From contig CM068830.1 in the NCBI GenBank assembly GCA_028554795.2, positions 47,072,227 through 47,136,226 of the forward strand: a stretch of DNA of 64,000 bases. Direction: 5' to 3'. Under the pieces are notes generated by a model, which worked only from the letters and a program-made list of their open reading frames with translations, searched no databases and was not told the DNA's origin. Positions 1 through 64,000 of this stretch are shown here, piece after piece. Each line of letters begins with the position of its first letter. The first letter of the stretch is position 1. The DNA is from Sinohyriopsis cumingii (Eukaryota; Mollusca; Bivalvia; Unionida; Unionidae). The position numbers and the translations under genes were made by a program.

Positions 1-223
1 TTGATCATGATGTGCTCGAACAAAATCTATACTTGAACTTTTTGAAAGCAGGCCATGAGCTGATCATTGGATAATTTATATTATTAACATCACCATACTA
101 ACTTCATAACACATGTAGGGTCATGTATGTTTTGCAACACAATTTCTAGTTATCTGCCGTCATTATTGTATAGATGTAAATTATAATATGCATACTTACT
201 ACACTTTCATTTGGAATATTCAG

Positions 224-353
224 GCCAGAGCAGAGGGTCAGTCTCCGGACCACATGTGAGGACCTGCTGTCCAAATCTCTCATTCTCCATGACTTTGATG
301 TCTTTGAACATGTTTTGACCACAACATTCTATCAAATAAGTATAAAAAAGTAA
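224..353 (+). CDS. possible terminal exon of an unidentified host gene
   Basis: A short open stretch follows a pyrimidine-poor but correctly placed AG acceptor (222-223) and stays open to a TAA at 351-353. The roughly 42 residues are rich in Leu, Asp and Phe and resemble no family I can name. No matching upstream exon is visible in the first 220 bases. It could equally be chance, so this is a weak call. Confidence 0.2.
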
Positions 354-916
354 CATTTATTACAAAGGTTCTTTTTTAGAAGGCTCCCATGTACAATGTT
401 ATCTAGATTATAGTTTCAGCATAAGTCTCTGTTATAATATTATGTTGAGGGTGTGCATTTTCGGCATCTTGTGGAAAACTGACAAATACTGGCTTGTGCA
501 GAATAACCAATTTTTATTATCACTAATCCATGTTATAGCAATACAGAGTTGTGACCCACTGTCAAGAAATTGCTACCTACCTTGAGTTGACTTCTCTGCT
601 TTTTCAAAAATACACTGACCAAGGATGTATTATTGAACACTGGAAACCTGAAAGTTAACAAAATGTAGCTATTATACATTCATACAGTAATTGATATATC
701 AAGCATCATCATATTCATTATCATCCTGGATTTTCTGCATTAACAAGATATTGGCATTATGCAAGTAATGTTGCCCCCCAGGTAATACCACTTTGTAAAA
801 GAATTATATTTTAGTGTATAATGCAATAAACAATAAAGATACTAATTCTGACTTACTGTTTCCATGTGAATGGATGGATTCTATCACAGTAACTTTCAAA
901 CTCTTACTAATCTCAC

Positions 917-3900
917 TTACTGTTTCAACTGGAATGGACGGATTTTATCACATCCACATGTGAATTCCTTTTCTTGGTAGTGTTTAAAACTGTGTCTGCC
1001 TATGCAGGCACAGTGTGCCCATCGACAGCACACAATACAAGCCACCCATCCCATGCTGTCATCTTCAGTGCAAACTCCAAAAGAGTCACAGATGCACATG
1101 TCCATTGCATCTTTTTCTTTTGGTGTGAATGGTATGGCTGGTACCAGGTGACTGAGCCTGAAATAGGAAATGGAATCAAGCATACATACACTACCATCTA
1201 CCGTATACATTATGTGTCATAAGAAAAATCGACATGATACAAATATGAACATTAATAATGTTCAATGACATACAGCAACACATTCATATGTCATTGAAGA
1301 TAGCCATTGTTTCAATGGAGTACAGTAGTTTTAAAGAAAAGTAGGTGCAGGCAGTTTCTCCACTATTCATGGTGGAACTGAAAAGGTATTATTAATAAAA
1401 GTACTAGAAATTGTATGGGCGTACGAATACCGAATATTCCCATCAACAGATGGCAACTCTACTGGTACTTTAAGCAGGATGATCTCTTCTCCAATGCCAA
1501 ATATTTCTTGGGGATAAATGTCTTCATTATAGTTTCTAACGGTGATCTTTTTCCAGAGTAACCCAGCCAAAGACATGAACTGTACCTGGGCTGTAAATAG
1601 AAATTATTTTGGGCATAAGCGATACAAAGTAAAACATGTTTATTACGTTTTTGTTTATTCAGGACCTAATGTTCATTGCATATCTTGTCATCAATATTTG
1701 CTATAATTTTACAAGGATTCATTACTTCATTACGCCTTCAGGTATGTTACTTCTATAATAACTATTTGTAAACAGTAGATCCATGAATGCAACAAGCTAT
1801 GTTTTGATCAAAGTAGACAGTTAGCCAAATAACTTAGGGTATGTTTTTGAACGTGTTTCTGGATTATATTTGATATGCCCCTCTTAAGACAGCTACTAAT
1901 GATCATGGTTTACCTTGCACAACATTAAAATCCTTACCCCTAAATCATATGAAAATTTTTATGTACACCAGCGTAGTCAAATATTATTAATTACCAGAGT
2001 CTGTGCCTTTGAGGGTTGCAAACAGTTCTTTTTCTATGGCTGTCTTTACCAGGTGTCGTGGCTGCTGCATCATGGTGGTATCATCGGAAATGTTAGCTGT
2101 TGTGGACCTATTGACCCATGCCACAGCATCATTCCAGTCCATGATTCCTTCCATCACCGGAATAATGCCAATAAAACTGTTATAGATACTACAATAGTAT
2201 TAGATAACATGATGATATGATTAGATACAATTAGAGATACTATAAAGAATGTGATAAACCGGGCTAATTGTGATAGTGGCCCAAAGTTTTTTCTTTTCAT
2301 TGATAATCCTATTTCAGACCTATAATAACTAGAAGGAAAACTGGTAAATAAAAACAAACACATCTTATCTTTTCAGATTAAAATGGCACATGCATTGTCA
2401 ACCTTAAGAGAATGCTACCTGGATTGTATGGAATTTATTAAGCCATAAACAGTTTATTAATACACATATTAACGTTTTCTATTATTTCACAAAATTTGAT
2501 AGTTTAAGTTTTTTGATGGCAAAATGAGATCAGAGAGTAGTTATTAGGATCACCTGATCAACCATTTTCTCGTGGTTAACAATGCCATAGATGGCAGCTG
2601 CAAGGCGAAGAAAAACTGTCTTCTTAGCGTGACCCCAAAGGACCAGAGAGTTGGAGTTAAACAGACAACTGGTATCATCCACAGATGTCTGGAACACTGT
2701 GTGTGATGACCGTATGTCCAGAGGAATGAACTGGATAAAGCTACTCAAAGTAAAAGATTAAATGCTTAATAATACACATTGGTAATTCAACACAAAGCAG
2801 ATCTGTCCTTAATACTAAATATAAATGTTAACACATGAGCAAAGTGACAGTGTATTAGAGTGTCAGTATTCGCAAGTGATGCTGTAAACTGTATGCATTC
2901 AACACATATAACAATGGGAAAAATATGTGAATAATGACTTACAATGGTTTCTTTGTCATTTATATTGGTGTCATTACAGTTTTATCACAAATCTGATATA
3001 TCTATGCTACAGTGAAGCATTCTTTGTATCACTTTGTAAGTTTTAAACAATACAAACCCATCACCATAGATTCCTAATTTCTTAGCACGGATAATGGGAA
3101 TGGGTTCCTCTGTTTGCAGGTCAGGCAGTCTCTCAACAATGTACCTTGCAGTAGAACTTAGTGCCTCCCATGATCCTGCATGAGAAATAGCATTCAAGCA
3201 GGACTGACATTCAGTTTCTTGAAAACCCTGTAATGATATTAATTCTCTTTTATTTTTTGGTTCATAAGGCAATATTAGCAGTGGGTCAAAAGTGCATAAT
3301 TCACTCAAATTTGAGAAGAAGAATGTCTGCTTTTGTGGCCATCTTGCTGTATGATATAGTCAATAATTATTGTCTTAAATCCAACACAAACAACCAAAAA
3401 CAAAAAACATGAAAAGTAAATCTATATAAATTATTTGCTAAAATTTCTGAATAACTTACTGACTCAATTAATTGCTGGACAAAGACCTTGAAGGTGACTG
3501 GAATATCACACCGATGGTCTTCTGTCCTACTGTCAAGTTCCTCTGATCCCACGTTTTCTAAGTCCTCTGACCTCGCATTATCATGTTCCGTTCTGAAAAT
3601 TTCACATACAAGAGATAACATTATAATAAAAGCAATACATACACATACAATCTCAATACAACTGATATCCATAATTTATATTGGTGTAGAATATGTTTTC
3701 AAACTTATCTGTATCAGACTCATTTACGTTAAGTTAAAAAAATGTTTGATGAATACAAACCCATTTTGGCAGCATCTACCAGCATGGCAGGCAGCCTGGC
3801 ACTGAGTCTTGTTCCGGAAACAGATGCAACGCCTGCTCTGGTATCCTACTCTGCAACTGCAAACATCTGCAGGGCATGCAGCTTTGGAGAAGCACATGGA

Positions 3901-4401
3901 AGCAGTCCTTAAGGAGATGACTTTCTCATCCTTCCAGCCATCCACACTTAGTTCAGGAATGGCTCCTTGGAATGGTAGAAGGGAATTGCCTCTGTATCTG
4001 CCTGCAAGCATTCCATATTTGCATCTAAGAAGAATGATAAGAAATATTTACTTTACTTTGCTATGATAGCTAGAAAAAGTCATAACTGATGGCAATCGGA
4101 TACAATTTCATGTTTTTAGCACAACAAGCAATCTATACCGAATACGAAAACTTGGATCCTTCTCTCCATGTTGGTTCACTACTATTCCAAGGATCCTTTT
4201 GCAGTCCGTCTTATGGCGATCAGACCTGGGAACTTTGATGGGCACCAATTCACCAACTTTGAAACGGACAACATCTGGTGCTGGGGCATTCATTCTTCTG
4301 GATGCCTCTTGAAGATATGCCTGATTAGCTAATACTCTTCTAGATCGGAGTCTTTCTGTTGTAGCCAGCTCCTCAGGCTTCCATATCCTGTGTGTGGCAT
4401 T
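917..4401 (-). CDS. multi-exon host gene, transposon-derived (KRBA2-like) with OTU-like and PHD-like parts
   Basis: Minus-strand exons with GT/AG borders can be drawn at 4139-4401, 3761-4024, 3460-3592, up to 3227, about 2553-2740, 1995-2176, up to 1590, and 917-1157. The first three joins keep the reading frame (codons split with two bases left over at 4139 and 3761), which is good evidence for real splicing. Exon 4139-4401 encodes a basic stretch beginning NATHR that resembles the region after the integrase core in KRBA2/SCAND3-type proteins. Exon 3761-4024 holds their Cys-rich tail (CSCRVG, RCICF, CQAACH). Exon 2553-2740 has an OTU/vertnin-like block (VDDTSCLFNS), with Thr-Ser where the catalytic Gly-Asn would be expected. 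The last exon carries a Cys/His pattern (CICDSFGVC, CCRWAHC, CGC) like a PHD finger and ends in TAA at 917-919. No integrase exon is seen upstream. Whether all exons belong to one transcript is inferred. Confidence 0.5.
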
Positions 4402-4500
4402 CTGACATATAATAAGAACAAGCATAAATCATTGAATATCATTTATAATGAATGCTAATGTCTTGAATCTTTAAAGCAATGAAAGAAGCAAGATTAAAAG

Positions 4501-4696
4501 TACATTAGTGTCTGTTTCTTAAGTAATCAGGAATCTTATGACTCTCTAGCTGTACCTAATTAATATCTAATATCATTCACGAAATCTGGTGTCTTTATAA
4601 TAAGAAATTGGTCTCAAAAAGGAGCAGGAGAACATGTACATCAGTTTTTGTTTCTTAAATAATCAGGAATCTTATGACTCTCTAGCTGTACCTATC
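4501..4696 (+). repeat. imperfect direct duplication
   Basis: A block of about 58 bases at 4501-4558 (containing AATCAGGAATCTTATGACTC) recurs at 4636-4696 with few changes. It lies just upstream of the first visible exon of the minus-strand gene. I see no coding or RNA signal in it. Confidence 0.7.
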
Positions 4697-4795
4697 ATTA
4701 CACCAGGGGAGATGTGAATGATATCCCCATTCCTTTCCATACACAGTTCGATAGAATGATGCTGTAAGCAGTTAGACTTTTAATGCTTGTACCAA

Positions 4796-5237
4796 CGATC
4801 TCAGAAGTAAAACAAGCCATATAGTATGGTCGCGTGCCTTTAAAGACGGAAATAGCAGAAGGAAATCGAGGGTCATGGGTGGAGCGAAGTATTTGGAAGT
4901 TCCGTACCTTCTCTCTTATATATTATGATAGAGAGGGTCCTATGTCAGAACGGGTCATCAGGGTAATCTAAGGTATTTTTGTCACTCTGTATGATTTTTT
5001 TACTTTAGATTATTATTATTTTTTAACATCAAGCTCGTGTCGAGCACCTGTGATTTAAGAGAGAAGGTATGGAACTTCCAAATACTTCGCTCCACCCATG
5101 ACCCTCGATTTCCTTCTGCTATTTCCGTCTTTAAAGGCACGCGACCATACTATATGGCTTGTTTTACTTCTGAGATATTTTTCTATCCATCAAGCCATCA
5201 TTGACTTTTCTGCGTTGTACCAAACTAAAGTTACTTT
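4796..5237. repeat. fold-back repeat, copies A (plus) and B (minus)
   Basis: The sequence from 4796 runs through CGAGGGTCATGGGTGGAGCG and ends near 5052 at GTCGAGCACCTGTG. From 5055 to 5237 the first part reappears in inverted orientation, so the two arms could pair with a loop of roughly 100 bases. A third copy is present at 6539-6832. No transposase reading frame is visible, so it behaves like a non-autonomous dispersed or fold-back repeat. Confidence 0.75.
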
Positions 5238-6160
5238 TTTTTTTTTTAAAAATATTTGTATAATTTAATATATGTTAGAATACACTAAAGTAAGAAACTG
5301 CATCCACCACTTTAGTCCAATCTTCTTACAAACCCAGGCCCTGGACTTGTTACTGATTGCAAATTTAACAGACAAATTGCACTCATCAATGCCAATCATG
5401 TTAGAGAAAACTTCCCCAACATCTGACATTTTCCTTGCTTTGTCAGTTGAGATGTTTGCAAGGTGTACAAACAAACAGCATTTACTCTTCTGTACTTTAC
5501 ATGTATACATATAGAGTAAACAATTTCTTGTTTGTTTTTCCACAATAACAATAAGAAACATTGCGACCTAGAAGCTATAAATTTATAGCCTGATAACATT
5601 ATATACAGTAGATGAGCAGTTTCAAATTTCTAGTTCATTTCTCAACTTCAGTTTCTAGAAGAATGTTAAAAAGCTCATTTTCTTCACTTGAATATTGCAG
5701 ATTCACTAATCAACAAGATGTTCCATCTCTCTCCTAACCTCCATGTTTAGTGCTTCCAGTTCTTTTTTCTTCATATCAAAAAGTTTGTTTATGATGTTCG
5801 TTTGTCTTTCAATCTCCAGCCTGATGAATCCTCAACTGTCAGTGATTCTACTGGCCTGCCATTTAGCTTGAGGAATGGACATTTCGGGGAATGTTTCTTG
5901 TGCTCAGTCCAAGGATATCATCAGGTTCCCATCCATCTAACTCTTTAAAGCACAGAAAGCAGCATATACCATCAGGCTCTTGCTCTGTCGGGATGTGGAA
6001 AAAACCAGCTTTGGCCATCCTATCTGGGTTACAATTACATGTTTGATCAATGGGCCAGTTTTCAAATGTTTTTTGTCTCTTGCTTTCGAAGTGCATGTGA
6101 AATGCCTGTTCACTGTAGAAGCGTGACAATTCTTCCATATTCGTCAGTTTTCAAATTTCG
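5235..6160 (-). pseudogene. processed survivin-like (BIRC5) retropseudogene
   Basis: On the minus strand an ATG at 6136-6138 opens a survivin-type BIR domain: RQKTFENWP, then CNCNPDRMAKAGFF, then CFLCFKELDGWEPDD. Directly after this the frame shifts by one base (about 5914); the expected histidine/cysteine half of the BIR (EHKKHSPKCPF) is in the next frame. A second shift near 5825 leads into the survivin-type C-terminal helix (MKKKELEALNMEVRREMEH), ending at a TAG at 5706-5708. Survivin genes normally have introns; none is present here. A 3' untranslated stretch follows and ends in a run of 13 A (minus strand, 5235-5247). This is a retrocopied mRNA inserted into a host repeat and later broken. 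The parent gene would inhibit apoptosis and act in the chromosomal passenger complex. Confidence 0.82.
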
Positions 6161-6535
6161 CAGTGCGATTTTCGCGAAGTTTTCCTTTGTGGACACTTCC
6201 GTGCTCCTATGATAATAAGAATAACCTTATGAGCCAATCATATTTCGGCGTTGACGTTAGTGCCGCCTATTTTGAAAATAGAGATGCATGTATACGATGT
6301 GTTGTGCAGTGAAGAAGACAGTGTATAATACTTGCATGGAACAGGATTCCTAAAGTTGAATCGAGTTAATGGTAAGTAAAAAACTTACTTTTGCATCTAC
6401 CGCTGTTCTGTAATTCAAGAAGGGATGCACCATAGAGTTGAAAACATTGTCCATATCGCTCTTGTCACCGGATTTCAGATGAGCACGGAAGTGTCCACAA
6501 AGGAAAACTTCGCGAAAATCGCACGTTCCGGAGCC
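6150..6535. repeat. inverted repeat flanking the 5' side of the survivin copy
   Basis: About 58 bases at 6150-6212 (read on the minus strand through GTGTCCACAAAGGAAAACTT) recur in plus orientation at 6478-6535. The plus arm runs directly into repeat copy C, whereas the minus arm is interrupted by the survivin retrocopy before continuing at 5234. The retrocopy therefore landed in one arm of a pre-existing inverted pair. Confidence 0.7.
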
Positions 6536-6538
6536 CGT

Positions 6539-6832
6539 AACTTCAGTTTGGTACAACGCAGAAAAGTCAATGATGGCTTGATGGATAGAAAAATATCTCA
6601 GAAGTAAAACAAGTCATATAATATAGTCGTGAAAGACGGAAATAGCAGCAGGAAATCGAGGGTCATGGGTGGAGCGAAGTATTTGGAAGTTCCGCACCTT
6701 CTCTCATATATTATGATAGAGAGGGTCCTATGTCAAAACGGATCATCGGGGTAATCTAAGGTATTTTTGTCACTCTGCATGATTTTTTTCCTTAACATCA
6801 AGCTCGCGTCGAGCACCTGTGTGGGCAGGCAA
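6539..6832 (+). repeat. dispersed repeat, copy C
   Basis: This block matches copies A and B at 4796-5237, including GGTCATGGGTGGAGCGAAGT and the end at GTCGAGCACCTGTG (about 6832). It adds about 80 bases upstream that copy A lacks. From 6833 to about 7613 I see no gene, RNA or clear repeat. Confidence 0.7.
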
Positions 6833-7626
6833 TTTCCATTGTAAGAGTACTAGAGTCCCACGCCAGTGGCTACAACCCACTTATCCCTTTAGCAAGCTTC
6901 GATCGTCTCAAAGAATTACCTATTTTTTATTCTAGCTTACTGGCTTCAAATGTTATAACAGTGTGGCCGTTTAAATGCAAACCCAAACGTTATTTCCACT
7001 CGTCCCAGACTTGGGTTATCCTTCCGTACGCGTGTCCATGTTGACAAGGGAAGTGACTCTGTTGTCATTATTGTATAATTGTAACTAACCAAATATATCT
7101 CTGCCAACTTGGTTCTATTTCTTTCAACAGTATTTTTTCAAGAAAATATTTTCATGTGTCATTTGTAACAATATAATTTATATGTAAATTCGGTAGAAAG
7201 CTGGAAGCTTGCTGAAAACTGTCTCCCCTATTACAGATAAATTTTACCATTCTACCGATTTAAATGAAATAAATCATAACTAAATTTAAAAGTATACTTG
7301 GTCTTTTATAATACATGTAATCGTTTCAAAGATCCTGTAATGGTAAAATAAACTGGAATATATTTGTGTTGTTCTGACCTGTGTGTTAACTTAAAAATCG
7401 TCTTTATAATTGTATGAATGTTTGCACTGCCATAAATATTTACATTTTTATTTCATCATAATTACTTGGATTGTCGGATAATAATGTCTTAATTTTAAGT
7501 CGGATCAGTAATGTGAACAGAACACCATGTCAAAAAGTTGTATAATTTTTACATTCTAATAGAAAGCGTTTAGCTGTTTCTGGTTGTTCGAACGCGCAGT
7601 ACCTATTGTCAGTCACGTGCTTTTGG

Positions 7627-7874
7627 TAATTGTTGTTGTGGGGTTTAACGCCATTTTTCAGCACACGATAGGCTATACATGGCGGCCAGCATTAATGGTG
7701 GAGGAAGAACCCAGGAAAACCCCGGGAAGAACCACCGACCCACGAGAAGCTACTGGCAAGCTTTCTCACATACCCACATTAGCCGAATCCTAGACTCGAA
7801 CTCACGCAGACAGAGGTGAGATGGCAGTGATCCGTAACGGAGAGCGCTTTAGACCACTCGGCCACTCGGGGCCC
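7627..7874 (-). mobile_element. tRNA-derived SINE with 13-bp target duplications
   Basis: Read on the minus strand, the unit starts with a tRNA-like head (A box GAGTGGTCTAAAGCGC, B box GAGTTCGAGTC), continues through a conserved body (TTCTTCCTCCACCATTA, then GCTGAAAAATGGCGTTAAAC) and ends in a short CAACAACAA-type tail. It is flanked by perfect direct repeats CACGTGCTTTTGG at 7614-7626 and 7875-7887, the mark of target-primed reverse transcription. The head resembles a Leu/Ser-type tRNA but is not a functional tRNA gene. A second member lies at 60742-60995. Confidence 0.9.
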
Positions 7875-7949
7875 CACGTGCTTTTGGAATAGATCATTAT
7901 ATAAGATAGTGCATATAGTTCTCAATCGCGGTCCTACTAAATACTTCTG

Positions 7950-8075
7950 AACCTGACAAAGCCACACAAAGCCTAACAAAGCCCGACAAAGCCTGACAAA
8001 GCCAGACAAAGCCACACAAAGCTCAAAGCCTCACAAAGCCACACAAAGCCTCACTAAGCCATGCAAAGTCAAATT
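7950..8075 (+). repeat. minisatellite, ACAAAGCC unit
   Basis: About a dozen imperfect copies of a 10-bp unit (ACAAAGCCTG and variants) are arranged head to tail. Single degenerate units recur near 8365, 8665 and 9100. Confidence 0.85.
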
Positions 8076-8690
8076 AAAAATGTGTATTTATATTGTTAAA
8101 GATATTGACGAATAAATAAACCAAACCGAAAGACTAGTTTTCAACATAATTATGCCAAAATAATTACAGAAAACAGAGTTCAAATTCGAACAATTATTAA
8201 GTATTGATAAAGTCTTGATACAATTATATTTGAAATGATTGTTATTATTTTATAAATAGTTCTTTCCACTGATTATGGACAGAAATTGCAATTTCCAACA
8301 TATGCTATTACGAGTTATCAATTTTTATCTCTACTTTTGTCTATATTCAACACAACATAACAAAGGTACACAAAGCCAGAAAAAGTCATATTAGGAAGGT
8401 GTATTTATGTTGCATATCAGATTGATGAATAAATCAACCAAACCAAACCAAAAGACGAGGGTTATACACGTACCCCATTAATAGAATTGGGAGATTAATT
8501 AATTTGGATAATATCAAAGTCAGACAAAATCATATTTGAAATGTTTTGTATTTTTATAAGTTTCTTGGATAAACTATGAAAATAAAATGCAGTATCTTTA
8601 AGTACGTATTATTGAATTATCAAACATTTTTTTGCAAACTCAACAAGTGTGTCGATGACTGACAAAGCATAACAAAGGCACACAAATCCT
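8070..8690 (+). repeat. degenerate ~310-bp tandem duplication
   Basis: The order of short landmarks in 8070-8370 (a GTGTATTTAT block, ATAAACCAAACCGAAAGAC, then ATATTTGAAATG) is repeated in 8385-8690 with about a quarter of bases changed. Each copy ends in ACAAAG-type units. No coding potential is seen. Confidence 0.5.
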
Positions 8691-8707
8691 GACAAAATCG
8701 TAACTAA

Positions 8708-8710
<3 letters not shown>

Positions 8711-8752
<42 letters not shown>

Positions 8753-8886
8753 GCTTTGGGCGGTTTGACTTCTTATCATTTACCATCCTCCTTCAAGGAT
8801 CCAGAGACATTGTGGTAGTTCACAAGCGAAAATCCTCTATTCTCACGTTTTAATGGATTTTCGCCCTTATCTTGATACGATGGTCA

Positions 8887-8975
<89 letters not shown>

Positions 8976-9026
8976 GAGAGAAAGACAGAAAGGGACAGAC
9001 AGACACAGAGAGACAGAGAGAGGTCT
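8711..9026. repeat. (CT)n and (GA)n microsatellites
   Basis: A (CT)n tract at 8711-8750 and a (GA)n tract at 8893-9026 are separated by about 140 bases. Together they could form a long hairpin. The apparent open frame over the second tract is a product of the repeat. The 9030-9707 stretch holds nothing certain; a weak minus-strand exon-like segment lies around 9450-9553. Confidence 0.9.
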
Positions 9027-9707
9027 TTAGACATTTTAAAACTGATTAAATAAAAAATATATTTTAGAACCATATAATCGGTTTGAGATATAACATCAAC
9101 ATCAACAAAGCCTTAATACATTATATATGTGTGCCCGTTACCAAGATATTTAACTTACTGTGTCGACGGGCAATTGCAACTCTGTATCATTGATTATATA
9201 AACGCTTTAGATAGGTCACAAGGGAAGTGTACACATACGTTATGACGAATGATATTCTTGTTGGTTTCTTGGTGCAATTTAAAAAAATTCAATGATTTTT
9301 TTTATACAGCCCAATTTATTTTTCTCTCTTGAGACCGTGATCGTCTTTTTAGATCAAATATTTTCTTTTCTTATTCTCAAGATAAATATTTTTTCCCTCC
9401 AAATAATATTAATGATATAATATTTGGTTTTGGTATACCCACTTACAAAAGTTTTCGCGGTTACCAGCTGTAATTATTTTATCGCGTTGTTTCTTTGCCT
9501 GTCGGCAGTGTCTCGCCCAATAAGCTTCGTCCCCAAGACGTATCGGTCCTACTAAACACAACATAGACGTGCAAAGACATATATAACTATTGTGTGTTAT
9601 GTTAAATATTAAATCATTTATTTTCTCAAACATTTTCTTATTATTATTTGTACAATATTGTAGCATTCTAAAAGTATTTAATTACGGTGAGTGTAATTTA
9701 TGCAAAT

Positions 9708-9713
9708 ATCGTC
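9708..9713 (+). repeat. left 6-bp target site duplication (ATCGTC)
   Basis: ATCGTC directly precedes the element terminus AGTAGTGAATA and is repeated directly after the other terminus at 41734-41739. Six-base duplications are the known signature of Polinton integration. Confidence 0.92.
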
Positions 9714-9727
9714 AGTAGTGAATAGGG

Positions 9728-10010
9728 GCACCCTAGCGTCAATGGGAATTAGCATTAAAAACACCCCTGAGCAACTCTAGCGTCAAGGGAAATTTAACAT
9801 GGAGAAAAATCGTGGGCAACTCTAGCGTCAAGGGGAATATAACATGGAGAAAAATCGTGGGCAACTCTAGCGTCAAGGGGAATTGAACATGGGGGAATAA
9901 AGTGTGGGTCTATCTAGGGACTAGGGGAATTTAACATATGGAAACTGAACATGGTGGGTCTGTATAGCGTCAAGGGGAATTGAACATGGTGGGATTGTCT
10001 AGGGACAATG
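9728..10010 (+). repeat. terminal minisatellite of the outer element
   Basis: Roughly six imperfect copies of a 45-50 bp unit built around TCTAGCGTCAAGGGGAATT and AACATGGAGAAAAATCGTGG follow the terminus. The mirror copy is at about 41435-41720. Related units with GGGAC in place of GCGTC occur at the inner termini. Confidence 0.9.
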
Positions 10011-10553
10011 ATGGTAGAGGGTCAAACACAACAGAGACAGAAACATACATACACTAGTACAAGCGTGAGATTTATATATAAAGCATTACCAAGACCTGAA
10101 ATCTTGCTGGGGTGTTCAAAAATTTGCATAATTGTAATAATGCTATAAATAGCTATAATCAAGGAAATGCTCAACGACAAAATGGATGTGACTAAAAGTA
10201 ACGCTAAAATGACGAAATTGTCCCAGAATTTAAAGGAAAATAAACATATCCCCGAAAATTAAGTTACAATGGTTTAGACTAAAATGGATAAAATTAGTAA
10301 CTACTTACAATATCAACTTCTGTGACGATCGTGGATAAATACCTATGTATCTATAATCAGCTGAAATTCCTATGAAATCCCACTATCTATTTATAGCTCC
10401 AACTTGTGGGTTATTCCTTTGGAAAATCCCACTATCTTTTTATAGCCTCAGCTTGAGTGACGTTCCTGTTTATGAACTCTAGTATATATGTATAGCTACA
10501 AAATGTGGAAATCCCCAAGTCGATATTTATAGTTTCAAAATTTCCAGCGTCAG

Positions 10554-10561
10554 TGACGTCA
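10554..10561. promoter_or_regulatory. CRE-like palindrome TGACGTCA in left arm
   Basis: A perfect TGACGTCA site, the consensus for CREB/ATF bZIP factors, occurs in the outer arm. Its mirror is at 40887-40894. The inner element has one at 16533-16540 beside a TATA box and the decayed element has TGACGTCA near 51080, so the site recurs in three related termini. Function is inferred. Confidence 0.5.
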
Positions 10562-10686
10562 CTGTAGTGAACACTAGGGGATAAATGGCAACAGTGTTGC
10601 AAGTGGCTGACCTGAATACGCGCTACTGTAGGTAGGTAGGTAGAGTGTATCTGATAGGGATAAAGTGAGTTTTATAGGGACAAAAA

Positions 10687-10693
10687 GAGACCA

Positions 10694-10743
<50 letters not shown>

Positions 10744-10990
10744 GGAAGAGGAAAAAACAAACCCCAAATATACTATCAACACAGAAGGGAGATAATACAA
10801 ACCCCAAATAAACTATCCACACAAACGTACGCGAACGCATACAAACCCCAAATAAACTATCCACACAAACGTACGCGAACGCATACAAACCCCAAATATA
10901 CTATCCACACTCGGGAGGAAGAAGAAAAAAACAACTAAATATACGATCTACACAACGTACGCGAACACACACACACACACACACACACGC
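10687..10990. repeat. (CA)n tracts and CGCGAACGCATACAAACC repeats
   Basis: Two CA microsatellites (about 10694-10740 and 10965-10990) lie among repeated blocks combining ATACAAACCCCAAATA, ACTATCCACAC and ACGTACGCGAACGC. The inverted copy is at about 40490-40755. The decayed element has the same family at 50280-50800, so this GT/CA and CGTACG-rich tract is a normal part of these elements' ends. Confidence 0.85.
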
Positions 10991-11553
10991 ACACCACAGA
11001 GGGAAGAAGAAAACCATTATACACTATCCACACGGAGTGAAGAAATAACCCTTTATATATACTATCAACAGAGAGTGAAGAAAATAACCCATTATATTCC
11101 ATTAACACAGAGTGAAGAAGAAAAAGTGTTTTAAAGCACCTAAGCCCTCACCTGCAATGACCAACTCTGCCAAACACCTACACCCCACCCACCCCACTCC
11201 CAACACTACAAAACCCATTTAACCCGTTATTTTATGGCATCAGTGTGTGATTTAGGAAACATCAAGACACAAAATGATGGATGAATAGACTGACTATTAT
11301 TTACGGACTTGCATGCCTAAAGAGCGCGCGTGAAGGAAAACATCCTTCCATTTCAATTCTAACTAAAACATGATCCAGAGGGATAGAGAGAGGTGAAAGA
11401 GCACAATTTCATAAAGTGTGAGTAAAAACAAAACACGCCATCCTTATTATACAATGTCAAGACCAAGAGACACTTACGTTTTCTTTCTGGTCTATTCTCT
11501 TTTAGAAGGTAGTATGAAATTTCACATCAGGGCCAACGCATCGGCTCACATTG

Positions 11554-11949
11554 TCAATTTTTCCATTTCCATGTCTTTACTGGCACAAGTTCTTCATCAT
11601 CTTCAGTTTCTTCTTCTTCTTCTGAATCCCTCTTCTCTGTTTCGTCTTGTTTCTGTTTCTTCTCTTTTCTCGTAGGGCACTCTGAATTCCAGTGTCCTTT
11701 CTCCTGACAACGATATTAGGTATCTTGACTTTTGTCTCTCTTTCTTAGACGAAGCAGGTATTCTGGAGACAAATACCCATTTACCTTTGCAGATATAGCA
11801 AACTTCATTAGCACACACTTTCGTATGACTCTCATCAAATCAACGACCAAAAGAGTAAGTTTTGTTGCCACTTTCGCCTGTGAATTATGCTTTCGTATGA
11901 CTTTTAGCAAATATTTGACCAGCAAGTCGATCTGTGCTGATTCCTCCAT
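11554..11949 (-). pseudogene. zinc-knuckle protein remnant (left arm)
   Basis: The ATG at 11947-11949 lies about 55 bases downstream of a TATATAAGG box on the minus strand, the same layout as the related gene at 17458-17916. The frame starts MEESAQIDLLVKYLLKVIRK and contains a damaged first knuckle. It is then cut by an in-frame TAA near 11716-11718. Past the stop the frame continues with a second CCHC knuckle (CQEKGHWNSEC) and an acidic tail to the TGA at 11554-11556. The protein family binds single-stranded nucleic acid. Both arm copies carry the same stop, so the break predates the duplication. Confidence 0.65.
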
Positions 11950-13131
11950 CTTCTTGATCGTTTGAGAGTGGAATGAATACTCTGACGCTAAGATACTCTC
12001 CTTATATACAGGGACCTGCTGCGTATGAAACCTAGTCAAATGTAATTTTGCAATAAGATGAAACGATTTCATTGAGGAAGTAAAAGGCAATGATGTACCG
12101 TATCGCCTCACACAAAACCTGAAGTGTTCGCTCAGATCCGTGTCAGCGATTTCGAAGACGACATAACTGAGCTTTCATCAATGCTCTCCATTTATGCCAC
12201 AAAACCACGAGTCCTGATTCACGCCAAAAGAAATTTCGTTCGGTCCATAAAAAATAGTATCACATCTGAGAAACGCAAAAACGAACTTCCAGAAAACTGA
12301 GAACGACAGCTTACACCTACAATGTGATATGTATGAGTTCAAGTAGTGCGTAAAACTTAGTCAAATTAAATTTTTATAGTCAAGACGAAACGATCTCTTT
12401 TCGAAGAAGAAAGCAGACACCAAGCGACAATGGCGATCCGTGTCACACAACACTTTTCAAAATGTATATGATCAGAGGTTTGTTCTAGCGATCTGCACGG
12501 TTAAATTAAATGTTGATGTATTTTGTAATAAGACGGACACAATTTCCATGGGATCGCCCATGGAACCATAGTTCGTGCATTAGTTTAATTTTTTAAAATA
12601 TTTTTTTTATATAAATCGCCTATAGGATAGACCCAGTAAAGCATGGCCATTCTCGTCACTGTGTGAATAGCTACTCAAGTCAATTCGAAGTGAACGCGGT
12701 AAGAAAATAAGTATAGCCAATGAAATGGCTTACAACGGGTGATGCATTGGTTTGTTCTAGGACTGTGTGGCATAATAATCCCTATGTTCTTGCGTTGTTA
12801 CCATTACAGTGCAGACAGACTGAAATGTGAACTTACAAGCCCTCTTTGTGTGTGTTGTACCATTTCTTCTTACCACATCAAAATACTGAGCGTCACAGTA
12901 TTGGTTCGCGTTTTCAAGCTGACAATTTTTTTTATATCTCACTTAAACATTTTAACATAAAACACACTCACATCGGTAGAGTCAGAACAGATGTGTTACA
13001 GTATTGAGGGGCATGTTATCTTTTTTTTTTTTTCAAACTAATACATTTGGGGTTTGTATGAAGTAAAGAACCGAAAGTACAGTGAAACTCAAGGATGATG
13101 ACCCAATCTGTCTGTCTATTGATGCGTGTAT

Positions 13132-13407
13132 TTACTTAAGAAGAAATATGACCTCTAAAACACAAAGAGATACGGCAAGCATGATTAGAATGAACATAAC
13201 GATGTCTTCCTTCACGCCCGTGTAATTTAGAGTTTCAATCGTCTTTGAAGACAAACTTGGTCTCTTTTTGTAGGGCTTGAAATAATAAAAAACCTGAAAA
13301 AATCTTAAGCACTTTGCTATAGATAATTTCATCAACAGACTAAACAACATAAATACCGTTACAACACTAGAAAGCCTTAAATCTTCTATCAAAAAGAAAT
13401 GCATCAA
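13132..13407 (-). CDS. small two-helix membrane protein candidate (left arm)
   Basis: This 91-residue frame has a hydrophobic segment near residues 15-32 (VVTVFMLFSLLMKL) and another near the C-terminus (DIVMFILIMLAVSLCVLEV), joined by a basic middle. The mirror frame at 38075-38350 differs by one Lys/Arg change and is also open. I do not recognise it, and the inner element has no obvious counterpart. It may be a lineage-specific gene or a chance frame preserved by recent duplication. Confidence 0.35.
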   Translation of the reverse strand: MMHFFLIEDLRLSSVVTVFMLFSLLMKLSIAKCLRFFQVFYYFKPYKKRPSLSSKTIETLNYTGVKEDIVMFILIMLAVSLCVLEVIFLLK

Positions 13408-14395
13408 AAAATTAAAGATTAACGATAACTAACAAATGAAACCGAATTTAACAAAGGCAGTGACATGTGAAGAAATGTCTCTCACTTTGGAAAGGTAGGC
13501 GAATGTACTCTGTCATGCACCATCAACTTGAAAAAAAATTATAAACAGAGAGAAACCTGAATTCAAAATTCAGTTTTTTTTTCTTCAAAATTGTTTCGTT
13601 TCTTTTTTCTTCTTTTGGAACAAATCTAAGCACTAATATAGAGTGGAAAAGGGAAAATGCACATACAAGCTTTGATATATCTGAAAAAATGAGGGGATAT
13701 TCCTAACGTTCATAACCACCTATGGACTTGGACTTGTCTGTGACTTATCCACAAAACAAGATGTACATATTTCTGGTCAAGCTGCAAGTGTGTGCGTGTT
13801 TTTGAAAATGGTAAAAACTGGATATACAATTTTCTCGTGACACTTATAAAGTGAAGAGTCTGTACAAGTGTCAAAAGCCAAAGTCATATAAGTTTTGTAT
13901 TTTGTACGGCTTGTAAAGATTTCCACTTTAGAAAATGTGAAGTATCACAAGTTATTATCACAAACAGAAGTGGAACATAGGGGCTTGCAAGAAAGAAAAT
14001 AACCCAGACAGTTGGTGTCATCAAGAGTGCTAGAGACGGTACCCGAACTTGCTTGCTTGCTTACTTGAATTAAAGTGATTTTCGCTCTAATGGAGCATAT
14101 ATCACTGGTTTAATAACGCACCGCGTGATTTTTAATTACTCCTGGGGAAGGAAAGAGAGCCTCATCTCCCAGGCTTTTATGTACTCACAGACTACTTTTA
14201 AATTTAGCCACTCAGGTGTAGGACTAACTAGTCCTTAACAACCTGACTGAAAGGCTTTAAACATGAGTGGGAATAGTCTCACCACACACTCATTTTTCTG
14301 TCCGAGCGTGGTAAAGGAGGAAAAAGGTGCTCAAAAAGACAGCCATGGGTGTTAAGTACTCAACAAAACGCTAGCCCGTACTTATTTCAAATCAA

Positions 14396-14559
14396 GTCGT
14401 GTCACCAAAAAAGACGACGTGTACGACATCAAAGGCATTGTCAAACGCAGAAACCGTAAAGTGGGCAAACGACGTGTCAAAGAAGTCAAAGTACGTTGGA
14501 AAGGATATCCACCCAGTTTTGATTCTTGCATCGACGCTTCGCAGTATAAAAAGAAGTGA
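14396..14559 (+). pseudogene. integrase C-terminal chromodomain fragment (left arm)
   Basis: The frame is open from about 14396 to the TGA at 14557-14559. It matches the last ~55 residues of the intact integrase at 27443-28552 (KGRR-type basic stretch, then KVRWKGYPPSFDS). The conserved Trp in SWIDAS is Cys here. Everything upstream (catalytic core, ATPase, polymerase) is absent, so this marks an internal deletion joining left-end sequence to the integrase tail. About 13410-14395 upstream holds no gene I can support. Confidence 0.8.
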
Positions 14560-14564
14560 CCATC

Positions 14565-14969
14565 ATGCCCTTTCACACAGATTCAGCTACTGCGATCACT
14601 CCTTCACCCAATTCTTCTCTGCAAGATTTACAAACACAACCCTTGTGGGTGTGGTATGGAAAACGTGTGCCTAAAACGCAAATCGTCTTTTTCTGCCAAA
14701 CCTTCGTGGTGTATTGTGTCATCGGTGCAGCCATTGCCAATTTGAGTTTGCAACAAGGAGACAAACACTTGTGGACCATTGTATTGAGCAGTTACATCGG
14801 TTACCTGCATCCTAATCCCTCCCTGAAATTCTCCTCGAACGGGAACAACGGGAACCTTGTGTCCAGTGTCAGTGCCAGTCACCACTCCAACAACAACCCC
14901 ATTTTGGGCGGAGACACTCCTCTAACTTCCAGTATCGCCTCGGAGAGCCACAAAACTCTGGAATTATGA
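14565..14969 (+). CDS. two-helix membrane protein (left arm copy)
   Basis: This 134-residue protein has a Pro/Ser/Thr-rich N-terminus, a first hydrophobic segment around residues 43-65 (FFCQTFVVYCVIGAAIANL), a second around 73-90 (LWTIVLSSYIGYL) and a polar Asn/Ser-rich tail. I take the ATG at 14565, because the frame upstream belongs to the integrase fragment. Its TGA overlaps the start of the next gene (ATGA at 14966-14969), a tight arrangement kept in all copies. Homologues at 28558-28914 and 44417-44830 sit in the same place between integrase and penton-like gene. The role is unknown; a virion membrane or entry-related protein is possible but only inferred. Confidence 0.75.
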   Translation: MPFHTDSATAITPSPNSSLQDLQTQPLWVWYGKRVPKTQIVFFCQTFVVYCVIGAAIANLSLQQGDKHLWTIVLSSYIGYLHPNPSLKFSSNGNNGNLVSSVSASHHSNNNPILGGDTPLTSSIASESHKTLEL

Positions 14970-15733
14970 GCAATAACAACCAATTTTACTTAACTTTATC
15001 CAGTGACAGTTCCATGGAGGTGTTTGCCAAGAACACGTTGTGCTGTTACACGGTCAAATTACCTCAGACCATCCAATTAGATCACGAAGCCCATTGGGAA
15101 GTGGCTTTAGTGGAAATCATTCACCCAACACAAATCAAGAACATCACCAAAAAGCAAAACACTTTCGAGGTGGAAATCCTGAATGCCCAATTGGAGGAAG
15201 AAATCAACAAAATCGGGTTTTTAGGGGACACAAGACCAGCCAGCAATCCAGCCTTAATTATCTACACCTTGAAAATTCCTTCAGGTTATTATTTTAGTGG
15301 TGAACATTTGATGGACACTATTGCGGACAGGTTCAACTTAGCCTTTGGCAAAGCACTGAACAGAGCCAAAAAAAGTGTGAAGATTGAGTACCATAAAGTG
15401 GCTCATCGTCTCGTGATCAAATTTCAAGATACGGACACATTGTCCCTCAGGTTCAATGGTAGTTTGTTTGAAATTTTGGGTGGACATGCAGAAATGGTCG
15501 CAAACAATATGAGCCCCAAGATCAAAAGTAATATGGATTTTTACAGAGCTTTTGGAAACCCGGTAGAACTGAACCAAGGACTTAATTTGATCTTTGTATA
15601 TTCCGATGTGGTGGAGTACAACGTGGTGGGACACACCTCTGTTCCGTTACTGCGTGTAATTCCTTTCAAAGTGGATAGTACCACAAACAATGACCAGGAA
15701 GGTGCAAACACCTATCACGTACACCGTGAGTAG
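14966..15733 (+). pseudogene. truncated penton-like minor capsid gene (left arm)
   Basis: The 255-residue frame matches the first ~250 residues of the intact 310-residue protein at 28968-29900 (LTLPSDSSMEVFP-type start, HWEVALVEIIHPTQ, VVGHTSVPLLRVIPFKV). It stops because the inner element's terminus (AGTAGTG, from 15729) replaces the rest. The conserved His-Val-His-Arg is immediately followed by Glu and a TAG contributed by the terminus itself. In Polintons this family is the single jelly-roll minor capsid (penton) protein. The truncation point marks the insertion site of the inner element. Confidence 0.82.
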
Positions 15734-15739
15734 TGAAGT

Positions 15740-16050
15740 GGGTCACCCTAGGGACAATGGGAATTACCATTACAGACACCCCTGGGTCACTCTGGGGACT
15801 ATGTAAATTTAACATGGAGAAAAATCGTGGGTCACTCTAGGGACAAGGGGAATTAGCATTACATGGGAATAGAGTTTGGGTCTGTCTAGGGACAAGGGGA
15901 ATTGAACATGGGGAATAGAGTTTGGGTCTGTCTAGGGACAAGGGGAATTGAACATGGGAATATAGTTTGGGTCTGTCTAGGGACAAGGGGAATTTAACAT
16001 GGGAGAAAAAAACTACTTTAGGGACAAGCGGAATTGAACATGGGATTTTT
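15740..16050 (+). repeat. inner terminal minisatellite (left)
   Basis: About six units of 45-50 bp with the core TCTAGGGACAAGGGGAATTG and ACATGGGAATAGAGTTTGGG follow the inner terminus. The mirror copy is at about 35440-35735. The unit is the same family as the outer minisatellite, with GGGAC for GCGTC. Confidence 0.9.
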
Positions 16051-16112
16051 TTTTAAATTTTAAAAAATGTGCTAGGCAATTGAAAGTCATTCTCTTTTCG
16101 AGAAATATGGGT

Positions 16113-16128
16113 GGCCCTGAAAAGGGCC
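16113..16128 (-). terminator. histone-type 3' stem-loop (left inner TIR)
   Basis: Read on the minus strand this is GGCCCTTTTCAGGGCC preceded by CCCAAA and followed by ACCCA: a 6-bp stem, TTTC loop and the flanks bound by SLBP on metazoan histone mRNAs. It lies 23 bases downstream of the stop of the minus-strand gene 16152-16382. A purine-rich CGAAAAGAGAATG follows, like the U7-binding downstream element. Confidence 0.75.
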
Positions 16129-16151
16129 TTTGGGTTTATGTTAATATGCCC

Positions 16152-16382
16152 TTAACATAAAGGGCATCTGCGGCATCTTCTTGTCCTCAAGCTGCGTCTT
16201 ACTCGAGGGCCATAAATCAGTGTCCTCTTGAGGCAACCTTGTCTTTCTACATACACTCTTCGTATCCACAGACTGGTGTCTGACTTGTCGACAACGGTCC
16301 ACTTGGACCGGACATACATGAGCATGTCCGTCCTAAACATCTTGGAAGACACAAGGGTGGATGATTCGACTGTGGTCCACAT
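16152..16382 (-). CDS. small basic protein, divergent left-end gene
   Basis: The minus-strand frame encodes 76 residues starting MWTTVESSTLVSS and ending in an Arg/Cys-rich tail (RRSLRTRRCRRCPLC). A TATAAATA box lies at 16427-16434, 45 bases upstream of the ATG, and a histone-type stem-loop lies 23 bases past the TAA. I count it as a real gene because both a promoter and a 3' signal fit this small frame. I do not recognise the family; the basic tail suggests nucleic-acid contact (inference). It is transcribed divergently from 16600-17175. Confidence 0.55.
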   Translation of the reverse strand: MWTTVESSTLVSSKMFRTDMLMYVRSKWTVVDKSDTSLWIRRVYVERQGCLKRTLIYGPRVRRSLRTRRCRRCPLC

Positions 16383-16599
16383 CTTGAAGCGACGAGAACA
16401 GGCGAATCAATGCAGTGAACTGCGCTTATTTATAGGTAGAGGAAGGATTGAAACGGATTGAGTTCATTCACCAATCCTAACACGCGTTACAAAATTCAGT
16501 CAGCCCTCATCCAATCCGAAGAGAGCAGTTTGTGACGTCACGGTCTATATAGATTCGCTAGCGCCTGTGTGCAGTCAATCTATGTGACAGTGATTCAAC
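16383..16599. promoter_or_regulatory. bidirectional promoter with TATA boxes and CRE site
   Basis: The 217-base interval holds TATAAATA for the minus gene (16427-16434) and TATATAGA for the plus gene (16546-16553). It also has a perfect TGACGTCA (16533-16540) six bases upstream of the latter. Likely plus-strand initiation falls near GCAGTCAATC (about 16571-16580), 25-30 bases after the TATA box. Confidence 0.65.
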
Positions 16600-17175
16600 A
16601 TGACGGAAACTCAGAAAACGATTCATTGGGGTGCACCAGCAGTGGAGACCACCCAAGGGAACCCGGACTTACTTTCAGAAGAGGTAAATTGGGATTTTGT
16701 GGATTTTCTTACCTCGCAAGAATTTGTTCCGGAACCTTCGTTACCTTCTTCATTACCGCAAGTAGAGAATTTTAGACAGAGACAGAAAGAAGAATTGGAT
16801 AAATTTATACAACGACAAAAGGAAGAGGAACAAGCTTTTCTCCTACAGCAACAGCAGCAAAAAGAAGAGGTAAGAAAAAAACAAGAAGAAGAAGAAGAAG
16901 AAGTAGCAGCAAAGAAACAAGAGGGTGAAAATCAAACGGTCACGGTACTGTTGGACATTTTAGCGGAGTTAAGAAGTCTGAAACAAATGTATCAGACTTC
17001 TTTATTACGACCGAAGAGAATACGACCTTCCCGAGCTAAACACGTCAACCCTGTGACTAAGCCTGTCGTACCACCCTTAGTGATTTCAACCAAATCATCA
17101 TCATCAACAGTACGCAGTCCAGAAGTAGGCCTTGGCCGTGGCAAAGGCTTAAGGCAGTTAAAGTTGATTGCTTAA
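16600..17175 (+). CDS. coiled-coil protein, left-end gene with histone-type 3' end
   Basis: This 191-residue protein has an acidic N-terminal third. A Gln/Glu/Lys-rich helix from about residue 64 to 112 (RQRQKEELDKFIQRQKEEE, then QQQQQ and EEEEEE runs) should form a coiled coil. The tail is basic and Ser/Pro-rich, ending GRGKGLRQLKLIA. The ATG at 16600 is the first in frame after the TATA box at 16546. A histone-type stem-loop starts 23 bases after the TAA. Composition resembles the right-end genes at 33056, 33951 and 34750, but sequence similarity is limited to the helical part. Function unknown. Confidence 0.7.
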   Translation: MTETQKTIHWGAPAVETTQGNPDLLSEEVNWDFVDFLTSQEFVPEPSLPSSLPQVENFRQRQKEELDKFIQRQKEEEQAFLLQQQQQKEEVRKKQEEEEEEVAAKKQEGENQTVTVLLDILAELRSLKQMYQTSLLRPKRIRPSRAKHVNPVTKPVVPPLVISTKSSSSTVRSPEVGLGRGKGLRQLKLIA

Positions 17176-17197
17176 ACTCACCCCTGCACCAAAAAAA

Positions 17198-17213
17198 GGC
17201 CCTTTTCATGGCC
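17198..17213 (+). terminator. histone-type 3' stem-loop (one stem mismatch)
   Basis: GGCCCTTTTCATGGCC, followed by ACCCA (17214-17218), has the TTTC loop and five of six stem pairs; the fifth pair is a C-T mismatch. It follows the stop at 17175. A purine-rich CGAAAAGAGATAG follows at about 17225-17237. From about 17240 to 17457 I see no gene. Confidence 0.7.
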
Positions 17214-17457
17214 ACCCACATTTCTCGAAAAGAGATAGCCTTTCAATTTGCCAATAACTCAAAAAAAACAACCCATTTTACCCCTATAGTACGTTTCTTT
17301 TGTATGAGTGCATGAGTGTACGTTCTTATTTTAAAATCATAACTCAAAGACACTTACCTTATATAATTAATTTATTCTTTTATCCATTGTTACAATCCAA
17401 TTCACAATTCACAACATAACACTTTAATTAAAAGTTCATTGACTTCTTTCTCCTTGT

Positions 17458-17916
17458 TTAGTCTCTCTGTTTTTTGAATTTCTTCACCGTCTTTTCCTCT
17501 TCTTTCTCCTCATTTTCTTCCCTTCTTCTTTTCTTCTCCTGTTTCTTTGCCTCTTGTAAATAGAATTGTCTTCTTTCTTCCTCTTCTTCCTCTGAAGAAT
17601 CCCTCTCTTCTTCTGAAGAATTCCTCTTTTCTTCTGACTCCTCTTGTTTCTTTTTTGGGCAATCTGGAGACCAATGTCCTTTTTCATGACAATAATAACA
17701 GGTATCTTGACTTCTGTCTTTTTTAGCCCTTTTGTTTCTTTTTTGACGGTCTGGACACTCTGAAGACCAATGCCCTTTCTTCTGACAGATATAGCAAGTA
17801 TCTTGACTTTTATCTCGAAAGGAAGGAGAGTAGTCCGTGGGCTGGTCTGAAGAGAATTTTCTAATGACCCCTCGCAAAGCTCTGACGAAACGTTCGATTT
17901 GGCTAGTCTCTTCCAT
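17458..17916 (-). CDS. zinc-knuckle protein
   Basis: The minus-strand frame from the ATG at 17914-17916 gives 152 residues. It has an N-terminal helical part (MEETSQIERFVRALRGVIRK) and two CCHC knuckles (CYICQKKGHWSSEC and CYYCHEKGHWSPDC), each after a Ser-Gln-Asp-Thr stretch. A Glu/Lys/Arg-rich tail follows. I choose this ATG over an upstream one because a TATATAAAA box lies at 17971-17979, only 55 bases before it. Such knuckles bind single-stranded RNA or DNA, so a packaging or replication cofactor is plausible. The arm copies at 11554-11949 and 39535-39930 are broken paralogues with the same promoter layout. Confidence 0.8.
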   Translation of the reverse strand: MEETSQIERFVRALRGVIRKFSSDQPTDYSPSFRDKSQDTCYICQKKGHWSSECPDRQKRNKRAKKDRSQDTCYYCHEKGHWSPDCPKKKQEESEEKRNSSEEERDSSEEEEEERRQFYLQEAKKQEKKRRREENEEKEEEKTVKKFKKQRD

Positions 17917-18176
17917 CGTTGTGCTCGGTTTGAGAGTGAAATGAATAGTGAAAGGACAAGACACACACCCTTTTATATACGCTGGTTTGCCAGAACTATA
18001 AATTAGTCTATGGTGTTTAAACATGCGTCATTTGACGTTTTTCACTCAAGATGAAATGATCCTATTCATTCGAGAAGAAAGAAGAAGAAGAAAGTAAGAG
18101 GCAGAAACGTGATCTATCGCCTCGTACCAGGGCTGAAATCTTGGCACAAATTCATGCCAGTGATTTTGAAGAGGAC

Positions 18177-21100
18177 ATGAGTGAACCAGAATCCGAACCC
18201 TCTAAACCAAGTTCACCACCCTTAGTCAACCCTGAAAAATACTATTCCATTCGAGAGACGGAAAAGCGCTCCTCTAGAAAATTTAGAACCACGGCTTACA
18301 AATACACAGTGAAGTTTAAAGATTTCAAGGCTGAAGTACCCTTAGAGAAAGCAGAAGTGTTCATCACTGGGGTGTGGGATTCTTTGCTGACCGCACTCAA
18401 GCGACAATGTCAACCCAAAGAAGACGATCGCTTGAGACTTTCCATACAACACGACGGTTTGAAATCCCCTGTTTGGATCGAGTTTAGCAGCACTGCAGAA
18501 TTGACTGCTTCCAAAGTCATGGACAAGATTCAACACGTACAACAATCTAATGATCAGTTTGACATCACCGATGGTAAAGCCACACTGGACATGACCCACG
18601 TCTCTCCTCCTCAAGGGACTGGACGCAAAAAGATGTTATTGGTGGACGACCTTCGCAACACCAAAACAAGTCTCGTCCGAATTAACAACCCTCAAGACCA
18701 GATGTGTTTAGCCCGTGCCATCGTGGTGGGACTAACCTATGCCGACAAGAAGGACACGGTAGAATGGAAAAGAACCTGGGAGAACATTCGAAAATCGAAC
18801 CGAGCCAAACAACGAAACGAAGCAGAACTCCTGTTACAACAAGCCGGACTGTCCAAAGACATACCCTGTGGCATTCCTGAGATGCAAAAATTGCAAGATG
18901 CCCTAGCTCCACGATACACCTTGAAAGTGCACCCTCAAGAAATGCGTGGGTCTCTGTTGTTTCGAGGCCAAGATTTTAAGGACGGAAAATACATTCATGT
19001 CTATTATCACGATGAACATTTCGATACCATTACCAGTATCACTGCATTCCTGGGATATGTTTATTATTGTGAGAAATGTGATTATGGTTTGAATAGTCGA
19101 GAGCAACACAAGCATTGTGGGTTGAAATGCTCAGGATGTTTGGCCTCTCCACCCTGTCTGAGCGAAGAACCAGTGCCTTGTTCAACTTGTCTGCGCACGT
19201 TTGTCAGCCCTACCTGTTACCAACAACATTTGAAAACACAAGGTTCACAGAAGAAATGTGCTTGTCAACTGCTGAGATTGTGCCCTACCTGTGGACAAGG
19301 CATACTTACCAATAATGCCAAGGCACACGTATGTCGAGGAAAGAAAAAATGTCACATTTGTCACCACATCGTGGACTTGGAACACCAATGCTACGTGCAA
19401 AAATACCAACCCCCACCAGAGAAAGAGGACGGTCACAAGAAGAAAGGCAATTTCATCTTTTTCGATTTCGAATGCATGCAAGAGACTGGCATTCACATTC
19501 CTAATTTCTGCGTGGCTCATCGAGCGTGCGAAAAGTGCATTCAAGAACCTATTTTCAGTCATTGCCCTCACTGCAGCAAGATTCCCGGAGGGCGTGAAAA
19601 AATCTTTCGGGGACCGAACACGTTAGCCGATTTTGCCCAATGGGTCTTAGACCCCATCAACAAGACGTGGAGCCAAGAGGACATCGAACGTTACGGAGAT
19701 TGTCATCGTCATGCCACGGTGATGGCTCACAATTTTTCCGGATACGATGGACAGTTTCTTTTGAGATACTATACGGAACAAGGCACCGAGCGTCCTAAAG
19801 TCACTTTGAACGGAGCCAAAATCATTTTCATGCAAGTGGGACAAGTACAGTTTAAAGATTCGATGAGTTACTTGGCCATGCCTTTGAGCCGAATGCCTAA
19901 AACGTTTGGAATGACAGAAATGGCTAAAGGGTACTCTCCACACTTTTTCAATACGGAAGCCAATCAACACGCCGTTCTACCCCATTTACCTGAGGCTTAC
20001 TATTACGACCCCGACAACATGCGTACCGAACAACGAGAAGCTTTCTATGCTTGGTACCAGGCTCACACCTCGGACCCTTTCGACTTTCAAGAAGAAATGC
20101 TAAAGTATTGTCGTTCCGACGTGGACATTTTACGGCGTTGCTGTGGAAAATTTCGAGAACTGTTCATGGAACACGGAGGGGTCGATCCTTTGAAAGAAGT
20201 TTGCACCATTGCCAAAGCGTGTTCCTTAGTGTACCGGCAACGATTCATGCCTGAAAACACCGTAGCTGTCATCAGCCCTCAAACGACCCACTATGTCAAA
20301 CGTCAATACTCGGTCAAAGCCCTACGTTGGTTACTTTACTTGTGCGACAAGGAAGACAAGTGGATTCAGCATGCTCGCAACGGAGGGGTTGAAAAGACCA
20401 TCGGAACGTATTCGGTAGATGGCTGGGACTTAGAAAACCCCAAGATCGTGTACGAGTTTAACGGTTGCTTATTTCACGGATGTCCCGTCTGTTACCCTGA
20501 CCGTGGCACTAAAAATCAGTTTTTGCAACGAACCATGGAAGACTTGTACCAGGACACTTGTCAGCGGCGCCTAAAGTTGGAACAGGAAGGATACCAAGTG
20601 GTGGAAATGTGGGAACACGAGTACGATCACCGTATGAAAACCGATCCCGAGTTTAAACGCCTCGTGGAAAGTTACCAGTTCATGGACCCGCTGAACCCGA
20701 GGGATAGTTTGTACGGAGGAAGGACCAATGCCACCTGTTTGCTGTACCAAGCCGACGAAGAGAAAGGAGAAGAAATCAAATACTTGGACGTGTGTTCGCT
20801 GTATCCCTACGTGTGCAAATATTGTCGCTTTCCTGTAGGGCACCCGCAATTGTTAACGGAACACATCGACCTGAAAAACATTCGACAATACGAAGGCTTG
20901 ATCAAGTGTAAAGTTGTGCCTCCCACGAGCCTATACCATCCCGTCTTACCTCACCATTGTCAAGGCAAACTGATGTTTCCCTTGTGCCGTACTTGTGCCG
21001 AAACGTGCAACCAAGACCAACCTTGTCAGCACACCCAGGAAGAACGTGCCTTGACGGGAACCTGGGTCAGCGTAGAATTGTTCAAAGCTCTGGACATGGG

Positions 21101-22091
21101 ATACCAACTGTTAGAAGTGTACGAAATTTGCCACTTTCCCAAGACAGAACAATACCACAAGGGTGATCCCAGTCAGAAAGGCATTTTCGCCGACTACGTG
21201 GATGCCTTTTTGAAAATGAAGCAAGAAGCCAGCGGCTATCCTTCCTGGTGTCACACTCCCGAAGACCAAATACAATTCAAAGAGAAATACTATGAACAAG
21301 AAGGCATCTCTTTAGATCACATCGAGAAAAACGAAGTCAGGCGATCGTTTGCCAAAGTGATGTTAAATTGCTTGTGGGGTAAAATGGCACAACGACCGTG
21401 TTTACCCAAGACGGAATATTTGACAGAACCTTCCCGCTACTTCCACATGATTCACGACAAAACCAAGTACATGAAACACGTGGACGTCGTTCGCGAGGAT
21501 TTGATCTTGGTCAATTACTAAGAAGATCTGGACTTTGTACAAGACGACCCTTTTGGAAATGTCATCATTGCGGCTTACGTGACAGCCCATGCTCGCTTAA
21601 AATTGTACGAAGCTTTAGAACTGTTAGGGGAACGCGTCCTGTACTTTGACACGGACAGTTGCGTTTACATTCATCACCCGAGTCAACAGCACCCTGATAT
21701 CGAAGGAGACCGTTTAGGAGCCTGGACAGACGAGCATCCCGACGACGAGATTCTAAGTTTCGTCAGTGGCGGTCCCAAAAATTACGGCTACGAATACCGG
21801 GACAAACAAGGAGAAGTGCACACGACGTGCAAAGTGAAAGGACTGACTCTGAATTATCGTACCAGTCGTGTGGTGAACTTTGGGGTATTGAAAGAAGCCT
21901 TGCAATCGAGAGAGGATGAACACTTTAAAGTGACCACCTATCAACCGAACAAGATTGTACGTTTACCCACTCACCACATCGTCAGTCGACCCTTGGAAAA
22001 AGTCTATCAAATCGTGTACCAGAAGCGAGTTCGACTTCCCAATCATTTCACCTTACCGTATGGACACGTTGGTATAAAACATTGGTTGTAA
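18177..22091 (+). pseudogene. polB: protein-primed DNA polymerase B, one in-frame stop
   Basis: This is the family B polymerase that copies Polinton DNA from a protein primer. The first in-frame ATG is at 18177. An N-terminal domain is followed by a long Cys/His-rich insert (about 19070-19390). Then come exonuclease motifs Exo I (FFDFE, about 19460), Exo II (HNFSGYDGQ, about 19725) and Exo III (YCRSDVDIL, about 20105). Polymerase motif A follows (DVCSLYPYV, about 20788), then motif B (KVMLNCLWGK, about 21356) and motif C (YFDTDS, 21642-21659). A TAA at 21519-21521 interrupts the frame between motifs B and C. The same frame resumes immediately and runs to 22091, so without suppression the product lacks the catalytic motif C. 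Total coding span is about 1,300 codons, normal for the family. The single nonsense change suggests recent loss. Confidence 0.93.
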
Positions 22092-22114
22092 GAGGATAGT
22101 CACCCGCTAGAAGG

Positions 22115-22566
22115 ATGACTTCGCCACAGCAAGAATCGAGTGAGAAACCCGATGAGAACTCCAAGTTCAAACCCTACCATTTTCCAGTCTTCTTACCTGA
22201 CTATTGTGATTGTGCCCGTCGATTGGACACGTTTCAGAAATGGCCTACGGATAGGGAAGGATTACCTTCTTCGCATGTTTTAGCTAGAACAGGATTTGTC
22301 TACTTGGGGCCTGAGTCAGGATTGGGATACAGGTACAGTGTTTCGCTTGCGGACTGAAGTTACGAATGGATCTATGTATCTATAAAGATTCAGCTATTCT
22401 GGAACATACTCGATGGTCTCCGCACTGCCCTTACCTTTCTATGGCCTTTCCACCCATCACACTACGGTACATTGATGACGGTACCTTAGAGACGCTACCT
22501 TCCAAAACAAGACATAAAAAACGTAAAAAAGGAACGATGTACAAGCTTGAGACTGCATGCGACTAG
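22115..22566 (+). pseudogene. BIR-domain (IAP-like) gene 1, frameshifted
   Basis: The frame starts at ATG 22115 and opens a BIR domain (RRLDTFQKWP, then LARTGFVYLG). A frameshift near 22318-22328 puts the zinc-binding half in the next frame: CFACG, then EHTRWSPHCPYL. The four zinc ligands (C-x2-C, H, C) are all present across the two frames. A basic tail follows to the TAG at 22564-22566, directly abutting the next TATA box. BIR proteins inhibit caspases or apoptosis signalling; large DNA viruses carry them for host control. As it stands the gene is broken. It lies 23 bases after the polymerase stop. Confidence 0.75.
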
Positions 22567-22576
22567 TATAAAAAGG
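22567..22576 (+). promoter_or_regulatory. TATA box TATAAAAAGG
   Basis: TATAAAAAGG starts right after the stop codon of the upstream BIR gene and lies 63 bases before the ATG at 22630, with an initiator-like TTCATTG around 22600. Confidence 0.6.
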
Positions 22577-22629
22577 GGCTATGGTCAAGATCGATAGTTC
22601 ATTGTGACTACCAAGACCGAGCGAACAAG

Positions 22630-22842
22630 ATGAATACTTTCAGAGAAACACAAAACAAGTTGTTTAGAAAGGCACAATTCAAGTGTGAGGCTTCTGAAGT
22701 GGAATGCGATTGTGAGCCTTGCGATGGGTACGATGCTGTACGTTGTGACCTGAGCGATGCCGTAAAGCATCATGGGAACTTTGTTCTCACGACCCCTATC
22801 ATGGAAAGTGATGCTGTGCGTTTCAAACCTGAGGGATGTTAA
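22630..22842 (+). CDS. small Cys/Asp-rich frame, possible 5' part of the second BIR gene
   Basis: The first ATG after the 22567 TATA box opens 70 residues with a Cys-Asp-Cys-Glu-Pro-Cys cluster and repeated SDAVR/SDAVK blocks, ending at a TAA. The same frame stays open past the stop and reaches the region around 22927. It may be the damaged 5' half of the following BIR gene. No family is recognised. Confidence 0.35.
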   Translation: MNTFRETQNKLFRKAQFKCEASEVECDCEPCDGYDAVRCDLSDAVKHHGNFVLTTPIMESDAVRFKPEGC

Positions 22843-22926
22843 AGTGATGCCGCTCGTCCTCTTGGACATTTTACTGGGTTTCGATTTAAAGGGGAATGTT
22901 CACCTTCACGTCTACCCCCCCTACGG

Positions 22927-23250
22927 ATGTCATCCAGCCCTGAGCAAACTCCTGCCCATGTCACTCAACCCTTATCGAAACGAACCTGTGAAAGACGAAT
23001 ATTCGTTCCCTGTGCGTTTGTCGGAATATTGCGACTTTGAAAATCGTCTTCAATCGTTCAAAGGAAAATGGCCTAAGTATCTGGGAGGACCGACCCCCGA
23101 AGAATTAGCCAGAGCCGGATTTTTCTACTTGGGCGAAGGAGATAAAGTCAAGTGCTTCAGTTCCGGTGTGTCACTTCACCACTGGGAACCGCAAGATTCG
23201 GCCTACGTAGAACATGCTCGATAGTCACCGAATTGTCATTACTTACCCTT
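22927..23250 (+). pseudogene. BIR-domain (IAP-like) gene 2, degenerate
   Basis: From ATG 22927 the N-terminal residues resemble those of gene 1 but the BIR itself lies in another frame. It reads RLQSFKGKWP, then LARAGFFYLGEGDKVKCF. The second zinc-ligand Cys is Ser (CFSSG) and the conserved Trp after EHAR is a TAG stop (23222-23224); the expected Ser-Pro-x-Cys follows in frame. Thus two separate lesions remove zinc binding. It is a tandem paralogue of 22115-22566 and more decayed. Confidence 0.7.
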
Positions 23251-23280
23251 AGTGGGACCGAGACATTGAAGTAACTTACC

Positions 23281-23673
23281 ATGTCGTTGACGAAGAAGAA
23301 ACCAGATTGGTTAGGAGTCAAATGTTGGACATCACCGAGACCAGTATTTAAACTTCATTTCAAAAACGATATTGAATCATTACCTAAAGAACTGCAAGAG
23401 AAGATTTACAAAGAAGTTTGGCAGGGGTTTGCCAGAGTGAAATCTCAATGGGTCACTGTAGAACTTTTGTGTCGAGAAATTCATAAGAGGAAAGTGAAAA
23501 AAGTCAACCAGTGTGTTAGATTTCTTTGGGTCAAGGGTGCATTCATCCTATTATATCGCTTTAGACCGTTTACATCAAAAGAGTTCAGTGACATTCTTGG
23601 ACGTTACCCTGCATGGCAGTGGTCAGAAATTACTCACTATGTGGATTACTTTTGCTCTAGGAGAAGATTGTGA
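23281..23673 (+). CDS. unknown protein, paralogue 1
   Basis: This 130-residue basic protein contains LPKELQEKIYKEVWQGF near residues 38-54. The same motif in the next gene reads LPVELRERIYREL. Outside this motif it is Trp/Arg/Lys-rich with an HxxVDYF-type C-terminus. The LPxELxxxIY pattern superficially resembles the first helix of F-box or SOCS-box adaptors, but this is only a visual impression. The ATG follows 57 bases after the TAG of BIR gene 2. Its TGA is 22 bases before the next ATG. Confidence 0.5.
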   Translation: MSLTKKKPDWLGVKCWTSPRPVFKLHFKNDIESLPKELQEKIYKEVWQGFARVKSQWVTVELLCREIHKRKVKKVNQCVRFLWVKGAFILLYRFRPFTSKEFSDILGRYPAWQWSEITHYVDYFCSRRRL

Positions 23674-23694
23674 ATTGTACGGACTGACTTATTC

Positions 23695-24213
23695 ATGGAT
23701 ACTTTACAAGAGAACATTCGTGCTTTGCCTGTGGAATTGAGAGAAAGGATTTACCGAGAGTTGGTCAAAATACAAGTGAAACGTAAGGAACAATTGCATC
23801 CGTTACGTCACCAGATCTTTAACCACTGGTACCTGAATGGTATAAGAGAACTGATTCGTCAGAAATTGTTTCAGTGGTCAGACCTTGTTCAATACTTCCA
23901 GCCCCCCGATCATCCACGTGTTGATCATTTTGGTTACTTCGAGATTCACCTAGTACAACACATTGAGGAAGACAAGGTAAAGGATTACCGACATATTTTA
24001 CGTGGAATCTACTTAGCGGAAGAGGAAACTTCTAAACAAAGTCTGACGTTTCGGTTACAGTATGCAACATTTAGATTCCCCACTGGAGAACGAAGATGTC
24101 TGACTAGAAAGTACGTGTATTGCTTCCGAAACAAAGAGACTATAAAAACAGGCTGCCATGCCACGACTTATGTCGTATGTAATCCAACAGATTCCGTGGA
24201 AGGAACTCAATGA
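23695..24213 (+). CDS. unknown protein, paralogue 2
   Basis: This 172-residue protein shares LPVELRERIYREL (about residues 11-23) with the previous gene. It continues with a Trp/Tyr/Gln-rich middle (QKLFQWSDLVQYFQPP) and a basic C-terminal part. It has no signal peptide or membrane span. The pair looks like a local duplication of an accessory gene. A TATAAAAA at 24141-24148 lies inside its 3' end. No function can be assigned. Confidence 0.5.
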   Translation: MDTLQENIRALPVELRERIYRELVKIQVKRKEQLHPLRHQIFNHWYLNGIRELIRQKLFQWSDLVQYFQPPDHPRVDHFGYFEIHLVQHIEEDKVKDYRHILRGIYLAEEETSKQSLTFRLQYATFRFPTGERRCLTRKYVYCFRNKETIKTGCHATTYVVCNPTDSVEGTQ

Positions 24214-24382
24214 CCATATTCAAACCGTGGATCATTACCATCAATTATTACAAGAACTGTATCCATTCAATTTGGGTCGACAAGTGGTGTGTGTCTTAGT
24301 GACTTGTTTTCTGGGATTTCGTTTACCAGCCGATTCCTTGTGGACTCTTTACGAACAGTACTTACCACCTCAATGGCCTTAA
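24158..24382 (+). CDS. unknown small protein
   Basis: This 74-residue frame (IPWKELNDHIQTVDHYHQLL, then a hydrophobic stretch around residues 43-57) overlaps the end of the previous gene in another frame and overlaps the start of the next. TATAAAAA at 24141-24148 is too close for the ATG at 24158, so translation may start at the in-frame ATG at 24170. Length and composition resemble the first part of the 24373 gene's product. Weak but coherent. Confidence 0.4.
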   Translation: MPRLMSYVIQQIPWKELNDHIQTVDHYHQLLQELYPFNLGRQVVCVLVTCFLGFRLPADSLWTLYEQYLPPQWP

Positions 24383-24883
24383 ATGGTCACGAGAGACTCC
24401 TTTTGCTCAAAGCCTTGCGGTTTCATCTGGATACTTCTCGACCTCTACGGGAAAAAAAGATTCGTCAACTTTTAGCTAGCCAAGACGTGTATGACGATGT
24501 GTGTGTAGCATGTGACTTACATCCCCACTGGACAGATGTCCGTGCCTGGAAAGAATGGGATTTTGAGGCTTGGACCCAAGAAGTGGCCCAGTATGCACGA
24601 GAGTTGTTCAAGGAAAAAAGTTACTTTTCAACCCGTGTTAGTGACGGTGCCAGAAGAACCCGTCACCCAGGACAGGACTGTCGTGGACAGGCCTGAAAGA
24701 CCCTTTCGGGAGGACACTTGTGTGACCTTACCCCCTACTATAGAACTGGTTAGAACATTACCCAAAACATGTTGTTGTACAGACACTTGTTTTTATTCCA
24801 CGTTAATGGTTATCATGTGTCTTTTATCCTTGTACTTAAGCCTTTGGCTTTTATGTATTTTTGTCTTTCGTATTCATGTTTGA
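24373..24883 (+). pseudogene. C-terminally anchored membrane protein, frameshifted in an A run
   Basis: From ATG 24373 about 80 residues are read (MALNGHERLLLLKALRF, Trp/Asp-rich middle). At a run of six A (about 24619-24624) the protein-like signal moves to the +1 frame. It continues there with a Pro/Glu/Thr linker, a CCCTDTC cluster and a clear membrane span (MVIMCLLSLYLSLWLLCIFV) ending at the TGA 24881-24883. The original frame ends at 24696 in low-complexity residues. One inserted A explains it best. The local sequence does not match a standard slippery heptamer, so programmed shifting is less likely. Confidence 0.5.
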
Positions 24884-24890
24884 AACATTC

Positions 24891-24896
24891 AATAAA
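24891..24896 (+). terminator. polyadenylation signal AATAAA
   Basis: AATAAA lies 8 bases after the TGA at 24883, between this gene and the ATPase promoter. It shows that this part of the element uses ordinary poly(A) signals. Confidence 0.6.
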
Positions 24897-24912
24897 CGTG
24901 TTCTGAAAAAAG

Positions 24913-24920
24913 TATATAAA
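24913..24920 (+). promoter_or_regulatory. TATA box TATATAAA of the ATPase gene
   Basis: TATATAAA lies 54 bases upstream of the ATPase ATG (24967), with a CACAAG initiator-like region about 30 bases downstream. Confidence 0.65.
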
Positions 24921-24966
24921 CTCTTGTCTTGTTTGTTTTCGTGTCACAAGTGACATTTCTCACACT

Positions 24967-25695
24967 ATGGCTACCTCTGCTGTCTCTGCTCCCTCTTCCT
25001 CTACTGTCAAAGCCATCGACGAACACTTAGATCGTGCCAGTTGGGAGGCTTTGTATCTTCGCCATCCCTTTAACATGCTCATTGCTGGACCTAGCGGTTC
25101 AGGCAAAACCGAATTCGTCAAACGCTTGATCGAACATAAACATCATTTGATCGATCGGCCACCTCAGCGGATCGTGTGGTGTTACAAAGAGTGGCAATCG
25201 GCGTACAGCCTCTTGCGAGAAAGTCAAGGCGATTCCATCGTGTTTGTGGGAGGCATTCCTAAAGAAGACGACGGCATCGTCTCTGACACCCGTCAAACCC
25301 ATTTGGTCATTTTTGACGACATGTTAGGAGAAGACGAAGAAGAAATTAAACTGTGGTTCACGCGCAAAGGGCATCACCGTAATGCCAGTGTCGTTTACAT
25401 CACCCAAAATTTGTTTCAACAAAGTAAAGCCCATCGCACCATCAGTCTCAATGCGCATTACGTGGTCTTGTTCAAAAGCCCTTGAGATAAATCGCAAGTG
25501 CAAGTCTTAGCCAAACAGTTAGGAACGCCTTGGCTGACTCAGGCGTACGACGATGCCACTCAAACTCCACACGCCTATTTACTCGTCGATTTGAAACCTA
25601 CAACCCCCGAGGATTTGCGATTTCGTACCCACTTGTTTCACCACTGGTGCCAAGACGGAGGGCCTGTCCTGTACACGTCTCCGTTCCCGACTTAA
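24967..25695 (+). pseudogene. A32/FtsK-like packaging ATPase, one in-frame stop
   Basis: This enzyme drives genome packaging into capsids. The 5' frame has the Walker A motif GPSGSGKT at 25087-25110 and Walker B HLVIFDDM at about 25300-25323. It also has the sensor-like region with a conserved VYITQN and AHYVVLFKSP. A TGA at 25483-25485 interrupts the frame right after this. The same frame continues for another 69 codons (LAKQLGTPWL, then YLLVDLKPTTPEDLRFRT) to the TAA at 25693-25695, and that segment matches the usual C-terminus of the family. The stop replaces an expected Arg codon (CGA to TGA would be a single C-to-T change). Truncated product would retain both nucleotide-binding motifs. 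Confidence 0.9.
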
Positions 25696-25696
25696 T

Positions 25697-26311
25697 TTCA
25701 CTCCACATAAAAAAATCTATAAAGTTATACCCAAGAAAAAAGTCCAACGAAGCCCCAAGAAGAAGAAAAAGACCAGGTCCCCAAGGAGAACTTCTTCAGT
25801 GGCGGGACCCTTTTCTTACCAGACACCACCCCGGAAAAAGAAAAGAAGCCCCCAGAAAACGAAACAGAGAAAAAGTCCCCAGAAAAAGAAAAGTCCACAG
25901 AAGAAAACTAGTCGCAAGAGAGGCACTTCGGCCAGGACGCAACTTTACACTCGCAAACCAGTGACTGCGTCTCCGGCATCCTCACGTTCATCCACTTCTC
26001 CGTTGATGACACCAAGAACTGAAGAGTACTTGGAGACGTTGATTACACCAAGAACATCTTCGTTGATGACCCCAAAAAGAACTTCCCCAGTGGCAGGACC
26101 CTCCAATTTAGTGGCAGTGGCTGCTGCTCACAAAGTACCTTCTCCCAAAATCAAAGTTCAAGAAAGATCGGGCATGTTACAAAGTTTACTGGATTTGTCC
26201 AAGCAAGAACTGGCTCGATTTAGTCCGTTGCGTACCCCTGCACGACGTGTCATGCCTGTCCTGAAGTTGATACGACGTAAAGACAATCAGTGGCGACGCG
26301 TTCCAGTATAA
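25697..26311 (+). CDS. basic Lys/Arg/Pro-rich core-like protein
   Basis: The frame is open from about 25697 to the TAA at 26309-26311. The first 80 residues are highly basic (KVIPKKKVQRSPKKKKK, then repeats of SPQKK). Then come Ser/Thr-Pro repeats (LMTPRTEEYLETLITPRT) and a helical end (LQSLLDLSKQELARFSPL). I see no in-frame ATG near the beginning; the first is well inside, so the start may be lost or spliced. The decayed element has the counterpart at 42886-43356. The composition fits a DNA-condensing virion core protein like adenovirus core proteins (inference). The stop codon is part of the next gene's TATA box. Confidence 0.6.
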   Translation, partial: FTPHKKIYKVIPKKKVQRSPKKKKKTRSPRRTSSVAGPFSYQTPPRKKKRSPQKTKQRKSPQKKKSPQKKTSRKRGTSARTQLYTRKPVTASPASSRSSTSPLMTPRTEEYLETLITPRTSSLMTPKRTSPVAGPSNLVAVAAAHKVPSPKIKVQERSGMLQSLLDLSKQELARFSPLRTPARRVMPVLKLIRRKDNQWRRVPV

Positions 26312-26315
26312 AAAA
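26307..26315 (+). promoter_or_regulatory. TATA box overlapping the upstream stop codon
   Basis: TATAAAAAA contains the TAA stop (26309-26311) of the core-like gene and lies 63 bases before ATG 26370. An initiator-like TCAGTG occurs near 26338. Confidence 0.65.
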
Positions 26316-26369
26316 GGCCTGTGAACAAGTCGGGGTATCAGTGTTTTTGGTGCTCCTGAAGACTCAAAG

Positions 26370-26756
26370 ATGTCACCCTCCAGAAAACCCCAAGGAAAGA
26401 AAAGAAAAGGACTACCACCACGTTTAGTCAAACATGGGGACATGTTATCTGTCCTGTCCAAAGCTTCTCCACCTCTACGAAAAAAACTCATTCAATCGGC
26501 CTCCAAAGAGGTCATCGATACCGTGTGCGAATGTTGTTTGAACGTCTTGAAAGGCACGATCCCTTTGTCCAAACACCAGAAACAATGCTTAGGCAAACAT
26601 CGTCACGTTCTTCGCCAAATGGTTCAAAAGAAAATTCCCATTCGTCAAAAGAAGAATATGTTGGTCCAACGTGGAGGCATTTTGCCTCTCTTGTTAGGCC
26701 CCTTACTGAAAGGATTCTTGGGAACCATGTTGGGAGGACTGGTGGGAGCAAGATAA
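26370..26756 (+). CDS. pX-like virion protein with hydrophobic C-terminus
   Basis: This 128-residue protein has a basic N-terminus (RKPQGKKRKG), a Cys pair (CECC), a basic middle ending in KKNMLVQRGG, and a Gly/Leu hydrophobic end (ILPLLLGPLLKGFLGTMLGG). This architecture is widespread in Polintons and adinto-like viruses and resembles adenovirus core protein X/mu precursors: DNA-binding followed by a membrane-active tail. Its TATA box overlaps the stop of the upstream gene, and its own stop lies in the GATAAAAAG box of the next. The equivalent in the decayed element survives only as the fragment 43381-43560. Confidence 0.7.
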   Translation: MSPSRKPQGKKRKGLPPRLVKHGDMLSVLSKASPPLRKKLIQSASKEVIDTVCECCLNVLKGTIPLSKHQKQCLGKHRHVLRQMVQKKIPIRQKKNMLVQRGGILPLLLGPLLKGFLGTMLGGLVGAR

Positions 26757-26805
26757 AAAGGCCCTCGGAAGTCCCAACATTTCAGAATCGACCCCTGACA
26801 ACCCC

Positions 26806-27414
26806 ATGGAAGGACGAAAACTAGCTTTAGTGCCTTACAAACGATGGATGGAATACCATCGGTGGCAAGAACAACACACCCTGCATTTACCTCCCAATCC
26901 CCATTTGAGCGAGATGTCCCAGTTACAACACGAATTGCAGTCCTTGATGGATCGCCAAGATTTGTCCGAAACAGAAAAATCGCAAAAGTACGGTCAACTT
27001 TTGCAACGACTGCAACTCTTTCACCAGAAAGCTTTAGACGAAACAGCTCTACCCACTCTGAAAGATCTTAAGACCTTGATGAAAAGTCCAGCACCATCAC
27101 CATTACCAGTACCAGTGACCAAGACAGAAAAAGGAGAAGAAGAAGGGTTTCAAACTCCACCAGAAAAAGTACGCAAGTTAACAACACCACCTATCTCCAG
27201 AATTGGATGGATTAAAAAGATGATGGCCACCCCTTCTTCATCACAAGAGAAAAAGAAAGTGAAGACAGAAGTGAAACAAGAACCGATATCCCCCGCTCAG
27301 ACATCCTCCTCCTCTTCAACACCTATTGCCGGTCGCACACGCAAAGCATTGCAATCCAAGAAAATACTCCAAGAGAAAAAGAGTAGGATCTTCCAAGAGT
27401 GGGTGCCATATTAA
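26806..27414 (+). CDS. conserved Polinton protein of unknown function
   Basis: This 202-residue protein starts MEGRKLALVPYKRW. Residues 40-90 form a predicted helical region (LQSLMDRQDLSETEKSQKYG, then LLQRLQLFHQKA). A Pro/Ser/Lys-rich low-complexity part with repeated TPP motifs follows. The LVP start plus a KYxxLLQR helix recurs in Polinton-type elements next to capsid and core genes, but I know of no assigned role. A GATAAAAAG box (26751-26759) sits 47 bases upstream. The integrase ATG follows 29 bases after the stop in an A-rich spacer. Confidence 0.6.
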   Translation: MEGRKLALVPYKRWMEYHRWQEQHTLHLPPNPHLSEMSQLQHELQSLMDRQDLSETEKSQKYGQLLQRLQLFHQKALDETALPTLKDLKTLMKSPAPSPLPVPVTKTEKGEEEGFQTPPEKVRKLTTPPISRIGWIKKMMATPSSSQEKKKVKTEVKQEPISPAQTSSSSSTPIAGRTRKALQSKKILQEKKSRIFQEWVPY

Positions 27415-27442
27415 CACACAAACAAACACAAAAAAATAAAAA

Positions 27443-28552
27443 ATGGAAAAAGTCTTAGCCAGCATTTACTACGATCCCTCGCATCCTGCAGGTTACGCAG
27501 GAGTTCAAAAACTGTATCGTGCTGCCAAAACTCGATTGAAAAGTCTCCGTTTACCTCAAGTGCAACGATGGTTACAAGAACAAGCTACCTACACTTTACA
27601 CAAACCCATTCGACGCAAGTTTTCCAGAAGTCGCACCCGAGTGGAAGGCTTCGATCATCAATGGCAAGCCGATTTAGCCGATGTCTCTCATTTGGTCAGC
27701 TACAATCGTGGCTACAAATATTTGTTTTGTGTCATCGACGTCTTTTCCAAATTTGCCTGGGTCGTGCCCTTGACTTCCAAATCGAGCAGCGAGTTAGTGC
27801 GAGCCCTGCAACGGGTGTTGAAACAAAGTGGCCGTCACCCTCTTCGATGGCAAACGGACAAAGGCACCGAATTTCTGAACCAAGCTTTGCAAAAAGATTT
27901 AAAGAAACGTGACATTCATTTTTTTACCACCGAGAATCCCGAAACCAAAGCCAGCATCGTGGAACGTTTTCAACGCACTTTGAAAGAACGCATGTGGAAA
28001 TATTTTACGCATCACCACACTCTGAAGTACATCGACATCTTACCACACCTGGTGCAAGTGTACAACCAATCTTACCATCGAAGCATCGGACGTGCCCCGC
28101 AAGACGTGACTCCCGAGAACGAATTGTTGGTGTTTGAGCGCCTGTTTGGTACGTCTCCGACGAGGGCTGTCCCCAAGAAAAGTGGAGAGTTGGCCGTAGG
28201 AGATTGGGTGCGCATTGGCAAAACCAAACGCACTTTCGACAAAGGTTACTTACCTAACTGGACCACCGAACTGTTTCGTGTCACTGAACGAGTGCATGGC
28301 CGTCATCCTACCGTCTATAAATTGGAAGACATGAACGGAGAAGTGCTCAAAGGAACGTTTTATTTGCCCGAATTACAACGTGTCACCAAAAAAGAAGACG
28401 ACGTGTACGACATCGAAAGCATTCTCGAACGCAGAACCCGTAAAGTGGGAAAACGACGTGTCAAAGAAGTCAAAGTACGTTGGAAAGGATATCCACCCAG
28501 TTTTGATTCTTGGATCGACGCTTCGCAAGTCATCGACTATAAAAAGAAGTGA
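27443..28552 (+). CDS. int: retroviral-type integrase with chromodomain
   Basis: This 369-residue enzyme inserts the element into host DNA. The RNase H-fold core carries the DDE triad: Asp77 (WQADLADVS), Asp139 (QTDKGTEF) and Glu174 (ASIVERFQRTL), with 34 residues between the last two. The N-terminal zinc-binding part is reduced. The C-terminal ~50 residues are a chromodomain (DVYDIESILERR, then VRWKGYPPSFDSW), which in other elements directs integration to marked chromatin. The frame is fully open, one of the few enzymes of this copy without a lesion. Fragments of the same gene occur at 14396-14559, 36922-37085 and 43560-44408. Confidence 0.93.
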   Translation: MEKVLASIYYDPSHPAGYAGVQKLYRAAKTRLKSLRLPQVQRWLQEQATYTLHKPIRRKFSRSRTRVEGFDHQWQADLADVSHLVSYNRGYKYLFCVIDVFSKFAWVVPLTSKSSSELVRALQRVLKQSGRHPLRWQTDKGTEFLNQALQKDLKKRDIHFFTTENPETKASIVERFQRTLKERMWKYFTHHHTLKYIDILPHLVQVYNQSYHRSIGRAPQDVTPENELLVFERLFGTSPTRAVPKKSGELAVGDWVRIGKTKRTFDKGYLPNWTTELFRVTERVHGRHPTVYKLEDMNGEVLKGTFYLPELQRVTKKEDDVYDIESILERRTRKVGKRRVKEVKVRWKGYPPSFDSWIDASQVIDYKKK

Positions 28553-28557
28553 CCATC

Positions 28558-28914
28558 ATGCCCTTTCACACAGACGCAGCTACGTCGACCACTCCTCCTT
28601 CACCCAGTTCTTCTGTGCAAGATTTACAAAAACAACCCTTGTGGGTGTGGTGCGGAGAACGTGTGCCTAAAACGCAAATCGTCTTTTCCTGCCAAATCGT
28701 CGTGGTGTATTGTGTCATCGGAGCAGCCATTGCCAATTTGAGTTTGCAACAAGGAGACAAACAATTGTGGACCATTTTATTGAGCAGTTGCATCGGTTAC
28801 CTGCTTCCTAATCCCTCCCTGAAATTCTCCTCGAACGGGAACCACGGGAACCTTGTGTCCAGTGTCAGTGCCAGTCACCACTCCAACCACAATAACAACC
28901 CCATTTTCAGCTGA
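28558..28914 (+). pseudogene. two-helix membrane protein, shortened by a stop
   Basis: From ATG 28558 (6 bases after the integrase stop) 118 residues are read. Hydrophobic segments lie near residues 42-64 (CQIVVVYCVIGAAIANLSL) and 70-86 (LWTILLSSCIGYLL), followed by an Asn/His/Ser tail. Compared with the arm copy and the decayed copy, the frame ends about 20 codons early at TGA 28912-28914. The missing tail is still readable in frame up to the TGA that overlaps the penton ATG. The stop is thus private to this copy. Both membrane spans are intact, so the protein may still work. Confidence 0.7.
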
Positions 28915-28967
28915 GACACACCTTTGACGTCCAGTAACCCCTCGGACAGCCACAGAACTCTGGAATT

Positions 28968-29900
28968 ATGAGTCACGAAAACCAATTTTACTTAACCTTA
29001 CCCAGTGACAGTTCCATGGAGGTGTTTCCCCACAACACGTTGTGCTGTTACGCGGCCAAATTACCTCAGGCCATCCCCTTAGATCACGAAGCCCATTGGG
29101 AAGTGGCTTTAGTGGAAATCATTCACCCGACCCAAGTCGAAAATGTCCTTCCCAATCAAAATAAATTTGATGTAGAAGTTCATGACGAGCAAATGCAACA
29201 GTGGATGGATACCAATGTCAAATATGACAAGAAATTCCGTACACAAAATCAAAAGTCGACCATCTATCACTTGTTCATTCCCCCAGGCTATTATTTTAGT
29301 GGTCAACATTTGGTCAGCACCATAACCACCAGGTTTAATGGCGTGTTTCTGAAAGCTTTGGAGTATTTCAAAAAAAGTGTCACCCTGGAATACCACAAAA
29401 CAGCTCGTCGCTTCCTGATGAAATTTCCTGAGGGGGGTAAAATCATGTCTTTCTTATTTTGTCCAGAATTGTTTGACATGTTGGGCGGAGACATGAACAT
29501 GAGAATGGCCATGATCAAGAAAAACGAATTACCCATCGTTTACGACAACGAGTCTTTTAACAAGTTATTTCGTACCCCGGTAGAACTGAACCAAGGAATG
29601 AATTTGATGTTCGTATACTCCGATGTGGTGGAGTACAACGTGGTGGGACACACCTCCGTGCCGTTACTGCGTGTCATTCCTTTCAAAGTGGATTCTGCCA
29701 CGAACGCTGACGAGGAAGGTGGAAACACTTACCACGTCCACCGCAAATTTGTCCATCCTCACTATTTGCCTGTCAGCAAGTCGTGTATGGACACGGTCAA
29801 CATTGCTATAAAAGGAGATCTGGGACAAAATATTCCATTCACCAAAGGAAAAGTCACGGTGAAACCCCATTTTCGAAAACGGTTCTCTCACGACTCGTAA
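28968..29900 (+). CDS. minor capsid (penton-like) protein
   Basis: This 310-residue protein contains the conserved blocks LPSDSSMEVFP, HWEVALVEIIHPTQ, GYYFSGQHL, VVEYNVVGHTSVPLLRVIPF and a C-terminal HPHYLPVSKSCMDTVNIAIK. In Polintons this gene lies beside the major capsid gene and is assigned to the single jelly-roll minor capsid (penton base-like) proteins that form vertices. The assignment is by family resemblance, not structure. The frame is intact. A TATAAAAGG at 29807-29815 within its 3' end is likely the promoter of the next gene. Truncated copies lie in both arms. Confidence 0.8.
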   Translation: MSHENQFYLTLPSDSSMEVFPHNTLCCYAAKLPQAIPLDHEAHWEVALVEIIHPTQVENVLPNQNKFDVEVHDEQMQQWMDTNVKYDKKFRTQNQKSTIYHLFIPPGYYFSGQHLVSTITTRFNGVFLKALEYFKKSVTLEYHKTARRFLMKFPEGGKIMSFLFCPELFDMLGGDMNMRMAMIKKNELPIVYDNESFNKLFRTPVELNQGMNLMFVYSDVVEYNVVGHTSVPLLRVIPFKVDSATNADEEGGNTYHVHRKFVHPHYLPVSKSCMDTVNIAIKGDLGQNIPFTKGKVTVKPHFRKRFSHDS

Positions 29901-29903
29901 GTC

Positions 29904-30302
29904 ATGTATCCAGTGTACCGAGGGGTTGCTCGACAGCGAGGACACGGTTTAGGAGATATGTTAAAATCGGCCTTTCGTTCGGTGGCCCCGGTGTTGAAAC
30001 CGATGGTGACACGCGGATTGCACGCCTTGAAAGATGCGGCACTGACGCAAGGCAAAGAATTTCTCCAAAATGTCATCGTCGACAAACAAAACCCTAAAGA
30101 AGCCTTCATGCGGGCAGGCAAAAATGTCTTGCTGCAAACGGGCAAAGACCTTTTGGGCCGCCGAGAAACACCTATAAATGCCCTGCACGCTACGAGTCAG
30201 GCATTCAGCAAGGACAAGGCAGAAAGAGACGACAAAGAAAACACCCTTTCACCAGACTTCAAGCTAGAAAGGCCAAGAAAAGAAGAACCGTTCGAGACTT
30301 AG
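29904..30302 (+). CDS. pVI/pX-like virion protein, C-terminus displaced by a frameshift
   Basis: The 132-residue frame starts MYPVYRGVARQRGHGLGDML and continues with an amphipathic, Gly/Ala/Val-rich segment (SAFRSVAPVLKPMVTRGL). This is the layout of adenovirus pVI/pX-type membrane-active minor virion proteins and of Polinton proteins in this position. The last ~35 residues are low-complexity. The arginine-rich end that matches the decayed copy (KKRRTVRDLDVFDY) lies in the +1 frame and ends at TGA 30317-30319, so a small indel near 30180-30195 is likely. The upstream TATAAAAGG at 29807 is 89-97 bases before the ATG. Confidence 0.65.
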   Translation: MYPVYRGVARQRGHGLGDMLKSAFRSVAPVLKPMVTRGLHALKDAALTQGKEFLQNVIVDKQNPKEAFMRAGKNVLLQTGKDLLGRRETPINALHATSQAFSKDKAERDDKENTLSPDFKLERPRKEEPFET

Positions 30303-30333
30303 ACGTTTTCGATTATTGAGAAAGAGACAAAAA

Positions 30334-31647
30334 ATGATGCACCGAGAGTCATGTGCTTGTTCCAAGTCGGAACTGGATATGTTTGCCATGCCCCCCACCA
30401 TGATGACCATGCAAGAATCCCAGTGGGTGGAATTTCATCCCGTCTCCTCATTGACCGATTCCGCTCCCATCGAGTTTGAAATCAAAGGACAGCCCGAAGA
30501 TTACATCGATCTGAATAGCAGTTACTTGTACTTGAAAGTGAAAGTGATCGAACCACCCAACGCTAACCTAGACAATGATGATGCAGTAGCTCCCGTCAAC
30601 AATTTCATGCATTCCTTGTTTAGCGAAGTGGACTTGTACTTGAATAACAAACTGGTCAGCAGCAGCATGGATACTTACCCTTACCAAGCGTACCTGGAAA
30701 ATCTTTTGACGTACGGAAAAGAAGTGAAGAACACTCATCTGGATGCTTGCGTGGTATGGAAACCTGACCAAGCGACTAAGTTCAACGGCATTACACTTGC
30801 TGTGGATGCTTCAAATCCAACGGGATTTGTAGAACGACGAAAGAAAATTCATCTAAGTCGTAGTTTAGAACTGATGGATCGTTTGCATTTGGACATGTGG
30901 TTACAAGAAAAGTATTTGCTGAACGGGGTGGATATCCGCTTGAGACTGAATCGCAGCAGTGCCACTTTCCATTTGATGGCTGCTGCTGATGCCACTTACA
31001 AAACCATCATTCAAGAAGCCAGGCTCTACGTGCGTCGCGTAGAAGTGTTACCTAAAGTGGGAAACGACATCAGTCAGACGTTGAGCAGAACGACCGCCAA
31101 GTATCCGATACGTCGCGTGGAAGTGAAAACGTTCACGATTCCCACTGGACAGCGATCTATGATCGAAGATCATCTGTTCCAAGGACAGCTACCCAAACGT
31201 TTAATCCTTGGCATCGTAAGCAATGCAGCCTTCAATGGAGTCTACAACGAAAATCCTTTTGAGTTTAAGCATAACAATGTGTCCAAGATTGAAGTCAGTC
31301 GCGATGGCAAAACCTTGTGTACCCGACCTTTCGAACCTAACTTTACCCAGAAGAATTACTTGAGATCGTACTTGTCCCTGTACGAAGCCACTGGTCAGTT
31401 AGGAACCAACACCAGTCACGGCATTACGTACGACGATTATGAAGGAGGCTATGCTTTGTGGGCTTTCGATTTCACTCCTGACCAAGGCAGCGACGAGGGA
31501 CATTTCCACCCTATAAAATCCGGCCAGATTCGAGTGGAAATTCAGTTTGCGAATGCTCTACCAAACACGGTGAACGTGATCCTGTATGCAGAATTTGATA
31601 ATACCATAGAGATCAACAGTTTGAGAGAAGTCATTCTAGACTATTAG
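30334..31647 (+). CDS. mcp: major capsid protein (double jelly-roll type)
   Basis: From ATG 30334 (437 residues) the protein shows the conserved start CACSKSELDMFAMPP, then ESQWVEFHPV, DSAPIEFEIKG and DYIDLNSSYLYLKV. These are followed by HSLFSEVDLYLNNKLVS, MDTYPYQAYLENLLTYG, YLLNGVDIRLRL and the C-terminal YAEFDNTIEINSLREVILDY. It is the family often annotated as F54H12.2-like in animal genomes and recognised as the Polinton hexon-like major capsid. It forms the icosahedral shell. The frame is intact. A TATAAAA at 31512-31518 inside the gene probably drives the next one. The decayed homologue is at 46199-47521. Confidence 0.85.
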   Translation: MMHRESCACSKSELDMFAMPPTMMTMQESQWVEFHPVSSLTDSAPIEFEIKGQPEDYIDLNSSYLYLKVKVIEPPNANLDNDDAVAPVNNFMHSLFSEVDLYLNNKLVSSSMDTYPYQAYLENLLTYGKEVKNTHLDACVVWKPDQATKFNGITLAVDASNPTGFVERRKKIHLSRSLELMDRLHLDMWLQEKYLLNGVDIRLRLNRSSATFHLMAAADATYKTIIQEARLYVRRVEVLPKVGNDISQTLSRTTAKYPIRRVEVKTFTIPTGQRSMIEDHLFQGQLPKRLILGIVSNAAFNGVYNENPFEFKHNNVSKIEVSRDGKTLCTRPFEPNFTQKNYLRSYLSLYEATGQLGTNTSHGITYDDYEGGYALWAFDFTPDQGSDEGHFHPIKSGQIRVEIQFANALPNTVNVILYAEFDNTIEINSLREVILDY

Positions 31648-31652
31648 AAGCT

Positions 31653-32138
31653 ATGGAAGACTCTTATCCCTCTTTACCTAGTGGAGAAACTTTGGAGATG
31701 AAATGTGAGGAGACCGTGGAAAAAGAAGAAGTGATCATGATGAAGTCAAGATGGCAAGAACAAGAAGCCCATTTAGTCTCCTGTTTTGCCAAACACTTGG
31801 TGGAAAAAATGACGGAATTGATCAAGAAAAATTGCTATGGATGTCAAAACGATCATCCCAGTCAAATTCAACACGATAAATGCCTGATGTTAAGTCAAGA
31901 AGAAAAATTGGACGAGTATCTGGACGAAGCTTGGAGTCTCATCTCGGACGAAGTCGTGTGGCACCAGTGGTATAAAGACTTGCGTGAACATTCTTGTCCA
32001 CCATTAACCACTCAAGAGATCCATCGTATCGAAGCTCTCCTGAATCAGAGTGAGGAGACGAAACGAAGAAACGGCTATTTGTCAGACATTTTCAAGCAAA
32101 AAGTCAGGATCGAATTGACGACTTATTATTACCTGTGA
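31653..32138 (+). CDS. conserved Cys/His Polinton protein
   Basis: This 161-residue acidic protein has the motif CYGCQNDHPSQIQHDKC near residues 62-78, a likely zinc site, flanked by helices (AHLVSCFAKHLVEKMTELI and HRIEALLNQSEETKRR). Proteins with a C-x2-C, HPSQ, H, C arrangement occur between capsid and protease genes in Polintons; no function is known to me. The ATG is 5 bases after the major capsid stop. A TATAAAG at 31971-31977 lies in its 3' part upstream of the protease. Confidence 0.6.
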   Translation: MEDSYPSLPSGETLEMKCEETVEKEEVIMMKSRWQEQEAHLVSCFAKHLVEKMTELIKKNCYGCQNDHPSQIQHDKCLMLSQEEKLDEYLDEAWSLISDEVVWHQWYKDLREHSCPPLTTQEIHRIEALLNQSEETKRRNGYLSDIFKQKVRIELTTYYYL

Positions 32139-32158
32139 AGAAAAAAACACACAAAACA

Positions 32159-32719
32159 ATGGATACCTGGGAACTTTATTACCTTTTGAACCACAGTTCG
32201 TATACGGCTTCTTGGAATCCTGTCGTCTGTGCTAAAGATGAACTCCCTCATCGCAAACCTCAAGACCATCAAGCTTATGTGATCAACACGGACGACAGTT
32301 ATCTCCCAGGAACCCACTGGGTAGCCGTTTACTTTCCTCAAGAAGGATGTGTGGAATATTTTGATTCGTACGGATTGCCCACTTTGGAAGACGATATCAT
32401 TGACTTTATGAGAAGAAATGCTCAAACCACCCGATTCAATAATGTGAAATTACAAGGCACAGATTCCTTGGTGTGTGGACAGTACTGTGTGTATTTTCTG
32501 CATCATCGCAGCCTGGGTTATTCCTTAGAACATTTAGTGACTCATTTTGATCCTCGTTCTTCTTCTAGAAACGATGTGAAAGTAGGTAGATGGTTTTGTG
32601 ACCATTATGCTTATCTTTTGTCTCAAGCTAGGAAACGTAGTGTCCATCAATGGCCTAATGATTTCCAACAGTGGAAATCACAGTTTCATTCACAACGTTG
32701 TCAGCCCTGTTTGAAGTAG
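32159..32719 (+). CDS. pro: adenain-like cysteine protease
   Basis: This 186-residue protease would mature virion proteins. The catalytic His lies in GTHWVAVYF, the Asp in YFDSYGLP and the Cys in VCGQYCVYFLH, with the Gln of the oxyanion hole just before (order His-Asp-Cys as in adenovirus protease and Ulp1-type enzymes). The ATG at 32159 is chosen because the frame upstream has no other ATG and overlaps the previous stop. The frame is intact. An AATAAA at 32831-32836 follows. The decayed copy is at 48039-48560. Confidence 0.9.
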   Translation: MDTWELYYLLNHSSYTASWNPVVCAKDELPHRKPQDHQAYVINTDDSYLPGTHWVAVYFPQEGCVEYFDSYGLPTLEDDIIDFMRRNAQTTRFNNVKLQGTDSLVCGQYCVYFLHHRSLGYSLEHLVTHFDPRSSSRNDVKVGRWFCDHYAYLLSQARKRSVHQWPNDFQQWKSQFHSQRCQPCLK

Positions 32720-32830
32720 AGTGTGAATTGAAAAAATGTTTGTCATTTTTTAAAAAAATGTTTGATGTTATATGGTTGGATTATTGTTAAAAAATTGTTA
32801 GAGTTGTTGTTTAGTGTTAAGTGATTTTTG

Positions 32831-32836
32831 AATAAA
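32831..32836 (+). terminator. polyadenylation signal after the protease gene
   Basis: AATAAA, 112 bases past the protease stop, followed by a TTGTGTTTTG stretch. The decayed element keeps an AATAAA at the same place (48659-48664). Confidence 0.6.
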
Positions 32837-32963
32837 AATGTTGTGTTTTGAAAAAAAATGCCTTTGTGGTTTGTTTGGCTATAAGAATGTTTGATTCATG
32901 CTCTTTGACTTCTCTCTATCCCTCTCATGACACTCATTGAACGTTGCGACTCGAAAACCGTGT

Positions 32964-32990
32964 GGGGGATGTTTTCCTTCACGTCCGCGC
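32964..32990 (+). promoter_or_regulatory. shared upstream promoter block, copy 1
   Basis: A 27-base block with core GGATGTTTTCCTTCACG ending CCGCGC stands about 10 bases before a TTTAAGAA TATA-like box and 66-92 bases before ATG 33056. The same block precedes the two other right-end coiled-coil genes (33860, 34589, 34658) and is recognisable before their decayed relatives. Confidence 0.75.
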
Positions 32991-33055
32991 TTTGACTTTA
33001 AGAACCGGGTTGTTTCCAGTCTAACCATCCATTGTCGACTCATCCTCGTACGAAG

Positions 33056-33427
33056 ATGTGCTCCAAACTAGCTAAGCTAAACGAAGCCTACGTGAATTTG
33101 CATAGGGTCAGACACAGTGTGATACCGAAGCCAGAAGAAATAGAGAATGTGAGAATGTTAAAAGTCACTGAAGACCTGATAGAAGAGCTCTTCAGAGAAG
33201 AAGTGAACAGGGAGAAAGAAGAATGGACAGAGAAGTACAGACTTCAGAGACAGCAGCAACAGCAGCAACAGCAACAACAACAACAGCAGCAGCAGCAGCA
33301 ACCTGAACCTGACAGAGGCTTTGTCGATTGCCGTATCGACACCAAAGAGTTCTTCTTCTCTTTCCGAAGAAGCAGACCTATCGCCAGAAAGTCTATCCTC
33401 AGAGGACATCGCATTCTTAGAAACTAA
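33056..33427 (+). CDS. coiled-coil/polyQ protein with histone-type 3' end
   Basis: From ATG 33056, 123 residues: a helical N-terminal part (KLAKLNEAYVNLHRVRHSV, then MLKVTEDLIEELFREEV), a pure Gln run of about 19 codons mixing CAG and CAA (about 33249-33302), and a basic C-terminus. The N-terminal KLAKL pattern is shared with the 33951 gene, so the two are paralogues. The upstream block at 32964 and the stem-loop 35 bases after the TAA define a compact unit. The decayed relative at 48869-49137 lacks the long Gln run. Function unknown. Confidence 0.65.
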   Translation: MCSKLAKLNEAYVNLHRVRHSVIPKPEEIENVRMLKVTEDLIEELFREEVNREKEEWTEKYRLQRQQQQQQQQQQQQQQQQQPEPDRGFVDCRIDTKEFFFSFRRSRPIARKSILRGHRILRN

Positions 33428-33461
33428 AAGATTGCCATAGCAAACAAAAAAAACAAAAAAC

Positions 33462-33477
33462 AGCCCTTTTCAGGGCT
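33462..33477 (+). terminator. histone-type 3' stem-loop
   Basis: AGCCCTTTTCAGGGCT with TTTC loop and ACCCA directly after (33478-33482). The basal pair is A-T instead of G-C at both positions, a compensatory change relative to 35353-35368. An A-rich AACAAAAGAAATA follows. Confidence 0.75.
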
Positions 33478-33482
33478 ACCCA

Positions 33483-33859
33483 ATTCTCAACAAAAGAAAT
33501 AACCATCGATTTGCCAATGTGTGTGTGTGTAGGTAGAGTAGTGTGAATATAAACACTAACTCTTTTTTTAATAGTGCGAGGGTATGTGTTAGTGTATAGG
33601 ATTGTGTGTTTGTAAGTGCTCACGTACGTTGGTGTGGATAGTAGATTAAGGTCATGTTTTTTTGGTGTTTGAGGTGTGGGGAGAGTAGATTTGGGGGTTT
33701 TTTGATTGAATTGCTTTGCGTATGTGAATAGTCTATTGAAGTGATTAATGAAAAAATATTTTTAGAATAGGAATGGGAAGTATAAAAAAGTGAGTGTTTC
33801 TTTTAGGTCCGCACGTTGTTTTTGGTCATGATCTAGGTAAGATCAATTTTATGTTTTTA
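33483..33859 (+). other. GT-rich intergenic spacer
   Basis: No gene is seen. The spacer holds GT-rich stretches with CTCACGTACGTTGGTGTGGA and GATAGTAGATT blocks related to the end tracts at 10687 and 50280. The 35-base block TTTTGGTCATGATCTAGGTA plus AGATCAATTTTATG (33817-33853) recurs at 34619-34653. Confidence 0.6.
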
Positions 33860-33885
33860 GGGGGATGTTTTCCTTCACGTCCGCA
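33860..33885 (+). promoter_or_regulatory. shared upstream promoter block, copy 2
   Basis: GGGGGATGTTTTCCTTCACG followed by TCCGCA, eight bases before TATAAATT (33893-33900) and 66-91 bases before ATG 33951. Confidence 0.75.
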
Positions 33886-33950
33886 CTTTTAGTATAAATT
33901 GAAACTCGTTCGGCAGTCCAGCTACCCTTGTTGATTGATCAACACCAAAA

Positions 33951-34301
33951 ATGAACACCAGACTAGCGAAACTGTTGGAACTTCATGTGCATCTGGAATA
34001 TGCCAGGCGGCTGTTGAACGAACTGGCCGCGGAGGCCATTGTCGAAGAGGGAAGGATGAGAGAGGAGGAGGAAAGAAGAAACAAAGAAGAGGAGGAGAGA
34101 AGATACAAAGAAGAGGAGGAGAGAAGAAACAAAGAAGAGGAGGAAAAGGAGAGAAGAAGAAGAAATTTCAGAATCCCAGAGACCGAAAATTGGGATTCTG
34201 AAGCCACATATCCTGCCTCTGCTCTCTCCCCAAAAAAAGTTAAAAGCAACTGGGGAACAAGATGTGTATGTGGCGCCAGGCCTGGAAGGTGCCACCATTA
34301 A
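33951..34301 (+). CDS. coiled-coil protein with Glu/Lys/Arg repeats and histone-type 3' end
   Basis: This 116-residue protein starts MNTRLAKLLELHVHLEYARR. From residue 41 to 69 it has repeats of EEEERRNKE/EEEERRYKE (24-base tandem units at about 34060-34145), followed by an Arg cluster and a Trp/Glu segment (ETENWDSEATYP). A C-terminal CVCGARPGRCHH could bind zinc. It is a paralogue of 33056-33427 by its first 20 residues. The decayed relative at 49668-50215 keeps the same start. Likely a strong coiled coil; role unknown. Confidence 0.65.
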   Translation: MNTRLAKLLELHVHLEYARRLLNELAAEAIVEEGRMREEEERRNKEEEERRYKEEEERRNKEEEEKERRRRNFRIPETENWDSEATYPASALSPKKVKSNWGTRCVCGARPGRCHH

Positions 34302-34335
34302 CCAGGTGTCCATGAAGTTCCAAAAAAAAAAAACC

Positions 34336-34351
34336 AGCCCTTTTCAGGGCT
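34336..34351 (+). terminator. histone-type 3' stem-loop
   Basis: AGCCCTTTTCAGGGCT, ACCCA following (34352-34356), 34 bases after the TAA at 34301; AGAAAAGAAATAAC downstream is purine-rich. It is the twin of 33462-33477, suggesting the gene units were duplicated together with their 3' signal. Confidence 0.75.
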
Positions 34352-34588
34352 ACCCAATACTCCAGAAAAGAAATAACTATCCATTTGCCAATGTGTGTAG
34401 GTAGAGTAGTGTGAATATAAACACTGACGCTTTTTTTCATAGTGCGAGTGTATGTGTTTGTGTGTTAGTGTTTGTGTTTGTAACCGTTGTCGTATGCTTG
34501 TGTGAATAGTAGATTATGGGTTTCTTTATTGTTTCTTAGCGTATGTGGAGAGTATAGTTTGGGTTTTGTTATATGAAATGAGAAAGTA

Positions 34589-34684
34589 GGGGGATGTTTT
34601 CCTTCACGTACGCGCGTTGTTTGGTCATGATCTAGGTAAGATCAATTTTATGCCTTAGGGGGATGTTTTCCATCACGTCCGCGC
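34589..34684 (+). promoter_or_regulatory. shared upstream promoter block, copies 3 and 4
   Basis: Two copies stand in tandem: 34589-34615 (ending ACGCGC) and 34658-34684 (GGATGTTTTCCATCACG, ending CCGCGC). They are separated by the GGTCATGATCTAGG repeat. A TATAAGAA box follows at 34691-34698 and the ATG at 34750. The upstream copy looks like a remnant of a lost gene unit or a doubled enhancer. Confidence 0.7.
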
Positions 34685-34749
34685 TTTCACTATAAGAACC
34701 CACAGTATTCGTCGTTCAAACCATTCTACAAAGAATCAAAAAAAAGAAG

Positions 34750-35331
34750 ATGGAAGTGTCCCAACTGTTCAATGATTTAAGGCATGTTTATTTTTGGATG
34801 GTGGATGGTGAATATGGAGTTGAAAGGATTGAAAGAGATTGGAGGTTAAGAACCAGTGTGCACTACGTGAACGAACTAAAATTAGCCAGGGAGATGGTAG
34901 AAGGATTAATTGAAGAAGAAGTGAAGAGACTGAGAGGGCTAATAAATCCCCCTTATGCCAGAGTGGGAACATTAAAAGAGGCCCTGGAGAAGGTAGAAGA
35001 AGTAAGAAGGTTTATGGAAGAGATAGAAAAAAGGTCAGAGTGGCCCTTTGTCAAAAGGACTGTTGAAAGATTGAAAAAAGGGGAAGAAAAGATGAGAAAG
35101 GTGATAGATGAAGAAGTGGAGAAAATAAAGGACAGGTGGGCAAAAGATAGAAAAGAAGAAGAAAATAGAAAGAAAAAGGAAGAACTAGAAAAACTGAACG
35201 CTAACTGGATAAAAATCCAAGAGAAGTTCCGAGCCATGGGTCACCCGGACTGGATGCCGGAAACAGAAAAGAAGAAGAAGAAAGGAATGATGGAAAAAAT
35301 AAGAGGATGGTGGAAGGAGTTAAGGAGTTAG
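34750..35331 (+). CDS. long coiled-coil protein with histone-type 3' end
   Basis: This 193-residue protein has a Trp/Tyr-containing N-terminus (MEVSQLFNDLRHVYFWMVDG) followed by almost continuous helix rich in Glu, Lys and Arg (ELKLAREMVEGLIEEEVKR, then KVIDEEVEKIKDRWAKDRK). It ends in a basic KKKKKGMMEKIRGWWKELRS. It has no Gln run and little similarity to the other right-end genes beyond composition. Codon use is strongly GAA/AAA, unlike the capsid genes. It ends 22 bases before a perfect histone-type stem-loop located in the right terminal repeat. Confidence 0.65.
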   Translation: MEVSQLFNDLRHVYFWMVDGEYGVERIERDWRLRTSVHYVNELKLAREMVEGLIEEEVKRLRGLINPPYARVGTLKEALEKVEEVRRFMEEIEKRSEWPFVKRTVERLKKGEEKMRKVIDEEVEKIKDRWAKDRKEEENRKKKEELEKLNANWIKIQEKFRAMGHPDWMPETEKKKKKGMMEKIRGWWKELRS

Positions 35332-35352
35332 AAGAAGAAGAAAAAACCCAAA

Positions 35353-35368
35353 GGCCCTTTTCAGGGCC
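35353..35368 (+). terminator. histone-type 3' stem-loop, perfect match
   Basis: GGCCCTTTTCAGGGCC with CCCAAA before and ACCCA after (35369-35373), 21 bases past the TAG at 35331. A purine-rich CGAAAAGAGAATGA follows at about 35380-35394, where histone pre-mRNAs carry the U7 snRNA site. It is the inverted copy of 16113-16128. Confidence 0.8.
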
Positions 35369-35439
35369 ACCCATATTTCTCGAAAAGAGAATGACTTTCA
35401 ATTGCCTAGCACATTTTTTAAAATTTAAAAAAAAATCCC

Positions 35440-35735
35440 ATGTTCAATTCCGCTTGTCCCTAAAGTAGTTTTTTTCTCCCATGTTAAATTCCCCTTGTCC
35501 CTAGACAGACCCAAATTCTATTCCCATGTTCAATTCCCCTTATCTCTAGACAGACCCAAACTCTATTCTCCATGTTCAATTCCCCTTGTCCCTAGACAGA
35601 CCCAAACTCTATTCCCATGTAATGCTAATTCCCCTTGTCCCTAGAGTGACCCACGATTTTTCTCCATGTTAAATTTACATAGTCCCCAGAGTGACCCAGG
35701 GGTGTCTGTAATGGTAATTCCCATTGTCCCTAGGG
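35440..35735 (-). repeat. inner terminal minisatellite (right)
   Basis: Mirror of 15740-16050, with units around CAATTCCCCTTGTCCCTAGA; ends at the inner terminus 35752. Confidence 0.9.
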
Positions 35736-35747
35736 TGACCCACTTCA

Positions 35748-36515
35748 CTACTCACGGTGTACGTGATAGGTGTTTGCACCTTCCTGGTCATTGTTTGTGG
35801 TACTATCCACTTTGAAAGGAATGACACGCAGTAACGGAACAGAGGTGTGTCCCACCACGTTGTACTCCACCACATCGGAATACACAAAGATCAAATTAAG
35901 TCCTTGGTTCAGTTCTACCGGGTTTCCAAAAGCTCTGTAAAAATCCATATTACTTTTGATCTTGGGGCTCATATTGTTTGCGACCATTTCTGCATGTCCA
36001 CCCAAAATTTCAAACAAACTACCATTGAACCTGAGGGACAATGTGTCCGTATCTTGAAATTTGATCACGAGACGATGAGCCACTTTATGGTACTCAATCT
36101 TCACACTTTTTTTGGCTCTGTTCAGTGCTTTGCCAAAGGCTAAGTTGAACCTGTCCGCAATAGTGTCCACCAAATGTTCACCACTAAAATAATAACCTGA
36201 AGGAATTTTCAAGGTGTAGATAATGAAGGCTGGATTGCTGGCTGGTCTTGTGTCCCCTAAAAACCCGATTTTGTTGATTTCTTCCTCCAATTGGGCATTC
36301 AGGATTTCCACCTCGAAAGTGTTTTGCTTTTCGGTGATGTTTTTGATTTGTGTTGGGTGAATGATTTCCACTAAAGCCACTTCCCAATGGGCTTCGTGAT
36401 CTAACTGGATGGTCTGAGGTAATTTGACCGTGTAACAGCACAACGTGTTCTTGGGAAACACCTCCATGGAACTATCACTGGGTAAGGTTAAGTAAAATTG
36501 GTTGTTATTGCTCAT
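35748..36515 (-). pseudogene. truncated penton-like minor capsid gene (right arm)
   Basis: This is the mirror of 14966-15733, with the same 255-residue open frame cut at the same codon by the inner terminus. It differs from the left copy at a handful of residues (for example Pro for Ser near residue 12 and Pro for Ala near residue 21, where it agrees with the intact internal gene). Having the same cut on both sides shows that the arms were copied from one original junction. Confidence 0.82.
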
Positions 36516-36916
36516 AATTCCAGAGTTTTGTGGCTCTCCGAGGCGATACTGGAAGTTAGAGGAGTGTCTCCGCCCAAAATGGGGTTGTTGTTGGAGTGGT
36601 GACTGGCACTGACACTGGACACAAGGTTCCCGTTGTTCCCGTTCGAGGAGAATTTCAGGGAGGGATTAGGATGCAGGTAACCGATGTAACTGCTCAATAC
36701 AATGGTCCACAAGTGTTTGTCTCCTTGTTGCAAACTCAAATTGGCAATGGCTGCACCGATGACACAATACACCACGAAGGTTTGGCAGAAAAAGACGATT
36801 TGCGTTTTAGGCACACGTTTTCCATACCACACCCACAAGGGTTGTGTTTGTAAATCTTGCAGAGAAGAATTGGGTGAAGGAGTGATCGCAGTAGCTGAAT
36901 CTGTGTGAAAGGGCAT
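36512..36916 (-). CDS. two-helix membrane protein (right arm copy)
   Basis: Mirror of 14565-14969, 134 residues, identical in the predicted protein. The full C-terminal tail (PLTSSIASESHKTLEL) is present, unlike in the internal copy. The stop overlaps the start of the truncated penton-like frame. Confidence 0.75.
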   Translation of the reverse strand: MPFHTDSATAITPSPNSSLQDLQTQPLWVWYGKRVPKTQIVFFCQTFVVYCVIGAAIANLSLQQGDKHLWTIVLSSYIGYLHPNPSLKFSSNGNNGNLVSSVSASHHSNNNPILGGDTPLTSSIASESHKTLEL

Positions 36917-36921
36917 GATGG

Positions 36922-37085
36922 TCACTTCTTTTTATACTGCGAAGCGTCGATGCAAGAATCAAAACTGGGTGGATATCCTTTCCAACGTACTTTGACTTCT
37001 TTGACACGTCGTTTGCCCACTTTACGGTTTCTGCGTTTGACAATGCCTTTGATGTCGTACACGTCGTCTTTTTTGGTGACACGAC
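36922..37085 (-). pseudogene. integrase chromodomain fragment (right arm)
   Basis: Mirror of 14396-14559: only the C-terminal chromodomain-like end of the integrase remains, with the same Trp-to-Cys change. The following stretch to 38074 has no supported gene. Confidence 0.8.
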
Positions 37086-38074
37086 TTGATTTGAAATAAG
37101 TACGGGCTAGCGTTTTGTTGAGTACTTAACACCCATGGCTGTCTTTTTGAGCACCTTTTTCCTCCTTTACCACGCTCGGACAGAAAAATGAGTGTGTGGT
37201 GAGACTATTCCCACTCATGTTTAAAGCCTTTCAGTCAGGTTGTTAAGGACTAGTTAGTCCTACACCTGAGTGGCTAAATTTAAAAGTAGTCTGTGAGTAC
37301 ATAAAAGCCTGGGAGATGAGGCTCTCTTTCCTTCCCCAGGAGTAATTAAAAATCACGCGGTGCGTTATTAAACCAGCGATATATGCTCCATTAGAGCGAA
37401 AATCACTTTAATTCAAGTAAGCAAGCAAGCAAGTTCGGGTACCGTCTCTAGCACTCTTGATGACACCAACTGTCTGGGTTATTTTCTTTCTTGCAAGCCC
37501 TTATGTTCCACTTCTGTTTGTGATAATAACTTGTGATACTTCACATTTTCTAAAGTGGAAATCTTTACAAGCCGTACAAAATACAAAACTTATATGACTT
37601 TGGCTTTTGACACTTGCACAGACTCTTCACTTTATAAGTGTCACGAGAAAATTGTATATCCAGTTTTTACCATTTTCAAAAACACGCACACACTTGCAGC
37701 TTGACCAGAAATATGTACATCTTGTTTTGTGGATAAGTCACAGACAAGTCCAAGTCCATAGGTGGTTATGAACGTTAGGAATATCCCCTCATTTTTTCAG
37801 ATATATCAAAGCTTGTATGTGCATTTTCCCTTTTCCACTCTATATTAGTGCTTAGATTTGTTCCAAAAGAAGAAAAAAGAAACGAAACAATTTTGAAGAA
37901 AAAAAAAACTGAATTTTGAATTCAGGTTTCTCTCTGTTTATAATTTTTTTTCAAGTTGATGGTGCATGACAGAGTACATTCGCCTACCTTTCCAAAGTGA
38001 GAGACATTTCTTCACATGTCACTGCCTTTGTTAAATTCGGTTTCATTGGTTAGTTATCGTGAATCTTTAATTTT

Positions 38075-38350
38075 TTGATGCATTTCTTTTTGATAGAAGA
38101 TTTAAGGCTTTCTAGTGTTGTAACGGTATTTATGTTGTTTAGTCTGTTGATGAAATTATCTATAGCAAAGTGCTTAAGATTTTTTCAGGTTTTTTATTAT
38201 TTCAAGCCCTACAAAAGGAGACCAAGTTTGTCTTCAAAGACGATTGAAACTCTAAATTACACGGGCGTGAAGGAAGACATCGTTATGTTCATTCTAATCA
38301 TGCTTGCCGTATCTCTTTGTGTTTTAGAGGTCATATTTCTTCTTAAGTAA
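38075..38350 (+). CDS. small two-helix membrane protein candidate (right arm)
   Basis: Mirror of 13132-13407, 91 residues, one Lys-to-Arg difference, both hydrophobic segments kept. Unrecognised. Confidence 0.35.
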   Translation: MMHFFLIEDLRLSSVVTVFMLFSLLMKLSIAKCLRFFQVFYYFKPYKRRPSLSSKTIETLNYTGVKEDIVMFILIMLAVSLCVLEVIFLLK

Positions 38351-39534
38351 ATACACGCATCAATAGACAGACAGATTGGGTCATCATCCTTGAGTTTCAC
38401 TGTACTTTCGGTTCTTTACTTCATACAAACCCCAAATTTATTAGTTTGAAAAAAAAAAAACATAACATGCCCCTCAATACTGTAACACATCTGTTCTGAC
38501 TCTACCGATGTGAGTGTGAGTGTTTTATGTTAAAATGTTTAAGTGAGATATAAAAAAATTGTCAGCTTGAAAACGCGAACCAATACTGTGACGCTCAGTA
38601 TTTTGATGTGGTAAGAAGAAATGGTACAACACACACAAAGAGGGCTTGTAAGTTCACATTTCAGTCTGTCTGCACTGTAATGGTAACAACGCAAGAACAT
38701 AGGGATTATTATGCCACACAGTCCTAGAACAAACCAATGCATCACCCGTTGTAAGCCATTTCATTGGCTATACTTATTTTCTTACCGCGTTCACTTCGAA
38801 TTGACTTGAGTAGCTATTCACACAGTGACGAGAATGGCCATGCTTTACTGGGTCTATCCTATAGGCGATTTATATAAAAAAAATATTTTAAAAAATTAAA
38901 CTAATGCACGAACTATGGTTCCATGGGCGATCCCATGGAAATTGTGTCCGTCTTATTACAAAATACATCAACATTTAATTTAACCGTGCAGATCGCTAGA
39001 ACAAACCTCTGATCATATACATTTTGAAAAGTGTTGTGTGACACGGATCGCCATTGTCGCTTGGTGTCTGCTTTCTTCTTCGAAAAGAGATCGTTTCGTC
39101 TTGACTATAAAAATTTAATTTGACTAAGTTTTACGCACTACTTGAACTCATACATTTCACGTTGTAGGTGTAAGCTGTCGTTCTCAGTTTTCTGGAAGTT
39201 CGTTTTTGCGTTTCTCAGATGTGATACTATTTTTTATGGACCGAACGAAATTTCTTTTGGCGTGAATCAGGACTCGTGGTTTTGTGGCATAAATGGAGAG
39301 CATTGATGAAAGCTCAGTTATGTCGTCTTCGAAATCGCTGACACGGATCTGAGCTAACACTTCAGGTTTTGTGTGAGGCGATACGGTACATCATTGCCTT
39401 TTACTTCCTCAATGAAATCGTTTCATCTTATTGCAAAATTACATTTGACTAGGTTTCATACGCAGCAGGTCCCTGTATATAAGGAGAGTATCTTAGCGTC
39501 AGAGTATTCATTCCACTCTCAAACGATCAAGAAG

Positions 39535-39930
39535 ATGGAGGAATCAGCACAGATCGACTTGCTGGTCAAATATTTGCTAAAAGTCATACGAAAGCATAAT
39601 TCACAGGCGAAAGTGGCAACAAAACTTACTCTTTTGGTCGTTGATTTGATGAGAGTCATACGAAAGTGTGTGCTAATGAAGTTTGCTATATCTGCAAAGG
39701 TAAATGGGTATTTGTCTCCAGAATACCTGCTTCGTCTAAGAAAGAGAGACAAAAGTCAAGATACCTAATATCGTTGTCAGGAGAAAGGACACTGGAATTC
39801 AGAGTGCCCTACGAGAAAAGAGAAGAAACAGAAACAAGACGAAACAGAGAAGAGGGATTCAGAAGAAGAAGAAGAAACTGAAGATGATGAAGAACTTGTG
39901 CCAGTAAAGACATGGAAATGGAAAAATTGA
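39535..39930 (+). pseudogene. zinc-knuckle protein remnant (right arm)
   Basis: Mirror of 11554-11949. The TATATAAGG box lies about 55 bases before the ATG; TAA at 39766-39768 interrupts the frame just before the second knuckle; the acidic tail ends at TGA 39928-39930. A degenerate shared promoter block (GGATGTTTTCCTTCACG) follows at about 40138-40154 without a recognisable gene behind it. Confidence 0.65.
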
Positions 39931-40489
39931 CAATGTGAGCCGATGCGTTGGCCCTGATGTGAAATTTCATACTACCTTCTAAAAGAGAATAGACCAGAAA
40001 GAAAACGTAAGTGTCTCTTGGTCTTGACATTGTATAATAAGGATGGCGTGTTTTGTTTTTACTCACACTTTATGAAATTGTGCTCTTTCACCTCTCTCTA
40101 TCCCTCTGGATCATGTTTTAGTTAGAATTGAAATGGAAGGATGTTTTCCTTCACGCGCGCTCTTTAGGCATGCAAGTCCGTAAATAATAGTCAGTCTATT
40201 CATCCATCATTTTGTGTCTTGATGTTTCCTAAATCACACACTGATGCCATAAAATAACGGGTTAAATGGGTTTTGTAGTGTTGGGAGTGGGGTGGGTGGG
40301 GTGTAGGTGTTTGGCAGAGTTGGTCATTGCAGGTGAGGGCTTAGGTGCTTTAAAACACTTTTTCTTCTTCACTCTGTGTTAATGGAATATAATGGGTTAT
40401 TTTCTTCACTCTCTGTTGATAGTATATATAAAGGGTTATTTCTTCACTCCGTGTGGATAGTGTATAATGGTTTTCTTCTTCCCTCTGTG

Positions 40490-40534
<45 letters not shown>

Positions 40535-40710
40535 CGCGTACGTTGTGTAGATCGTAGATTTGGTTGTTTTTTTCTTCTTCCTCCCGAGTGTGGATGGTAT
40601 ATTTGGGGTTTGTATGCGTTCGCGTACGTTTGTGTGGATAGTTTATTTGGGGTTTCTATTATCTCCCTTCTGTGTTGATAGTATATTTGGGGTTTGTTTT
40701 TTCCTCTTCC

Positions 40711-40754
<44 letters not shown>

Positions 40755-40755
40755 T
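40490..40755. repeat. (GT)n tracts and CGCGTACG blocks (right arm)
   Basis: Mirror of 10687-10990. The apparent open frames here are products of the GT repeats. Confidence 0.85.
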
Positions 40756-41733
40756 GGTCTCTGTTTGTCCCTATAAAACTCACTTTATCCCTATCAGATA
40801 CACTCTACCTACCTACCTACAGTAGCGCGTATTCAGGTCAGCCACTTGCAACACTGTTGCCATTTATCTCCTAGTGTTCACTACAGTGACGTCACTGACG
40901 CTGGAAATTTTGAGACTATAAATATCGACTTGGGGATTTCCACATTTTGTAGCTATACATATATACTAGAGTTCATAAACAGGAACGTCACTCAAGCTGA
41001 GGCTATGAAAAGATAGTGGGATTTTCCAAAGGAATAACCTACAAGTTGGAGCTATAAATAGATAGTGGGATTTCATAGGAATTTCAGCTGATTATAGATA
41101 CATAGGTATTTATCCACGATCGTCACAGAAGTTGATATTGTAAGTAGTTACTAATTTTATCCATTTTAGTCTAAACCATTGTAACTTAATTTTCGGGGAT
41201 ATGTTTATTTTCCTTTAAATTCTGGGACAATTTCGTCATTTTAGCGTTACTTTTAGTCACATCCATTTTGTCGTTGAGCATTTCCTTGATTATAGCTATT
41301 TATAGCATCGTTACAATTATGCAAATTTTTGAACACCCCAGCAAGATTTCAGGTCTTGGTAATGCTTTAGATATAAATCTCACGCTTGTACTAGTGTATG
41401 TATGTTTCTGTCTCTGTTGTGTTTGACCCTCTACCATCATTGTCCCTAGACAATCCCACCATGTTCAATTCCCCTTGACGCTATACAGACCCACCATGTT
41501 CAATTTCATATGTTAAATTCCCCTAGTCCCTAGATAGACCCACACTTTATTCCCCCATGTTCAATTCCCCTTGACGCTAGAGTTGCCCACGATTTTTGTC
41601 CATGTTAAATTCCCCTTGACGCTAGAGTTGCCCACGATTTTTCTCCATGTTAAATTTCCCTTGACGCTAGAGTTGCCCAGGGGTGTTTTTAATGCTAATT
41701 CCCATTGACGCTAGGGTGCCCGTATTCACTACT

Positions 41734-41739
41734 ATCGTC
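41734..41739 (+). repeat. right 6-bp target site duplication (ATCGTC)
   Basis: Direct copy of 9708-9713, immediately outside the terminus CACTACT. From 41740 to about 42840 I see host-like AT-rich DNA without a supported gene. Confidence 0.92.
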
Positions 41740-42885
41740 CAAGAATGAAAGTTGAATTTTCTTATTTATTAATTCTACTCTTTCTCCTTTTCTTTGACAG
41801 TGAAACACCCTCGTGTCAATTTATAAAAAAAATATTTAATTAGGTTAAGTGCTGGGAGAAAAAAAAGATAGGATCACAACGGACAATTTTCATGGCAATT
41901 ACTCACAATATTAGAAACTATATAGTGTTGATACAAAATTTATATCAATATATATAACAGGATTAGAAAATGTTTGCTTTGTCTATGATCATTGACTTTT
42001 TATATCTATTTAACTCAGTACAAGGATAGAAATGTTTTTAAACTTACAATACTGGAAATTATTTACTGTTGATACAAAATTTACGGCATATGGTAGTCAA
42101 GTGCTACTGTATTCCAGGAACAAGCGTGAACGCCTGTTACAATCAAAATTAGGTGAGTAGGACAATGTTACCTTTAACTTAGTTAATACATTTATATTAT
42201 GCCATTTTATGACAATGTGTGCCTGTGTAAAATAATAACCATTTATGTCGATAGTTTATCACATACAGACATTTTAAAACAATAAACATTGCAGTTAAGA
42301 CTGTGAGGCTCAGTGTACCTTTTTTTGAGATGCAGTGTATTTGGAATTTGTCTCCCAATTATCGGTCATTCATTATGGTGTGCTTAGTAAATCCAACATT
42401 TATCTTGGTAATTTATGCGGCAAAAACACCATACAATAATAGTACAGTTTTATGATCACTTTATATGACTTGTCAGGCTGTGTATGCCTTTCTTATGAAA
42501 TATCGAAATGTTTGTTGAGTTTGTCAACCTATGTTTCGACAATCAGTCAAATGACCCCTCAATCGCGTATGCTAAACTGGATCCACCCATTTACGATGAA
42601 AATAATACGAAGGAATTTTATTTGTTCCGATTCAGGTAGGTTTTGAAATTTTGAATTGATGGGCTACTAATTATTTCAATCGGTAACGTGTTCTACAGTT
42701 GAATTCTGGGAGGCAGAAATGATTTTTTATAAAGGAGGTCGAATGGTAGTCGATGATTGAGTGGTGTAGGTAAGTAGTAGAAGGGGGTACTATAGTGTCT
42801 ATCGAAATCCCAGTCAAACGACACTCAAACCAAAAAGCAAATCATTTTGAAACCTGGAGGTAGCGGAGCTCTAGGAGGTGTCATC

Positions 42886-43356
42886 ATGAGTTTCCTCTTA
42901 AAATGGGATCACAATACCCCAGAGTCCCCTCCCCCAAGAATAAAGCCACTCCCAAGAAAGCCAAACAGATAAAAAAGAAGAAAAAGAGAAGTGTTGTCAA
43001 GATCAGGTTACAGCAACAGAAAAAGCAAAGCCTACAAAAGCAGAAAATGAAAAGCCCCCAGAAAGAGCCCCAAAACAGCGTCTTCCCTCAATATGCCACG
43101 GCCTTTGATGAAACAATGGAAATCCGCGTCTCCAAAAACTTATCCTCCAGCGGTGAAACCCTCATCCTCTTTAGCTGCAATGGCACCTGCTCACAATGTA
43201 CCTGCCCCCAAAGTCAATGTCCAAGATAGATTGGGCATGTTACAGGGTTTATTGGATTTGTCCAAGCAAGAACTGTCCCGATATAGCCTCTCCACGACAA
43301 TCAGTGGTGACTCAATCCAGTATAAAAAGACCTGCGGAAAAGGATGGGGATCAATG
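42886..43356 (+). pseudogene. core-like basic protein remnant
   Basis: Lys-rich pieces (KKAKQIKKKKKRS, SPQKEP) are followed, in a second frame, by the helical end LGMLQGLLDLSKQELSRYS, which matches 26160-26220. At least one frameshift lies between (about 43080). A TATAAAAAG at 43321-43329 is preserved at the place of the next gene's promoter. Confidence 0.65.
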
Positions 43357-43380
43357 TGTTTCTGATCCTGCACGCCCAAA

Positions 43381-43560
43381 GATGTCCCCTTAAGAAGTGC
43401 ACAACACTTTCTGGCTAAAAAGGAAAGAAAAGGAAAGGACGTCCTTCTCGTTTAGCCAAACATTGGGACGTGTTGTCTGTCTTGTCCAAAGCTCCTCACC
43501 CATGCGAAAACAACTCATTCGATAGCCTCCAAAGATGTCGTCGATACCGTGTGTGAATGT
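43381..43560 (+). pseudogene. pX-like gene fragment
   Basis: The first ~55 codons of the counterpart of 26370-26756 can be followed (Lys-rich start, then the Cys-Glu-Cys end). At about 43560 the sequence jumps directly into the integrase, so roughly 1.1 kb present in the inner element is deleted. Confidence 0.65.
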
Positions 43561-44408
43561 TACAATCGTCCCTACAAATATTTGTTTTGTGTCATCGACG
43601 TCTTTTCCAAATTTGACTGGGCCGTATAATTGACTTCCAAATCGAGCAGTGAGTTAGTGCGAACCCACAAACTGGTGTTGAAACAAAATGGTCATCACCC
43701 TCTTCGATGGCAGACCGACAAAGGCACTAAATTTCTGAACCAAGATTTCCAAAGAGAATTGAAGAAACGTGACATTGTTTTTTCACCACCGATAATCCCA
43801 GAACCAAAGATAGCATCGTGGAATGTTTTAAACGCACTTGAAAGAACGCATGTGGAGATATTTTACGCATCGATACACTCTCAAGTATGTTGACGTCTTA
43901 CCACACCTGGACGAAGCGTACAACCAATCTTACCGTCGAAGCATCGGATGTGCCCCCGAAGAAGTGACTCCAGAGAACGAAGTGACTGTTTTTTTTAGCA
44001 TCTGTTTGGTACGTCTCCAATGGTGGCTGTCCCCAAGAAAGATAAAGTGTTGGTAGCAAGAGGCTGGGTGCGCATTGTCAAAACCAAACGCACTTTCGAC
44101 AAAGGTTACTTACAAAACTGGACCAACGAGTTGTTTCGTGTCATTCGATGAGTGCGTGTACGTCATCCTGCCGTCTATAAATTGGAAGACATGAACGGGG
44201 AAGTGTTAAAAGAAACGTTTTACTTGCCATAGTTACAAAGCATGACCATAAAGAAGACGAAGTTTACGACATCAAAAGCATTCTGGAACGAAGAACCCGT
44301 AAAGTGGGAATACGACGTGTCAAAGAAGTTGAAGTACGTTGGAAAGGATATCCTCCCAGTTTTGATTCTTGGCTCGACGCTTCGCAAGTCATCGACTATA
44401 AAAAGAAG
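43560..44408 (+). pseudogene. integrase remnant with chromodomain
   Basis: The frame is broken several times. The second catalytic region survives as RWQTDKGTKF, where the usual Glu is Lys. The Glu-containing block is degraded. The chromodomain end (about 44255-44405) is well preserved. The N-terminal part with the first Asp is deleted. Non-functional. Confidence 0.8.
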
Positions 44409-44416
44409 TGACCATC

Positions 44417-44830
44417 ATGCCCTTCAACACAGCCTCAACAGCTACCACCGCATTGACCACTCCTTCACCCAGTTCGTCTCTAGAAGATCTACAAATGCAA
44501 CCCTTGCAGTTGTATTGTGGAGTTTGTGTGCCTAAAATTCAAATCGTCTTTTTTTCTAAAATCTTTGTGATGTATTGTGTCATCGGTACTGCCATTGCCA
44601 ATTTGAGTTTGCAACAAGAAGACAAACAATTGTGGACCATTTTATTGAGCAGTTGCATCGGTTACCTTCTTCCCAATCCTTCTTTGAAATACTCATCTAA
44701 CGGGAACAACGGGAATTTTGCGTCCAATGTCAGTCACCACTCCAACAATAACCACAACAAAAATCCTCTTTTAGACACTCCTCTGACTTCGAGTGACTCC
44801 TCGGACAACAGCAGAGCTCTGGAGTTATGA
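44417..44830 (+). CDS. two-helix membrane protein, still open
   Basis: 137 residues remain in one frame although the neighbouring genes are broken: both hydrophobic segments (FFSKIFVMYCVIGTAIANL and LWTILLSSCIGYLL), the Asn/His/Ser tail and the LEL end are present. The stop overlaps the next start (ATGA at 44827-44830). Survival of the open frame may be chance given its size. Confidence 0.6.
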   Translation: MPFNTASTATTALTTPSPSSSLEDLQMQPLQLYCGVCVPKIQIVFFSKIFVMYCVIGTAIANLSLQQEDKQLWTILLSSCIGYLLPNPSLKYSSNGNNGNFASNVSHHSNNNHNKNPLLDTPLTSSDSSDNSRALEL

Positions 44831-45710
44831 ACAACAATAACCAATTTTACCTAACGTTACCCAGTGACAGTTCCATGGAGGTGTTTCCCAACAATAGTTT
44901 GTGTTGTTACACGGCCAAATTACCTCAGGCCATCCAATTAGATCAAGACGCCATTGGGAAGTGACTTTGGTGGAAGTGATTTACCCTACACAAATCAAAA
45001 AGATCATTGAAACTCAAAACACTTTCCAGGTTGAAATCCTGAACATCGCATCGCAAGAAGAAATGAATAAAATCGGGGTTTCCGGTGATACAAAGTCAGC
45101 AAGCAATCCATCATTCACCATATATACTATGAAAATTTCGGCAGGTTATTATTTTAGCGGTGAACATTTGGTGGACACAATTGCTGACAGGTTCGAGGCA
45201 GAGTTTGGCAAAGCCCTGAACAGAGTCAAAAAAGTGTTAAGATTGAGTGCCATGGATAAAGTGGTTCGTCGCCTACTGATTAAATATCAGGATACCGAAA
45301 CGTTGTCCATCAGGTTTATGGTAGTTTGTTTGAAATTTTGGGTGGGCATCCACATATGGTAGCACAGAATCTGAGCCCGAAGATCAACAATAATATTTTT
45401 ACAGAACTTTTTGATCCCCTGTTTTTTGTGTTTTCCGATGTTGTGAAGTACAAGGTAGAGGGACACACCTCCGTACCGTTACTACGTGTCATTCCTTTCA
45501 CAGTGGATTCTACCACGACCAATGACCAGGAAGGTGGAAACACATATCGCTTTCACCGCGAATTTGTACATCCTCACTATTTGCCCGTTAGTAAGTCGTA
45601 TATCTAAACTGTCAGCATTGCTATAAAAGGAGATATGGGACAAAATACTCCATTTTACAAATGGAAAATCACGGTGAAACTCCATTTTCAAGAACGATTC
45701 TCTAACGAGT
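44827..45710 (+). pseudogene. penton-like minor capsid remnant
   Basis: Homologous throughout to 28968-29900 but with frameshifts near 44948 and 45315 and stops, including TAA 45605-45607. The GHTSVPLLRVIPF block and the HPHYLPVSKS block are recognisable. TATAAAAGG (about 45623) is kept. Confidence 0.8.
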
Positions 45711-45717
45711 TGTTAGG

Positions 45718-46174
45718 CATGTATCCATTATTCCGAGGCGTCGCTCGACAGCGAGGACATGGTTTAGGAGTTAGGTAAAAATCGGCCTTTCGTTCGGTGG
45801 CCTCCGTTTTGAAACCGATGGTGACACGATGATTCCACGCCTTAAAAGATGCTGAATTGACGCACGGCAAAGAATTTCTCCAAATGATCATCATCGACAA
45901 ACAAAACCCCAAAAAAGCTTTCTTGAGAGCAGACAAAACTATCTTGCTTTAAACGGGCAAAGACATTTTGGGTCGAAGAGAAACTCGTATAAATGTCCTG
46001 GACTGTGCCAAGTCAGGCATTCCTGCTTCCCTGACGCCACAGCAAGGACAAAGCAGAAAGAGACGACGAAGACACCGTTCCAGAGGCCTTCACACCACAA
46101 GAGTTAGAAAGACTGAGAAAAGAAGAACTGTCCGAGACTTAGACATTTTTGATTATCAAGATAATCACAAATAG
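45718..46174 (+). pseudogene. pVI/pX-like virion protein remnant
   Basis: Starts MYPLFRGVARQRGHGL and continues with stops. The arginine-rich C-terminus (KKRRTVRDLDIFDY-like) is in frame with the middle of the gene, which is why the same segment in the inner element is judged frameshifted. Confidence 0.7.
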
Positions 46175-46198
46175 AAAAAGAAAGAAAGAAAGAAAATG

Positions 46199-47521
46199 AT
46201 GCACCGAGAGCCTTTTGCCTGTTCCAAGTCGGAGCTGGATATGTTTGCCATGCCGCCCACTAGGATGACAATCCAAGTATCCCAATGGGTCGAATTTTAT
46301 CCTGTCTCCTTTGTCAAGGACTCAGGATCAGCTCACATCGAGATTGAAATTAAAGGACAGCCCGAAGATTATATTGATCTGAATAGAAGTTACTTGTACT
46401 TGAAAGAGAAAGTGATCGACACATCGACAGACGGTCCCGATATAAAAGACAAAGATAAAGTAGCCCCCGTCATAAATTCCATGCATTCCTTGTTCAGTGG
46501 AATGAATTTGTACTTGAATAACAAACTGCTCAGGAGCAGCATGGGCTATTACCCTTAACGAGCGTACCTGAAAAATCTCTTGACGTACGGAAAAGAAGTA
46601 AAGAACACCCATCTGGATTATTTTGTGGTATGGAAACCTAATACGGCAGGCAAATGCAACAATACCGATTTGATTACAAATAAAGAACATACCACAATGT
46701 GGGGTTCAACGGCCGAGGAAACAAAATTAAAGGACCTAACAAAATTTTAAAACTGATGGATTGTTTGCATTTAGACATGTGGTTGCAAGTATTTGCTGAA
46801 CGGAAGGTATGTCCGCCTGAGACTGAATCGTAGCAGCGACGCTTTCCATTTGATAGCTGCGTCTGCCTATTACAAAACAGTCATTCAAGAAGCCAGACTC
46901 TACGTACGACGTGTGGAAGTGTTACCTAAAGTGGGAAACGAAATCAGTCACACTTTGAGCAGAACGAAGGCAAGTATCCGATACGATGCGTGGAAGTAAA
47001 AACTTGTACCATTCCCGCTGGACATCAATCGATGATCGAAGATCATCTGTTCCAATGACAGTCACCCAAACGTTTGATCATTGATATCGTCAAAAAAATA
47101 CAGTCTTCAGTGGAGCCTTCGAGGAAAATCCTTTTGAGATTCAGCACTAGAATGTGTCAAAGGTCGAAGTCAGTCGAGATGGCAAAACTTTGCATACCAG
47201 GCCTTTCGAACCTGACTTTAGTGACTAGAAGAAGAATTACTTGAGATCGTACTTTTCCCTGTACGAAGCCACCGGACAGTTAGGGGCCAACACCAGTCTT
47301 GGTATTACGTACGAGGATTATGCAGAAGGTTACACTTTTTGGGCCTTTGATTTAACTACAGACCAAGGCAGCGACGAGGGATATTTCCACCCTATAAAAT
47401 CCGTTCAGATTCGTGTGGAACTTCAGTTTGCCTGTAAACAACACGGTAAATGTAATTTTGTATGCCGAATTCGATAATACCATAGAAATCAACAGTTTGA
47501 GAGAAGTCATGCTAGATTATT
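46199..47521 (+). pseudogene. major capsid protein remnant
   Basis: The start (CSKSELDMFAMPP, QWVEFYPVS) and the end (EINSLREVMLDY) match 30334-31647. Stops at about 46556, 47055 and 47226, and small indels, break it. The TATAAAA in front of the next gene is kept at about 47392-47398. Confidence 0.85.
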
Positions 47522-47528
47522 AGAAGCA

Positions 47529-48034
47529 ATGGAAGACTGTAATCCCTATTTGAATGGTGGAGAATCATGGAAATGGAATGGGAGGATACCGTGGAAGAAG
47601 AACCCCAAGACAAAGACGAAGAGGTCATAGTAATGAGGTCCAGATAGCCAGGAAAAGAACAACACTTAGTCTCCTGTTTTGCCAAACACTTGGAAGAAAC
47701 AGTTACAGAATTGATCAAGAAAGATTGCTATGGATGTCAAAAAAAAAGATCATCCCAGTCAAATTTAACACGATAAATGTCTGATGATGAGTCAAGAAGA
47801 AAAATTTGACGAGAATTTGGACGAAGCTTGGAGTCTAATCTCTGAAGAAGCAGGGTTGCATCAGTGGTATAAAGGCTTGCGTGATCATTCCTTTCCTCCA
47901 CTGATGCTCTAGATAGCCATCACATCGAATCTGTCCTGTCTCTGAGTGCAGAGACGAAGCGAAGAAACGGTTACTTGTCAGAGATTTTCAAGTAGAATGT
48001 TTTGATTGAATTGATGACTTATCATTACCTGTGA
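47529..48034 (+). pseudogene. Cys/His protein remnant
   Basis: Counterpart of 31653-32138: ATG 47529, then LVSCFAKHLEE, the CYGCQ part of the zinc motif, and the HHWYKGLR-like region, separated by frameshifts and stops. Confidence 0.7.
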
Positions 48035-48038
48035 AAAA

Positions 48039-48560
48039 AATGGATACCTGGGAACTTTACTACCGTTTGAACCACAGTACTTACACTGCTTCTTGGAATC
48101 ATGTCGTGTGTGCTAAAGATGGACTGTCTCATCGCAAACCTCAAGACCATCAAGCTTATGTCATCAACACGGACGACAGTCATTCCCAGTAACACACTGG
48201 GTAGCTGTCTACATTCCCCGTGATGGTTATACGCATTATTCAGATTCGTATGGATTGCCACCGTTGGAAGACTACATCATCGACTTTATGAGAAGAAATG
48301 CTCAGATGACACGACTCAATAATGTGAAATTACAAGGCGCAGATTCCAATGTGTGTGGACAATATTGTGTGTATTTCCTTCATCAACGTAGCCTTGGATA
48401 TTTGTTAGAACATTTAGTGAATTATTGTGATCACCACTCGTCTAGAAATGATGACAAAGTAGATAGATGGTTTTGTGACCATTATGGCTATCCTATTACT
48501 TTAGCTAGGAAATGTAGTGTACATAAATGACCAAATGACTTCCATTCGTGGAAGTCTAGC
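48039..48560 (+). pseudogene. adenain-like protease remnant
   Basis: Counterpart of 32159-32719 with a frameshift near 48185, just before the catalytic His block (HWVAV), and the Asp replaced in a YSDSYGLP block. The Cys block (VCGQYCVYFLHQ) is intact in the later frame 48255-48530. Confidence 0.85.
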
Positions 48561-48775
48561 TTGACTTCACAACGTCGTCAACCTTTTAAAAATAATTTGT
48601 TTGTTTTATTGTTAATTGTTAATTGTTGGTTGTTTGAGTAAAAACGTTGTGTTTTGAAATAAATTGTGACTGCCGTTTGTGTTCAAATTTTTATAAATAT
48701 ACATGCACTTTGAGTTCTCTCTATCCCTCATCCAAAAATCAACTATCATAGCGTTCCGTCCCGACAAAACATTCG

Positions 48776-48802
48776 TAGGGATATTTCCTATCACGTCCGC
48801 GC
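48776..48802 (+). promoter_or_regulatory. degenerate shared promoter block plus TATA
   Basis: GGGATATTTCCTATCACGTC followed by CGCGC matches the 27-base block of the inner element with few changes, and TATAAAGT lies at 48811-48818. A further copy, GGGATGTTTTCCTTCAT, is at about 49577-49593. Confidence 0.65.
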
Positions 48803-48868
48803 TTGAAGGATATAAAGTGAGCCAGTCTCCTGTCTGACCATCCATTGTTGACGCATCCTCCATATGAA

Positions 48869-49272
48869 AATGGGTTAAAGACTTGCCAAGCTGAACGAAG
48901 CTTATGTGAATTTACATCGTGTCAGGCAAAGCCTGATACACAAACCTGAAGAGATAGAGAATGTCGAAATGTTGAAAGTGACCAAAACCCTGATAGAAGA
49001 GTTCTTTATAGAGGAAATCAAGAAAGAGAAAGAGGAAAGGACGGAGAAGTACAGACTACAGAAGCAAAGAGAACAGAGAGAACATCATCAGCAACAGCGG
49101 ACAGAGGACTTGTATATTTGTATATTGTAGTGTAGACATGAAAGAGTTCTCCTTTTCTTCCGAAGAAGCAGGCCCTATCCTGGAGGAAAGTCTGCCGCCA
49201 GACGGGGCGCAATCTTAGACGATAAAAGATTGCCATAACTTACAGTCCACAAAAACAACCTTTATCAGGGCT
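48869..49272 (+). pseudogene. coiled-coil gene remnant 1 with eroded stem-loop
   Basis: Follows 33056-33427 (RLAKLNEAYVNLHRVRQS, then EEIENVEMLKVT) with a stop right after its first residues and only a short Gln/Glu/Arg part. The 3' hairpin has decayed to a CCTTTATCAGGG core followed by CTACCCC (about 49259-49275). Confidence 0.65.
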
Positions 49273-49667
49273 ACCCCAATACTATAGAAACCATTTTCTA
49301 GTTTAATTGCCAATTGTATGTTAGTAAGTAATAAAAGAATATAAGTGTGTCTATAAGCACTTTGTTTCTTTGTTTTATATAAAAATAAAGCGTGTCTATA
49401 AGCACTTCATTTTTTGTTTTATGTATAAAAAATAGAAGTGCGTCTATAAGAACTTCGTTTCCGTAGTTTGTCAAAAATAGTCTGTGTTTTTGTTTGTAGA
49501 TAGTTTTTATAATTAAAAAAGTTCCGCGCGTTCCATGTTTTTGTGATAATATGAGTCTTGTACGATTTAATAATCTGGGATGTTTTCCTTCATATGTGTC
49601 TTCACACATATACAGCAAAACGTTCGTATGTCTGGCTATCCGTCGTTGATTCGTGAATAACGAAGAA

Positions 49668-50215
49668 TGAGTAACAGAACTGCAAAATTGCTTGAAATCC
49701 AAATGTACCTGGAGTATGCCAGGCGCATCCTGGATCAGCTTGCCATAGAGGCAATCTAGGAAAATGCAAAAATTGAAGAGGAGAAGGAGGAGGAGAGGAA
49801 AAAGAAGAAAGAGATGGAAGAAAAAAGAATTCTGTCGCAACTCATTCTAAGGCCTTGTGCGAGGTCAAGCCCGAAGTTAGGACGCCTCCACAACCAGTAC
49901 AAAGTCAGCTACAGCCACAGCCACAACGACAACTACAACCAGTACCAGCACCGCAGCCACTACCAGCACCAGAACCTCATCATCCACGGGCGTGGCATAG
50001 GAGAAAGTGGGAAGTCTTCACTATTCTACAAAGTGAAAACTGGGATGATGAGGCCACGCATCCACCTTCTGCGCTTCCAACTACTCAGATCAATTGATAC
50101 AATGATTGGCGCCGTCGATGTATCTGTGGTGCCCTGCCTGGGAGGTGTCACCATTAACCAGACGCATCTGGAGTTCAAAACAACAACACTTCTCAGTGCT
50201 ACCCCAATACTCTAG
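49668..50215 (+). pseudogene. coiled-coil gene remnant 2 with eroded stem-loop
   Basis: Starts MSNRTAKLLEIQMYLEYARR like 33951-34301, has a TAG at about 49757 and then Glu/Lys-rich and Gln/Pro-rich segments. The C-terminal Cys block is recognisable. CACTTCTCAGTG followed by CTACCCC at 50188-50206 is the remnant of the stem-loop. Confidence 0.6.
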
Positions 50216-50279
50216 AAAGTAGACTACTCAAGTTGCAAATTTGTGTGAATGTGGGGTAGTGTGACTATAAACACTCACT

Positions 50280-50870
50280 ACTTTGCGTGCGTATTTGTGT
50301 GTTTGTATGCCTTCGCGTACGTTTGCGTGCATAATAGAGTGTTTTTTCCCTTCCCTTTTGTGTGGATAGTAGTGTGTTTTTGTATGCGTTCGCGTACGCT
50401 TGTGTAGATAGTAGATATTGTGGTTTTTCTCCCCTTCCCTTCTGTGTGGATAGTAGAGTTTGTGTTTGTATGCGTGCGCGTACGTTTGTGCGGATAGTAG
50501 ATATTGTTATTTTTTTAACCTTCCCTTCTGAGTGGATAGTATATTTTGGGTTTATTTTTTCTTCTTCCCTCTGTGGTGTTTGTGTGTGTGTGTGTGTGTG
50601 TGTGCTCGCGCGCACTCGTTCGTTTGTATGGATAATAGATATTGGTGTATGCATGAATGCGCGTACGTTGTGTGGATAGTAGACGTTTGTGTTTGTATGC
50701 GTTCGCGTACGTTTGTGTGGATAGTAGATATTGTGGTTTTTTTGTTCTTCCAGTATGTGGGTAGTAGAGTTTGGGGTTTGTATGCGTTCACGTACGTTTT
50801 GAAAATAGAAAAAACCCAAAAGCCTTTTTTAAGGACCACTCATATGACTCCAAAAGATTTGCTTTCCTGT
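50280..50870 (+). repeat. GT-rich end tract with CGCGTACG units and a third eroded stem-loop
   Basis: About seven copies of a unit joining TATGCGTTCGCGTACGTTTG and TGTGGATAGTAGA alternate with pyrimidine tracts; a (GT)n lies at 50580-50605. At 50818-50840 an AGCCTTTTTTAAGGACCACT hairpin corresponds to the terminal-repeat stem-loop of the inner element. Confidence 0.7.
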
Positions 50871-51479
50871 CAATTTATTTTAGTCGGTTGTATAGTTGTT
50901 TATGTGATAGATTGATGCTTATCAATTTATGTCTATGTGCTATAAACATCTATTTCTCTACTGTATTTGTGTATACTTAGGGTAGCGCGTATTCAGGTCA
51001 GCCACTTGCAACATTGTTGCCAGTGTTCCGCCCTACTGAGGTCAGCCCTTTGCTACATTGTTACCAATCTCCGTACCGTGACGTCACCCCTCTCCAATTC
51101 TATTGACCAGAGACAGTCCCAATCCATTTTCGCTTTACGTTTCCTATAATTCCAATTTTTATAAATGAAACGGATTTCTGCAATACGATTGGCGGCAAAC
51201 GGTCACGTGATACTGATCTGGAACTTTTTATACATCGATAAATTCTGGGACTACATTCGGTTTTGTACTGTTTGCAATATAAATAAACATTTGCAATGAT
51301 TTTTTTTATATCTCTTAAATTTTTTATTAAGCAAATAAATGTTAACTATACCCTTGTTATTCTTTTTCATATATTCTTTGATTAAAATACATAGTTTACA
51401 ATTTTGACGTTCGTCTGCTACACGGTCACGCAAAATGGCCAATTACCGTGATTTTTCACTGCAATTTCCTGCGGAATAT

Positions 51480-51830
51480 TTTAACAATTCGATGACAAGG
51501 AGTTAAAATAAATAATAGCCGCGACTGAAGCAGATGAAGATGGATTTGACGATAATGCGATGGATGTTGCAAACGCTGAAAATGAAACAGAACAACAGAT
51601 TGATAAATTCCTTCACACAGCACCCCATGACCTCAGTCACCCTAGCCATACACAACAACAATAATATAAGCGTGGGAACAGGGCCAATCAATTTTGAGGC
51701 CGCTGAGGGATATAAACCAAGATTCAAGAAATTATTTGAGGAGGACTTAAAAGCTATTGAAATAAATCAGTACTCAGAGGCTACTAAACGAAAAAAAATG
51801 GGGCATCGGCGTTTTTAATGGTAATTTTTC
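51480..51830 (+). other. unassigned coding-like segment
   Basis: Two successive open pieces in different frames (an acidic one with DEDGFDDNAMDVANAENET and one ending EAAEGYKPRFKKLFEEDLK) suggest a broken gene. I cannot name it. From 51830 to 52200 nothing is supported. Confidence 0.25.
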
Positions 51831-52205
51831 AAAACTTGTTTATTTTAATTTTGTTTGCTTATTTAAATAAACGTGGGTGGGTGTTGGTGGTATGGGGTCA
51901 ATATAAATACTTACAAAAAAATAAAACAAATATTTATGAGACCATTATTCAAAGACTGAGTAAAGTTTTAAAATGGTAAAACTACCATCTCCACCAAAGT
52001 GACTCAACACCATTGAAAAATGTATATACAATCCATAAAGGTGATTGTTTTGCTAATTTAAATTATTTTGGATGTGTAGATATTAATTCCTTCCAACACT
52101 CCAGCACTCAATTATGCAACCAAACAAAACATATGGCTGGTTTTGCGAGCAACTCTACATATAACAACTGCACATTTAATTGTACATTAGATAACTGAAA
52201 GGGTC

Positions 52206-52750
52206 TTGTTAAGTAACAACGCTGATGAAAAATATATAAAATGTTATTCTTGTATAGGACTGACTAAAATTAAAAAACAATGTTTTTTTTCATATGAAAA
52301 TAGATGTGCTGACACCACGGGTAGCCATTGCCTAAGATGCAAAGTATGAAGTTGCCGAATCAACTGAACTGTGACATTAGATCCCTGAACGGGTCTTCAC
52401 AAGAATTAACGCTGTTGAGAATAATATAAAATGTTATTCCTGTGTGCAATTTATTTAATTGTTACCTTTATGTTAGCAAGGGGTAGCATCATCTTGTTCA
52501 TATTTCCATGTTGTTCATTGAAAAAATCATTATTATTTAAGGTTTGATTGGAAATTTAATCAAGCACACTTGTTCATTCCGTATCAGCTGTTATTATGTA
52601 AGGTCACGATCATCTGACGTAGCAGATGGGAGTGACTAAAATTGAACAAGACTGTTGTAAATATGCTAAATATGTTGAACCACCGGTAACCATTGCCTAA
52701 GATGTAAAGTATGAAGTTTCTGAATAAACGTAACTGTGACAATAGTCAAT
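52206..52750 (+). repeat. degenerate tandem repeats
   Basis: A block with AACGCTGATGAAAAATATAT and AAAATGTTATTCTTGT (52217-52260) recurs at about 52407-52445. A block CATTGCCTAAGATGCAAAGT (52328) recurs at 52690. The units overlap as an interleaved tandem series of about 190 and 360 bases. No gene is supported between 52750 and 53040. Confidence 0.5.
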
Positions 52751-53041
52751 ATTTTCATGTGATTCTGTACTAGTTATGTATTATGGGGCGATATGAAGCC
52801 GCAGAATGAAAGGAAGGTACGCGCTGCTTAAATTGGAAAGCATTGTTGATGGAATAAGTTGATTTGACGAAAAGCAGCAGAGGAGGCGAACAGACCACTT
52901 GCTGGAAGGTTTATTTGTGAAAACTAAGGCTTCCCATGAAAACGAAAGTCAATGACGTCAAACTGTTTTTTTACATATCTGGACACTTATTCGAGGTCGC
53001 GCCTCCTCTGCTCACGTAATTAAATCATTATTTATATCAAT

Positions 53042-54406
53042 AATGGCACCTGGTGCTGAATCTTACACAGCTAGATTAGCTCGAGAAAGATTAGAAGCAA
53101 TCAATTTTTGCCTGTTTGTGATTCTCTTAAACAAAAACTTCAAGAACGTCAATAATCACAAGTAGAATACGCAGAAGGTACAGAATTTTTTTTTAAAACC
53201 CATTACAAAGGTTACTGAAAGAGTTGCAAAAGCTACTGACGATCTTCTTTCAACGTTAAAACAGACTGCTAAAGAAAACAATAAAGCTCTTGCAAAAACT
53301 TCCAACTGATATACTGCTGCTCAGCCACCCCGCGCAGATGAAGAAATACTTAAAGGTATTGGTGAAATAAAAAAAGGATTTTTTACCCGAACCTAAAGTA
53401 AAGAATAAAAAAGTGAAATTAATTAAAAGATTTAGAAAAGGCTTTATTAAAGAACTTAAGGAAGTTGAAGAGAAAGATTTTCCACGTGCTGCACTTGATA
53501 CTTATTTTCGAAGGTCTGAAATTTTAAGAGAGCGCGTTGACATAAATAAAGATGGTTATTTTAAATGGATATATCGTTTGTATTATGACACACCCAGTAT
53601 CAGAAAGAACGATAAAACATATGATAAATACATTAAAGAAGTAAACATACTTTGGGATCAACTTCAACAACAAGAAATACAACCTCCCCAGCAAGAACCT
53701 TTCTATCAACTTCCTCTACCGCAGCAACAAATAGATCGAGAACAATCAAAACCACAATCTCCTTCACTAATTCCTCGGCCACAACGAAAACCACAACCTT
53801 CCCAGCAAGAACCTTCCTATCAACTTCCTCTACCGCAGCAACAAATAGAGCGAGAACAATCAAAGCCACAATCTCCTTCACTAATTATTATTCGGTCACA
53901 ATCAAAGCTAAAACCTCCTAAACAAAAAAGTCAGAAATAACATATTAAAAATAAATTTACAACTAAGGGTTTTAGTGATATCAGTAATTCAAAATACGAT
54001 GAAGCAGTAAAAATCGCTGCACGTGGGTACCATCAAAAGGAAAAATATGCAAAACCTAGATATGCTAATTCCTGGAAAAGTGAAAATGATTAAGTTAAAG
54101 ATGTGTATTCCTTATTTGCTAATAAATGTGCCAAAGATAACGATTCGTATTTTATTTATTTTAAGCATAAAGTATAAACAAAAAACAAAGAGAAGAAGAT
54201 GCCGTTGAATTACTACTACCAGCTAAAAAAAAAAACGATGAGTAGGAAGAATTTTATGATCCAGAAGATCCTCCCGGCGCTATTGGAAGTGGTTTTTCTA
54301 CTCAAGGAAGCAGTCTAATTACTTGTCCTGACAGCGTTCTTTCTGACGTGGATAGATTAAAAGTTCTGATTGGAGGAAAACTTGAAGAAATAATTCGTCT
54401 GAAATA
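53042..54406 (+). pseudogene. long Polinton protein of unknown function, broken
   Basis: Starts MAPGAESYTARLARERLEAI. After shifts near 53105, 53190 and 53385 it continues through ITKVTERVAKATDDLLSTLK and GIGEIKKG. The longest open piece, 53413-53940 (175 residues), has KLIKRFRKGFIKELKEVEEK and a 41-residue Gln/Pro repeat present twice (starting QQEPFYQLPLPQQQ, DNA period 123 bases). The remaining part (KYDEAVKIAARGYHQKEKY, then a Gly/Ser/Asp-rich end) is in other frames. Similar long proteins precede the capsid genes in Polintons of cnidarians and arthropods. Confidence 0.5.
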
Positions 54407-54429
54407 ATTAATGAAATATTTTATATTTG

Positions 54430-54812
54430 TCGTAGATTATTTACTGGTGGTATTATGAATCGCAACATTTATCGTTCTCTCAACAATGAAATTGTTGATG
54501 ATTATCACAGCGATTAAACAACTAACTATTCATTATGTAATTAAACAAATGATTATACACACTGCTCAACGCAGACCTGTAATGGTCAGGATAATAAACT
54601 CACGATTACCAACGTACAAAGCGTTTTACGGAGATGGAATCGGGATACTTTATAGGGTTATTCAAAAGGATGGCTCCAAAAGTAATACAGATTGCAAAAC
54701 AATTAGGGATGAAGGCTATTGATGTTATTCGTGATAAAGATATTAATGTTATTTGTGATCTTGCCGGTAAAGCCTTCTCGACAGTCAAGTATAGACTAGC
54801 TCGATTAGTATA
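54430..54812 (+). pseudogene. pX/pVI-like virion protein remnant
   Basis: Short frames together show a Gly-Asp-Gly-Ile-Gly start followed by FKRMAPKVIQIAKQLGMKAI and DLAGKAFSTVKYRLARLV, the amphipathic pattern of Polinton pX/pVI-like proteins. The position directly before the capsid gene fits. Confidence 0.45.
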
Positions 54813-54994
54813 AAGAAAACCACAACCGCCAGAGAAACTGGCCAGTACTGATGTTATGCCTGCAAATGCCAGTAAAATAATAAATCAAGCCGCAAATAAT
54901 AAACTATCAGAGTTAGCTGGTGAATGAGAAAAAAATAACAGCAAATTTAACAGCAGTAAGTGGTCTTCGTGTTAAACGAGAACAATTATAATAC

Positions 54995-56394
54995 AATGTT
55001 CAAACGTGTATCCGATCCGGCCTTCGATATAGATGTACCAGTTCTCAAAGATGACACTGTGCGTGATTATCCATTTTATTCTTATGACGCACGAGAACCA
55101 GATCAGCGGGAAAGAATCGAATTACAAGTTCGGATACAAGCAGACAGTTCTTACCCGCTAAAGCTTTTATTGAAGTGGAAGGTGAAATTATAAAAGCAGA
55201 TAATACTGTATTTGCGGATGGTTTTAGAATCGGTTTTGTTAATAACGGTATTAATGCATTGTTTGACAGTGATACGTACATGATTGATGGAAGTAATATT
55301 GAAAATATTCAAATACGTTGATGTTGTCACAACAATATTAGGTCTAGCAAGATATCAGATGATTATACAAGATGAGGTAGTCCATCAGTGATGCTTCAAA
55401 GGATATTAATGACCATCCTGACCATAGACCTCATCTTTTGGTACAAGTAGAACAAAATACTGCGTCTAATCAACAACCACCTGGAGCGATAAACCGACCC
55501 GCCGCAGCATTTATGATATTACTGTCTGCCAATCCAAATCATAATTTAGGATTTGCAGCGCGTTTATCAGTATTAGCTGATAATCGCAGAATAGTTTTAT
55601 GTGCAATTCTATCATCCCACATTTTTGGATTCTGCAGAAATGTTAGAAAAGTAATTTTTGGAGCTAAACATACAGTTGTGCTTGTAAGAAAGGCTACTGA
55701 TGATAATGCAATTTGGCGACCTGCTGGTGATGCTGGTAAAGTAATTCTGACAAAACTTTCGTTGTGGATGCCGGTAATGACTCCAACGAATGCCGAAGAA
55801 CAAAAATTAATTTCTTTTATGGACCAAGGTGGCAAATCGTTTTTGTCATGGTTGACCATGACCACACACAGCGCTCAGAGTAACATTAATGGTTTATTTA
55901 CATGGCATATAACATCACATCAAGGTGTTTCTGCACCACGACATATATTTATTGCTTTACAAAATACAGCACGACTAAACTACAAGAACGAAGTCCAACG
56001 GTATTTGACCAATTTGGAGTTAGTGAAGTTTCTTTACGGATAAACGGACTTCAAGAACCAGCTGAGGATATATTGCTAGATTATGCTACAAATCGTGTAG
56101 CACGTGCATATCATCGTTTAATGACATTTATGGGACATGATCAAAATGCAGATACTGGTTTACAAATATCACAATTCGATTTTAGAAATCTGTATCCAAT
56201 CTATTACTTTTCGCTGGAGCATCTTGATTTATCAAGACAATCTGTTTTTTGATATTCACTTTCGAGCTCGCGTAAATAAAGGAGCTATCCCAGAGTATAG
56301 AGCAGTTGCAGTTATTCTTTCAGATAAATCAGTGCTACTTGAAGGCGTTGGTGGAAGAATGCGAGTTATTGACGCTCCAGAAGAAAACATGTAA
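54995..56394 (+). pseudogene. major capsid protein of the second lineage
   Basis: Begins MFKRVSDPAFDIDVPVLKDD; shifts near 55170, 55320 and 55390 separate the next blocks (EVEGEIIKADNTVFADGFRI, FVNNGINALFDSDTY). The long open piece 55438-56043 has the hallmark SSHIFGFCRNVRKVIFGAKH, TVVLVRK, DAGKVILTKLSLWMP. Another frame holds RSPTVFDQFGVSEVSLRING, and the end reads FDIHFRARVNKGAIPEYRAV. This set is typical of a second animal Polinton capsid family, distinct from the F54H12.2-like family of the inner element. A double jelly-roll fold is inferred. Confidence 0.75.
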
Positions 56395-56419
56395 TTAGAT
56401 CGCTTATCATATTATAAAA

Positions 56420-56860
56420 ATGTCGTACAGTCACGTTGGAGTTACTCTGACTTCCGGTCAGGTGAAAAAATTAAAATCAAAATTTGCAAGTAAATGCGGA
56501 ACAAAAATATCACTAAGAAAAGATCAAATTGCTAATGGCGGTCCAAACAAGTTGTCAATAACTAAGACTCAACTTAAACATTTTAATAAGGCTTTAGGAT
56601 CAAGAACGGGAGTTCAACTTCATCTTTCTCCGAGTGATATTAATTTCATGATTAAAGTAGGTGGTATATTTCCACTTCTTACAGCTATACCAGCATTAGT
56701 AGCCGCTGCAGCCCCAGCTGTGGCGAAAGCAGCCGCGTTAGGTGCTTTTGGAACCGCCGCTGCAATGGCATTAAAGAAAGCAACAGGACAAGGATATAAT
56801 AAAAAGGGAAGGGGTCTAAGATTAACGGGAACCCATTATAGATACGGAAAAGGCCTGTGA
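56420..56860 (+). CDS. hydrophobic virion protein, intact frame
   Basis: This 146-residue protein has two short repeats with Lys-Leu and Ser-x-x-Gln/Asn elements (LTSGQVKKLKSKFASKCG, then LSITKTQLKHFNKALGS). A Gly/Ala-rich hydrophobic core follows (GGIFPLLTAIPALVAAAAPA) and a Gly/Arg tail ends in RYGKGL. This layout is common in Polintons of arthropods and cnidarians directly after the capsid gene. It may be a membrane-active or penton-associated minor protein. It is the only completely open gene of this element. Confidence 0.65.
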   Translation: MSYSHVGVTLTSGQVKKLKSKFASKCGTKISLRKDQIANGGPNKLSITKTQLKHFNKALGSRTGVQLHLSPSDINFMIKVGGIFPLLTAIPALVAAAAPAVAKAAALGAFGTAAAMALKKATGQGYNKKGRGLRLTGTHYRYGKGL

Positions 56861-56950
56861 CTTCCAGGAACACTTCGATGCTCTTTCCAGTGTCCAATTT
56901 TGATTTAATATCACTAACAAATTAAATATAAAATTTTTTGAGGTGTTTTT

Positions 56951-57297
56951 ATGCGTGACCAATTACCAGGACAACCAAACAATCCTGAGACAGGTATTAT
57001 TAATCTTGATGATATTCAGGACCTGGTACTCATTGGGTGGCATACGCAATTGATTCAAGTGGAATTGTTTATTTTGATTCATACGGGCTTCCTCCACCAG
57101 CTGAGTTTTTAAAATACATAAATACGATATAAAAAAATCCAGTCTGGTATTCAACATTACCAACCCAAGTACTAACTGATCTGCCGATATGTGGTCGTGA
57201 AGTAATTAATATACTTAACGCCATATCAAAGAATTCAAATGCACCTCATAAAGTCGTTCATGATTACACAAGTAACCACGTCGCTTTAAACATATCT
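56951..57297 (+). pseudogene. adenain-like protease remnant (second lineage)
   Basis: TGIINLDDIQ is followed, after a shift near 57025, by the catalytic His block HWVAYAIDS, the Asp block VYFDSYGLPPP and, after a TAA, the Cys block DLPICGREV. In the last block the usual Tyr-Cys after Cys-Gly is replaced. The C-terminal end reaches TAA near 57297. Order and spacing match the C5/Ulp-type protease of Polintons. Confidence 0.7.
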
Positions 57298-57305
57298 TAA
57301 AGTAT

Positions 57306-58321
57306 AATGGTTGATATTTACGGAAGATCTGCTCCCAGTACCATCAAGGGCAAGAAGAAAAAAAAGATGATATTAATTTGTCAAATTACGCGACTAAATA
57401 TGAACTTGCTGATATCATGATCCTCTCTTGAGTTGACAAAGATGAAGTTGTTATTTTTCAGGATCGATACGGTGTTTTAAAAACTAGCGACATCAAATGG
57501 AATGATATAGTTCGTAGAGTTCTTGGTACGGCCACGGATAACATTCCAGTATTTACTAATGACGGAAAAATCAGAGATTCAAGCATATCATTCACAACTA
57601 TTAGAAATGAAATTGCAAAGAGCGTTGCTAATCGTCTGCGGAACACCGGTGATATAATAACTGGTGAACTCAGCATGAAGGGAAATAAAATAGTTGTTTT
57701 AAGAGATCCAACATCTGATGAAGACGCCGCGACAAAAAATATATGTAGACACAGTAGATACTAAATTATCCACTCTACGAGCTGAGTATGATGTTCATGT
57801 AAATATGTTTTTAAATACTCGCAGAAATTTTCAAAACTCAATAAAATCGCAGATGATTTCTTTGGCACTCCGTTGACGGCCGACGTCGATGATATTAAAA
57901 CAGCTATATCAGAAATTGAAACGATTAGAAAAAAAACCCATAGAAGATGTCATAAGTGGGATTCCTGAAATCGTTAAAAAATTAATCTAATTAAAATCCC
58001 CCACGGGCAAATTACCAACATAGTATACACAGTATTATCAGGAGTCTCAACATGGTCACTGCAAAATAAAACCATCAAACATACTGCAGAAGTAACTAGT
58101 GAGTATAGACTGTCTGTCTTCAGCGCTGCACAATTTGAGATATTTGTTACGTATCCCTGGCGGCATTCAACCGATAAGTTTTCTGGAGTTGTGTCTATCA
58201 TATTAAATAAAGGAAACGAAGAAATATTGATTCTGGAAGCAGCTGATACGAAATTAACTGCAGCATCTTACTGGTGGTGTCTGGAATTTGTGGCTGAAAC
58301 CCCTCAATTGGTTACTAAGTA
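57306..58321 (+). pseudogene. fibre-like protein with phage-tail-type motif
   Basis: After ATG 57306 and a Lys-rich stretch, successive frames encode LSNYATKYELADI. An open segment (about 57435-57760) follows with KIRDSSISFTTIRNEIAKSV, NTGDIITGELSMKGNKIV and LRDPTSDEDAATKN, then KYVDT in the next frame. The GDxxTGxLxMxGNxIxxLxxPTxxxDAATKKYVD pattern is the repeat seen in tail fibres of many phages and in receptor-binding fibres of some animal DNA viruses. A further open segment, 58014-58321, rich in beta-type residues (RLSVFSAAQFEIFVTYPWR), could be the distal domain. Broken in several places. Confidence 0.6.
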
Positions 58322-58330
58322 AAATATTAT

Positions 58331-58888
58331 GAGCACTTTAATCAACGTTCAAAAATTTGGTACAATCAAGCACGTGAATGGCAGATAAAACTAAAAAATA
58401 TCGTTGACGAGAACACAATAAAAATAAAGAAATATCGCAGATGTGTAGTTATTGTTGATATAATTGTTTATTCAGCGTCTGCTGTTATTGCTGGAACCGG
58501 CGTGTTATTATCAACAATAACAATGATGGCGGTAGTAGTTGTAACAATTTGCGTTTCAGCCGCAACGATGATTGCCGGTGTTCTCAGTATCATTGGAAAA
58601 AAAATATGTACTTGCACAAATGCAAAATTACATGATTATATGATAAAATTACACACAACGACATCAGCATACTCCAAATTGTCATCGTTATTATCAACGA
58701 GCCTTAGGGATAGAAGAATATCGGATTTTGAGTTCGCGGAGATGACCAGAATCTACAATGAAGCAATGACGGCGATTGATTTAGAAAATCAGAATTTAAA
58801 TAATAATGACATCGCAAGAGCTACTACAACAAATCGTAGCGAATTCGACTTCAACAAGAACAGCGATGATATCAGTAAATTCAATTAA
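58331..58888 (+). CDS. membrane protein with C-terminal helical domain
   Basis: The frame is open from 58331 to TGA-free 58888. A basic helical part (WQIKLKNIVDENTIKIKKYR) is followed by two hydrophobic segments (VVIVDIIVYSASAVIAGTG and MMAVVVVTICVSAATMIAGV). A soluble end follows with SSLLSTSLRDRRISDFEFAE. An ISDxEF motif after a Ser/Leu-rich helix is common in related genes of other animal Polintons next to the fibre and capsid genes. No clear ATG begins the frame (an ATG at 58329 is in another frame). Its 3' end overlaps the next gene by 83 bases. Confidence 0.45.
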   Translation, partial: EHFNQRSKIWYNQAREWQIKLKNIVDENTIKIKKYRRCVVIVDIIVYSASAVIAGTGVLLSTITMMAVVVVTICVSAATMIAGVLSIIGKKICTCTNAKLHDYMIKLHTTTSAYSKLSSLLSTSLRDRRISDFEFAEMTRIYNEAMTAIDLENQNLNNNDIARATTTNRSEFDFNKNSDDISKFN

Positions 58889-60258
58889 TCCAGAATTTAG
58901 TGTTAACTTTCCAACTGCGATTCCAGTGAAAGAAATCGCACCAGCACAATTACAAGTATATCACAGCTGGCCAAATATCAGATCTAAATCATTTGGTGGA
59001 TTACAGGCGAATAATTCACTTGTATTCGCAAATAGAAATAAAGATGATGGAACTCCCTTTTGGTTAGTTGTTTCTATTCCTACAGGAAGTTATGAGATCG
59101 AACAACTCAGTGTTGAATTTCAACGTAGAATCAAATCAATAACTGGAAGAGAAGCGAAAATAACTATAACAGTCCACGAACCAACATTATCTTCCGCGAT
59201 AGAGATAAATTCCCCAGATTACGTAGTAGATATTTATCAATCATCAGTCAGATCTGTTTTAGGTTGGCCTGAAATTCCACCAGAGTATCATGGAACGCCA
59301 GAACCAAAGTTAAATGAATACCTCATTGATGAGAAATAATTATAAACACTCCAGAGTACCGAGAAACTGTTCCATGGTCGTATGGTACATACCATGGAAG
59401 AGTATATTTTACCGCATTTAATGGTAAGTTTCTTTATGAAACACGTACACCATTCTTTTTTATTAATAATAAAAGGACAATCGTTAATGAAGCTGAAATT
59501 AAATCATTTTCCGATGCAATTAAGTCTGAATATTCTAAATGATTCATAAATCTACAAAATTTATTTTCTGGTATCACACAACATTACAGCGATGATACGA
59601 AACAACAAATCATTGAGGTGATACAACATTTAAATCAGGTTACATCAGATCTAGAATATATTAAGAAGATTATCACTGGCGCAATATACGACTCTGGTTA
59701 TCATGAAGTTGACCCTCGAGTTTACAGGGAGGGTAAGCCAATGGTAATTAGGGATGTATATTTGGATCATTATAAATTAAAATCAGTGAATCTATTAAAT
59801 TTTGTAATACCATGATATGAAACTGATGAACTAAAACAATTAGTATGAGATCTTACCAACAAAAACTTTACTAAGATACTCGAGTCATGGAGAAAAATAA
59901 ATCATCCTGCAAGTATTCTTAAGCACAATAATAATCAATATAGTGAAGGTCGTCATATTTCACCGGGAATTGTTAATATAACTTTAACGGTCGCAGTCAA
60001 TCTTGTATGTGACGTAACTGATGGCAGATTTCAAATAGATCTTGAAAAATCAAATCAAGCTCAGCAAGGATATTCTTTATACATTTACTCCGCAAATACC
60101 TCTTGGATATTTGATTGTGTAAGAACCAATGAATCCAGTTTATCTGCGATGTCATAATCCGTCATTGTCAAGAATAAATTTCAGACTTACTGATCAATCC
60201 GAAAATTTGATTGATCTGCGAAAAAAAATTCTAAGCATAAATTTGTACGTAAAATCTT
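58806..60258 (+). pseudogene. second capsid-type (penton-like) protein remnant
   Basis: The first 177 codons are open (QLQVYHSWPNIRSKSFGG, then IPTGSYEIEQLSVEFQRRI and a SVRSVLGWPEIPPEY end). They are followed by TAA 59337-59339 and further coding pieces: AEIKSFSDAIKSEY, then a region with ISPGIVNITLTVAVNLVCDV. A C-terminal segment near 60130-60258 (PSLSRINFRLTDQSENLIDL) ends in TAA. The IPTGSYEIEQL and INFRLTD blocks recur in a Polinton minor capsid or spike family; fold not shown. Confidence 0.5.
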
Positions 60259-60259
60259 A

Positions 60260-60530
60260 ACGATTTGATATTTTTGGTTTCGTATTCGTCAGATAATTTT
60301 GATCTAATATTATCATTTGCGATGGAAAGAGGGACGAATAGCTCTACTTCTGTATCTTTCACTGCTGATAACGTTGTAGCATAATTTCGTGTATATTTTT
60401 TATCAATCGATCTTCAGAAATTTACGATTTTGTAACGATTCAAAATCAGACATAATTTTTTCAGGATCAAGTTGAATTTTTATGCCGTCTTTTTTTAATG
60501 CATTTATTATATACATCTTATATATTTAAA
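60260..60530 (-). other. short coding-like segment on the minus strand
   Basis: From an ATG at about 60519 the minus strand encodes YIINALKKDGIKIQLDPEKI and further residues until a TGA, then continues in another frame. It may be a small gene or the end of a convergent gene. Unrecognised. The 60540-60730 stretch contains two ~37-base direct repeats (TCAGATGAGAA, then AGTCAAAGT) and nothing else. Confidence 0.25.
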
Positions 60531-60741
60531 ATAAAAATATATTTGGTCATTGACCGTTTTTGAAGACGAAACAACCCCTACCCATGTGAACCCCTAAGAT
60601 GGCAAATGACACCCTAGGAGGTTCGGAGGGCATTTTGTCTAGTTTGCCAAATTAACGTTTGCTTAGTTAAATTTATCAGATGAGAACAGTCAAAGTCAGG
60701 TTTGTCAGATGAGAATAGTCAAAGTGACTATTGACTTGGAG

Positions 60742-60995
60742 GGGGCATTGAGTGGCGGAGTGGTCTAAAGCGCTCACCGTTCCAGATCACCTCTGTCTGC
60801 GTGGGTTCGAGTCCAAAGCTCGGCTAGCGTGGGTACGTGGGAAAGCCCGCCAGTAGCTTCTCGTGGGTATGTGGTCTTCCCTGGGTTTTCCAGGGTTCTT
60901 CCTCCACCAGTTATAATGGTCGCCATGTATAGCCTATCTTGTGCTGAAAAATGGCGTTAAACCCTAAAACAACAACAACAACAACAACAACATAT
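60742..60995 (+). mobile_element. tRNA-derived SINE inside the decayed Polinton
   Basis: Same family as 7627-7874: head with GAGTGGTCTAAAGCGCTC and GGGTTCGAGTC, body with TTCTTCCTCCACCAGTTA and GCTGAAAAATGGCGTTAAAC, tail of nine or so AAC/CAA units. Flanks TTGACTTGGAG (60731-60741) and TTGACTAGGAG (60996-61006) are a target duplication with one change. It interrupts the space between the capsid and polymerase genes, so it is younger than the Polinton. Confidence 0.87.
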
Positions 60996-61169
60996 TTGAC
61001 TAGGAGAATAGTCAAATTGAGATTTGTCTAGTAAGCTTTCTAAGCACGGCACAAAAACATATAATTTTTGCTTAGATAAATAGTTAAATATAACCGGCCT
61101 AACTACTTAATACCTGTACCGGAGATAGCTTAGCTTGACAGTTATCTCAAACAATATTGAAAAGTGATT

Positions 61170-62830
61170 TTTTGGTTTATATTGTTTTGAAAATGCCGAT
61201 CTGGTTACATTATTTGCGACGGAACGTATTGATGCAAAACAAATATCAAAATATCTCCCAGCTGCAGATGTCGATGGAAATATTATTTATTCGCTAGTTT
61301 CTTTATTTATAGACACAACTGATCTTGCGCTCTTATCATTACAACCAGTATTTCCAGATTTACAATTCTGACTTTGTGTGATAACTCTTAAATTAATCAA
61401 AGAATTATTTTTATGATTCAAGTCAATATGATCGATCACAAGACCGTCTTTGAGTACTCCGCTGAAACACTTGTAAATAAATCGATGAGAGTGATATATT
61501 CTATTTTTCCCTGTATTGAATTATAAGGTCGTGAAATGGCTTCCTTGCCAAATGGAACTAAATTAGGTACAATTGTGAGCTATATGGACGCAATTTACTC
61601 ATTTAAGATCCTCAATGCTCGCATACGTTTCGATAAATCTATTATCGATGATAAACAGAGTTTCTAAGTTTGCTGTCAGAGTCGCCACAGATTCCTTTTT
61701 TATCAATAAAAAATATTCAGGATTACTGGAAAAATTGAAATTCAGCACTTGTGCATCATGGGGCGAATGGAGAATAAAACAAGAAAATATACTCGATTAT
61801 TCTGAATCAGCCGATGTTGAAATCAAAGATATTTATTGCCAAAATAATCAAATATCAAAATTGTCATCTTCACTGTCAGTGTATGATCCCGTAACTAGAC
61901 ATAAAACAATTTATCTTAATGGAGCAGGAAGTTCTGGTAAAACAACTGGCGTGATTGAACTATTTCAGAATTTTGATATGATCGTTTTAACCCCTACACA
62001 CAGACTTGCAAGAGAAATGAGAGAAAGAAATATTAAATCATATACTTATCACAGCTTTTTTCGATGGAAAGGAAAAGCATGGACTCCTGATCGAATGGTC
62101 AAAAAATACATTCCAAAGATAATTGTTTGGGATGAAATATGTACTGTGTCGTTAGAGACATTAAAAACATTTATTGATTGGTTATTAACAAAAAAATACT
62201 GCTATAATAATGTGTGGCGATCATGATCAACCACCACCTTTTGTTGGATTGTCTCCACACGAATGGTTAAAGTATTTCGTGGATTATTATGAAGAAATAA
62301 CTGATGATCATAGAGCACCTGATTCAGAATTAAGAGAGTTTAAAAATTTAATCAGACTACAACCGAATAAAAGTCAGTGTGAAATAATGCGTGATATAAT
62401 TTCAGAAACTCTTATGAGCAAATTTTGGAATTTGTGGAGACCAGATGATTTGATAGTTGCAAATAGAAAGATCCTTCGTGATACACTTCAACGACAATTA
62501 TTTATGTTACATAAAGAAAATTTTTCAAATCTACCCGTAAAGTTATGTTATCGACCGCTTGATACGCGACGGCAGTATATCGACGTTGATATACCAGGAT
62601 CGTCAGAGAAACAAAATCTTGTGTTAAATGATATTGTTTTAGTTGATGTCAGTGTTGTTGAGAGATCGTTAACTGTTGACAAATCTCCATGGATGCTAGG
62701 ATACGCAATGACGATTCATTAATCTCAGGGGTTAACTATTTCTGATTCGCGAGTTTGGATCGTCGATGATCGTATCGAATGGTCAAATTTAGTTTATCTC
62801 GCAGTGTCTCGAGTTAGAAAAATATCTTAG
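61170..62830 (+). pseudogene. DNA polymerase B fused to SF1 helicase, remnant
   Basis: Pieces before 61615 look like the palm and thumb of a family B polymerase. RVATDSFFI at about 61675-61700 fits polymerase motif C (TDS). In the same open frame (61615-62226) follows a helicase: Walker A GAGSSGKTT (61922-61948), LTPTHRLAREMRE, and Walker B IIVWDEI. A frameshift at about 62205 leads to the next frame with GDHDQPPPFVG (motif III). A TAA at 62720-62722 lies inside the TIH-x-SQG motif, and after it SQGLTI and VYLAVSRVRK (motif VI) are readable. A polymerase-helicase fusion is known from other animal Polinton-like elements. Function in DNA replication is inferred. Confidence 0.75.
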
Positions 62831-62934
62831 TTGCGGAGGGTTATCATAGACGTTACATAAACCAATGGCGATGTTACTGACAGCGATATAATAAGTAAAA
62901 ATTAGTTATAAACAGTGTGACACAAAACAAAATA

Positions 62935-63149
62935 ACCGCAACTTTGACCTTGATGCTGAATTTATAATGATGATGAAACAACAGCAGAATAATCATTGTG
63001 GGATCTGTAATACAGTAATGGTGTGGCGATACTCGAGTAATGATTCAAGATAATTTACTGTAAACAGAATTAATTGTGAGCTTGGTCGTACGCGCGGAAA
63101 CGTAATGCTGACCTGTCTTGAATGTAACCGACGTCGAGGTGCTAGTTAA
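62935..63149 (+). pseudogene. HNH-type endonuclease remnant
   Basis: One frame reads NHCGICNTVMVWRYSSNDSR, a stop, then FTVNRINCELGRTRGNVMLT and CLECNRRRGAS up to TAA 63147-63149. The C-x2-C, Asn-Arg-Ile-Asn, Gly-Asn-Val-x-Leu and C-x2-C-N order fits zinc-ribbon HNH nucleases. The first His of the motif is not obvious. It directly follows the helicase and converges with the integrase. Confidence 0.6.
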
Positions 63150-64000
63150 GTGAATGAGGTGGTAATTGTGTGTCTTCAGGAATTACTTGTAATTGCTCAT
63201 GTATAAATCCACGTTGAGGAGCAGATGAATCTAGTCTGTAGATTGCAGGTCTACCAGTAGATCTTACCACGCAAGATATTTTATGTGTCGTTACACTCCA
63301 AACATGGTCAGTCGCTCTTTTTTCAAGTTCACCGGGTTCATAGAAATACCTGACAGTAACATCACCTAATACTGGTTCTTTTGAAAAATCATTTCGTTTT
63401 GTTGGTATGTGCATTTTTTGGAATCGCATTAATAGGTTTCATGGCAGTTGTTCGAGTAATTTCATTGTTTAATGCAGCTATCACATTTCGGTAATCTTGT
63501 AACCCATTCGCGAGATCTTTTGTCCTGTATTATTTCCTTTGCATATTGATATCCAAATAACCGTTCAGCAAGCGTTCGATTAAATCGTTCAACAATTGCC
63601 TCATCACGATGAATTGCAGTATGTCCTCGTCTGATCTCGACATTATGTTTTTTTCATCAGAGATGATACTGTAACAAGAAATTCCTTGCCAGGATCAACT
63701 TGTAATAGTTGTGGATATCGTAAGGGTCCTCGTTAATAAATTCGCTCAAAAGCAGATATAACTTCAGCAGCTGTTTTAGCTGATAGCGGCTCTGGTTCTT
63801 TATACCTACTTGCAACATCAACGACAGTCAACGCGTATTTGTATGTCATTTGACGTCAACCAATTTTGATAGTATCATGTGGTAAAAACAAAATATCTGC
63901 TTGATGAACTTCATTAGGAGTGCTGACATCAAAACGTGCATGCTGAATTTGTTTAGGCGGTGCTAGAAAAATGTGCCATATTGCCTGTCGTGCTAACCAA
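63142..64000 (-). pseudogene. retroviral-type integrase, second lineage (truncated by window end)
   Basis: On the minus strand, DDE core blocks are visible: NEVHQADILFLPHD (first Asp), LTVVDVASRYKEPEPLSAKT, LLQVDPGKEF (second Asp) and DEAIVERFNRTLAE (Glu). They are interrupted by stops near 63862 and 63736 and by a shift near 63650. The C-terminal open piece 63142-63429 has LGDVTVRYFYEPGELEKRAT and an SH3-like end. It is a different integrase type from the chromodomain enzyme of the inner element. Its start lies beyond 64000. Confidence 0.8.

Follow-up and report, generated by a model that had tools for sequence, protein, structure and literature searches.

Histone-type 3' stem-loops and promoter elements at small genes of a Polinton in Sinohyriopsis cumingii

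The window analysed here, a 64,000-nucleotide stretch of contig CM068830.1 of the Sinohyriopsis cumingii assembly GCA_028554795.2 (forward-strand positions 47,072,227 to 47,136,226), contains a virus-like mobile element of 32,020 bp. An earlier note on this DNA had named it a Polinton, and the type B DNA polymerase (PolB), integrase, A32-like packaging ATPase, terminal inverted repeats (TIRs) and 6-bp target-site duplication of Polintons/Mavericks were indeed all found; it differs from them in TIRs of ~6.4 kb, in the histone-type ends of some genes and in the histone-type promoter of three. By reading, the duplicated ATCGTC flanks the element at 9708-9713 and 41734-41739, and its termini are AGTAGTGAATA. 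The inner TIR blocks (13574-16137 and 35344-37907) are 99% complementary. The core features are as follows.

9714..41733, no strand assigned: Polinton element, 32,020 bp, with inverted arms in several blocks and a 6-bp duplication
9714..16137, + strand: left TIR arm, ~6.4 kb, in several gapped blocks
35344..41733, - strand: right TIR arm, inverted counterpart of the left arm
18177..21521, + strand: PolB (PF03175, E 1.6e-41)
24967..25485, + strand: A32-like packaging ATPase (PF04665, E 3.1e-8)
27443..28552, + strand: retroviral-type integrase with chromodomain (PF00665, E 3.7e-13; PF00385, E 1.6e-7)
30334..31647, + strand: putative major capsid protein; nothing over the Pfam cut-off
32159..32719, + strand: putative adenain-like protease; no Pfam match

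In this copy the PolB frame is cut short and does not reach the C-terminal columns that its relatives conserve; the four closest relatives are 1193-1272 aa long and 43-45% identical. The open reading frame (ORF) at 30334..31647 is presumably the major capsid protein, going by size and position, and that at 32159..32719 may be the protease, going by position and motifs. Five further small genes are each followed by a hairpin of the type found at the ends of histone mRNAs.

16152..16382, - strand: m76, 76-aa ORF, pI 11.1, preceding hairpin 16113; no Pfam match at E 0.01
16088..16133, - strand: histone-type 3' element after m76, stem-loop 16113-16128 plus GAAAAG; RF00032 40.8 bits, over gathering
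16600..17175, + strand: g191, 191-aa ORF; nothing over the Pfam cut-off
17193..17238, + strand: histone-type 3' element after g191, stem-loop 17198-17213 with one mismatch; 31.5 bits, E 1.6e-5, below gathering
33056..33427, + strand: g123, 123-aa ORF; nothing over the Pfam cut-off
33457..33502, + strand: histone-type 3' element after g123, stem-loop 33462-33477; 31.1 bits, E 2.3e-5, below gathering
33951..34301, + strand: g116, 116-aa ORF, from the ORF list
34331..34376, + strand: histone-type 3' element after g116, stem-loop 34336-34351; 29.8 bits, E 7.1e-5, below gathering
34750..35331, + strand: g193, 193-aa ORF, predicted helical at low confidence
35348..35393, + strand: histone-type 3' element after g193, stem-loop 35353-35368; RF00032 40.8 bits, over gathering

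The hairpins lie at the coordinates and on the strands given by the earlier note; 0.17 are expected by chance, and none of 100 shuffles yields five. Each begins 21-34 nt past the stop codon (20-36 in the note) of a small ORF that shares its strand, and the A-rich 5' flank and ACCCA 3' flank that had been described are present in all five. The purine tract claimed downstream begins 13 nt beyond the stem in every case, and reads GAAAAG except in g123, where it is CAAAAG. Two other statements hold in part. The 6-bp stem is true of the hairpins in general, but that at 17198 carries one stem mismatch in this copy; the paired exchange of G-C for A-T in two stems is present, but counts only once because hairpins 33462 and 34336 belong to tandemly duplicated units. 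Similarly, 16113 (-) and 35353 (+) represent one duplicated sequence because both sit immediately within the inner borders of the two arms. The five hairpins are thus not five independent events, comprising as they do two TIR inner ends and two tandem duplicates. When searched with the Rfam histone stem-loop model RF00032 (gathering score 34 bits), the check that the note had set, all five match at E <=7.1e-5 with 40.8, 40.8, 31.5, 31.1 and 29.8 bits, two over the gathering score and three below it, and the attempt to dismiss them as chance-level likenesses failed.

A comparison with the histone genes of the same genome was made from three repeat stretches, 150 of 662 candidates having been scored. 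In all three, each of the five histone genes carries an RF00032 element (35.0-39.4 bits). The element resembles these replication-dependent histone 3' ends in its stem, which is that of the host apart from one paired change in H1, in a four-base loop of the same kinds, in the A-rich 5' flank, and in the purine tract, with GAAAAG beginning 13-14 nt past the stem in the host and 13 nt in the element; the distance from stop to stem is also alike (21-34 nt, and about 27-38 nt in host histone genes). It differs in that its 3' ends sit on non-histone genes, in the A-T foot pair of two stems, in the three scores below gathering, and in a 3' flank of ACCCA as against ACACA, ACAAA, ATACA or ACTTT. Among 26 element ORFs compared with the host histone genes (100 shuffles each; overlapping and antisense ORFs left out, two TIR ORFs entered once per arm), the downstream regions of the five hairpin genes match with z 12.5-19.2, and those of the other 21 with z <=2.8. 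In another bivalve, Lucina pectinata, histone genes were described with a palindromic stem-loop near the stop codon and, in some, purine-rich elements (PMC6210712); these are host genes outside any mobile element, and the word promoter is absent from that text.

The same test applied upstream sets three of the genes apart: g123, g116 and g193 match host histone upstream regions with z 5.6-10.8, and the remaining 23 ORFs with z <=2.1. The matching segments are listed below.

32964..32988, + strand: histone promoter element ahead of g123, whose upstream region is most like that of host H2B (z 6.8)
33797..33817, + strand: H4-type promoter element before g116, aligning to host H4 upstream; best match host H4, z 5.6
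33860..33884, + strand: histone promoter element before g116, from motif search and alignment to host histone upstream sequence
34589..34613, + strand: distal histone promoter element before g193, from motif search
34658..34682, + strand: proximal histone promoter element before g193; best match host H1, z 10.8

The motif of ~25 bp, GATGTTTTC(C/A)(A/T)TCACGTCCGCGC upstream of a TATA-like box, is common to the element and the host H2B and H1 promoters; it occurs four times in the window (0 expected), every time before a hairpin gene, and also in three of four right-end stretches from other copies. The proximal g193 copy forms part of a 54-nt match to the host H1 upstream region that includes the TATA-like box (E 3.8e-7 against a 9.6-kb host stretch). 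In the host, the motif precedes H2B and H1 in all three stretches and, in the one stretch so analysed (L048), is found in reverse orientation ahead of H2A and in a variant form ahead of H4; the H3 upstream region has no element match among the BLAST matches listed, which cover g123, g116 and part of g193. In the element, by contrast with the host, it precedes non-histone ORFs, is present at three of the five hairpin genes, and stands twice before g193. A promoter common to all hairpin genes was rejected, m76 and g191 scoring z 0.7 each in the upstream test. None of the five has AATAAA within 600 nt, which is weak evidence because 15 of the 21 other element ORFs likewise lack AATAAA/ATTAAA over that distance and g191 has ATTAAA at +252.

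The hairpin genes carry the signals of histone genes only and encode no histone; the possibility that they do was rejected when Pfam searches assigned a histone domain to none of them. For codon positions 1/2/3, the substitution rates are 0.122/0.087/0.290 for m76 (23 alignments, one place counted twice), 0.107/0.065/0.225 for g116 (4 alignments; stretch L010 lies inside L054) and 0.123/0.092/0.224 for g193 (4 alignments, the same repeat included), so that these three change mainly at third positions; g191 has little bias (0.048/0.035/0.055; 23 alignments, one place counted twice), and g123 gives 0.042/0.017/0.046 from 2 alignments only.

Genome-wide, the exact 21-mer of the hairpin occurs 13,559 times (0 for the reversed control), an abundance with which mobile elements risk swamping genome-wide scans for histone stem-loops. 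All 26 distinct places inspected are element copies (28 stretches, L010 lying inside L054 and L012 overlapping L013); they come from the first 3.2 Mb of contig 1, and each was selected for carrying the exact 21-mer. A further 20 stretches of 7 kb all hold RF00032 matches over gathering, 33 in total, consisting of the 20 hairpins used for choosing them and 13 of 20 others found by a loose pattern. The 17198 hairpin is intact at the same site in 16 of the 20, a set that had been selected by exact match; the remaining four are right-end pieces. Over 16 copies chosen by another hairpin, all with alignments that span over half of the query, the m76 hairpin has a majority frequency of 0.984, reached by none of 307 other windows; its ACCCA flank is less conserved (0.823), with AGCCA in most of the 16. 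Conservation is unexceptional for g116 (3 copies; 17.9% of windows reach it) and g123 (2 copies; 41%). Stem pairing is kept in 98.1% of 54 cells, and two pairs have changes on both sides, as many as in 29 of 500 shuffles; the covariation score is equalled in 4 of 500. By reading, a decayed relic at ~43-50 kb of the window has degraded forms of the promoter and of two hairpins at corresponding places.

The arrangement of hairpins and genes was found in one host, and nothing comparable among the viral contigs searched. PolB alone and the capsid candidate gave no match there; a PolB family alignment led to one 316-kb contig (L016, L017), in the examined 20-kb pieces of which such hairpins are absent. 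Exact hairpin patterns selected 7 stretches of viral contigs, where RF00032 matched nothing at E 0.01, and a further such search 2 more, phage-like by ORF reading. The g123 protein has no match among phages. A single hairpin match among prokaryote contigs, in a Mycobacterium, was taken as chance background. An identical 16-nt hairpin lies between two ORFs of a phage-like contig (L051).

The earlier note knew of no report of such gene ends in Polintons. Among the papers that literature searches brought up, no title or abstract opening dealt with the subject. The statement must nevertheless be qualified: for 8300 Polinton-like virus and virophage genomes scanned with cmscan at gathering cut-offs, PMC12220804 gives a bare count of six histone 3'UTR stem-loops, of the same Rfam family as those described here; the relevant section gives them one line among non-coding RNA classes, leaving the elements, genes, gene ends and role undiscussed and drawing no link to promoters. 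Its cryptophyte elements are without histone stem-loops. The mentions of histones, stem-loops and polyadenylation in the relevant parts of PMC12721341, PMC10175614 and PMC8363768 are all unrelated.

The five small genes share histone-type 3' elements with the host's own histone genes. Metazoan replication-dependent histone mRNAs have a terminal stem-loop that is bound by SLBP and are processed with the U7 snRNP, and both SLBP and histone promoters are active in S phase. Judged from sequence, the five genes very probably use this host SLBP/U7 pathway, three of them with a histone promoter, and would give rise to poly(A)-less, probably S-phase mRNAs. The element would in this manner have placed them under the replication-dependent histone mRNA pathway: host SLBP would bind the stem-loop, the purine tract would pair with the U7 snRNP, and the pre-mRNA would be cleaved a few bases past the stem to leave an mRNA end without poly(A). 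With that S-phase activity, the hairpin genes would be expressed while host DNA replicates. The promoter element in three of them, which the earlier note did not mention, lends independent support to a histone programme. Other gene runs, ending near AATAAA signals (one lies ~112 nt past the stop of the putative protease ORF), would take the ordinary poly(A) route. It is likely, more generally, that a Polinton family of probably thousands of copies has equipped a particular group of its genes with both ends of the host's histone programme, the promoter element and the SLBP/U7 3' end, each element making two classes of mRNA, one ordinary and polyadenylated, the other poly(A)-less, of S phase and tied to host replication.

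To our knowledge, histone-type mRNA ends are considered nearly exclusive to replication-dependent histones. If the proposal is true, a mobile element is able to appropriate the histone promoter and 3' end pathway as a unit, a virus-like element would be tied directly, at the molecular level, to the host S phase, and the copies would offer natural variants from which to learn the requirements of mollusc SLBP, U7 and histone promoter factors. Poly(A)-selected RNA libraries would then miss the output of the hairpin genes.

SLBP/U7 processing might instead serve maternal storage, poly(A)-less translation in oocytes or embryos, or the evasion of RNA surveillance that acts on poly(A), and not S-phase timing. 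Histone 3' end and promoter are separable, since m76 and g191 have the former without the latter, and oocytes are described as needing a cell-cycle-independent stabilisation of histone mRNA (PMC12803260), as this explanation would have it; nevertheless, it is considered rather unlikely, the promoter element in three of the five genes pointing to the histone transcription programme.

A role in histone-type mRNA processing is itself denied by two other explanations. That fragments of histone genes were once captured and persist passively as the hairpins and promoter pieces, with no function today, would account for their strong similarity to the host's histone flanks and for broken or decayed copies such as hairpin 17198 of the window and the relic, but it is very improbable: no hairpin gene has a histone domain, the hairpins stand 21-34 nt past the stop of five ORFs, m76, g116 and g193 vary mainly at third codon positions, and the m76 hairpin surpasses every other 16-nt window around it for conservation in 16 copies. 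Still less credence is given to the hairpin as a terminator, packaging or replication signal of the element itself with a superficial likeness to histone ends, for which the two copies at the inner TIR edges and the 16-nt hairpin of the phage-like contig could be cited; the match extends beyond the stem to the flanks and to a purine tract at about the host spacing, all five hairpins lie on the coding strand past a stop, and the promoter match would be left unexplained. Recruitment of the host histone pathway for the small genes is the reading preferred here.

A minor observation concerns g193: public ENA/JGI data contain three homologues at 47-55% identity, and its single-sequence structure model is helical, at low confidence (pLDDT 62.7).

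Five small genes of the Polinton end in histone-type signals that match, in sequence and in placement, those of the host's own histone genes. The element and the hairpins concerned, each hairpin belonging to an ORF named by its length in amino acids, lie as follows in the window.

9714-41733: Polinton, 32,020 bp, with a 6-bp duplication (ATCGTC) on both sides, termini AGTAGTGAATA and terminal inverted repeat (TIR) arms of approximately 6.4 kb
16113-16128, minus strand: hairpin of m76
17198-17213, plus strand: hairpin of g191
33462-33477, plus strand: hairpin of g123
34336-34351, plus strand: hairpin of g116
35353-35368, plus strand: hairpin of g193

The element encodes a PF03175 polymerase, a chromodomain integrase and an A32-like ATPase; from their position and from motifs, two further products are taken to be its capsid and protease, and neither candidate gave a Pfam match over the cut-off. 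The PolB frame ends ahead of the C-terminal columns conserved in its relatives, and hence the window copy is damaged in its polymerase; the closest four relatives are 43-45% identical, and named relatives come from Mercenaria, Mytilus and Holothuria.

The five hairpin positions proposed in the earlier note were borne out; chance would give 0.17 in the window, and no shuffle of 100 reached five. Each hairpin starts 21-34 nt past the stop codon of its ORF on the same strand, in agreement with the claim that it follows a small gene, and the 6-bp stems were found as placed except for that of g191, which has one mismatch in the window copy. The m76 and g193 hairpins each sit immediately within the inner end of a TIR arm, and g123 and g116 form a tandemly duplicated pair of units, so the five do not represent five independent events. 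The suggested search with RF00032, the Rfam model of the histone 3' stem-loop, matched all five across all 46 model positions (40.8, 40.8, 31.5, 31.1 and 29.8 bits; E-values of 5.5e-9 to 7.1e-5), with two reaching the gathering score of 34.

Tandem histone repeats with a unit of approximately 8.3 kb are present in the same host genome, and all five histone genes in each of three repeat stretches carry RF00032 elements of 35.0-39.4 bits. Four of the host stems are identical to the GGCCCT/AGGGCC of the element, while that of H1 differs by one paired change; the TTTC loop recurs in host H2B and H1, and the start of the GAAAAG purine tract is spaced 13-14 nt from the stem in host genes, compared with 13 nt in the element. 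The 3' flank is different: where the element has ACCCA, the host genes have ACACA, ACAAA, ATACA or ACTTT. Pairing holds in 98.1% of 54 cells when the ten stems (nine distinct rows) are taken together, and two stem pairs have two-sided changes, one in host H1 and the other in g123/g116, where it upholds the paired exchange at the stem base noted earlier, albeit in tandem duplicates. Two such pairs arose in 29 of 500 shuffles, and the covariation score was reached in 4 of 500. When 26 selected element ORFs were compared with the flanks of five host histone genes (100 shuffles each), the downstream match gave z values of 12.5-19.2 for the five hairpin genes and at most 2.8 for the other 21. The host repeats themselves occur on many contigs, and their spacing comes in two slightly differing lengths, such as 8,267 bp (C1058) and 8,292 bp (C1094). 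The H1 of this host is 97% identical to a public protein, and among the 120 of 1844 matches listed, those with a name are mostly H1 of mussels and oysters, as would fit a mollusc-type animal, probably a bivalve.

Signals of the histone type were also found at the 5' side. A 25-bp promoter motif, with an expectation of zero, occurs four times in the window, each time upstream of g123, g116 or g193, and it recurs before H2B and H1 of the host in all three repeat stretches; in the one host stretch analysed fully, H2A is preceded by an inverted copy and H4 by a variant, which also precedes g116. A match of 54 nt links the regions upstream of g193 and host H1 and takes in a TATA-like box. Upstream z values were 6.8 (g123), 5.6 (g116) and 10.8 (g193), against 2.1 or less for the other 23 ORFs; taken with the downstream values, g123, g116 and g193 thus have the signals of a histone gene at both ends, m76 and g191 at the 3' end only. 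The motif recurred in three of four right-end stretches of other copies. The divergent m76 and g191 share an intervening region of 217 bp (16383-16599); it contains a TGACGTCA site as well as two TATA-like boxes and CCAAT-like boxes, and differs from the histone-type promoters of g123, g116 and g193.

The best supported reading is that messages of the hairpin genes would be processed by host SLBP and U7 snRNP, the 5' end of U7 snRNA, predicted to be of the CUCUUUUC type, pairing with the CGAAAAGAGA tract. It is predicted from the sequence that these messages are bound by SLBP, cleaved, left without poly(A) and timed to S phase, and the histone promoter element would bring at least three of the genes into the host histone transcription programme. 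AATAAA occurs near the ends of other gene runs, namely after the CCHC gene, g115 and the protease candidate, which suggests that the element may make two message classes; on its own this argument is weak, as 15 of the 21 other ORFs also have no such signal within 600 nt.

Histone stem-loops have already been counted in print for this broad group: among 8300 Polinton-like virus and virophage genomes, a cmscan detected six histone 3'UTR stem-loops, none in the cryptophyte elements of that study, and the section giving the count does not discuss gene ends, processing or hosts (PMC12220804). The earlier statement that no report was known for Polintons is superseded in this respect. It stands for any connection with gene ends, with the histone signals of the host itself or with a histone promoter, none of which turned up in the open-licence papers searched; nor did a paper dedicated to histone-type gene ends in mobile elements. 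Viral and prokaryote contig collections yielded no comparable case, the element's own host being the single host examined.

An exact 21-mer of the hairpin has 13,559 copies in the 2.9-Gb host genome (reversed control, 0), and all 26 distinct places sampled around such 21-mers (28 stretches, all in the first 3.2 Mb of contig 1) proved to be element sequence. With at most three exact 21-mers per element, copies or fragments likely number in the thousands. One stretch (L055) holds two inverted right ends facing each other within 7 kb, with hairpins and promoter motifs on both. The two genes of the TIRs (134 and 255 aa; 14565-15733) also resemble two mid-element genes (118 and 310 aa; 28558-29900), with DNA blocks 82-95% alike, an apparent case of gene copying between interior and TIRs.

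The m76 hairpin (16 nt) had a mean majority frequency of 0.984 among 16 copies that had been picked by the g191 hairpin, a value reached by none of 307 other 16-nt windows of the region; the next six bases fell to 0.823 (AGCCA in most copies) and the purine-tract region stood at 0.934. The same measure does not single out the hairpins of g116 (three copies) and g123 (two copies), whose conservation was matched by 17.9% and 41% of windows. In 20 stretches of 7 kb, each with at least one, 33 RF00032 matches exceeded the gathering score, comprising the 20 hairpins used for choosing the stretches and 13 of 20 others found by a loose pattern; AGCCC-type stems fell under the cut-off there, as in the window. 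Third codon positions take most changes in m76, g116 and g193; g191 has hardly any such bias, and the g123 figure comes from two alignments only.

An older, decayed relative of the element at 43129-50154 retains protein pieces 37-88% identical by tblastn, including integrase, the capsid and protease candidates, g123 and g116, together with a decayed promoter and two decayed hairpins recognized by reading at matching places. The arrangement of hairpins and promoter is, therefore, probably older than the present copies. Traces of other elements occupy 55513-63999, with a double-jelly-roll domain (PF21738) at 55513-56043, AAA_19 at 61615-62226 and, at the right edge of the window, a weak match to integrase.
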